Below, one piece after another: positions 1 to 36,475 of a stretch of 36,475 bases of DNA. Source of the DNA: Pelotomaculum sp. UBA3103 (GTDB lineage Bacteria; Bacillota; Desulfotomaculia; Desulfotomaculales; Pelotomaculaceae); assembly GCA_002365855.1 (NCBI GenBank), contig DFAP01000111.1, positions 1 to 36,475 on the forward strand. Reading direction: 5' to 3'. The position numbers and the translations under genes were made by a program. The first letter of the stretch is position 1; every line of letters begins with the position of its first letter. The notes under the pieces are model-generated. The model did no database searches. It was not told the origin of the DNA and was given only the letters and a program-made list of their open reading frames with translations.

Positions 1-1
1 A

Positions 2-226
2 AACTGCATAACTACTGTTATATATAACTTGGACAAAGATCCATCACATCGTGCTCTGGTAAAGGCTATGAACACTGTAGCCCATACTCTGGGAAAAAAG
101 ACAATAGCGGAGTATGTGGAAAATGAAAATGTCTTAAAGACCTTGCAAGCACTCAAAGTTGATTGTGCTCAGGGTTACTTTTTAGGTTTACCCAAGACTA
201 TTAATGAATCTATCAAAAGTTCCTGA
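2..226 (+). CDS. EAL-domain protein, C-terminal fragment (5' end outside window)
   Basis: The reading frame is open from the first complete codon, so the gene begins upstream of the window. The visible 74 residues match the end of an EAL (cyclic-di-GMP phosphodiesterase) domain: a DKDPSHRALVKAM segment, then the AEYVEN strand that corresponds to the usual AEGVE motif, and the closing DCAQGYFLG motif. The Gly of AEGVE is Tyr here, so activity cannot be assumed. The catalytic ExL motif and any GGDEF or PAS partner lie outside the window. Its last 14 bases overlap the end of the convergent hydrogenase-like gene. The family assignment is good; activity and full domain make-up are unknown. Confidence 0.8.
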   Translation, partial: NCITTVIYNLDKDPSHRALVKAMNTVAHTLGKKTIAEYVENENVLKTLQALKVDCAQGYFLGLPKTINESIKSS

Positions 227-1505
227 TGAACATTTTTGCTTTTTCACTATCCAAAAAATCATGAATATCCTCAATGCCAAGGCTTCTTAAAAGCTCCATC
301 ACAAACTTATTTTCAACCGGGGTCAGGGATAAAGACTCTTTGCCGTATTCATTTATCAGCTCCCTGCCAGCTCCCGGATCGATTATTACCTGGGGTCCTC
401 CCACGCACCCCCCGGGGCAACCCATTCCTTCTAAAAAATTTGCGTGAGGTTCTTTGCTCAATGCTTCTTTCAGCATGGCTCTGCAATCCTGGATGCTGTT
501 GGCCTGTTTTGCGCGTAGCCTTATTTCCCTTTCAGGGCATATCCCGTTCAATGTATCCGATACCGCTTCGCTCACTCCGCCTGTTCTGGCATATATCCTG
601 CCCGCCCGGGATGAATGCTCACTGGCATCCTCCTCCAGTTCCGACGGGTTGATGCCCACTACCTCAAATATTTGCTCCACTTCCCGGAAAGTAAGCACGG
701 CATCCACAGCGTCTTTAATATCCGGTTCCTTAGCTTCCGCTTTCTTGGCAATACAAGGGCCAACAAAGACTACTTTAGACCCGTGGTGCAGATGTTTGAC
801 ACCCCTGCCGCACGCCACCATGGGTGATACAGAGGGTGATATGTGGGAAATCAGGTCCTTATAGACGCGCTTAACCATGGCAACCCAGACCGGGCAGCAG
901 CAACTGGTAAGCAAGAAGTCTTCGTGTTTGGTGACATGCCTGTCAAATTCCAGCGCCTCTTTAAGCGATAGTATATCGGCAAAAAGCGCCACCTCTACCA
1001 TACCGTAGAAACCCAGCCTTTTTAAAGCGGCCCGCATTTTCCCGGGGGTAACCCCCGGTCCGAATTGGCCGATAAAAGCGGGGGCGACAATGGCGAAAAC
1101 CGGTACGCTACGGTCCTTCAGAAGCTTAATAAGCGGCACGAACTCTTTTTTATCAATAAGAGAGTATTCCCTGCAGACTTCCACACATTTACCGCACCCG
1201 GCACAGTTATTATGCTGAATAACAACATTTCCCTCCATGTCCCTGATGATCGCGCCAAAGAGGCAGGACGCCTCGCAATCTGTGTTTTCCCCATCGCCAC
1301 AATCAGGAGCGCAATCCCTTACCTTGAATACTACCCTGTCCGGGTCTCCACCGCCCGATGCATAACGGATATATTCGTCAGTATATTTATCACCGTCTTT
1401 TTTTATCTTTTCAATTTCCTCCGGCATGTCCCCACGGTAGCCGGATTTTACTAATCTCTTAAAGATTTCATCGTAGTCAGAAGTTTGACATCCTCCATCT
1501 TTCAT
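213..1505 (-). CDS. [FeFe]-hydrogenase-like iron-sulfur protein
   Basis: This 430-residue protein has two N-terminal four-cysteine sets (C65, C69, C77, C81, and C101-x2-C104-x2-C107-x3-C111) for [4Fe-4S] clusters. The H-cluster domain follows, with its three signatures: TSCCCP near 200-205, PCIAKKAE near 250, and MGCPGGCVGG near 361. The four expected H-cluster ligands and a candidate proton-shuttle cysteine next to C204 are present, so it is probably a real hydrogenase or H2 sensor and not a Narf-like relative. It is soluble, with no signal peptide. No HydB/HydC partners, PAS or kinase domain adjoin it, so it appears to stand alone. Start: ATG with GGAG ten bases upstream. Subgroup (B- or D-like) and direction of catalysis are not decidable from sequence alone. 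The maturases HydEFG are not in the window. Confidence 0.85.
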   Translation of the reverse strand: MKDGGCQTSDYDEIFKRLVKSGYRGDMPEEIEKIKKDGDKYTDEYIRYASGGGDPDRVVFKVRDCAPDCGDGENTDCEASCLFGAIIRDMEGNVVIQHNNCAGCGKCVEVCREYSLIDKKEFVPLIKLLKDRSVPVFAIVAPAFIGQFGPGVTPGKMRAALKRLGFYGMVEVALFADILSLKEALEFDRHVTKHEDFLLTSCCCPVWVAMVKRVYKDLISHISPSVSPMVACGRGVKHLHHGSKVVFVGPCIAKKAEAKEPDIKDAVDAVLTFREVEQIFEVVGINPSELEEDASEHSSRAGRIYARTGGVSEAVSDTLNGICPEREIRLRAKQANSIQDCRAMLKEALSKEPHANFLEGMGCPGGCVGGPQVIIDPGAGRELINEYGKESLSLTPVENKFVMELLRSLGIEDIHDFLDSEKAKMFIRNF

Positions 1506-1705
1506 GTTTCCACAACTCCGGGAATCGGATTTTGTCTCCCATGCCGGAGCCTGTCAGAACCAACTTTATAGTCGTTATTCATGTATTCACCGCCGAGTTA
1601 AATACTCTGTTTTGTAAAAGCCGTGCTTTGATATGCTATACTATATAATATAACATTGCCCTTTATTAGCAGGTTTTATATACACATGGAAAGAAAAACC
1701 TGACT

Positions 1706-1810
1706 TTGAAAGAAAATAAAAAGGGAGTTTTTATTACAGCTTGCATTGGTTCCGTGGTAGCCATGTACTATGTGCATTTGAATTGGTTACAGCCACTCTT
1801 TAATTTATAA
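1706..1810 (+). CDS. possible 34-residue membrane peptide
   Basis: A TTG-initiated frame encodes a short peptide with a basic start (KENKKG), a hydrophobic segment (VFITACIGSVVAMYYV) and an aromatic tail ending in NWLQPLFNL. A weak GGAAAG lies upstream. The composition looks like a single-pass membrane peptide, but no family is recognised, and chance is not excluded. It sits alone in the 440-base gap between the hydrogenase-like gene and the DUF1992 gene. I see nothing else convincing in that gap apart from the AT-rich stretch around 1630-1660, which could hold a promoter. Confidence 0.25.
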   Translation: MKENKKGVFITACIGSVVAMYYVHLNWLQPLFNL

Positions 1811-1945
1811 TCACTTTATTGTTTGGGGTTTTCAATAATTCCAAGGACAAACGATTTGTATAACCGAAATCACGGAATCTGGCGTGCTGGTTATCATACT
1901 GTGCCACAGTAGCTGGATCGCAGTAATCATTTATTAGGGATATGC

Positions 1946-2272
1946 TTACTTTCTTGTGATTCTTTTTTCCATTAAAATTTTATATCTCACACCCAGCTCT
2001 ATCAGTTTTCTTTTGAGAAACTTCCGTTCTTTTTCATTGGTGCTTTCTTCAATCTTTTTTTTGAGAGTATCCATATCTTTATTTAAGCTGACTTCCACAG
2101 GGACCAGCCCAGAGTTTTTAATAATTCTATAGGCCATGCGCAGTTCGGCCGGGATAAAAGACATATTATCTATTTCGAGGGGTTTGCCTTTCCCCGGCAG
2201 GTTATCGAGTTCACCGTTTTTTATAGCTTCCCGCATCTTCATTTCAGCTATTTGAGCAAGAGCATTAAACAT
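1946..2272 (-). CDS. DUF1992 (DnaJ homologue subfamily C member 28 domain) protein
   Basis: The 108-residue protein carries the family hallmarks: an N-terminal AEMKMREAIKNGE helix, the GELDNLPGKGKPL motif near residues 20-32, PAELRMAYRIIKNSG near 41-55, and a basic, coiled-coil-like C-terminus. Length is normal for the bacterial stand-alone form. The molecular function of this family is not established. The start ATG has an AGGTGAAGGAAG ribosome binding site. It lies 45 bases downstream of the broken phosphotransferase copy 1 in the same direction, so it could be read from that module's promoter. It is a common housekeeping-type gene, so the position may be fortuitous. Confidence 0.85.
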   Translation of the reverse strand: MFNALAQIAEMKMREAIKNGELDNLPGKGKPLEIDNMSFIPAELRMAYRIIKNSGLVPVEVSLNKDMDTLKKKIEESTNEKERKFLKRKLIELGVRYKILMEKRITRK

Positions 2273-2317
2273 CTTCCTTCACCTGGCCTATAATATTTTT
2301 TTGAGCGCTTTTTGTTT

Positions 2318-4733
2318 TTATTGGAGAAATACTTTACCCTCATCTCCGTCTACCACTATCTTTTGGCCGTCTTTAATGGCACTCATGGCGCCCCGCACAT
2401 TCACCACGGCGGGGAGCCCGAACTCCCTGGCCACTATGGAACCGTGTGACAGATGTCCACCGGTTTCCATGACCACGGCGCAAGCTTTTAAAAACAACGG
2501 GGTCCAGCACCATCCCAATTCCCCTCCAGTATAGAAACCAAATCCGACCAGGAGCAAAAAAAGATATCACCAGGCTCATCGATAATGCCCCGTTGAAAAA
2601 AACGGCTGCCCAACTCCAGGGCCATCAAACGATAGGCTTCCAGCGCCACAACCAGAACTGATTTAGTCATTTCCCGTACCGCTGCCCCTTCTTGTGCCTC
2701 CCGGATCCCTTTTTGAATCTCAACCAGCTCACCTGGCGGCACTTTTTCTGTTACTTCCTGCCAGGCACGGTCAAATTTCTCGTTTTGCAGGTCTTTCCAT
2801 TGATCGGGATTTGCGGTTGCCATGTTGCTCTTGATGATATCCATCAGATATAAGGGATCTTCCTTCCACCGGGGGTTGATGATATCCAGTTCGTAAACCG
2901 CACGGTGCCCAAATTCCTTGATATAGTCTCTGAATTCCTTCTTAAAAAGAGACCCTTCCGGCAGACACTCTTCCCAGGAACAAGGATCAAAATTATTACC
3001 GGTTAAATATTGTACAGCGTCTTGATCGTGACGGGCCAACTGAGCCAGTTCCATTAAGCGGTAGCCGTGGTCGGCGCTGGTTATACCTGATTCCCCGCCT
3101 ACCATTAAGCCATTTAAAACGACCATCACCCTCGGTCCTAAATACCCGGACAGTTTTTGCAGCAGCAGCATGAGCGGCCAGTTGCCGGCTCCGCTTAAAA
3201 AAGCGAATTTTTCGCTATAGGCCTTCATGATTCGGCCCAGTTCATTGTATTTATCAATAAAACCACTGTCGGGAGTCCGTTCAAATCCTGTGCCAATTAA
3301 GGACTCGACGGAACGGGCAACTCCAGCGAAAGTACGGGAAGTGTTGGCGGCAGCCTCCATGATGAGAGATACGCCCTTCATCGCCCGGCCTTGTCTTTCC
3401 AGGCCAACCTCACCGCTGTATGGATCGGTATCTTTTATCTCAATCTCTGGTTGGTGCCCTCCCCAGAAGGGATTAAAATCTTTTGGCAGCATCCCGGTGG
3501 AATCATAATAAGCCCACTGCAGGGCAGACACGTTGCAGTACAACCTGCCCTTGATCAAGCGAGAGAATTGAAAACCATCCGGTATTCGATAGCCTGGTTC
3601 TGAAAAAGTAGTGTACTGAATGGTATCGATAATGTGCTTCATTACCCGGCGATGCAGGGGACTGATGACCATGGGGACTGCATCGCGGTAGTTGCCGTTA
3701 GACCATATCAGAGCCTTATTTTTTAAAGCCTCAAAGGTATATTCGGTTAACGCGGTCACCGGCCGCACCTGGAGTAAAAAGAAATCCTGCCCGTCGAAAG
3801 CCCATTCCACATCCTGGTGCTCTTCACACTCCCCCAGGGACTCGAAGACCCGCAGCAGCAATAAACCCAGTTTTTCAATGTTTTCATCCTTAAGAGCCTG
3901 ACGCGGGGTCATATTTTCGCCGGGTACAAAACGGGTTCCGCCGCTGGCGCTGGACATGGTCTTCCCCTGCTTGGATCCGATTTTCTTTGTTGCTATTTGA
4001 GGCATGGCACTAAAAGCAGATACATCAAGATAATATGTGTCGGGCTCTATCACGCCGTTTACCACCGATTCTCCCAGCCCGAAGTTGGCGTTGACCACGA
4101 ATATATCCTCGCGGCCGGTCTGTGGATCGCAGGTGAAAGCCACCCCGGCTGCCTCGGCCTCCACCATTTCCATAATAACTACGGCTTGACTCATTTCTTC
4201 GTCGCTAACGTTCATTTTTCGCCTGTAAGCTACAGCCCGGGGCGTCACAGGGAGGCGTAGCACCCTTTGATGGCAGATAAAATATTATCCGTGCCTTTCA
4301 CATTTAAAAACGATCCATGAATGCCGGCAAAAGACGCTTTGCCGGAGTCCTCCGCAGAGGCAGAAGACCTGACTGCTGCCGGCTTATCCAGAATGCCGAT
4401 TTTTTTCAGGTTAGAAACAAGCTCATCCATAATGCTTGAAGGGATATGGCCAGCCTTGATTTTTTCCCTAAGCAGAAAAAGCTTTTGCTCAGTCTCCTTC
4501 TCTCCAATGTTACCGGTGGTTACACTTTTGGTTATTTCCCCAGTATCTTTAAGCAAGTTGTTTTCTTCGATAAAACTCTGGTATGCCCCGGCGCCAAGGA
4601 CGCCTCCAGCAGGGACCTTGAAACCGTAATGATCGAGCCTGCCCAGGTTCCATCCCTTCCCTCCGGCTGCTTCAAATCCGGCTTGAAAAGCCCTGGGCCA
4701 ACTGAAAAAGAAAACTCCGTCACCCTTTTCCAT
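2318..4733 (-). pseudogene. PEP-synthase/rifampin-phosphotransferase-like enzyme, copy 1 (frameshifted and internally deleted)
   Basis: The family is a three-part dikinase: ATP-grasp domain, variable middle, C-terminal phosphohistidine domain. Compared with the intact copies in this window, copy 1 has two lesions. First, near 4246 the codons that read Leu-Trp-Thr-Pro elsewhere have lost one base, giving CTG TGA, so the N-terminal frame stops after about 163 residues. Second, near 2530 the sequence jumps from the ILEGNWDG segment to WTPLFL, skipping about 85 codons (the linker and the start of the swivelling domain) and shifting frame again. The GGHLSHGS segment with the phospho-accepting His survives in the last fragment. 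Chosen start: ATG at 4733 behind AGGAGAGG; a longer frame reaches 4796 without better support. The middle domain differs from the other copies. Its TetR gene lies upstream and is intact. Confidence 0.85.
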
Positions 4734-4891
4734 TTGCAACCTCTCCTGTAACAATTTTACTTTTTCTTCTTCGTTATTAAAGCCCTTTTTTTGCAATGTT
4801 TAGAAAAATCTAAATCACAATCCATGGCTCATATCGAAAACTTTTCTATGTTAGTTACCCGGACTATTGTTAATCGATCCCTGTAAACTGT

Positions 4892-5524
4892 TTATATTTG
4901 ACTTCCTTCCCTCTCAATTACCCCGTATATAAACAGGTCTACTATTTTTGCCATTTCTTTGCGAAGTTCGAACCCTGACGGATCCTTCAGCCAATTCAGG
5001 ACAATGACGCTGCGGGAAATATTCAATTGCTGTACCATCAGTTTAACTGAGATATCCCGCCTGATTTCGCCGGCCTGCTGGCCCTGCCTGATAATCTCAG
5101 TCATAATGCTTTGTGTAGCTGTTTCGTAACTGCTGTCTCCAGGTCCCATAAACATATTCTTCAGACGATAGCCCAGACATATACCCGTAATCTCCGGGTT
5201 GATTTCTACCCACTCATAGGCTTTATCGAGCGCGGCTATTAACCGTGTCCTAGTGTCAGGCAGGTTTCGCAAATTATCAGAGGTCTCTTGAGCCAGCCCC
5301 TTTGAGATAACTTTAACATACTCATCAACAATAGCCTCTTTGACAGGAAAGTGATTATACAGGGTTTTCCTGGCGATGTCGGCGACCTCGGCAATCTGTT
5401 CCATGGTTGTATTGTTAAAACCCTGGCGCTGGAATAAATCTATAGCCACTTCAATGATTCTCTGCCGCGTTTCCCTTTTCTTCCTCTCTGTCCTGCTTTC
5501 AGCCGGCACATCCATTGGCTCCAT
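4892..5524 (-). CDS. TetR/AcrR-family repressor, module 1
   Basis: A 210-residue protein with an N-terminal TetR helix-turn-helix (about residues 14-60): basic RTERKKRETRQRII, then GFNNTTMEQIAEVADIA and the recognition stretch ARKTLYNHF. It is followed by an all-helical ligand-binding domain. It is the first gene of module 1 and is read toward phosphotransferase copy 1, with about 160 bases between its stop and that gene's start. The ATG has a strong GGAGG site. Two palindromes upstream (5591-5603 and 5605-5621) are its likely operators. The family normally represses its own operon and is released by a small ligand; the ligand is unknown. It remains intact although the downstream enzyme is broken, so it could still bind the similar site in module 3. 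Confidence 0.9.
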   Translation of the reverse strand: MEPMDVPAESRTERKKRETRQRIIEVAIDLFQRQGFNNTTMEQIAEVADIARKTLYNHFPVKEAIVDEYVKVISKGLAQETSDNLRNLPDTRTRLIAALDKAYEWVEINPEITGICLGYRLKNMFMGPGDSSYETATQSIMTEIIRQGQQAGEIRRDISVKLMVQQLNISRSVIVLNWLKDPSGFELRKEMAKIVDLFIYGVIEREGSQI

Positions 5525-5579
5525 TACTGCACCTCCTATAAGTGTTAGTCATTGACGGGCATGTATTGTTAAGGATCGA

Positions 5580-5585
5580 ATTATA
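5580..5585 (-). promoter_or_regulatory. candidate -10 box for the module 1 TetR operon
   Basis: On the minus strand this is a perfect TATAAT placed about 55 bases before the TetR start codon. The palindrome at 5591-5603 would lie between it and the -35 position, which has no good consensus match. A second TATAAT at 5605-5610 is also possible. Confidence 0.4.
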
Positions 5586-5590
5586 CTACT

Positions 5591-5603
5591 ATACATTATG
5601 TAT
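5591..5603. promoter_or_regulatory. operator palindrome 1, module 1
   Basis: ATACATTATGTAT is a perfect 13-base palindrome with a single central base, in the promoter region of the TetR gene. It shares the TACAnTnTGTA pattern with the module 3 site at 14477-14487. Confidence 0.6.
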
Positions 5604-5604
5604 G

Positions 5605-5621
5605 ATTATACAATGTGTAAT
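5605..5621. promoter_or_regulatory. operator palindrome 2 (imperfect), module 1
   Basis: ATTATACAATGTGTAAT is a 17-base palindrome with one mismatched pair. Its centre is 16 bases from the centre of the neighbouring perfect palindrome, so two dimers could bind side by side. Confidence 0.5.
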
Positions 5622-5692
5622 ATGTGTTATTGTTATTTTCCATCATAATTTCTAATGTGTCAATACCCAAAATTTATTTTTCTAATATAAAA

Positions 5693-5713
5693 AGGCAGCT
5701 GCAAGAGCTGCTT
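5693..5713 (-). terminator. rho-independent terminator, minus strand
   Basis: GCAGCT and AGCTGC form a stem around the loop GCAAG, with outer A-T and G-T pairs. Read on the minus strand, it is followed by TTTTTATATT. It would stop transcripts arriving from the 6-10 kb side just before the module 1 promoter. It is closely similar in sequence to the hairpin at 14599-14619. Confidence 0.6.
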
Positions 5714-5944
5714 AAATGAGACTATTACATAACCTTGAGGTTAATACGTCCTTCACATGCGCGGCAGTAGTTCATAGATAAAGTTGTAATTACAAGGGAA
5801 TCGTTATTTGGACTGCCCTGGTCATGTTGATGCTCTTCCAAAAGGATGAATCAAGTGTATACTTAAGATGATGAAGCAACTCATGGAAATAATACCAACT
5901 TGAGAAAAATCAAGAGTCCAGAAAGTAGTTTTTTTTAATGGAAA

Positions 5945-6034
5945 ATGGATTTATCCTGGGAAATTCGACATCTCACTAAAAAATTCCGCAAGAAAATAGC
6001 TGTAGACGATCTAAATTTTTCCCTCATGAAATAA
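5945..6034 (+). pseudogene. remnant of an ABC-transporter ATPase N-terminus
   Basis: An ATG frame of 29 codons reads as the first strands of an ABC ATPase: EIRHLTKKFRKKIAVDDLNF, as in proteins where this segment precedes KGEIFGFLGPNGAGKT. It stops at TAA where the Walker A region should begin. No ATPase sequence follows; about ten bases later a methyltransferase-like remnant starts. This is best read as a gene end left by a deletion. It is short, so the match rests on about 20 residues. Confidence 0.5.
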
Positions 6035-6458
6035 ACTTATATTTCCTCGGTTTCTTGATTCCCGGTCTTGATTTTCGTTTTCACTGGTCGTCTGTACCTG
6101 GGTTTGGATTGTCATTGCAGCGAGTGCTGTTGTTTTCTTAGGCTATATTTTTATTATCATCGTTTTTAAGGAAAACAGTTATGCTTCAACTGTCATACAG
6201 GTCGAGCAAGAACAACAAGTTATAACAACAGAACTCTATGCCATAGTCCGCCACCCCATGTACTTGGGAATGTTACTAATGTTATCGTTTACTCCTCCCG
6301 CCTTTGGCTCTTATTGGGCAATAACGCCTTCCCTTCTCTGTATCCCTTCATTAGTACTCAGGATAAAAACTGAAGAGGAGGTGCTGTTACCAGACCTCCC
6401 GGGGTACAAAGAATATAGTATGAAGACACGTTATCGTTTGATTCCGTCAATTTGGTAA
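6034..6458 (+). pseudogene. isoprenylcysteine carboxyl methyltransferase (ICMT)-family protein, truncated and frameshifted
   Basis: The C-terminal part is clear: VIQVEQEQQVITTELYAIVRHPMYLG, then a hydrophobic segment, TEEEVLLPDLPGYKEYS, and a Y-R-L-I-P end, the conserved core of bacterial ICMT-like membrane methyltransferases. Upstream, a different frame (from about 6034) reads FLIPGLDFRFHWS, the segment that normally precedes it. The switch of frame lies near 6085-6100, so the gene is frameshifted. The N-terminal membrane segments and start codon are missing. Together with the ABC remnant before it, this marks a decayed, plus-strand segment between modules 1 and 2. The stretch 5714-5944 shows no recognisable gene. 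Confidence 0.65.
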
Positions 6459-6505
6459 ATGAATAACTTAGACATACATGCCGCTAGTTTTCATGCATAT
6501 CCTAT

Positions 6506-7432
6506 TTATTTTAAAAGAAACTCAATAAATACCTTGTTAATTAACTCCGGCTGTTCCATATGAACCACATGCCCGACGTTCTTCAATACTTTATACTTTA
6601 AACCATACTTTGAATACGTTTTTATAACTGACGGGTGATACGCCAGTATATCACAATCACCTATAAGAAACAGCGCTTTATCCCGGAATACGGAAATTGC
6701 TTGATTGTCAAATCTCGTTACTTCTTTTTGTTTCTTGATCCTGCTGTATTTAAGCATATAAAACCATTGCTTCAAAAACTCTTTATGTAATGAGGATATA
6801 TCAAAATTTGGGCCGGTTATTTTTTTAAGAAATTTCATTGCATTTTCTTCAGTGGGATTCAAAATTGTCGGCAAGCAAGCAATCAGACTTCTTGATATTA
6901 GCAGGGTGGTTTTTAAATTCTTTTCAGGGAGATAGAATGACATGGGAACAATTTTGTTCACCCTATCGGGACTTTTGGCCGCATAAGCTAAGGTCATGTA
7001 ACCGCCGTATGATATTCCGGTTATATTTGTTTTATAAATATTTAGGGCGTTTAATATATCATCGACCCATAAACCTAAGTCAAATTCTTTGGTATAACTC
7101 CCGTTCGGTTCACTTTTTCCCGCGCCCTCAAAAAAATCTACGGCCACTATAAAGAAATAATTTGCTAATTCCTGTACGTTAGTTAACCAGTCCATTGCCG
7201 AATTAGTGCCGGAACCGTGAAAAAGCAATAAAGGGGGGTTCGTCCTGCTGCCTGAGATGATAATATGTGTTGTCCCATACCGAGTATCAATATCCAGTTC
7301 TTCCTTATCAACACCCCATAGCTCAAGCAGCCTGTCATAAGATTCATAAATCAATTGCTTTCCCGCCAGGCTTTTGAATCTTCCCATCATCTTAGGCAGG
7401 CCCCCTTTTTTTGACTCCAGTATACCATTCAT
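6506..7432 (-). CDS. alpha/beta hydrolase, carboxylesterase NP-like
   Basis: About 308 residues. The order of motifs fits the Bacillus carboxylesterase NP-type branch: YDRLLELW, DTRYGTTHIIISG, PPLLLFHGSGTN (oxyanion region), DFFEGAGKS, the nucleophile elbow GISYGG, the acid near LIGDCDILAYHP, and the histidine in NVGHVVHMEQPE. All catalytic residues appear present, so it should be an active serine hydrolase, substrate unknown. It follows phosphotransferase copy 2 in the same direction with about 50 bases between them, so it is probably the last gene of the module 2 operon. Start uncertain: ATG at 7432 has a weak AGGA; ATG at 7390, preceded by GGGGG, is an alternative; a TTG at 7444 is also in frame. 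Confidence 0.85.
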   Translation of the reverse strand: MNGILESKKGGLPKMMGRFKSLAGKQLIYESYDRLLELWGVDKEELDIDTRYGTTHIIISGSRTNPPLLLFHGSGTNSAMDWLTNVQELANYFFIVAVDFFEGAGKSEPNGSYTKEFDLGLWVDDILNALNIYKTNITGISYGGYMTLAYAAKSPDRVNKIVPMSFYLPEKNLKTTLLISRSLIACLPTILNPTEENAMKFLKKITGPNFDISSLHKEFLKQWFYMLKYSRIKKQKEVTRFDNQAISVFRDKALFLIGDCDILAYHPSVIKTYSKYGLKYKVLKNVGHVVHMEQPELINKVFIEFLLK

Positions 7433-7481
7433 GTCCTGCCGCAATCGAGACCCGCAACAACCCAGGAAACCTTTAGAAAAC

Positions 7482-10109
7482 TTACAGAAATACCTTCCCC
7501 TCGTCGCCGTCGACGGTAATCAACTGACTGTCCTTTATTATCTTCATAACACCCGGTATGTTTACCACGGCGGGGATACAGTATTCCCGGGCTACAATGG
7601 CTCCGTGAGACAGAGACCCTCCCGCCTCCATAACAATGGCGGAAGCCCTCAAGAACAGGGGCGTCCAGCCGGGGTCGGTTGACGGGGCGACCAGCACATC
7701 TCCGGCCTGCAGTTTTCCCCCTTCGTCCGGATGGCAAATCAATTTTGCCGCGCCGGAAGCCTTCCCCGCAGCCACACCCATACCCGCCAGCGCTTTGCCC
7801 GTGCCGGGGGCAGTGGGCTCCACAAACTGGGGTACTTCATCAATAATCAAGTCGGGGGGTGAGAGCGCCTCCATTTCTTTTCTTGCAACTTTCCTTTCGG
7901 CCACCAGAACGTCCAGTCCCCTGCCGCTCCAGTCTCCACGGAGTATAGATAGAATTTCACTCAAGGCACAGTGGTATATATCGTTCGATTCGGCAAAGAT
8001 ACCTTTTCCCGCCAGCCGGCGGCCGATTTCCTGGAAAACCAAACGCAGATCAAATATCTGTACCTTGACCAGCATGGATTTGCCCTTTTCCCTGAGTTCC
8101 GCGCCTTTGACGGCCTGTTTTAACAGGTAGTCAACCAATCCACGGCTGTAAAAGGGGACTCTTTGTATTACTTCCCGCCAGGACTGATCGGCTTTTTCCT
8201 TTTGCCTGGCCTTTATCTTGCCCGGATCGGCGGTTTCCATGCTATTCCTGACGACATGCAAGAGGTAAGAGGGGTCATCCCGCCAGCAGGGGTTGATCAT
8301 ATCCATTTCATAAACTCCGCAGTGCCCGTATTGGGCCAGGAAATTCCGCAGCGACTGCTTGAACCTGGATTCCTCCGGCAGCTCCTTTTCCCACTGGAGG
8401 GGCTGAAAAGGCACTGCGGATAAGAACCTCCGAGCGGAGGCGTCACCCCGGGCTACTTCAGCCATTTCCACCAGGCGGTAACCTTGCTCCGCACTGGTAA
8501 TGTCCCCCCTCCCCGCCATCAGGGCGTTGGCGTAAGCTTTCCCTTTACCGGGAAAATATTTTTCCAGCACTTTTACCAAAGGACTTATATCACCGCCGCG
8601 GACAAAAGACAGAAACACCGGCCAATATTGCCCGAAAGCGCCTTTTATTTCAAAAATCCTATTTATTAACTCTCTTTCACCCAGACTTTTTAAATCCTCT
8701 TTTAACAGGGTATCTGTAAGGCTTTCAACCCTGGCAAAGTGTTTCGGCGCGTTTCTGGTGTTTTTCATCACATTAAAAACAAGTTTTAGTATGCGCCCGA
8801 CTCTTTTTATTCCTTTCAAGCCGCAGTAAGGTTTCTTTTCATTAATTTTTATTTCCTGCTGGAATCCCCCGCCGTATTCGTTTATCTGCCCGGGCGCGAT
8901 ACCAAACGCATCATAATTGACCCATTGAACAATGGAAAGGTTCCAATAGGCCCGCCCCTGGTATAATTTTATACCTTTTATTCCTGCGGGCGTTTTAGGG
9001 ATCTGGTCAGTTCCCGCTATAAGATAATTCCAGAGGTTCCAGTTAAGAGTTGACATGACCATGGGAAAGGCGTCCTTAAAGTTGGCATTAGACCAAAAGT
9101 CAGGCTGGTTTTTGAGCTCGTCAAAAGTATACCTGGGCAGCGCCGTCACCGGCCTGGCCTGGACCAGGGCGAAATCCTTGCCGTCAAACACCCACTCGAT
9201 GTCCTGGTGCTGTTCCCCGCGGCCGAGGGCGTCAAAGACCCGCTGTATCATCAGACCAAGTCTGCGGATGTTTTCATCGCTCAAGACCTGTCCCGCCGCT
9301 AACCCGGCAGACTCGACAAACTCCGTCCCGCCGGATGCTCTCGTGATGGTCTTTCCCTCTTTGCAGCCGATCCTTTTTTCCGGCTCCTCGCTCCAGTAGT
9401 CCAGACGGTATTCGTCCGGCTCGACGGCGCCGCTGACCACGCTTTCACCCAAACCAAAATTGGCGTTTATCAGCACGACATCTTCCTGGCCCGTGCGGGG
9501 GTCGCAGGTAAAGCCGACACCGGCTGCCTCGGCCTCCACCATCTCCATGATTACCACGGCCTGGCCCACCTCGTTATCTTTAAAGTTCATTTTCCGCCGG
9601 TAGGAGACAGCCCGGGGTGTCCACAGGGAGGCGTAACAACCTTTAATGGCGGACAGGATGCTGTCCATGCCCCGGATATTTAAGAAAGACTCGTGGATGC
9701 CGGCAAAAGACGCCCCGGCGGAGTCCTCGGCGGAGGCCGAAGACCTGACGGCCAGTGGTTTATCAAGTATTCCGTGGTGTTTAAGACTGGAGATTAACTC
9801 TTCCTGAATATACCCGGGGATATGGCCGGCCCTGATTTTTTCTCCGATCAGGGAGAGTTTTTGCTCAATCTCCTTCTCTGCAATATTACTGATAGTCACA
9901 CTCCGGGTGATATCCCCCAAGGCTTCAAGCAGGTTGTTTTCTTCAATGAAACTCTGGTAGGCTTCGACTGTGAGGACGCCCCCGGCGGGAATATTGAACC
10001 CGTACCGCTCTAGCCTGCCCAGGTTCCACCCCTTCCCCCCGGCACACTCCACCCCTGCCTGAAAAGCCCCGGGCCAGCTGAGAAAGAAAACTCCTTGGCT
10101 CGTTTTCAT
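7482..10109 (-). CDS. dikinase-type phosphotransferase (PEP-synthase/rifampin-phosphotransferase-like), copy 2, intact
   Basis: 875 residues. The N-terminal PPDK-type ATP-grasp domain (about 10-325) has GGKGWNLG with K26, AVRSSASAED with R122, FTCDPRTG near 200, E305 in DIEW, and Q317/R319 in LVQARPVT, all at spacings like those in rifampin phosphotransferase. The middle domain (about 330-765) is helical and poorly conserved. The C-terminal swivelling domain ends with GGSLSHGAIVAREY, where H835 is the expected phospho-accepting residue. There is no PEP-utilising TIM barrel after it, so this is not a normal PEP synthase. The family transfers the beta phosphate of ATP, via His, to an acceptor, yielding AMP and Pi. 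The acceptor is unknown here. The ATG has AGAGGG upstream. A TetR operator lies at 10158-10169 just before the gene, and the TetR gene precedes it. Probable operon with the downstream hydrolase. Confidence 0.9.
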   Translation of the reverse strand: MKTSQGVFFLSWPGAFQAGVECAGGKGWNLGRLERYGFNIPAGGVLTVEAYQSFIEENNLLEALGDITRSVTISNIAEKEIEQKLSLIGEKIRAGHIPGYIQEELISSLKHHGILDKPLAVRSSASAEDSAGASFAGIHESFLNIRGMDSILSAIKGCYASLWTPRAVSYRRKMNFKDNEVGQAVVIMEMVEAEAAGVGFTCDPRTGQEDVVLINANFGLGESVVSGAVEPDEYRLDYWSEEPEKRIGCKEGKTITRASGGTEFVESAGLAAGQVLSDENIRRLGLMIQRVFDALGRGEQHQDIEWVFDGKDFALVQARPVTALPRYTFDELKNQPDFWSNANFKDAFPMVMSTLNWNLWNYLIAGTDQIPKTPAGIKGIKLYQGRAYWNLSIVQWVNYDAFGIAPGQINEYGGGFQQEIKINEKKPYCGLKGIKRVGRILKLVFNVMKNTRNAPKHFARVESLTDTLLKEDLKSLGERELINRIFEIKGAFGQYWPVFLSFVRGGDISPLVKVLEKYFPGKGKAYANALMAGRGDITSAEQGYRLVEMAEVARGDASARRFLSAVPFQPLQWEKELPEESRFKQSLRNFLAQYGHCGVYEMDMINPCWRDDPSYLLHVVRNSMETADPGKIKARQKEKADQSWREVIQRVPFYSRGLVDYLLKQAVKGAELREKGKSMLVKVQIFDLRLVFQEIGRRLAGKGIFAESNDIYHCALSEILSILRGDWSGRGLDVLVAERKVARKEMEALSPPDLIIDEVPQFVEPTAPGTGKALAGMGVAAGKASGAAKLICHPDEGGKLQAGDVLVAPSTDPGWTPLFLRASAIVMEAGGSLSHGAIVAREYCIPAVVNIPGVMKIIKDSQLITVDGDEGKVFL

Positions 10110-10157
10110 GAATACCCTCTCCCCTGAATTATCTTATACACCGCATATTTACATACT

Positions 10158-10169
10158 GACCGTCCGGTC
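10158..10169. promoter_or_regulatory. TetR operator in front of phosphotransferase copy 2
   Basis: GACCGTCCGGTC has perfect 5-base inverted arms with a 2-base centre. The same 12 bases occur at 10819-10830 before the TetR gene. On the minus strand a TATATT -10-like box (10171-10176) directly precedes it, but no good -35 is seen. Confidence 0.7.
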
Positions 10170-10187
10170 TAATATATATGAAAAAAA

Positions 10188-10790
10188 TTATGCCCCGCTC
10201 TTCCCGGTACTTAAACCCTGCAATAATAATGTGGTTGCTTTACGATACAAGGTTTTACTGGCTTCTTTATCCATCATGTAAGAAGAATAGCGGCTTAGTC
10301 CCGAGTAAAAACAACTGATAATAAAGGTCAATTCAAACAGATTTTCATTTATGAACTCGCCGCTGGCTATCCCCTCTGAGATAAATTTTTTGATGTTTTC
10401 AAAAGATCTGTTAACAATAGCTACAAATTTTTTACCGGCTTCCGACTCCATTCCCACTTTGCCGATAAACTCCCTTTCAGCTGAGTCCAGCGGCCTTTCA
10501 ATACCGGAAATGAAATTACCGTAAGCATAAAGTTTCTCGGTAACGGTTTCACAACGGGAGAATATTTCATCCAGCTGCTCCCACCATTCCGTGAAGGTTT
10601 GTTCCTCCAGGCAAAGAAACAGATCTTCCTTGCTCTTGAAATGGTAATATAGATTCCCTTTACTGCATCCCGCTGCGTCGCATATATCTTGGATGGAGGT
10701 TACGGCGTATCCCTTCCGGGAGAATAATTCCTTGGCTTTGTCGGCGATATTCTTCTTTGTCTGCTCTCCCTCGTATCTGCGTTTATTCAT
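10188..10790 (-). CDS. TetR/AcrR-family repressor, module 2
   Basis: 200 residues. The helix-turn-helix lies at about residues 8-55: AKELFSRKGYAVTSIQDICDAAG and the recognition stretch SKGNLYYHFKSKEDL. The C-terminal ligand-binding domain is unrelated in detail to those of the other four repressors, so this module has recruited a different TetR branch. It is about 80 bases upstream of phosphotransferase copy 2 and read in the same direction. Identical GACCGnnCGGTC sites sit before this gene and before the enzyme gene, which is direct sequence support for joint autoregulation and repression. The effector is unknown; by analogy with family members it could be the substrate of the enzyme. The ATG has AAGGAGAAGG just upstream. 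Confidence 0.9.
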   Translation of the reverse strand: MNKRRYEGEQTKKNIADKAKELFSRKGYAVTSIQDICDAAGCSKGNLYYHFKSKEDLFLCLEEQTFTEWWEQLDEIFSRCETVTEKLYAYGNFISGIERPLDSAEREFIGKVGMESEAGKKFVAIVNRSFENIKKFISEGIASGEFINENLFELTFIISCFYSGLSRYSSYMMDKEASKTLYRKATTLLLQGLSTGKSGA

Positions 10791-10818
10791 GACCTTCTCC
10801 TTTATGACATTGCATACC

Positions 10819-10830
10819 GACCGTCCGGTC
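10819..10830. promoter_or_regulatory. TetR operator at the module 2 repressor promoter
   Basis: GACCGTCCGGTC, identical to the site at 10158-10169, lies 7 bases downstream of the -10 box and therefore covers the likely transcription start. Confidence 0.75.
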
Positions 10831-10837
10831 TAATCTT

Positions 10838-10866
10838 AGTATAAAAAAATTTATCTGGTTTAGCAA
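10838..10866 (-). promoter_or_regulatory. sigma-A-type promoter of the module 2 TetR gene
   Basis: On the minus strand, TTGCTA (10861-10866) and TATACT (10838-10843) are separated by 17 bases. The operator follows immediately downstream. Confidence 0.6.
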
Positions 10867-10934
10867 GTCCTTTCCACCGGGGTTTACATAGGCATAAGTC
10901 ATAACAATACTTGTAGGCAGTAACCTTATAGCCG

Positions 10935-11156
10935 TTAAGGAATGCCCCTTATATAAGAGTCACCTAATAAACTTATCAAACCGTCTAACTCGTCCGGATC
11001 TATTCCGGTTGTTTTTATAGCATCTCTTTGTAAAAAGAAATTACACCACTTGCAAATATAGTATTTGGATTCGCAGTATTTTATTTTTTGATAAAGATAG
11101 TCACTGTTAGAAATAGTGAAGCCCTTCCTGCATATCATACATGTTGTATCAAACAT
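10935..11156 (-). CDS. four-cysteine zinc-ribbon-like mini-protein, module 3
   Basis: 73 residues with two CxxC pairs (C6/C9 and C35/C38) plus C28, a typical small metal-binding knuckle. No family is recognised. It begins 17 bases after the stop of phosphotransferase copy 3 behind a GGGGG site, so it is almost certainly cotranscribed. A close paralogue occupies the identical position behind copy 5 (19371-19571). The last residues differ because this copy lacks one base near 10984 relative to the other, which changes DEIDRFDKFIR to DELDGLISLLGDSYIRGIP. Which C-terminus is ancestral is unclear. The repeated linkage suggests it works with the enzyme, perhaps as a metal-binding or regulatory partner, but that is inference. 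Confidence 0.75.
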   Translation of the reverse strand: MFDTTCMICRKGFTISNSDYLYQKIKYCESKYYICKWCNFFLQRDAIKTTGIDPDELDGLISLLGDSYIRGIP

Positions 11157-11173
11157 TTGGTTTCCCCCTTAGC

Positions 11174-13795
11174 TTAACTCTGAAGAAATACCTTCCCCTC
11201 GTCGCCGTCGACGGTAATCAGCTGACTGTCCTTTATTATCTTCATCACGCCCGGAATGTTCACTACCGCCGGGATGCCGTATTCGCGGGCTACAATAGAC
11301 CCGTGGGAAGCAAACCCTCCTGTCTCCACAACAATGGCTGAAGCCCTTAAGAACAATGGAGTCCAGCCCGGATCAGTTGACGGGGCCACGAGCACGTCTC
11401 CCGTCCGCAATTTTTGCCCTTCGCCGGGATGATATATTATTTTTGCCGCGCCGGAAGCGCTTCCCGCGGCAACACCCAGACCTGCCAGAACATTCCCTGC
11501 GCTGCGTGCGGTGGGGCTCGTAAAGTGAGGGGTCTCATCGATAATAAAGTCAGGTGGTGACAGCGCCTCTATCTCTTTTCTCCTAGCTTTCCGTTCGGCC
11601 ACCAGTACATCCAACCCCCTGCCGTCCCAGTCTCCATTCAGGATGGAGAATATTTCATTCCAGGTACAGTGGTAGATGTCAGCCGTTTCCACTAAAATAT
11701 CTCTTTTCGCTAGTCGTCGCCCTATCTCCTGAAATATAATGCGCTCGGACTCGTATATCTTAATAAGAACAGATTTGCCCATTTCCCTGAGTTCGGCTCC
11801 TTTCAGAGCCTGCTTTAACAGGTAATTTACCAATCCACGCCTGTGGAAAGGAACCCTCCGGTTCACTTCACGCCGGGCTTCGTCCGCTTTTTCTTTTTGA
11901 CCGGTCTTTATTTTGTTAAGGTTGGCTGTTTCCATGGTGCTTCTGATTATATTTAACAGGTAGGACGGATCTTCCCGCCAGCGGGGGTTGATAATATCCA
12001 TTTCGTAGACTCCCCTGTGACCGTATTCCGCCAGGAATTTCCTAAATGATTGCTTGAATTGAGATTCCTCCGGCAATTCTTTTTTCCATAAAAGTGGATT
12101 ATAGATTTCAACGGAAAAGAACTTCCTGGCAGCGGCGTCTCCCCGGGCGATTTCGGCCACTTCCACCAGACGGTAGCCGTGCTCCGCGCTGGTTATGTTA
12201 CCCTCCCCGGCCATAAGGGCGTTGACATAAGCTTTCCCTTTGCCGGGAAAAAACTTTTCCAGTGATTTTACAAGCGGGTTCATATCAGTAGCATTACAGC
12301 TCATAAACACTGGCATAAACTCCATAAACATGCTTCTAATCTCAGCATACTTGTTGATCAAATCTTTTTCTGCCAGGGCTTTGTAATTCTCTTTTAAAAT
12401 GGCTCCTGTAAAATCATAAACTTTAACAAAGGATTTTTCAGCGTTCTTTTTAATCTTTTGCCCGTCGGAAATTAATTTCAACAAGCGCCATACTCTTTTG
12501 CACCCTTTGATTCCTCGGTAAGGCTTTTTTTCATTGATTTCTATTTCCGGCTGGTGCCCTCCAAAACCTTCGTTTATTTGCCGGGGTGTGATACCAAAAG
12601 CATCATAAAAGATCCATTGTTGGATGGACAGGTTCATATATGCCCGGCCCTGATATAATCTGATAAATCGTAATCCCGGAGGCCCTTCCAATAGCTCGAC
12701 TGACATTGTCCACAATTGTTTCGTGAGGCTCCAGTTCAGGGTTGACTGAACCATGGGCATGGTTTCCCTGAAGTTCGCATTGGACCATATGTCCGGCTGA
12801 TTTTTTATTTCATCATAAGTATACCTGGGCAGAACCGTCACAGGTCTGGCCTGGACCAGGGCGATATCCTCGCCGTCAAATACCCATTCAATATCCTGGT
12901 GCTGTTCCCCACGGCCAAGGGAATCAAAAACCCTTTGGATTAACAAACTAAGTTTGCGTATATTCCCATCGGATAAAGCCTGGCTTGCCGCTGAAACGTC
13001 GGCTCCGACAAACTCAGTCCCACCGTCTTTCCCGGCAATAGTTTTCCCTTCTTTACAGCCAATCCTCTTTTGTGTTATTTCAAGCATGGAGTCTAAACGG
13101 TATTCATCCGGATCGACGGTTCCGTTTACCACACTTTCACCAAAACCGAAATTCGCGCTTATCAGCACAACACCTTCCTGGCCGGTGCGGGGGTCGCAGG
13201 TGAAACCGACTCCGGCGGCCTCGGCCTCCATCATTTCCATGATCACTACGGCCTGAATTACTTCGTCATCTCTAACACTCATTTTTCGCCGGTATGCGAC
13301 TGCCCGGGGTGTCCATAAGGAGGCGTAGCACCCTTTAATGGCGGACAGGATATTGTCCAGACCCCGGACATTTAAGAATGATTCGTGGATGCCGGCAAAA
13401 GACGCCTTGCCGGAGTCTTCAGCAGAGGCGGAAGACCGGACTGCCAACGGCCTATCAATTGACTTTTTTAGCTTAACTGTCAATTCTTCCTGAACATACG
13501 GAGAAATATGGCCCGCCTTAATTTTTTCCCTTATCAGGTGGAGTTCTTCTTCCACGCCTGTATCTCCAATGTTATTAACATTCACACTTTGTGTGATTTT
13601 TTCTATCGCTTTAAGTAAATTATTTCCTTCAATAAAACCCTGGTACGCCTTGGCTGTAAGGACTCCTCCTGCAGGAACATTGAATCCGTACCGATCAAGC
13701 CTTCCCAGATTCCAACCCTTCCCCCCGGCTGCCTCCACACCGGCGTGAAAGGCCTCAGGCCAGCTGAGAAAAAAAGCTCCGCAACTATTTTCCAT
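11174..13795 (-). CDS. dikinase-type phosphotransferase (PEP-synthase/rifampin-phosphotransferase-like), copy 3, intact
   Basis: 873 residues from the ATG at 13795. The ATG two codons upstream (13801) abuts its GGAGG with no spacing, so the inner one, 6 bases away, is preferred. All expected parts are present: GGKGWNLG (K26), AVRSSASAEDSG, GFTCDPRTG, DIEW and LVQARPVT in the ATP-grasp domain; a divergent middle domain starting with IWSNANFRETMPMV; and the C-terminal GGFASHGSIVAREYG with the predicted phospho-His at about 831. No PEP-binding barrel follows. The final 20 residues are almost identical to copy 2, while the segment between TLNW and LYQGR is unlike any other copy. It is preceded by its TetR gene (32-base gap) and followed by the cysteine mini-protein, forming a tight three-gene operon. 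The acceptor is unknown. Confidence 0.9.
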   Translation of the reverse strand: MENSCGAFFLSWPEAFHAGVEAAGGKGWNLGRLDRYGFNVPAGGVLTAKAYQGFIEGNNLLKAIEKITQSVNVNNIGDTGVEEELHLIREKIKAGHISPYVQEELTVKLKKSIDRPLAVRSSASAEDSGKASFAGIHESFLNVRGLDNILSAIKGCYASLWTPRAVAYRRKMSVRDDEVIQAVVIMEMMEAEAAGVGFTCDPRTGQEGVVLISANFGFGESVVNGTVDPDEYRLDSMLEITQKRIGCKEGKTIAGKDGGTEFVGADVSAASQALSDGNIRKLSLLIQRVFDSLGRGEQHQDIEWVFDGEDIALVQARPVTVLPRYTYDEIKNQPDIWSNANFRETMPMVQSTLNWSLTKQLWTMSVELLEGPPGLRFIRLYQGRAYMNLSIQQWIFYDAFGITPRQINEGFGGHQPEIEINEKKPYRGIKGCKRVWRLLKLISDGQKIKKNAEKSFVKVYDFTGAILKENYKALAEKDLINKYAEIRSMFMEFMPVFMSCNATDMNPLVKSLEKFFPGKGKAYVNALMAGEGNITSAEHGYRLVEVAEIARGDAAARKFFSVEIYNPLLWKKELPEESQFKQSFRKFLAEYGHRGVYEMDIINPRWREDPSYLLNIIRSTMETANLNKIKTGQKEKADEARREVNRRVPFHRRGLVNYLLKQALKGAELREMGKSVLIKIYESERIIFQEIGRRLAKRDILVETADIYHCTWNEIFSILNGDWDGRGLDVLVAERKARRKEIEALSPPDFIIDETPHFTSPTARSAGNVLAGLGVAAGSASGAAKIIYHPGEGQKLRTGDVLVAPSTDPGWTPLFLRASAIVVETGGFASHGSIVAREYGIPAVVNIPGVMKIIKDSQLITVDGDEGKVFLQS

Positions 13796-13827
13796 GGTCA
13801 TCCTCCCCGGTAATAAATTTATATTTA

Positions 13828-14463
13828 TTACTCACTTTTGCCCGTCTGTTTTTTCGCCCCGTTTAGAAAAAGATCCACGTTCCCGTTAATGCCATCATGA
13901 ATCGAAAACAATTCGGGAAAAACCAGCCAGACGATTGCCGTCATACTGTGGAATGTGTCCAGGTAACCGGCAAGAACCCTGCTATGCATATCCTCCCTGA
14001 TTTCTCCTGTTTCCTTGCCAAGGTCTAAGATACGCTCGAGGACATCCTTAAACACGCTGCTCATTCTTGCATCCCTGTCCCTTAGCGCCTGTACTCCTTT
14101 CTGCATCCGGTAATTAAAATATATTTCAAAAATATCTTTGTTCAGCTCGATATGCATCCACTCAAGTGATTTGCGAAGTGCTTCTATCAATCGTGAACGT
14201 GTGTCAGGTAATTTTTCCAAGCGACCAATCACCTCTGGCGCCTGCTCCCTTATTACTCCCTGCACATAGTCATAAATAATAGCTTCTTTTTCAGTAAAAT
14301 GGTTATAGACGGTACCCCTGGCAACATCGGCTGCCACCGCGATTTGGTCCATCGTAGTCTGATCAAAACCCTGCTTGTTAAATAAATCCATGGCGGCTGA
14401 GATAATTTTTTTCCTGGTCTCTTCCTTTTTTTTCTCAGTTCTGTTTCCTTTGTCTTGTTTCAT
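13828..14463 (-). CDS. TetR/AcrR-family repressor, module 3
   Basis: 211 residues. The helix-turn-helix at about residues 10-56 includes RTEKKKEETRKKII, GFDQTTMDQIAVAADVA and the recognition stretch ARGTVYNHFTEKEAI. The ligand-binding half is related to those of modules 4 and 5. The start ATG has AGAGGTG upstream. The gene is 32 bases before phosphotransferase copy 3, so both must be on one transcript. A well-formed promoter (14521-14549) and a perfect 11-base palindrome (14477-14487) lie upstream. The recognition stretch resembles that of module 1, and so does the operator, so cross-talk between these two repressors is plausible. The ligand is unknown. Confidence 0.9.
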   Translation of the reverse strand: MKQDKGNRTEKKKEETRKKIISAAMDLFNKQGFDQTTMDQIAVAADVARGTVYNHFTEKEAIIYDYVQGVIREQAPEVIGRLEKLPDTRSRLIEALRKSLEWMHIELNKDIFEIYFNYRMQKGVQALRDRDARMSSVFKDVLERILDLGKETGEIREDMHSRVLAGYLDTFHSMTAIVWLVFPELFSIHDGINGNVDLFLNGAKKQTGKSE

Positions 14464-14476
14464 TTATGCACCTCTA

Positions 14477-14487
14477 TACACTGTGTA
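14477..14487. promoter_or_regulatory. operator palindrome, module 3
   Basis: TACACTGTGTA is a perfect odd-length palindrome between the promoter and the TetR start codon. It fits the TACAnTnTGTA pattern of module 1. A looser relative, ACATTGTA, lies 16 bases further from the gene. Confidence 0.6.
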
Positions 14488-14520
14488 ATATTGAACATTG
14501 TAATATACTTCGTTTAGATT

Positions 14521-14549
14521 ATTCTACAACAACATGCAATTCTTGACAA
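14521..14549 (-). promoter_or_regulatory. sigma-A-type promoter of the module 3 operon
   Basis: On the minus strand, TTGTCA (14544-14549) and TAGAAT (14521-14526) are separated by exactly 17 bases. The start site would fall near 14514, upstream of the operator. Confidence 0.6.
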
Positions 14550-14598
14550 GGGGGCATGGAAAAAATTTATTATATAATGAAAAACCACCAAAATAAAA

Positions 14599-14619
14599 GG
14601 GCAGCCTCAAGAGCTGCCT
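14599..14619 (-). terminator. rho-independent terminator after the module 4 flavoprotein gene
   Basis: GGCAGC and GCTGCC pair around a 7-base loop. On the minus strand the stem is followed by TTTTATTTTGG. It ends the transcript of the flavoprotein gene at 14764-15501 and insulates module 3. It is similar to the hairpin at 5693-5713, consistent with duplication of whole modules. Confidence 0.65.
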
Positions 14620-14763
14620 CAGGTTATAGACAAAGTCGTCCATGGTGTTGTTGGAACCGCTTGGCTCCTCTGCTCTACAATGACCAGACCAACTAAAGAA
14701 AAGCTAATAATTCATAAGAATGACTTAATTAATGGATAAAAGTGATAAAGCAAACAGGACATA

Positions 14764-15501
14764 TTACTTGTTTTGGGAACCAGCCAGGAACATATCAATT
14801 TTTGCATTAAATCGCTGAACGTAAATATCCGCCGGTATAAAATTTTGTTCTAATAATTTTTGTGTTTCATCTGAAAATTTCATGTCCTTTACGATTTCCC
14901 GGCCCGCTTTATGTAAAAGTTCTTTATAGCCGTTTATTATGGGCTCTAATTCCTTGACTCCAGCCGTTAACAACTCCCCTTCGGTCGCATATATTTCAGC
15001 CGCTAAATCAGTCAGCCAACCTTTTGCAGCTTTTTTCATCAAAAGAGAAAGGGCCTGGAAATTAGACCTGTCGGGACGGGTTGCACTGGCAATAACAATG
15101 AACTTCGGAGGTATTCCGTTTTTAAAATGTTTTGATGGGCGGCTCTGGTATTCCCCATCTTCACCCTTTTCATAACCGGGAGAGCCGATACATATGCTTC
15201 GATCCATAAATACTTTCATCATCCCTGAAACGTTAAAAACATAGAGCGGTGTTGCCAAGACAACTATATCGGATGCAACGAATTTTGACATCAAATCTCC
15301 CATATCGTCATCAATACTGCATTTACCGCCTGAAGATAAACAATGATAACATGCTTTACAATGGTTGATTTCTTTATCGGCAAGAAAGATGTTTTCGACT
15401 TCGGCTCCCGCCGCTTCGGCGCCCTCTAAAAACGCCGTGACCATCACGTTCGTATTGCCGGACTTTCTCCTGGGACTTCCGTTAAAAGCAGTGATTTTCA
15501 T
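14764..15501 (-). CDS. iron-sulfur flavoprotein / NADPH-dependent FMN reductase-like protein, copy A
   Basis: 245 residues. The flavodoxin-like fold starts with MKITAFNGSP and a phosphate-binding loop for FMN (GSPRRKSGNT, 8-17). A compact cysteine set C48-x2-C51-x2-C54-x6-C61 is the hallmark of the iron-sulfur flavoprotein branch, which carries a [4Fe-4S] cluster next to FMN and takes part in two-electron redox reactions in anaerobes. The ATPLYVFNVSGMMKVFMDR segment near 83-101 is the usual second FMN loop and dimer region. The gene lies downstream of phosphotransferase copy 4, but a hairpin at 15713-15738 separates them, so it may be only partly cotranscribed. A strong AAAGGAGGAG precedes the ATG. 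A close paralogue is at 25464-26234. The redox partner and substrate are unknown. Confidence 0.85.
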   Translation of the reverse strand: MKITAFNGSPRRKSGNTNVMVTAFLEGAEAAGAEVENIFLADKEINHCKACYHCLSSGGKCSIDDDMGDLMSKFVASDIVVLATPLYVFNVSGMMKVFMDRSICIGSPGYEKGEDGEYQSRPSKHFKNGIPPKFIVIASATRPDRSNFQALSLLMKKAAKGWLTDLAAEIYATEGELLTAGVKELEPIINGYKELLHKAGREIVKDMKFSDETQKLLEQNFIPADIYVQRFNAKIDMFLAGSQNK

Positions 15502-15712
15502 AATTTTATTCTCCTCCTTTTTTCAATCTTTCCTTTACGCTGCGCCTAATCAAACTAAAATCATCCCTAAAATATTCATACCTGCCTGCTTAACATCTGT
15601 TCCCACTATTCACAGCATCATTACCGCACCGGCTGCCAGTGAAATTATCGGGAACGGCAAGGATGGAATGCCCAGCAGCTCATCATAGTGGGTAAGCTTC
15701 AGGCAAAACACA

Positions 15713-15738
15713 ACGGCCACCTCGACTTGGGCGGCCGT
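15713..15738 (-). terminator. hairpin between phosphotransferase copy 4 and the flavoprotein gene
   Basis: ACGGCCACC and GGCGGCCGT form a 9-base-pair stem with one G-T pair around an 8-base loop. The minus strand continues TGTGTTTTG, a moderate U-tract, so it may be a leaky terminator. The same hairpin occurs before the second flavoprotein gene at 26360-26385. The 328-base gap 15502-15829 holds nothing else I can support. Confidence 0.5.
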
Positions 15739-15829
15739 CACTAAAAATACTATCTAAAACATATTTCAACTAATTTGATTAAATTCCTCTATATGGCATA
15801 TAAAAATAATTCCATCCAATAACTGCAGC

Positions 15830-18478
15830 TTATATATATACCTTCCCCTCGTCGCCGTCGACGGTAATCAACTGGCTGTCTTTGATTGTCTTCATCACGC
15901 CCGGAATGTTCACCACCGCAGGGATGCCGTACTCACGGGCTACAATGGCTCCGTGGCACAACGATCCTCCCGCTTCCATAACAATGGCGGATGCCCTCAG
16001 GAAAAGCGGCGTCCAGCCCGGGTCGGTTGACGGCGCCACCAGCACGTCTCCAGCCTGCAGTTTTTCTCCCTCGTCAGGATGGCGAACCAGTCTCGCCGCC
16101 CCGGCAGCCTTCCCTGCGGCTACGCCAAGACCTATAAACGAATTACCCTGACTGGGGGCGGCCGGTTTCGCAAAATGAGGAGCATTATCAACAATAAAGT
16201 CGGGGGGCGAAAGGGCTTCCAATTCTCCTCTCCTTATCTTCCGCTCAGCCACCAGAACATCCAATCCCCTGCCGTCCCAATCCCCCTGCATAATAGATAT
16301 AATTTCATTCAAAGAACAGTGATATATATCAGCCTGTTCCGCCAGGATTCCCCCTTTCCGCCAGCCGGCGACCGATCTCCTGGAACAAGATGCGTTCGGA
16401 CTCAAATATCTTGACTAACATGGACTTTCCCATTTCCTTGCGTTCAGCGCCTTTAACGGACTGGATTAACATTTTATTTATTGAACCGCGTCTGTAAAAG
16501 GGGACCCTCTCGTTTACTTCCCGCCAGGCCTCGTCCACTTTTTCCTTTTGACTGGCCTTTGTTTTACCGGGATCGGCGGTTTCCATGGTGCTTCTAATTG
16601 TATTTAAGAGGAAGGACGGGTCCTCCCTCCAGCGAGGGTTGATGATATCCAGTTCGTAAATACCCCGGTGCCCGTAATCCGCCAGGAAGTTTCGAAATGA
16701 TTGTTTGAACGGGGATTCATCTGGCAGCTCTTTTTCCCATAATAGAGGTGGAAAAGGTTCGGCAGAAAAAAACCTCCGTGCAGCGGCGTCCCCCCGGGCT
16801 ACTTTAGCCATTCCTGCCAGACGATAGCCGTGCTCGGCGCTGGTGATGTCTCCACTCCCTGCCATCAGGGCATTAGACATCGCCCGCCCTTTACCCGGAA
16901 AATATTTTTCCAGCGTTTTTATGAATGGAAATGTTACCTCAGCTGAACCAAAAACATATACAGGGATAAATTCAATGGTTGCGCTTCTAATCTCAGTAAT
17001 TTTTTTGATTAAATCTCTTTTCGTGAGGCTCTTCAAATCTTCTTTTAGCATGGCTCCTGTAAAACAGTTAACATCATTAAAACATTTTCCCGTGTTCTTT
17101 CTGATTTTTTGTACAATAAAAGCACCTTTTATCAAGCGGCCCAATCTTTTACATCCCTTAATGCCCCGGTATGGTTTTTCTTCGCTAATTTCCACTTCCC
17201 GCCCCCCGAAATTATCGTACTTTTCCTGAGCACCCATTCCCCGGGGATCTATACCCAAAGCATCATACAAAAGCCATCCCAGAATGTTTCCATTGAAATA
17301 TGCCCTGCCCTGATACAATCTGGCAACCTGTAAGCCGGGGGGTATTTGATAGCCCATTGTTCTTAAGGGAGCGCTAAACACCGTATTAAGGAACGGCTTT
17401 TTAAGGCTCCAGTTGAGGGTGGACTGGACCAATGGCATTACTTCCCTAAGATTCATATTTGACCATACATCGGGTTGATTTCTAAATCCGTCTATGGTGT
17501 ACCTTGGCAGCGCCGTCACCGGCCTGGCCTGGACCAGGGCAAAATCTTTTCCGTCAAACACCCATTCAATATCCTGGTGCTGTTCCCCGCAGCCAAGGGC
17601 GTCAAAGACCCGCTGGATCAGCATACCTAACCTGCGAATATTTTCATCGCTTAAAACCTGACTTGCCGCTGGCATGGCAGACTCGACAAATTCCGTCCCG
17701 CCGGCTTTTTTGGCAAGGGTTTTCCCTTCTTTGCGGCCAATTTTCTTTTGGGTTAGATCACACCAATAGTCTAAACGATATTCATTGGCTCAACGGCGCC
17801 GCTGACCACACTCTCACCCAGGCCGAAATTGGCGCTTATCAGCGCCATATCTTCCTGGCCGGTGCGGGGGTCGCAAGTGAAGCCGACTCCGGCGGCCTCA
17901 GCCTCCACCATCTCCATGATCACCACGGCCGGGATCACCTCGTCATCTTTAACATCCATTTTCCGCCTGTAAGCGACAGCCCTGGGTGCCCATAAAGAGG
18001 CATAACATTCTTTAATGGCGGACAGGATATTGTCCAGTCCCCGGATATTTAAGAACGATTCGTGGACCCCCGCGAAAGACGCTTTGCCGGAGTCCTCGGC
18101 AGTGGCCGAAGAGCGAACGGCCACCGGATTCCCCAGTATGCCGGCGGCTCTCAGTTTCTCTTCCAGCTCATCCCGGACATTTGAAGGGATGCGCCCGGCC
18201 ATTATTTTTTCTCTGAGCAGAAAAAGTTTTTGTTCATTCTCCTTATCCCCAATGTTAACGGTTGTTATATTTCGGGTGATTCTCCACATATCCTCAAGCA
18301 GGTTGTTTTCTTCAACAAAACTCCGGTGCGCTCCGGCTGTAAGGACGCCTCCGGCGGGAACATTGAACCCGTACCTCTCCAGCCTGCCCAGGTTCCACCC
18401 TTTCCCTCCGGCAGCTTCCACCCCGGCAAGGAAAGCCCCGGTCCAGTCGAGAAAGAAGTCTCCGCAATTTTTATCCAT
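15830..18478 (-). pseudogene. dikinase-type phosphotransferase, copy 4 (two frameshifts)
   Basis: The full family layout can be followed across three frames. N-terminal part from ATG 18478 (GGGGAGGAAG site): GGKGWNLG, AVRSSATAEDSG, GFTCDPRTG. Near 17788 the codons for Glu-Pro-Asp-Glu-Tyr have lost a base (CCAATG where relatives have CCGGATG), so this frame ends after AVEPMNIV. The middle frame carries DIEW, LVQARPVT and the variable domain until about 16352, where a run of five C on the plus strand has one base more than expected. The last frame carries QADIYHC and GGSLCHGAIVAREYG with the phospho-His. The total length, 2649 bases, is an exact multiple of three because the two shifts cancel. 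It is probably inactive unless the shifts are sequence errors; the homopolymer one could be. Catalytic residues are all still encoded. Confidence 0.85.
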
Positions 18479-18553
18479 GGTCTTCCTCCCCATTGGTTAT
18501 TTTTTCTCTATCCGGCTGTCGCTGCAATAATGTCATGGTTTATTTTTAGTTCT

Positions 18554-19189
18554 TTAACCGTCCCTGTTTTCTACCCCTTTTAGATAAAGGTCCATAATCA
18601 TATTAATACCTTCATCTACCGGGAATAATTCCGGATTTGCAACCCAGAGAACACCCCAATTACAGAACATTGAATCCAGGTGAGCGGCAAGGACCATACT
18701 GTCCATGTCCCGCCTGATTTCCCCCGCCTCCTTACCTCTCTCTATAATTGGCGCCAGGACATCTCTAAAACCGCTGCTCTCGCTCAGATCCAAATCCCTG
18801 AAGACTTGAAACACTTTTTGTAACCGGTAAGTATAATATTTTTCATAAATTTCCTTATTTAAATCAATTTGAAACCACTCCAGTGCTTTATGAAGCACCG
18901 CGACTAAGCGTGACCGGGTATCGGGCAGCTGTAATGCCTGGCTGAGCGCTTCAGGCCCCTGCTCCTTAATTATTCTCTGAACAAATTCGCATATGACAGC
19001 CTCTTTGACGGGGAAATAGTTGTATAGGGTTCTACGGGCAATGTCTGCGTTGTCCGCAATTTGCTCCATTGTGGCAGAATCAAATCCCTGCTTATTAAAT
19101 AAACCCATTGCTGCTTCAATAATCTTCCTTTTTGTTTCATCTTTCTTTTTTTCCACCCTACTCTGGGCAGGCTCTTTTTTGTTTTCCAT
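18554..19189 (-). CDS. TetR/AcrR-family repressor, module 4
   Basis: 211 residues from ATG 19189, which has GGAGG five bases upstream; the frame extends to 19252, but that would run through the operator array. The helix-turn-helix contains RVEKKKDETKRKII, GFDSATMEQIADNADIA and the recognition stretch ARRTLYNYFPVKEAV. The ligand-binding domain is strikingly similar to that of module 5, including the identical stretch NWGVLWVANPELFPVDEG near the C-terminus, so the two repressors may sense related ligands. The upstream control region is a regular array of TGCA elements (19205-19255), quite unlike the module 5 operators. It precedes phosphotransferase copy 4 by 75 bases and should be cotranscribed with it. 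Confidence 0.9.
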   Translation of the reverse strand: MENKKEPAQSRVEKKKDETKRKIIEAAMGLFNKQGFDSATMEQIADNADIARRTLYNYFPVKEAVICEFVQRIIKEQGPEALSQALQLPDTRSRLVAVLHKALEWFQIDLNKEIYEKYYTYRLQKVFQVFRDLDLSESSGFRDVLAPIIERGKEAGEIRRDMDSMVLAAHLDSMFCNWGVLWVANPELFPVDEGINMIMDLYLKGVENRDG

Positions 19190-19204
19190 TTGCGCCTCCA
19201 TTTT

Positions 19205-19255
19205 TGCATATTCTGCATATATGCACATACTGCAGACATGCACAGCGTGCATATA
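19205..19255. promoter_or_regulatory. operator array of six TGCA elements, module 4
   Basis: Three tandem 17-base units, each TGCA-N5-TGCA-N4, give TGCA at 19205, 19214, 19222, 19231, 19239 and 19248. Within it, TGCATATATGCA (19214-19225) is a perfect palindrome, and ATGCAC/GTGCAT (19238-19252) is an inverted pair around 3 bases. It lies between the promoter and the TetR start codon. Confidence 0.65.
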
Positions 19256-19260
19256 TAACC

Positions 19261-19289
19261 ATTCTTACATTAATTCAATTATTTGTCAA
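19261..19289 (-). promoter_or_regulatory. sigma-A-type promoter of the module 4 operon
   Basis: On the minus strand, a TTGACA consensus -35 (19284-19289) is followed after 17 bases by AAGAAT (19261-19266), a weak -10. The TGCA array begins right at the expected start site. Confidence 0.55.
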
Positions 19290-19310
19290 GATTATTTGAG
19301 CAAAAATAAA

Positions 19311-19334
19311 GCCGCGGGGCAACCGAGCCGCGGC
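19311..19334 (-). terminator. rho-independent terminator after module 5
   Basis: GCCGCGG and CCGCGGC pair with a 10-base loop. On the minus strand the stem is followed by TTTATTTTTG. It lies 37 bases after the mini-protein gene that closes module 5. Confidence 0.7.
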
Positions 19335-19370
19335 ATAATGAATCTTATGTTTTCCATATTGATATAGCAG

Positions 19371-19571
19371 TCACCTAATAAACTTATCAAACCGGTCTAT
19401 CTCGTCCGGATCTATTCCGGTTGTTTTTATAGCATCACTTTGAATATAAAAATCACACCACTTGCAAATATAAAATTTGGATTCGCTGTATTTAATTTTT
19501 TGATAAAGGTAATCACTGCTGGAAAAAATCGTGAAGCCCTTCCTGCATATCATGCATGTTGTATCAAACAT
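19371..19571 (-). CDS. four-cysteine zinc-ribbon-like mini-protein, module 5
   Basis: 66 residues with two CxxC pairs (C6/C9 and C36/C39). The third single cysteine of the module 3 paralogue is Ser here, so the four paired cysteines are the likely metal ligands. No family is recognised. It starts 17 bases after the stop of phosphotransferase copy 5 behind a GGGGG site, the same arrangement as in module 3, and ends just before a strong terminator, so it is the last gene of the operon. Its C-terminus is shorter (DEIDRFDKFIR) because of a one-base difference from the paralogue. Function unknown; conserved linkage points to a role with the phosphotransferase. Confidence 0.75.
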   Translation of the reverse strand: MFDTTCMICRKGFTIFSSSDYLYQKIKYSESKFYICKWCDFYIQSDAIKTTGIDPDEIDRFDKFIR

Positions 19572-19588
19572 CTGGTTTCCCCCTTGCC

Positions 19589-22236
19589 TTAGCTCTGAAG
19601 ATATACCTTTCCCTCACCGCCGTCGACGGTAATCAACTGACTGTCTTTGATCATCTTCATCACGCCCGGAATATTTATTACCGCCGGTATGCCGTACTCC
19701 CGGGCTACAATGGTGCTATGGGACGCAATTCCCCCTGTCTCCACAACAATGGCGGAAGCTCTTAAAAACAGGGGCGTCCAGCCGGGATCGGTTGACGGGG
19801 CTACCAGCACTTCTCCGGCCCGCAGCTTCTCCCCTTCGTCAGGATGATAAATTATTTTTGCCGCACCGGAGGCCCTTCCCGCTGCCACGCCTATACCTGC
19901 CAGCGCATTGCCCTTAACGCGGGTGGCGGGTTCTTCAAAATGAGGTGTTTCATCCATAATTATGTCAGGTGGTGAAATCTTCTCCATCTCTTTCATCCTG
20001 GCCTTGCGCTCGGCCACCAGAATATCCAATCCCTTGCCGGCCCAGTCTCCCTGCAGGACAGAGAAAATTTCAGCACAGGCGCAGTGGAATATATCGGCCG
20101 GCTCCGCAAGGATACCTCTTCCCGCCAAACGCCGCCCCATCTCCTGGAATACCAATCGTATAAATTCAGTTATCTTAACAAGCACCGACTTGGACATTTC
20201 CCTGGTTCCCATACCTTTTACCACCTGTTTTAAAGAACGATTAATTGATCCACGCCTGTATGAAGGCACCTTACGGTTTATTTCCCGCCAGACCTCGTCC
20301 GCCTTTTCTTTTTGCCGGGATCTTATTTTGCCCAAATCGGCTGTTTCCATGGTGCTTCTGATGACACTCAAGGGGTAAGAAGGGTCTTCCCGCCAGCGCT
20401 GATTGATCAAATCCATTTCGTAAACTCCCCGGTGCCCGTATTCCGCCAGGAAGTTTTTAAATGATTTTTTGAACGGGGATTCCTCCGGCAGTTCTTTTTC
20501 CCACAGGGGAGGATTATAGTTTTCACCGGAAAAGAACCTCCGGGCACTGGCGTCACCCCGTGCGGTTTCGGCCAGTTCCACCAGGCGGTACCCCTGATCC
20601 GCGCTGGTGATGTCCCCCTTCCCGGCCATCAGGGTGTTGGCGTAAGCTTTCCCTTTGCCGGGAAAATATTTTTCCAGCGTTTTTACAAGCGGATCCATGT
20701 TGGCGACACCGACACAAGACAGAAACACAGGATAATAATCTATGAATACACTTTTAATCTCTGTGAATTTATTAAGCAGCTCTTTTTCTGTCAGGCTTTT
20801 GAAATTCTCTTTTAACAACCCCCCCCCGTATAACTGTTAACTCGGTCAAAAGATTTTTGCGCGCCTTTTATGGTCTTAAGTCCACGGGGAATTAATTTCA
20901 CCAAGCGCCCCAATCTTTTAATTCCCTTGATTCCGCGGTAAGGTTTTTTTTCGTTGATCTCTATCTCCGGCTGGTGACCTCCCATGGCTTCGTTTAATTG
21001 CCGGGGCGTTATCCCCAAATTATCATAAAAGATCCACTGCTGCATGGACATGTTGAGATATAAACGGCCTTGATATAACCTGATATACCGCAAGCCAGGG
21101 GGTATTTCACAATCCAACACATCGGTTGTATTCTCGCGAAACTTTTCAGATAGTTTATACCAGCTCCAGTTTAGTGTCGACATGACCATGGGCGCGGTAT
21201 CCCTAGCCTGAGCATTGGACCATATGTCCGGCTGGTTTTTAATTTCATCAAAAGTGTACCTGGGCAGCGCCGTCACCGGCCTGGCCTGGACAATTTCGAA
21301 ATCTTTTCCGTTAAACACCCATTCAACATCCTGGTGCCGCTCACTGCCGCCAAGGGAGTCAAAGACCCGCTGGATGAGCATACCTAACCGGCTGATATTT
21401 TCGTCGCTTAAAACCTGCCCCGCCGCTGATCCGGCCGACTGGACAAATTCAGTCCCACCGTCTTTTTTAGCAATGGTTTTCCCTTCTTTGCGCCCAATTC
21501 TTTTTTGTGTTATTTCAAATGCCAAATTCATACGGTATTCATCCGGCTCAACGGCGCCGCCGACCACACTTTCGCCCAGGCCGTAATTAGCGCTTATAAC
21601 AAGAATAAATTCCTGGCCTGTGCCGGGATCACAGGTAAAGCCTACTCCGGCGGCCTCGGCCTCCACCATTTCCATGATCACCACGGCCGGGATCACCTCG
21701 TCATCTTTGACATCCATTTTCCGCCGGTAAGCGACAGCCCTGGGTGTCCACAGGGAGACATAGCAGCCTTTAACGGCGGACAGGATGTTGCCGAAGCCGC
21801 GGACATTTAAGAATGATTCGTGGACCCCCGCGAAAGACGCCTTGCCGGAGTCCTCGGCAGTGGCCGAAGAGCGAACGGCCACCGGCTTACCCAGTATGCC
21901 GGCGGCTCTCAGTTTTTCTTCCAGATCATCCCTGACATTGGAAGGAATACGGCCGGCTTTGATTTTTTCCCTGAGCAGGAATAATTTTTGTTCTATCTTC
22001 TTATCCCCGATGTTGCCGGTTGTTACACTTCGGCTGATTTTCCCTATGTCTTCAATTAGGTTGTTTCCTTCAATAAAACTCCGGTATGCTTTGGATGCAA
22101 GGCACCCTCCGGCGGGAACATTGAACCCGTACCTCTCCAGCCTGCCCAGGTTCCACCCCTTGCCCCCGGCCGCCTCCACCCCAGCCTGAAAAGCATCGGT
22201 CCAGTTGAGAAAGAACTCTCCGCAATTCTTATCCAT
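19589..22236 (-). pseudogene. dikinase-type phosphotransferase, copy 5 (frame interrupted at a run of nine G; possibly phase-variable)
   Basis: Start ATG 22236, behind GGGGGAGAAG; the frame reaches 22290 without a better site. The first 474 or so residues carry GGKGWNLG, AVRSSATAEDSG, GFTCDPGTG, DVEW and IVQARPVT and run into the middle domain up to VNSYTG. There a run of nine G (minus strand; 20819-20827) puts the frame into a stop, while the next frame continues with LLKENFKSLTEKEL to the normal end with GGIASHSTIVAREYG. Seven or ten G would restore one reading frame of about 881-882 residues. The His-loop Gly after His is Ser here. Apart from the G run there is no lesion, so the gene may be switchable, recently broken, or misread in sequencing. 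Cotranscribed with TetR upstream and the cysteine mini-protein downstream. Confidence 0.85.
20819..20827 (-). repeat. nine-base G homopolymer inside copy 5
   Basis: Nine consecutive G on the coding strand replace the non-repetitive Thr-Gly-Ala codons found at this point in copies 3 and 4. Frame analysis: length 7 or 10 gives an open gene, length 9 gives a stop within three codons. Confidence 0.9.
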
Positions 22237-22310
22237 GTCTTCTCCCCCATTGATTATTTTTTCATCCGGCTGTCGCTCCATTAATGTCATATGTGTTTAT
22301 TTTTAGTTCT

Positions 22311-22937
22311 TTAACCGTCCCTGTTTTCTACCCCGCTTAGAAAAAGGTCCATAATCATGTTAATACCCTCATCTACCGGGAATAATTCCGGATTTGCCAC
22401 CCAGAGAACACCCCAATTACTGTACATCGTTTCCAGGTGGGCGGAAATAATCATGCTGTTTATATCCCGCCTGATTTCTCCCGCTTCTATGCCCAATTTT
22501 ATAATTGGTTCCAGGACATCCCTGAAGCCGCTGCTCTCGCTCATATCTAAATCCCTGAAGACTTGAAACACTTTTTGTGTCCGGTAAGTAGCATATTTTT
22601 CAAAAATGTCCGTATCAGATTTAATATGAAACCACTCCAGTGCTTTATAAAGCACCGAAACCAGGCGTGACCGGGTATCGGGCAGCCGCATTACCTGCTT
22701 GAGCGCCTCAGGCCCCTGCTCCTTGATTATTCTCTGTACAAATTCGCAAATGATAGCTTCTTTGGCGGGGAAATGGTTATAGATGGTCCCCTTGTTGACG
22801 TCGGCCTCTTCGGCTATTTGCTCTACCGTGGTCTGGTCAAACCCCTGACTATTGAATAAATCCATGGCCACAGTAATAATCTTTTTCCTGGTTTCTTCTT
22901 TTTTTCTCTCGGTTCTGCTTACTCTGACCTGCTCCAT
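22311..22937 (-). CDS. TetR/AcrR-family repressor, module 5
   Basis: 208 residues. The helix-turn-helix contains RTERKKEETRKKII, GFDQTTVEQIAEEADV and the recognition stretch NKGTIYNHFPAKEAI. The ligand-binding domain closely matches module 4 (shared ESSGFRDVL and NWGVLWVANPELFPVDEG), but the recognition stretch differs, and so do the operators. The ATG has AGAGGTGG upstream. It is followed after about 75 bases by phosphotransferase copy 5. Two TCAACnnnGTTGA palindromes lie upstream, one overlapping the -10 box, the standard layout for a self-repressing TetR gene. The ligand is unknown. Confidence 0.9.
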   Translation of the reverse strand: MEQVRVSRTERKKEETRKKIITVAMDLFNSQGFDQTTVEQIAEEADVNKGTIYNHFPAKEAIICEFVQRIIKEQGPEALKQVMRLPDTRSRLVSVLYKALEWFHIKSDTDIFEKYATYRTQKVFQVFRDLDMSESSGFRDVLEPIIKLGIEAGEIRRDINSMIISAHLETMYSNWGVLWVANPELFPVDEGINMIMDLFLSGVENRDG

Positions 22938-22965
22938 TCTGCCACCTCTTCAATTGGTCTTTTAT

Positions 22966-22978
22966 TCAACCTGGTTGA
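22966..22978. promoter_or_regulatory. operator 1, module 5
   Basis: TCAACCTGGTTGA: perfect 5-base inverted arms around 3 bases, 28 bases before the TetR start codon. Confidence 0.65.
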
Positions 22979-22997
22979 CTATACAAATATGTTGAAT

Positions 22998-23014
22998 AAT
23001 CAACTAAGTTGATT
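22998..23014. promoter_or_regulatory. operator 2, module 5
   Basis: AATCAACTAAGTTGATT: perfect 7-base inverted arms around 3 bases. It overlaps the -10 box at 23012-23017. An extra GTTGA at 22991-22995 forms a further overlapping inverted pair. Confidence 0.7.
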
Positions 23015-23040
23015 TTAGTACATTTTTTTATAATTGGCAA
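23012..23040 (-). promoter_or_regulatory. sigma-A-type promoter of the module 5 operon
   Basis: On the minus strand, TTGCCA (23035-23040) and TAAAAT (23012-23017) are separated by 17 bases. The second operator overlaps the -10 box. Confidence 0.65.
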
Positions 23041-23064
23041 GTGCTTCTGCAAATTTTTTAGCGC

Positions 23065-23094
23065 AAAAAAGCCGCAAGCTATTTAGCCGGCGGC
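23065..23094 (-). terminator. minus-strand terminator upstream of module 5
   Basis: GCCGC (23071-23075) pairs with GCGGC (23090-23094), with an inner GCT/AGC pairing. The minus strand continues TTTTTTGCGC. No minus-strand gene lies directly upstream; it may stop antisense transcripts crossing the ligase gene. Confidence 0.55.
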
Positions 23095-23141
23095 ATTCTC
23101 GATGGAAGGAAATCCTCCCTGATTCATCAATAAAAAAATCT

Positions 23142-23165
23142 GAAGCAGCCGTTTAAGGCTGCTTC
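23142..23165 (-). terminator. second hairpin terminator between module 5 and the ligase gene
   Basis: GAAGCAGCC and GGCTGCTTC form a perfect 9-base-pair stem with loop GTTTAA. On the minus strand AGATTTTTTTATTG follows, a good U-tract. On the plus strand only TTTAG follows. The rest of the 413-base gap 22938-23350 holds the module 5 control region and probably the ligase promoter; a TATAAT is at 23281-23286 with no clear -35. Confidence 0.65.
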
Positions 23166-23350
23166 TTTAGTGGAGTTTTTGACGTTATAGGCAGCGTTCG
23201 GATGTCGAGATGGCTTTTTAGCGCATCCTGAAGAATCTGCGAAAAGTTTTTTATACATAGAAAAAAGCCCACTGTATATGTATAATATTAACAGCAAAAG
23301 TCCGTACAGGCAGATGTCATTGAAAAAGTAATTTAGCGGAGGATAACATA

Positions 23351-24475
23351 ATGAGTAAGAAAAAACGGGTACTGGTGCTTTTCGGAGGTCGATCCGGAGA
23401 ACATGAGGTTTCATTAAATTCCGCAGCCAATGTGATAACTGCATTAGACCGGGAGAAATATGAAGTAGTTCCTGTGGCCATTACCCGGGAAGGAAAGTGG
23501 TTAGCCGGTATAACGCCAAAGCAACTAATGGCCGGGATGAATCAACCGGTTTTAACCGGAACCGATATAGACGGTAACACTGAACTCATATCTTTAGCAG
23601 ATGATTCGACAGGTATGGGGTTAGCTATGCTTGCCATAGGTAAAGCCAGGGCAGGCATGGGCGCGGTCGATATAGTAATTCCGGTGCTGCACGGTACCTA
23701 CGGGGAGGATGGTACAGTTCAGGGCTTGTTGGAACTGGCCAATGTGCCCTATGTGGGGGCGGGCGTCCTGGGATCAGCCCTGGGGATGGATAAGGTAATG
23801 ATGAAAACGGTGCTGGCTCAACACGGCGTAGCCCAGGCCCGGTTTTGGTCCTGCCTGCGAGGGGAATGGGAAAGCAACGCTTCACTGGTATTAGAGACAG
23901 TGGAAAAGAACCTGGGATACCCCTGTTTTGTCAAGCCGGCCAACCTTGGCTCCAGCGTCGGTATTAACAAAGCCCATAACCGGGAGCAGCTAGCCATGGC
24001 CATGGACCTGGCAGCCGAATACGACCGCAAGATTATCGTTGAAGAATACATTAACGCCAGAGAAGTGGAGGTTAGCGTGCTAGGGAACGATGATCCAATA
24101 GCCTCTCTTCCCGGAGAGATTATTCCGTTAAAGGAGTTTTATGACTACGAAGCCAAATATCATGACGGGATGACCAGGCTGGAAATCCCTGCCGATTTAC
24201 CGCCAGATATGATCGCCCGGCTGCAAGAACTGGCGGTAAAAGTATTCAAGGCTCTTGATTGCTCCGGTCTGGCCAGGGTGGATTTTTTCATCCGCAAATC
24301 AGATAACAATATACTGGTGAACGAAATCAACACCATGCCCGGCTTTACTCAGTTCAGTATGTTCCCCAAGCTGTGGGAGGCAACCGGTATCGGCTATCAG
24401 GAACTGCTTGAACGGTTAATCGGCCTTGCCATAGAAAGGCACCTGGATAAGAACCGGAATAAAACTGATTTTTAA
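23351..24475 (+). CDS. ddl: D-alanine--D-alanine ligase
   Basis: 374 residues, normal for the larger (DdlA-type) form. Visible landmarks: VLVLFGGRSGEHEVSLNSA at the start, the central TYGEDGTVQGLLE, the ATP-grasp KPANLGSSVGI, the omega-loop segment FYDYEAKY typical of D-Ala-D-Ala enzymes and not of Van-type D-lactate ligases, and the metal-binding NEINTMPGFT near the end. It joins two D-alanines for peptidoglycan precursors in the cytoplasm. ATG at 23351 with GGAGG eight bases upstream. It is the only plus-strand gene between 6.5 and 28 kb and stands alone, away from the mur genes, so it may be a second, accessory ligase (for example relevant to D-cycloserine tolerance), but that cannot be judged without the rest of the genome. 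Confidence 0.95.
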   Translation: MSKKKRVLVLFGGRSGEHEVSLNSAANVITALDREKYEVVPVAITREGKWLAGITPKQLMAGMNQPVLTGTDIDGNTELISLADDSTGMGLAMLAIGKARAGMGAVDIVIPVLHGTYGEDGTVQGLLELANVPYVGAGVLGSALGMDKVMMKTVLAQHGVAQARFWSCLRGEWESNASLVLETVEKNLGYPCFVKPANLGSSVGINKAHNREQLAMAMDLAAEYDRKIIVEEYINAREVEVSVLGNDDPIASLPGEIIPLKEFYDYEAKYHDGMTRLEIPADLPPDMIARLQELAVKVFKALDCSGLARVDFFIRKSDNNILVNEINTMPGFTQFSMFPKLWEATGIGYQELLERLIGLAIERHLDKNRNKTDF

Positions 24476-24516
24476 TATTCCGGGGATAACAATCGGTTTT
24501 CCCGATTCGCATCGTA

Positions 24517-24542
24517 GGAATGGGGTCAAATTACCCTATTCC
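24517..24542. repeat. inverted repeat after ddl
   Basis: GGAATGGGGT and ACCCTATTCC pair (one G-T) around CAAATT. No U-tract follows on either strand, so it is a weak terminator candidate. The GGGGTCAAATT core is reminiscent of small palindromic elements mobilised by REP-associated transposases; that is recollection, not proof. Confidence 0.4.
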
Positions 24543-24616
24543 AATGTTTCCAAGCCCGATATTGATTTTTTCTGATACAGAGGGATGTGGCCGAGCTCCT
24601 GCAGTTGTTTAATACC

Positions 24617-25462
24617 TTAAAAGAGTAGCTTGCCCGCATCATTCAAGCTATGGCGGTCACCTGATAAGAAATTGAGTACAATCCAGTTGAATTCTTCCGG
24701 GTTTTCCACATGTGGAAGGTGCCCGCAACCGGGGATGACCACTTTCGTTGAGTTTTCAATATTTTTATGAATGTACTCCCCAACCTCTATGTTAAAATCA
24801 CTTTCCCTATCGGAAAGGATAATCAGGGTCGGGATACGAATCTCATTTAAACGCTCGCTTGCATAAGGCTCTAATACGGCTGCAATCCTGGGATCCCAGC
24901 TAAAACACTTTTTTGCGTCTCTCGTTATCTGGAGTACCTTTGCCCTGGCTTCTTTCCTTTCAGGGGAAGGGAAAAAATATTCCCAGAATGGATTATCAAT
25001 ACTCTTCTCTATAGCAGCTTCAGGCCCTTCGGAATACGCCGTCATATACATATTCATGGCTTCCGTCATAAAATCAGGGGGATAAGGATATCCATTCAGG
25101 GCAGGTCCAACCAGGATTAGAGATTTTAGAAGCTCCGGATATTTCAGGGCAAAATCAATGGCCACGCTGCCACCAAAAGATGATCCGATCAGAGATACCT
25201 TTTTCAGTTCTAAAGCTTCTATCAAAAATTTTAAATCATCAAAATACGAAAAAGAGGATACAGGGACATCCGATTTTCCATACCCCCGATGATCATAACA
25301 GACCACTTTATATTTGCGGGCAAAAGTATCCACCTGGTAATCCCAAATACGGAGATCATTAAAAGGGACGCCATGAAGAAGAACTAATGGCTCCCCTTCT
25401 CCTTTTATGGAATAAAATAAACGGGTGTTATTAACCTGGAGATAATCCTTAATATCCGGCAT
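24617..25462 (-). CDS. alpha/beta hydrolase
   Basis: 281 residues. Typical alpha/beta-hydrolase layout: LVLLHGVPFNDLRIW (oxyanion loop), CYDHRGYGKSD, nucleophile elbow GSSFGG with S95, a cap region about 130-200, the acid near ILSDRESD, and the histidine in GCGHLPHVENPEEF. Likely a cytoplasmic esterase, lactonase or C-C hydrolase; the substrate is not predictable. It begins directly after the flavoprotein stop codon, with GGAG inside the end of that gene, so the two are translationally coupled. It is only distantly similar to the hydrolase at 6506-7432, but both are associated with the same gene types. After it, in its direction of reading, the ligase gene is antisense and two terminators follow. 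Confidence 0.9.
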   Translation of the reverse strand: MPDIKDYLQVNNTRLFYSIKGEGEPLVLLHGVPFNDLRIWDYQVDTFARKYKVVCYDHRGYGKSDVPVSSFSYFDDLKFLIEALELKKVSLIGSSFGGSVAIDFALKYPELLKSLILVGPALNGYPYPPDFMTEAMNMYMTAYSEGPEAAIEKSIDNPFWEYFFPSPERKEARAKVLQITRDAKKCFSWDPRIAAVLEPYASERLNEIRIPTLIILSDRESDFNIEVGEYIHKNIENSTKVVIPGCGHLPHVENPEEFNWIVLNFLSGDRHSLNDAGKLLF

Positions 25463-25463
25463 A

Positions 25464-26234
25464 TTAATTAACTCCTTCCAATTTAGAGGACTGATTGCTT
25501 GTCTTTGTTTTCGCCAGCATCATATCCACCATCTTATTGCATTTCTGAATGAAAACATCAACCGGTATGAAATTTATCTTTTCTAAAGACTTTTGCGTTT
25601 CCATGGATAATTTCATATCAGCTGCAATTTCCCGGCCCGCTTTACACAGGGTTTCTTTATAGCCGTTTATTACAGGCTCCAATTCCTTTATTCCCGCTGT
25701 TAACACCATGCCTGCGGGCGCATATATTTCAGCTATCAGCTCCATATGAAAGTTTCTTGCGACTCTTTTCATCACAAGAGAAACAGCCTGGAATTGTGAC
25801 CTTTCCGGGTAGCCAGAATTTGAAATAACTACCATCTTCGGAGGCACCCCGTTTTTGAATCGTTTTGATTTGCCGCCCCTGGTTTCCCCGTTTTCGTCCT
25901 TTTCAAAATAAGGATTGCCGATACAGATAGTCCGGTCCAAAAATACCTTCAACATTCCTGATATATTATCGATATACAGCGGTGTGGCAAAGACAACTAT
26001 ATCAGATTCAACATATTTCGATATTAATTCTTCCATATCGTCATTAATGACGCATTTCCCTCCGGAAAATACGCAGCTGCGGCAAGCCTTACAATGATTA
26101 ATTTCCTTACTGGCCAGAAAGATATTTTCGACTTCGGCTCCCGCCGCTTCAGCGCCCTCTAAAAATGCCGTGACCATAACGTTCGTATTGCCGGAGGCTC
26201 CCATGGGGCTTCCGTTAAAAGCGGTGATTTTCAT
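25464..26234 (-). CDS. iron-sulfur flavoprotein / NADPH-dependent FMN reductase-like protein, copy B
   Basis: 256 residues, a close paralogue of 14764-15501: identical MKITAFNGSP start, GNTNVMVTAFLEGAEAAGAE helix, the C48-x2-C51-x2-C54-x6-C61 cluster motif and the ATPLYIDNISGMLKVFLDR segment. It differs most in the substrate-side region after residue 110 and has an 11-residue longer tail. The fold binds FMN and probably one [4Fe-4S] cluster; the role is redox chemistry of an unknown small molecule. A strong GGAGGG site precedes the ATG. The gene is the first of a two-gene unit with the hydrolase. The 5' flank, including a hairpin, is homologous to the flank of copy A, so the duplication included noncoding DNA. 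Confidence 0.85.
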   Translation of the reverse strand: MKITAFNGSPMGASGNTNVMVTAFLEGAEAAGAEVENIFLASKEINHCKACRSCVFSGGKCVINDDMEELISKYVESDIVVFATPLYIDNISGMLKVFLDRTICIGNPYFEKDENGETRGGKSKRFKNGVPPKMVVISNSGYPERSQFQAVSLVMKRVARNFHMELIAEIYAPAGMVLTAGIKELEPVINGYKETLCKAGREIAADMKLSMETQKSLEKINFIPVDVFIQKCNKMVDMMLAKTKTSNQSSKLEGVN

Positions 26235-26359
26235 AATTTTTTAATACCCTCCTTTTTTTACTTCTAAAGCGTAAGCCTGTAAATTTCCTTTACTCCGTAC
26301 TTAACTAACTGAAAACCTGCCCTAAAAAATTCACACCTGTCTATCCAGTCGAAAAAACA

Positions 26360-26385
26360 ACGACCACCCCGACTTGGGCGGCCGT
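26360..26385 (-). terminator. hairpin upstream of flavoprotein copy B (duplicate of 15713-15738)
   Basis: ACGACCACC and GGCGGCCGT pair with the same loop sequence type as at 15713-15738. The minus strand continues TGTTTTTTCG, a better U-tract. No phosphotransferase gene precedes it here, which suggests one was lost. Confidence 0.6.
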
Positions 26386-26464
26386 CTCTAAAATACTATC
26401 TCAAGAATATTTAAATTAATTTGGCTATATTACTCTTTTGGAATAAACCCGGCGGTAAACCAAT

Positions 26465-26722
26465 TTATGCTTTTCGTAAAATGTCTTGGTGACCAATAGC
26501 GTGAAGTATTAGCGTGTCGCTGTTTTGTTCAAAAACAATCCTAATATCTTTGTTAACATAAGCCTCCCAAAACCCTGTACCCTTGATTCGATGAATCTTT
26601 AGTGAATTATGTTTTGGATTGACAGCCATAAAACTTAGGGTTTTCCTGGCCTGTTTTCGCTCGGCAGGCGATAGCTGCCGAAAGTCATTATTAAAAGGAT
26701 CAGTTAGAATTATCGTCGGCAT
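26465..26722 (-). CDS. RelE/ParE-superfamily toxin
   Basis: 85 residues from ATG 26722, behind GGGGAAG; a TTG at 26737 is also in frame. The sequence shows the small RelE-like pattern: TDPFNNDFRQLSPAERKQARKTL, then KIHRIKGTGFWEAYVNKDIRIVFEQ and the closing ILHAIGHQDIL. RelE-type toxins cut mRNA on the ribosome, while ParE types act on gyrase; the AIGHQD ending with conserved Arg-Ile-Val fits the RelE/YoeB-like side better, without certainty. The gene overlaps the end of the upstream AbrB-type antitoxin by 23 bases, the usual coupled arrangement. Confidence 0.8.
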   Translation of the reverse strand: MPTIILTDPFNNDFRQLSPAERKQARKTLSFMAVNPKHNSLKIHRIKGTGFWEAYVNKDIRIVFEQNSDTLILHAIGHQDILRKA

Positions 26723-27002
26723 TGTTTTCTTCCCCAAGAAATTCTAATAATTCGTCGGCATCGGAAAATGTTTTATATCGGCCTTCTTTTAAGGCGTCAG
26801 CGCTTTGCTTCATTTTTCCCTGCCAAACCTCAGACCAAAAATACTCCTGGCTTTTATCATGCCATGCAACGGGTTTGATAAAAATTCCCCCATCCCGTTC
26901 CTCTAAGGCGATATAATCCCCTTCCTGTATATTTAATTTTTTAGCAATCTGAGACAGACTGATAAGCATACGTTTTTGTACCTGTTGAATAATCTCCGGC
27001 AT
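26700..27002 (-). CDS. AbrB/MazE-type antitoxin
   Basis: 100 residues. The N-terminal swapped-hairpin (SpoVT-AbrB) domain is visible: VQKRMLISLSQIAKKLNIQEGDYIALEERDGGIFIKP, reading as 'pro-x-x-ARKLGI-x-EGD' in relatives. The C-terminal half is acidic and helical (DADELLEFLGEENNADDN) and should wrap the toxin. It is the first gene of the pair, with GGGAGG before the ATG, and overlaps the toxin start. It likely represses its own promoter together with the toxin. An AbrB-type antitoxin with a RelE-type toxin is a known but less common combination. Confidence 0.8.
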   Translation of the reverse strand: MPEIIQQVQKRMLISLSQIAKKLNIQEGDYIALEERDGGIFIKPVAWHDKSQEYFWSEVWQGKMKQSADALKEGRYKTFSDADELLEFLGEENNADDNSN

Positions 27003-27269
27003 CTATGACGCCTCCCTTAACTGATAAGCTGTAAATACAGTTTATCTGCATATTAAGATGTTGTCAATTAAAACCCTCTTGTTAAATATTTCCCGGTAGA
27101 ATTATCACGAAATAAAATTCTTTAGAAATAATTGTCGGCCTGCTTTCAATACTCCGACGTCTTATGTAATGAATACTGATAAGTGATCTGGTCCTTGACA
27201 GCTAAAAAACCGTCGGCCCATCCATAACAAATGAAGGACGAGGTGACGCCGATATCGGATTTTTGTTTT

Positions 27270-27572
27270 TCATAGTAAATACTCATATTGCCTGCGTCCG
27301 TATAGGATGCGGTGAATTTCTACGCGGTTGCCGTTCACGACGTAAAATACCAGATAGTTATGCACTATCAGCACGCGGTAGCCCTTAACCCTCAACACCG
27401 GGCTTTTTAACAGCGGACACCGGCCAGGCATTTGTGATAGCGAGCTGATGCCTAGCACAATTTCGTCGTACAGCTTGAGCGCTGCATCAGGCGAAAGCTC
27501 GTTGACATAATCGACGATATCCTGCATATCCTGCTTGGCCGAGGGAAAGATCAACAGCCTATAATTTTCCAT
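27270..27572 (-). CDS. ParE/RelE-family toxin, second pair
   Basis: 100 residues from ATG 27572; a GTG two codons earlier is less likely. The ParE-like pattern is clear: SAKQDMQDIVDYVNE, then PGRCPLLKSPVLRVKGYRVLIVHNYLVFYVV and VEIHRILYGRRQYE. The family blocks gyrase or cuts mRNA depending on the branch. It overlaps the preceding Phd/YefM-type antitoxin by 14 bases, so expression is coupled. No other gene is attached. It is unrelated in sequence to the toxin at 26465-26722. Confidence 0.85.
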   Translation of the reverse strand: MENYRLLIFPSAKQDMQDIVDYVNELSPDAALKLYDEIVLGISSLSQMPGRCPLLKSPVLRVKGYRVLIVHNYLVFYVVNGNRVEIHRILYGRRQYEYLL

Positions 27573-27831
27573 GAACACTTGATCTCAGCTTCTTCGCGAC
27601 CTTTAAGAAATCCTCTCCCGCCGCGCCGTTTGCAATCTCAGCCTCAGCTTCAGCCAGCTTTCCATAGAGTTCAATGATCGCCTGCTGCCTCTCGTATGCT
27701 TCTATGCTCATTACCACCATATCGCCTACACCGTTTTTTGTAATAAAAACCGGCTCACGCTCCCTGCGGCAAAACTCTGAGATTTCGTTGGCGTTGTTCC
27801 GCAAATCGGAAATTGGCCGGATATTCGGCAT
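27559..27831 (-). CDS. Phd/YefM-family antitoxin
   Basis: 90 residues. The N-terminal domain reads RPISDLRNNANEISEFCRREREPVFITKNGVGDMVVMSIEAYE in family order, with the conserved Ser-Asp-Leu-Arg start, the 'PV-x-IT-x-NG' strand and the 'V-x-MS-x-x-x-Y' end typical of Phd/YefM DNA-binding antitoxins. The C-terminal helix region, rich in Ala and Glu, should bind the toxin. It is first of the pair and probably autoregulates. The intergenic stretch 27003-27269 upstream of nothing else on this strand and 27832-28118 hold no further gene that I can support. Confidence 0.85.
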   Translation of the reverse strand: MPNIRPISDLRNNANEISEFCRREREPVFITKNGVGDMVVMSIEAYERQQAIIELYGKLAEAEAEIANGAAGEDFLKVAKKLRSSVHGKL

Positions 27832-28118
27832 GATAAGCCCTCCTCGCTCTCAATATCTATGCACTAAATATAGCATAATTTTGATAATCAATCAAACCCT
27901 GGGAAGCTAATGTCTTTTATGGGCTAAATCTTTGTCTTTCCTCAACAAAGTGTGGGCAGATTAATAAATCTTGTTACACCTGGCAAGGGATAAGGTAAAA
28001 ATATTTTAATGTGTAAAACAGGTTTTTCTTATGCCTGCGAAACTGGTAAAATAAACGGGAAAGAAGCCTTTTCTTTCCACTGCCGTGGAAGCTATTATCT
28101 TTTATACAGGAGGGAAAT

Positions 28119-29126
28119 ATGGAATATAGAAAACTGGGGAAAACAGGGTTAACCATTTCTGTGATCGGGTTTGGCGGCATACCCATCCAGCGGGTTTCAG
28201 CCGGTGAGGCTTGCGCGATTGTAAACAGGGCTCTGGACCTGGGCATCAATTTTTTTGACACTGCCCGTGCCTACACCGACAGCGAGGAAAAGCTGGGCGC
28301 CCCTTTAAAAGCAAGGAGAAAAGAGGCCGTTGTCGCCACCAAGTCCATGGCCAGGACCAGGGAAGCAATGGGCGCGGACATTAAGAAAAGCCTTAAGACG
28401 ATGGGTCTGGACTATATAGATTTGTACCAGATGCACAATGTTAAAAGCAAAAGGGATCTGGACAGGGTTCTAAGTCCTGACGGCGCCCTGGCCGCTTTAA
28501 TAGAGGCAAAAGAAGAAGGCCTGGTGAGACACATAGGTGTTACGGGGCATATTAAAGATTTTTTAGTGGACACGCTGCAGTTGGAGGAAGTTGAAACGGT
28601 ACAGTTCCCTTTCAACGCGGTAGAGACCGTGGGCGTACCGACGCTGCTGGAGCAGGCCGCGGAAAAAGGAATTGGCGCCATCGTGATGAAACCGCTTGCC
28701 GGGGGTGCTTTTAGAAACAAAAACCTCGCCCTGCGGTATATTTTAGAGCATGCTGTATCGACCCTTATCCCTGGAATGGACTCGCTGGAGCAGGTGGAAG
28801 AAAACGCCGGGGTAGGATGTAACCCGCATACTCTAACCATCGCCGAGAAAAAAATACTGGAAGAAGAGGTTAATACTCTTGGCGGCGCATTCTGCAGGCG
28901 CTGTGAGTACTGCAAACCCTGCAGTCAGCGTATCGACATCCCGACGGTATTTTTACTTGACGGCTATTATACGAGATACAATTTACAGGACTGGGCCAGG
29001 GATCGCTACCAGGGCTTAAAGGCCAAAGTGGACGCCTGTATCGATTGCGGCGAATGCGAAGCCTGGTGCCCATATGACCTGCCCATACGTCAGATGCTAG
29101 CCGAAGCGGCATCCCGGCTGGCCTAG
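28119..29126 (+). CDS. aldo/keto reductase with C-terminal ferredoxin-like domain
   Basis: 335 residues. The aldo/keto reductase barrel has the catalytic tetrad D47, Y52, K75 and H106 (in FFDTARAYTDSEEKLG, VVATKS and YQMHN). It is followed from about residue 275 by two cysteine groups, CRRCEYCKPC and CIDCGECEAWC plus P, that should hold [4Fe-4S] clusters. This fused form is common in anaerobic Clostridia and probably couples NAD(P)H or ferredoxin to reduction of a carbonyl compound; the substrate is unknown. ATG with GGAGG five bases upstream, alone on its strand. Confidence is high for the family and low for the reaction. Confidence 0.9.
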   Translation: MEYRKLGKTGLTISVIGFGGIPIQRVSAGEACAIVNRALDLGINFFDTARAYTDSEEKLGAPLKARRKEAVVATKSMARTREAMGADIKKSLKTMGLDYIDLYQMHNVKSKRDLDRVLSPDGALAALIEAKEEGLVRHIGVTGHIKDFLVDTLQLEEVETVQFPFNAVETVGVPTLLEQAAEKGIGAIVMKPLAGGAFRNKNLALRYILEHAVSTLIPGMDSLEQVEENAGVGCNPHTLTIAEKKILEEEVNTLGGAFCRRCEYCKPCSQRIDIPTVFLLDGYYTRYNLQDWARDRYQGLKAKVDACIDCGECEAWCPYDLPIRQMLAEAASRLA

Positions 29127-29128
29127 CC

Positions 29129-29162
29129 CTAGCAAGTGGGGACGGTTCTTGACTTACCAGTG
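29129..29162 (+). repeat. 34-base dispersed repeat, copy 1
   Basis: CTAGCAAGTGGGGACGGTTC and the following 14 bases recur with five differences at 36387-36420 in the same orientation. The GTGGGGACGGTTCTTG core resembles sequences found next to REP-associated transposases in Firmicutes (from memory). Confidence 0.6.
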
Positions 29163-29419
29163 AATTCGCCCGCCCTGCGAGCGTCTCATCCATAGGTGTC
29201 AGATGGATTCTTCAACTGAATTTCCATTCTAACCTCTAATCTGCTATGGTCGAAATAAATTATAATGTAAGTAATAGGAAAACCATTAATCACAAAGCAG
29301 GAACCAAACGACGCATATACAGCATCGTATAAAACGTTTAACAGGAGGAGGGCAACAAGTCCTTTGCCAACCTGGCGCGCCTGCTCCTAAATATGCAGAA
29401 AAATATGGAAGTGATTAAG

Positions 29420-30154
29420 ATGAAGAGTCAAATCAAATCCTTTAAGGCTGCCTCTATAATGAATAACTCAAACCTACTTGGATTTTACACAGCAATCACC
29501 ACATCTTTATTAACTTTGGTGACTTTCGGTATCGCAATATTTACCCCACCGTTATCAGGTCCATTTTGTACGGGTTCATGTGTTGAATATCCATTTACAA
29601 ATATTATTTCGCGCTTTCCCAGAGATTACTATTGGATGTATCCGGCGATTTTGTTGTCTTTAATTTTTATTGTACTTGTGGTATGCATCCACCATTATGC
29701 ACCCAAGGAGAAAAAGGTATTTAGCCAGATCGGATTGTCCTTTGCCCTAATTTCGGCATCAGTATTAATCACCGACTATTTTATTCAAATATCTGTTATA
29801 CAGCCCAGCCTCCTTAACGGGGAAACCGACGGTATAGCGATACTGACTCAGTATAATCCGCACGGAATCTTTATCGCTCTTGAAGAAGTAGGTTATTTAA
29901 TGATGAGTATAACCTTCCTTTGTATAGCTCCGGTTTTTTCGGGAATTAACAGTTTGGAAAGTGGAATCCGACGGATCTTCATCACAAGTTTTATTCTAAC
30001 GATCATTTCACTCATCATATTTTCTGCTTCTTATGGAATACACCGTGAATATCGATTTGAAGTGGCTGTTATCACGATTAACTGGATAGTACTGATAGTC
30101 TCCGGTTTACTATTGAGCGTTCTATTTAAAAGGGCCATGAGAATTTCATCATGA
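29420..30154 (+). CDS. six-helix integral membrane protein of unknown function
   Basis: 244 residues from ATG 29420, which has GGAAG eight bases upstream; an in-frame ATG at 29393 has no nearby site. About six hydrophobic segments lie near residues 20-42, 68-92, 104-126, 145-170, 182-203 and 213-236. Between the first two is a short loop with two cysteines (FCTGSCVEYPF), possibly outside the membrane and able to form a disulfide. No catalytic motif is seen and no family is recognised with confidence. It stands alone, convergent with the efflux operon. Upstream at 29342 there is an AGGAGG with no good start codon nearby, and a weak hairpin, so a leader or a decayed start is possible. Confidence 0.7.
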   Translation: MKSQIKSFKAASIMNNSNLLGFYTAITTSLLTLVTFGIAIFTPPLSGPFCTGSCVEYPFTNIISRFPRDYYWMYPAILLSLIFIVLVVCIHHYAPKEKKVFSQIGLSFALISASVLITDYFIQISVIQPSLLNGETDGIAILTQYNPHGIFIALEEVGYLMMSITFLCIAPVFSGINSLESGIRRIFITSFILTIISLIIFSASYGIHREYRFEVAVITINWIVLIVSGLLLSVLFKRAMRISS

Positions 30155-30239
30155 ATTACTTTTGTTTACATGAAATATTCTGGGACAACCATCCCCCTAT
30201 CCCCCTACTCACAAAGGAGCAAAATAAACTGAACTATCA

Positions 30240-32171
30240 TCACGCGCTTGCGGGGCCGGAAAACTGGCTGTTATATAGTTCCGCATAGAAGCCGCCCCTG
30301 GCCAGAAGTTCATTGTGGCTGCCCTGCTCTATGATTGCTCCCTTATTCATTACCAGGATCAGGTCGGCGTCACGGATCGTTGACAGCCTGTGGGCAATGA
30401 CAAAACTGGTTCTTCCCTTCATTAAGTTTGCCATTGCTCGCTGGACCAGCACCTCTGTTCTTGTGTCGATGTTGCTGGTGGCCTCATCCAGTATGAGGAT
30501 CGCCGGGTCTGCCAGGATGGCTCGTGCGATGGTCAGCAGCTGCTTTTGGCCTTGCGAGATATTGGTAGCTTCTTCGTTCAGTATAGTGTCATAGCCATCC
30601 GGGAGAGTCTTGATGAAGTGATCAGCATTGGCAGCTTTTGCCGCGCTGATAATCTCTTGCCCAGTAGCACCCTCCCGGCCATAAGCAATATTGTCTCTGA
30701 TGGTTCCGTTAAACAGCCAGGTATCCTGCAGCACCATGCCGAACATCGTGCGCAGATCTCCCCGCTTCATGTCCTTGATATCTACGCCGTCGACAGTGAT
30801 CCGGCCGCCTTGAACTTCATAGAAGCGCATAATCAGATTAACCAGTGTGGTCTTGCCCGCTCCTGTCGGACCGACAATAGCGACGGTGCTGCCTTCCTTG
30901 ACATCCAGGCTGAGGTCTTCCATCAGCGGATCATCTTCCTTGTAGCCGAACTTCACATGCTCAAATTTTACTTTTCCTTTTGGGAACTCGATTACTTTGG
31001 CATCTTCCTTATCCGGGATTTGTTCCTCCTCATCCAGAATTTCAAATACCCGTTCTGCGGAGGCGACTGTGGACTGCAGCACGTTGGCTATGTTGGCCAC
31101 CTGGATAATCGGATGGGTAAACTGCCTCGTGTACTGGATGAACGCCTGAATATCACCTAACTCAATTCTCTTATGTGCCACTAGAAGTCCGCCAACAACG
31201 CATATGACAACGTACCCTATATTATTGACAAAGTTCAAGGCCGGGAAGATGATGCCGGACATAAACTGCGCTTTCCACCCAACTCCGTAGAGCCTTTCGT
31301 TAATTCCCTTGAACTTCTCAATAGAATCTTCCTCATGACCAAACACCTTAACGATTTTATGCCCCGCGTACATTTCCTCGACGTGTCCGTTCAGGTCTCC
31401 GATGCATTTCTGCTGAGCCGCAAAATATATTTGAGATTTCTTGGTGATCATCACGGTTATGAGCATACTGACGGGAAGCGTCACAAGCGCGATCAGGGTC
31501 ATAACAGGACTGATTGTCAGCATCATGATCAGGACACCGACAACAGTTATGACAGACGTGATTAACTGGGTCAGGCTTTGCTGAAGCGTTGTCGCTATGT
31601 TGTCCATATCATTCGTGACCCTGCTCAGGATCTCGCCATAGGTCCGCTGGTCGAAATATTTTAGCGGCAGGTGGTCAAGCTTTTCCTTGACGTTGTTGCG
31701 CATCCTGTATACAGTGTTCTGGGACACGCTCGACATGATGTAACCCATAATATAGCCGCAAAGGGCGCTGATACAATAAAGCGCTACCAGCAAAAGGAGG
31801 ATCTTACCGATATATCCAAAATCAAAGCCAGGGATCGCCTGCTTTTTTAGTTTATTGATAACCTCAACCGGCATTTTTTCCTGGATCGCCGTAGTTAGCT
31901 GAATATAATAAGCGTATTGGGCCATAACCCCATCAGCCAGTTTGGTTGTGGCCTTCCCCATGATTTTGGGGCCTACAATAGAGAAAATAGTACTCGCGAC
32001 AGACAGGAAAAATACTATTATAAGACGGTATTTCTCCGGCATCAGGTACTCCGTTAATCTTTTAAGAGTCCCCTTAAAATCCTTCGCTTTTTCTACCGGC
32101 ATCCCCATGGGACCGCCGCCAAAACCTCTGGGTCCTGGACGGGCGGACCTTTGTGATCTTTGTTCACTCAT
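30240..32171 (-). CDS. ABC exporter half-transporter with intact ATP site (YheH/YfiC-like)
   Basis: 643 residues from ATG 32171; an in-frame extension to 32291 lies inside the upstream gene and is not needed. A basic, Gly/Pro-rich head (about 1-25) precedes six membrane helices (about 40-320). The ATPase domain has GPTGAGKTT (Walker A), a Q-loop, Walker B ILILDEATS with the catalytic Glu, and IAHRLSTI with the H-loop His. Its signature motif is altered to NISQGQ. The partner upstream has the opposite defects, so the two must pair as a heterodimer with one hydrolysing site. It probably exports drugs or lipophilic molecules across the cytoplasmic membrane. It starts 4 bases after the partner stop and is last in the MarR operon. 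Confidence 0.9.
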   Translation of the reverse strand: MSEQRSQRSARPGPRGFGGGPMGMPVEKAKDFKGTLKRLTEYLMPEKYRLIIVFFLSVASTIFSIVGPKIMGKATTKLADGVMAQYAYYIQLTTAIQEKMPVEVINKLKKQAIPGFDFGYIGKILLLLVALYCISALCGYIMGYIMSSVSQNTVYRMRNNVKEKLDHLPLKYFDQRTYGEILSRVTNDMDNIATTLQQSLTQLITSVITVVGVLIMMLTISPVMTLIALVTLPVSMLITVMITKKSQIYFAAQQKCIGDLNGHVEEMYAGHKIVKVFGHEEDSIEKFKGINERLYGVGWKAQFMSGIIFPALNFVNNIGYVVICVVGGLLVAHKRIELGDIQAFIQYTRQFTHPIIQVANIANVLQSTVASAERVFEILDEEEQIPDKEDAKVIEFPKGKVKFEHVKFGYKEDDPLMEDLSLDVKEGSTVAIVGPTGAGKTTLVNLIMRFYEVQGGRITVDGVDIKDMKRGDLRTMFGMVLQDTWLFNGTIRDNIAYGREGATGQEIISAAKAANADHFIKTLPDGYDTILNEEATNISQGQKQLLTIARAILADPAILILDEATSNIDTRTEVLVQRAMANLMKGRTSFVIAHRLSTIRDADLILVMNKGAIIEQGSHNELLARGGFYAELYNSQFSGPASA

Positions 32172-32175
32172 ACTG

Positions 32176-33903
32176 TTAGGCAATCTCCTCTTCGGACAAT
32201 TGGGAGAATACGATCTCACGGTAAACAGAACATCTATCCATAAGTTCCTTATGTTTGCCCATCCCTGCGATCTGTCCTTCATCCAATACAATAATCCTGT
32301 CGGCGTCCATAACCGTTCCTACTCTCTGGGCTACGATGATAACAGTGGAAGCGGTAGTCTCTTTTTTAAGAGCCGAACGCAGACGGGCGTCAGTCTTAAA
32401 GTCAAGGGCTGAAAAACAGTCGTCCAGAATATATATCCCAGGCTTTCTGACCAACGCGCGGGCAATGGAAAGCCTTTGCTTCTGCCCGCCCGATAAATTC
32501 GTACCACCCTGGGAGATCCGAGATTCATATCCATCCTTCATCTCAGAAATGAATTCGCTCGCCTGGGCGACCTCTGCCGCGTGGGTGATTTGTTCATCGG
32601 TCGCGTCAGCCTTACCGTAACGTATGTTTTCAGATACTGTCCCGCTGAAAAGAACCGGCGTCTGCGGCACAAACCCGATTTTGGTCCTGAGGTCCCCCTG
32701 AGTCATTTGCCGGACATCCAGGCCGTCAACCAGGACTGATCCGCTATCAACATCGTAAAAGCGTGGAATCAGGTTGATCAACGTAGACTTGCCCGAGCCT
32801 GTACCGCCTATAATAGCCGTCACCTCACCGGGACAGGCGGAGAAAGATATATTGCTGACGGCAGGAAGCTCAGCACCGGGATAGCTAAAGGTGACCTCCC
32901 GAAATTCCACATAACCTTTGTGGCTGTCCGATTTACTGCTTTGCAGCGGGTCCTTGATCCCAGGCTCCACTTCCAGAACCTCGTTGATCCGTATAGCTGA
33001 AGCCTGGGCTCTCGGAACCATAACAAACATAATCGTCACCATAATGATGGAAAACATGACCTGCATTGCATACTGAATGAACGCCATCATGTCGCCCACC
33101 TGCATTGCTCCTTGACTGATACGGTGGCCTCCAAACCAAATTATTGCAATAGAGGTTAAATTCATAATGATGATCATGAGTGGCTGTGTTAATGCCATTA
33201 TTTTATTTACTTTAATAGCGTTATCTGCTAAATCGCGGTTTGCTGTCTTAAACCGCTCATTCTCACTCTTGAGTTTGTTGAAAGCCCGGATGACCCTGAT
33301 GCCGGTTAAATTTTCGCGAAGAACAAGGTTCACCTTGTCGAGCTTCATCTGCATCGCTTTGAACAGAGGCACGATCACGGTGGCGAGACCTCCGATCAGG
33401 AGCAGCATGACGGGTAGGACCACAGCCAGGATCAAAGTAAGCTGTTTATCTTTTGAATAGGCCATGATGATACCTCCGACGCACATGATCGGCGCATAGA
33501 CCATAAAGCGCAAGCCCATTACCACCAGGTTCTGTACCTGCGTTATGTCGTTGGTGGTCCTGGTAATAAGGGATGCGGTCCCGATCTTATCGAATTCATG
33601 CAGGGAATAATCCTCCACGCGCGAAAAAACCCTGCCGCGGATATCCCTGCCGAAACCCACACCAATTATCGAAGACAGGTAACTTCCTACTATCGCGCAT
33701 ATACTGCTCCCAAGTGCTACTAGAAGCATATAGCTCCCGTATTTCCAGATGTAAGTTGTATCCCCCTTCATCATGCCGTTGTTGACGACTTCCGCCATCA
33801 GCGTGGGGAGATACAGTTCCGCAATAGCCTGGGCAAATAGAAATACTATGACCCAGAATAAGTCCCAGGTGTATGGCTTTAAATACTGAAAAAGTCTAAG
33901 CAT
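32176..33903 (-). CDS. ABC exporter half-transporter with degenerate ATP site (YheI/YfiB-like)
   Basis: 575 residues. Six membrane helices occupy about residues 10-310. The ATPase domain has a good Walker A (GGTGSGKST) and a perfect LSGGQ signature (NLSGGQKQR). The Walker B reads YILDDC, with Asp in place of the catalytic Glu, and the H-loop His is Gln (IVAQRVGTV). These are the standard changes in the non-catalytic half of heterodimeric exporters such as TM287/288 and BmrCD. Its LSGGQ completes the active site of the downstream partner. ATG with GGTGGGGAT upstream. It follows the membrane-fusion lipoprotein gene by about 40 bases in one operon. Confidence 0.92.
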   Translation of the reverse strand: MLRLFQYLKPYTWDLFWVIVFLFAQAIAELYLPTLMAEVVNNGMMKGDTTYIWKYGSYMLLVALGSSICAIVGSYLSSIIGVGFGRDIRGRVFSRVEDYSLHEFDKIGTASLITRTTNDITQVQNLVVMGLRFMVYAPIMCVGGIIMAYSKDKQLTLILAVVLPVMLLLIGGLATVIVPLFKAMQMKLDKVNLVLRENLTGIRVIRAFNKLKSENERFKTANRDLADNAIKVNKIMALTQPLMIIIMNLTSIAIIWFGGHRISQGAMQVGDMMAFIQYAMQVMFSIIMVTIMFVMVPRAQASAIRINEVLEVEPGIKDPLQSSKSDSHKGYVEFREVTFSYPGAELPAVSNISFSACPGEVTAIIGGTGSGKSTLINLIPRFYDVDSGSVLVDGLDVRQMTQGDLRTKIGFVPQTPVLFSGTVSENIRYGKADATDEQITHAAEVAQASEFISEMKDGYESRISQGGTNLSGGQKQRLSIARALVRKPGIYILDDCFSALDFKTDARLRSALKKETTASTVIIVAQRVGTVMDADRIIVLDEGQIAGMGKHKELMDRCSVYREIVFSQLSEEEIA

Positions 33904-33945
33904 TTGATTACTATCCCCACCACGGTTTTTTTAAAAACTGGTCAA

Positions 33946-35088
33946 TTAGTTGGCTGTTACCGTCATATTGTCTGTGAGGGCGCTGACATTGGTAACAGCA
34001 ACGATTTCACCCGCGTCAAGTCCCTGCAAAATTTGGGCTGCCTGATCGTTTTTGAGCCCGACTTTCACAGCTCGCTTCGAAGCGGTTTTATCCTTAACCA
34101 CAAACACATAGCTTTCACCGCTGTTCTGCACGACCGATGACACCGGCGCCACAATTCCTTTTGTTCTTGTGAGCACCGAAGCATGAGCCGACAGTCCGGC
34201 CGTAAAGCTGCCATCGTTCTTAACGGTGATCTCCAGGGGGAATACTTCACCCGTGCTGACCGCAATCGGCCCGATGCTTGATATAGTTCCCTTGAATTCA
34301 TTTACCGGGTAGCTGTCAATGGTAATATCCATTTCCTGGCCAACCGACAAAAGTGGCAGTAAATCCTGGGTTACAGTGCTTCTCAATTTAAGAGTCGATG
34401 TATCAACAATTGAAATAACAGAAACGCCTGGAGAGATCACCTGGCCGACGTTCACACTCTGGTTGGTCACGAACCCGTCTAACGGGCTTCTGATGGTAGC
34501 GTTATCAATCTGTACCTGGAGGTTTTTTATGTTGGCGCGGGCTGTGCTGATCGCGGCCTGGGCCTGGTCTTGAGCCGGACCAAAAGCATTTTCAAACTGG
34601 TTTTGCGCGATATTCAGCTTATCTGTAACATCGTCCATCTGGCTTTGTGATACTACGTCCGATTCGTAAAGTAATTTTGTCCGGTCATAAAGTTTCTGGG
34701 CGGCGTCCCGGTTTATTTTGGCTAAAGAAGCCTGATTTTTAACTGACTCCGCCGCCGCCTCGGCCGACTGCAAACCAGCTTCAGCCTGTAAAAGCTGGGC
34801 GTCTAATGTATCCGTATCCAGCTGTATAAGAATGTCCCCCGCTTTTACCGCGCTGCCTACGTTGAAACCCAGGCTGATTACTTTTCCCGATATTTTGCTG
34901 GATATATCAACGGTCTGAACTGGAACCAGGACACCGCCGAGTTCCAGAGTTGTTTCCAGTTCCTGAATATCAGCAGTCGCCGTAGTCACCGGCACAGCCT
35001 TGTTCTCGTTCCGGCCGGCGCATCCGGCGACTATTAATAATACAAGCACTGCCAGGAGAGCCAGGGACTTTTTAGTTCGCTTATGCAT
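33946..35088 (-). CDS. membrane-fusion (HlyD/RND-adaptor-type) lipoprotein
   Basis: 380 residues from ATG 35088, with AAAGGAGG seven bases upstream. The signal peptide ends in the lipobox VAGC with C23 as the predicted lipid anchor. Next come a lipoyl/barrel-sandwich half (VDISSKISGKVISLGFNVGSAVKAGD), a long alpha-hairpin (about 100-200, rich in Ala and Gln), the second lipoyl half (ATIRSPLDGFVTNQSVNVGQ) and a beta-barrel domain. Adaptors of this type pair with ABC exporters (MacA-like). In a Gram-positive cell it would sit on the outer face of the membrane. It lies between a second, smaller adaptor and the exporter pair and should work with them. Confidence 0.9.
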   Translation of the reverse strand: MHKRTKKSLALLAVLVLLIVAGCAGRNENKAVPVTTATADIQELETTLELGGVLVPVQTVDISSKISGKVISLGFNVGSAVKAGDILIQLDTDTLDAQLLQAEAGLQSAEAAAESVKNQASLAKINRDAAQKLYDRTKLLYESDVVSQSQMDDVTDKLNIAQNQFENAFGPAQDQAQAAISTARANIKNLQVQIDNATIRSPLDGFVTNQSVNVGQVISPGVSVISIVDTSTLKLRSTVTQDLLPLLSVGQEMDITIDSYPVNEFKGTISSIGPIAVSTGEVFPLEITVKNDGSFTAGLSAHASVLTRTKGIVAPVSSVVQNSGESYVFVVKDKTASKRAVKVGLKNDQAAQILQGLDAGEIVAVTNVSALTDNMTVTAN

Positions 35089-35102
35089 AAACAAACCTCC
35101 TT

Positions 35103-35804
35103 TCACTGATTGATATGGATTTTGACAGTCGCATTCATTCCGAGCATGAGAGTCAGGTTATCAGCGTCCGTGATGGCGATCTTTACAGGAATCAACTGGA
35201 TGACTTTTGAGAAAGTCCCGCTCGTATTGAGTGACGGGAACTGGCTGAATGCCGACTGCGTAGCCTGGCCAATGCTCTCAACATAACCATTAAAGTATTT
35301 ATTGGGGTAGGCATCAATTTTGATATCTACTTTCTGACCCGGTTTGATCTTTAAAATATCCGTTTCTTCAATATTGGCCTTAATGTAAATTTGCGAAGTA
35401 TCAGCTATTGTTGCTATCTCCATACCTGGTGAAACAACTTGACCCTTGACGACATTTGACTGAACAATCTTACCGTCAATTGGAGCCTTTATATCTGCTT
35501 TTGAGATGATGGTATCGGCTGAACTGGCCAATGCCTGGGGATTCATCGCACTACTCGTTACCATCATACTGACATCCTGTTTTCCAAGTATCTGCCCTGC
35601 TTTTACATAGTCCCCATCCCTTACGTCCCAGTTCTTTACTTTGCCGGTGACCTCAGGTGTCAACGTGATTATGTCGGCTGTAATTTGGGCGTTTTCTGTG
35701 GAGAAGTAGTTGATACTCTCATTGACGTAGTATGAAACCCCTGCCGCTCCACCAGCAAGGATGATTATTGAGAGTAACAGCAATATTTTTTTCAGGTTTT
35801 TCAT
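35103..35804 (-). CDS. short HlyD/EmrA-like membrane-fusion protein
   Basis: 233 residues. An N-terminal anchor (about 5-25, KKILLLLSIIILAGGAAGVSY) leads to the lipoyl half with ENAQITADIITLTPEVTGKV and VRDGDYVKAGQ, and then, after only a very short connector, the second half ADIKAPIDGKIVQSNVVKGQVV and a beta-barrel ending in GMNATVKIHINQ. The coiled-coil hairpin of normal adaptors is almost absent. The next gene encodes a full-length adaptor, so the operon has two different ones, suggesting a mixed adaptor assembly. ATG preceded by GAGGTGG. First structural gene after the MarR regulator, with about 55 bases between. Confidence 0.88.
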   Translation of the reverse strand: MKNLKKILLLLSIIILAGGAAGVSYYVNESINYFSTENAQITADIITLTPEVTGKVKNWDVRDGDYVKAGQILGKQDVSMMVTSSAMNPQALASSADTIISKADIKAPIDGKIVQSNVVKGQVVSPGMEIATIADTSQIYIKANIEETDILKIKPGQKVDIKIDAYPNKYFNGYVESIGQATQSAFSQFPSLNTSGTFSKVIQLIPVKIAITDADNLTLMLGMNATVKIHINQ

Positions 35805-35859
35805 TCATCGACCACCTCAAGGTTTTTGATTTCTTAATACTTTGGTCCTGTTCCCGTTT

Positions 35860-36297
35860 TTAATCAATGTTTTTAAGGATTTCTTGAATCCTTTTCAGCA
35901 TTTGCTCCAGTTCTCCCAGTTCCCTGCAGGGAAGTTTCCTGAGCTTTTCCACAAGATCTAGTTTTATTTCATTAAATAGTTCTTCAACCGTGTTTCTGCC
36001 CCGTTCAGTGACTTCTATGCGTACAATGCGCCGGTCATTTTCATCTGCTTTTCTGGCCAAAAGACCGAGGTTAATCAGTTTGTAAACAAGAGGCGTAAGC
36101 TGCTGTTTTGATATCTGCATTTCTTGAGCCAACTCTGACATCGAAAGGGAACCCTTCCGGTGCAGGAGTGATACCGCGTAGAATTGTACATGACTTAGCC
36201 TTGAGCGCGTTATCTGCTCGAGCGGCCTGAAAAATTTATCTTTCATATAAGCCAAAAGTGCAAGAAATTCGCCGGCCACATTTTCTAAACTGTTTAT
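35860..36297 (-). CDS. MarR-family regulator of the efflux operon (apparent ATA start)
   Basis: About 145 residues. The winged-helix core is typical: SHVQFYAVSLLHRKGSLSMSELAQEMQISKQQLTPLVYKLINLGLLARK, then the wing DENDRRIVRIEVTERG (the conserved D-x-R-x-x-x-V/I-x-x-T pattern) and a C-terminal dimerisation helix. The perfect AGGAGG (GGAGG at 36305-36309) lies seven bases before an ATA codon at 36297, and no ATG, GTG or TTG lies at proper spacing. A TTG at 36354 has no ribosome site and would read through it. The palindrome at 36361-36380 is a likely operator. It probably represses the adaptor and exporter genes downstream until a toxic ligand binds. Confidence 0.85.
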   Translation of the reverse strand: MNSLENVAGEFLALLAYMKDKFFRPLEQITRSRLSHVQFYAVSLLHRKGSLSMSELAQEMQISKQQLTPLVYKLINLGLLARKADENDRRIVRIEVTERGRNTVEELFNEIKLDLVEKLRKLPCRELGELEQMLKRIQEILKNID

Positions 36298-36360
36298 TTT
36301 AGCACCTCCTGCGTTAACAATTTTGTACCAATGAAAACAGTATATTATGAACAACCATAA

Positions 36361-36380
36361 TAGTAAACAGTTATTTACTA
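36361..36380. promoter_or_regulatory. candidate MarR operator
   Basis: TAGTAAA and TTTACTA are perfect inverted 7-base arms around a 6-base centre, about 65 bases upstream of the MarR start. Size and symmetry fit MarR-family sites. Confidence 0.6.
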
Positions 36381-36386
36381 TTTAAA

Positions 36387-36420
36387 CTAGTAAGTGGGGG
36401 CGGTTCTTGCCTTGCCAGGG
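36387..36420 (+). repeat. 34-base dispersed repeat, copy 2
   Basis: Same orientation as 29129-29162, with five base differences. It lies immediately outside the efflux operon control region. The final 55 bases of the window show nothing further that I can support. Confidence 0.6.
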
Positions 36421-36475
36421 ACAATCTAAAAAGATTTGACAACCTTAACTTGGTCTAGTAGTCTGTTAACACTAA

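Follow-up and report, generated by a model that had tools for sequence, protein, structure and literature searches.

What is served by five successive copies of the same two-gene unit, each with its own regulator? The question is raised by the anaerobic bacterium Pelotomaculum sp. UBA3103 (assembly GCA_002365855.1), where TetR-type genes alternate with sequences of the dikinase family over positions 2318–23040 of contig DFAP01000111.1. The stretch analyzed, hereafter the window, comprises the 36,475 nucleotides from position 1 to 36,475 of the forward strand.

Layout of the array

The five modules are arranged in tandem on the minus strand. As described in a first-pass annotation of this DNA, each consists of a TetR gene followed by a dikinase-family sequence. 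The two are codirectional, with gaps of 20–95 bp. Each of the five TetR genes is uninterrupted and encodes 200–232 residues. Module 1 contains T1 (4892–5524, helix IARKTLYNHF) and the interrupted dikinase copy 1 (2318–4796), which lies in three frames as pieces 4245–4796, 2488–4263, and 2318–2557. Module 2 contains T2 (10188–10790), the intact copy 2 (7482–10109, 875 residues) and, after a gap of 37 bp, an α/β hydrolase gene (6506–7444). Module 3 consists of T3 (13828–14463, helix VARGTVYNHF) and the intact copy 3 (11174–13801, 875 residues), with a gene for a four-cysteine mini-protein downstream (10935–11156), which has a weak, below-cut-off similarity to DUF2197. In module 4, T4 (18554–19252, helix IARRTLYNYF) precedes the interrupted copy 4 (15830–18493), downstream of which is the gene of an FMN-reductase-like flavoprotein (14764–15501). 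Module 5 comprises T5 (22311–22937, helix VNKGTIYNHF), the interrupted copy 5 (19589–22290), and a second four-cysteine mini-protein gene (19374–19571), the product of which is 75% identical to the first. These accessory genes are also on the minus strand.

The small set of further genes announced by the first-pass annotation is thus present, with one amendment: the flavoprotein, which had been considered an iron-sulfur protein, belongs to FMN_red/Flavodoxin_2 according to Pfam, and no iron-sulfur family was matched. Two kinds of regulator are present: T1, T3, T4, and T5 form one family (38–74% identical), and T2 has a QacR-like C-terminal domain, its similarity to QacR extending over almost the full length of the protein. 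No RNA element or tRNA was found at the thresholds used.

The dikinase-family enzymes

Profile searches with copies 2 and 3 identified PF01326 at the N-terminus, a middle domain, and the phosphohistidine, or swivel, domain PF00391 at the C-terminus. The PEP-utilizing barrel PF02896 was absent at E ≤ 0.001. This is the domain order of rifampin phosphotransferase (RPH), as had been anticipated. The closest solved relatives are indeed RPH structures (PDB 5HV1 and 5FBS), and the ATP-grasp domain, a putative substrate domain in the middle, and the C-terminal swivel domain are common to the intact window enzymes and Listeria RPH-Lm. The five catalytic residues Lys22, Arg117, Arg666, Glu667, and His825 (RPH numbering) are kept in both copies, with Ser in place of Thr136. 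Among 37 clade members, Lys22, Arg117, and His825 are invariant, and Arg666 and Glu667 are each kept in 36. In contrast, the residues that contact rifampin (Gln336, Tyr351, and others) are not kept in these copies. Gln336 is replaced by Arg or Lys, and Gln337 by Asp or Glu, in 37 out of 37 clade members, whereas RPHs scoring above the family cut-off retain Gln336 in 8 of 10 cases and Gln337 in all 10. Since the catalytic residues of RPH are kept and the rifampin contacts replaced, the intact enzymes are, as judged from sequence, RPH-like but not RPH.

The family models agree with this placement. Copies 2 and 3 score 372.0 and 379.5 bits with the NCBIfam model RIF_Ptrans_rph, against a cut-off of 999. 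The first-pass annotation had also set them apart from housekeeping PEP synthase, and this is upheld: they reach 311.2 and 318.0 bits with TIGR01418 (cut-off 739.75) and also fall below the cut-off of the PPDK model, although the top NCBIfam model, NF004878 (452.3 and 448.6 bits, cut-off 945), represents a subfamily that is itself named PEP synthase. PF01326 and PF00391 are shared with PEP synthase and PPDK, but not the barrel. The PigC/RedH models give 341.2/329.3 and 353.9/327.8 bits, far below their cut-offs and nearly as high as the RPH scores. In family trees, which were quick ones with SH-aLRT as sole support and several long branches flagged, the TetR-linked dikinases form a clade separate from RPH. 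The near-RPH of the host genome is found elsewhere (contig C101, 981.6 bits). A TetR gene lies directly upstream of only three of the ten above-cut-off RPHs, all three outside the core group.

Within the enzyme, divergence is greatest in the middle domain. Copies 2 and 3 are 57% identical over its first half, compared with 75% in the ATP-grasp domain and 86% in the swivel domain. Part of it aligns with RPH by sequence, and the two C-terminal domains together are 22% identical to those of RPH. Because the signatures of RPH are not present in the middle domain, phosphotransfer to a small molecule is proposed by analogy only.

Regulators and predicted operators

The linkage to TetR genes noted in the window is kept in relatives. 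A TetR gene immediately precedes 35 of 36 clade members, compared with 3 of 472 control genes, and 31 of the 34 members in further loci, three of which repeat earlier ones. None of the outcomes named in the first-pass annotation as speaking against its proposal was observed, neither a PEP-utilizing barrel, nor clear orthology of all copies to PEP synthase, nor loss of the linkage in relatives. The distances between TetR proteins and between enzymes are correlated (r = 0.79, 30 pairs, 0/5000 permutations). The distribution is patchy: matches at E ≤ 1e-80 occur in 29 of 113 genomes of the host's class, those in three of the 29 being only 31–32% identical. Plasmid records (181) and phage records (8) also contain matches, each below 60% identity, and mobility was not retained as an explanation.

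By a general palindrome test, only four upstream regions out of 38 contain an unusually long palindrome (p < 0.05). A motif was then chosen by eye, TNNAC-N3-GTNNA, which is present upstream of 26 of 34 clade TetR genes (shuffles: mean 1.40, maximum 6; control: 9/380) and missing in the other 8. As the motif was picked by eye, the held-out loci matter: it occurs in 21 of 25 and is missing in 4 (shuffles: mean 1.56, maximum 6), this set leaving out L107, L112, and L152, which repeat training loci. Of the four QacR-type regions, L030_10 also has the motif, which is taken as chance. Paired predicted operators are usually 17 or 34 bp apart.

In the window, the motif is present in all four modules with a main-type regulator. 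The predicted operators, given as read on the minus strand, are TACAC-ATT-GTATA for T1 (5607–5619), TACAC-AGT-GTATA and TAAAC-GAA-GTATA for T3 (14475–14487 and 14504–14516), TGCAC-GCT-GTGCA for T4 (19239–19251), and TCAAC-CAG-GTTGA and TCAAC-TTA-GTTGA for T5 (22966–22978 and 23000–23012, 34 bp apart). Module 2 has a different palindrome, GACCGGACGGTC (10819–10830), as the predicted operator of T2. By eye, the start of T4 is more likely near 19189 than at 19252, so that its operator falls before the gene. Promoter-like sites on the minus strand were found at 5635–5663, 14521–14549, 19261–19289, and 23012–23040 (10/12 each, modules 1, 3, 4, and 5) and at 10838–10866 (9/12, module 2). In the five modules, the predicted operator starts 0–16 bases beyond the −10-like box. 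Such module-specific candidate operators beside each promoter support the individual regulation suggested by the first-pass annotation. Like those of QacR and other TetR repressors, they are palindromes next to a promoter, but the target would be a co-transcribed dikinase rather than a divergent efflux pump. In a study of three streptomycetes, the co-transcribed group makes up 15% of TetR-family genes (PMC3511530).

Regulators and predicted operators covary. Across 47 distinct cases, a basic residue in the recognition helix goes together with a C:G pair in the half-site without exception, and the table of helix residue versus half-site base is 27/0/0/22, although the association derives from just three supported independent switches (sign test, p = 0.25). 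For this table, each gene was represented by its most symmetric site; for T3, where two sites tie, one having the C and the other lacking it, the first was taken. Within one genome, none of 19 pairs of operators is identical, a count as low in 292 of 5000 permutations. In the literature searched (titles and abstract openings, with few subscription journals covered), neither a TetR–dikinase unit nor such an operator was found described; the predicted operator at these units appears to be new.

Purpose and fate of the modules

The first-pass annotation had left the purpose between defense and catabolism. Catabolic or scavenging kinases would initiate the degradation of growth substrates, phenolic or other, by phosphorylating them, as do PpsAB, CreHI, and HpeHI. 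Related dikinases initiate the breakdown of phenol, cresol, and hydroxyphenylethanone (PMC12167813), and several TetR–dikinase modules are carried by D. gibsoniae, an aromatic degrader (PMC4148979). The ATP-grasp and swivel domains are related and, by the literature, the phosphohistidine relay is the same. However, PpsAB, CreHI, and HpeHI are each made of two separate proteins, whereas the window enzymes are fused and encoded behind a TetR gene. In D. gibsoniae, the split dikinase taken as PpsAB adjoins a UbiD carboxylase and an aromatic-type activator (XylR_N/V4R), with no TetR gene within the 10 kb examined. Its PpsA is 21% identical to the C-terminal domains of the TetR-linked enzymes, and the window modules have no two-subunit or carboxylase arrangement. 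Moreover, no pathway gene regularly accompanies the unit. Twelve of 36 clade members are followed, within 200 bp, by a codirectional gene of 80 codons or more, no two of these genes belonging to one cluster; the size threshold leaves out the four-cysteine mini-protein, which does recur. The absence of a shared pathway gene favors a self-contained reaction such as detoxification, which is likelier than catabolism. Catabolism is considered unlikely. Phage defense is unsupported, as neither intact dikinase was matched by PADLOC, to which six proteins were given. One TetR protein weakly matches a PADLOC CARF model (17.9 bits), which is taken as chance.

It is still less probable that the substrate is an internal metabolite, or that the product is one of ligation as with PigC and RedH. 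The PigC/RedH scores close to those of RPH would fit, but the units are not regularly surrounded by any one gene cluster, and the patchy distribution is unlike that of a core metabolic step.

The array could also be a graveyard of functionless copies, with frameshifts that are partly assembly errors. Five large enzyme genes had been announced; the family sequence does occur five times, but all except copies 2 and 3 are interrupted. Copy 1 has a frameshift near 4245 and has lost about 80 codons before the swivel domain; its best matches, L041_06 and L043_08 from loci of relatives (78–87% identity), place it in another subclade than copies 2 and 3. Copy 4 carries the substitution R672K at a catalytic position, besides two frameshifts. 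The single frameshift of copy 5 is at a run of nine G, which could be phase-variable or result from misassembly; the pieces of this copy share 83–84% identity with L038_14, which is intact. Among the other loci covered, 13 further copies are interrupted versus 35 intact, and the window comes from a fragmented assembly (148 contigs, 87% complete). Yet the reading frames of copies 2 and 3 run uninterrupted through 875 codons, with 185 and 186, respectively, of the 188 clade-invariant residues retained, and all five TetR genes are open, each with a predicted operator. Interrupted copies are also found in the complete genome of D. gibsoniae, so that assembly error alone does not account for them. 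A largely dead array is very improbable. Strict drug resistance by rifamycin-inactivating RPHs is hardly credible: the RPH domain order and structural matches are outweighed by scores far below the RPH cut-off, the replaced glutamines, the separate clade, and the near-RPH encoded elsewhere.

The reading that is somewhat favored is that of self-contained phosphotransferase operons, each under separate repression, which multiply, shift in specificity, and decay. Each module would be a separate transcription unit with a promoter, an operator just 3′ of the −10 box, the TetR gene, and the three-domain dikinase. By analogy with the TetR family, the regulator would sit on the transcription start, repress its own operon, and be released upon binding a small molecule. 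From RPH and the conserved residues, we infer that the β-phosphate of ATP would be passed to the swivel histidine, then to a hydroxyl of a small molecule held in the middle domain, yielding AMP, Pi, and the phosphorylated compound. The combination in each unit of its own repressor, its own predicted switch, and an RPH-like enzyme, kept in relatives, makes separate small-molecule targets probable. As the modules differ from one another in both middle domain and operator, every unit probably responds to a compound of its own, to which its enzyme would add phosphate. The likeliest purpose would be to inactivate or trap toxic or foreign hydroxylated compounds. Modules would be gained, diversify, and decay, two intact enzymes being left in this genome.

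More tentatively, TetR–dikinase cassettes may be expandable banks of inactivating kinases, in which substrate domain, sensing, and repressor–operator pair all diversify under separate induction and continual birth and death; a 17-bp operator lattice and a one-residue, one-base rule might then prevent cross-talk between neighbors. The TetR dedicated to each enzyme is a practical handle: whatever induces it should point to the substrate of that enzyme, and reporter screens can be built directly from the predicted operators. The dikinase–TetR family also offers a natural record of repressor–operator divergence among related modules.

A two-gene unit of TetR repressor and dikinase

The window array amounts to an amplification of a two-gene unit that is widespread and consists of a TetR repressor and a dikinase resembling rifampin phosphotransferase (RPH). 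The 17 named loci retrieved with dikinase copy 3 belong mostly to anaerobes of the Desulfotomaculum, Pelotomaculum, Desulfosporosinus or Syntrophomonas type. In a first set of loci, a same-strand TetR gene lies immediately upstream of 35 of the 36 full-length members of the clade of RPH-like dikinases that have an upstream neighbour, versus 3 of 472 other genes; the sole unlinked member is L103_04. In a second set, drawn from other orders of the phylum, the linkage was found at 31 of 34 loci (three of the 31 repeat earlier loci), the exceptions being L154, L167 and L171. At two of these linked loci, wide gaps of 252 and 476 bp separate the two genes.

The TetR genes in the upstream position belong to two families. 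A QacR-like type, represented by T2 in the window, accompanies one enzyme subclade (copy 2, or window_08, with L030_10, L021_12 and L022_18) and, in addition, L147 and L148, and the main family is found beside nearly all remaining enzymes; the TetR of L111 is of a third kind, with a weak match. TetR distances correlate with enzyme distances inside the main family (r = 0.79 over 30 pairs, reached in none of 5000 permutations); the correlation is 0.38 over 34 pairs when the QacR type is added.

The coupling of TetR genes to dikinases extends beyond this clade, as several dikinases that are more distant (L137, L138, L141, L146, L023_08, L027_03, L025_09 and L028_03) and three of ten RPHs have a TetR gene ahead of them. 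For the near-RPH enzymes L105, L046, L101, L037 and L094, the gene directly upstream is not a TetR gene. The distant dikinase at L141:3964-6477 (genome G206) has TetR genes on either side.

Other neighbours are far less constant. Within 5 kb of the 36 loci, the most frequent gene clusters are TetR (35) and dikinase (11), followed by clusters found at 7, 4, 4 and 4 loci; the hydrolase and flavoprotein clusters are each among those at 4 of 36. A same-strand downstream gene (80 aa or longer, no more than 200 bp away) follows 12 of the 36 clade members, and no two of these genes fall in the same cluster. A four-Cys mini-protein, with weak, below-cut-off similarity to DUF2197, is encoded directly after copies 3 (10935-11156) and 5 (19374-19571), and after the dikinases of L147, L148 and L095 (L070 is this same gene); a remnant is present at L030. 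Just beyond the array, at 24617-26234, lies a second pair of hydrolase and FMN-reductase-like genes, similar in type to 6506-7444 and 14764-15501, and small gene pairs at 26465-27831 resemble toxin-antitoxin modules by eye. Unlike the TetR-dikinase unit, a split dikinase of D. gibsoniae, whose ATP-grasp and swivel domains are on separate proteins, lies beside UbiD and a regulator with XylR_N and V4R domains; it is taken as the PpsAB of the genome paper (PMC4148979).

State and descent of the five copies

The source assembly comprises 2.38 Mb in 148 contigs and is 87% complete; the window is its contig C49. The minus strand carries five TetR genes, alternating with stretches of dikinase sequence. 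The reading frame is open, at 875 aa, in both copy 2 and copy 3. In copy 1 the coding sequence falls into three frames, and around 80 codons ahead of the swivel domain are lost; frameshifts number two in copy 4 and one in copy 5, the latter at nine consecutive G. The modules of the first-pass annotation thus number five by regulator and two by intact enzyme. Since the interrupted copies keep nearly all clade-invariant residues (173 of 174, 176 of 182 and 183 of 188 in the covered parts of copies 1, 4 and 5), the damage is probably of recent date, though in copies 4 and 5 it may instead be an artefact of assembly. The intact copies 2 and 3 miss 3 and 2 of the 188.

The copies differ in descent. 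The nearest relatives are L041_06/L043_08 for copy 1 (78-87% identity by piece), L030_10 for copy 2 (89%) and L038_14 for copy 5 (83-84%). The first 231 residues of copy 4 (15830-18493) are 84% identical to L038_14, and its middle piece just 64% identical to its best matches. Copy 4 looks mosaic, and recombination between copies is possible.

Non-redundant loci hold 37 clade members that are intact and 16 that are interrupted, not counting a 31-residue fragment in L022; this ratio is not genome-wide, as loci were picked for a match, the interrupted members include short fragments and the assemblies are for the most part incomplete. Three of the 16 are in the complete D. gibsoniae genome, where they are clustered (L097, G175:C1:168000-175300) around 14 kb from an intact module.

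Predicted operators and their covariation with the recognition helix

Inspection of TetR upstream regions led to the proposal of a 13-bp palindrome, TNNAC-N3-GTNNA, as operator. It occurs within 150 bp upstream of 26 of 34 main-type TetR genes (mean 1.40 and maximum 6 in 300 shuffles), compared with 9 of 380 control regions. Because the motif was derived from these first regions themselves, a held-out test was made on loci fetched later or previously unused. The motif was present in 21 of 25 distinct regions (mean 1.56 and maximum 6 in 500 shuffles) and missing from L162, L168, L169 and L173. In the first set, the spacing between neighbouring sites is 17 bp in ten cases and 34 bp in three, with single cases of 29 bp and, in a QacR-type region, 23 bp; in the second set it is 17 bp in three cases and 34 bp in two. 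In the QacR-type modules, GACCGGACGGTC is present in two of six, with diverged look-alikes, judged by eye, in the other four. Upstream of the TetR gene L026_11, where the 13-bp motif is absent, there is a perfect 40-bp palindrome with arms of 20.

In all five window modules, the predicted operator starts 0-16 bases past the -10-like box of a predicted promoter. Four module promoters are among the best eight (10/12) of 41 promoter-like sites between 4000 and 23300, and modules 1, 3, 4 and 5 have terminator-like hairpins ahead of them. Single predictions are weak, since both classes exceed shuffles only moderately (41 promoter-like sites versus 27.4, sd 4.9; 34 terminator-like sites versus 22.4, sd 5.6).

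Recognition helix and half-site were compared across the 49 TetR genes for which there is a site; 47 of these are different. Lys or Arg at variable position 3 of the helix goes with C at base 3 of the half-site in 27 of 27 cases, and with a non-basic residue there is no such C in 22 of 22. Outside the helix, T4 and T5 share 74% identity; their helices read ARR and NKG, and their predicted operators TGCAC and TCAAC, respectively. The TetR of L083_02, only 35% identical to T4, nevertheless has the basic residue and TGCAC in common with it. The three switches on supported branches all agree with the rule, but so small a number does not reach significance (p = 0.25). For T3 there are two predicted sites of equal quality, one contrary to the rule, and T1 and T3 have one half-site in common. 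Modules within one genome never have an identical best site (0 of 19 pairs), versus 145 of 1062 pairs across genomes. As permutation gives around 0.06 for this result, it is likely rather than proven that each module has its own separate predicted operator. The predicted operator family of TetR-dikinase units is newly described here.

The enzyme family and its probable role

Pfam places PPDK_N at the N-terminal end and PEP-utilizers at the C-terminal end of copies 2 and 3, and found no PEP-utilising barrel in them. The closest solved structures are those of Listeria RPH. For RPH, PEP synthase and PPDK alike, the intact copies score far under the respective NCBIfam cut-off; their top model is NF004878, a subfamily named PEP synthase (452.3 and 448.6 of 945 bits). 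Elsewhere in the same genome, a near-RPH enzyme (G000:C101:5474-8110; L057, L105) reaches 981.6 of 999 bits, just below the RPH cut-off. In a full-length tree, built quickly without bootstrap and with four long branches flagged, the 37 clade members form a single group (SH-aLRT 100) separate from the ten RPHs (96). The two C-terminal domains of copy 3 are 22% identical to those of an RPH and 21% to those of a PpsA-like protein of D. gibsoniae.

With Listeria RPH numbering carried onto the clade via an RPH above the cut-off, Lys22, Arg117 and His825 are invariant in 37 of 37 members, and Arg666 and Glu667 are each kept in 36. Gln336 is replaced by Arg or Lys and Gln337 by Asp or Glu in all 37. 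The substrate domain is the fastest-changing part of the enzyme: copies 2 and 3 are 75% identical in the ATP-grasp domain, 57 and 68% in the first and second halves of the middle domain, and 86% in the swivel domain, while copy 2 and L030_10 (Pelotomaculum UBA5255) share 92, 89, 88 and 91% over the same parts. Because mean pairwise identities among RPHs (70, 54, 67 and 85%) rank the four parts as copies 2 and 3 do, this fast change is a trait of the superfamily.

PMC4844700 expects distant RPH relatives to retain phosphotransferase chemistry with substrates other than rifampin. Homology supports the predicted mechanism of the present enzymes as far as phosphotransfer. As to their role, we put first the inducible inactivation of foreign compounds, which these units may serve, and catabolism second.
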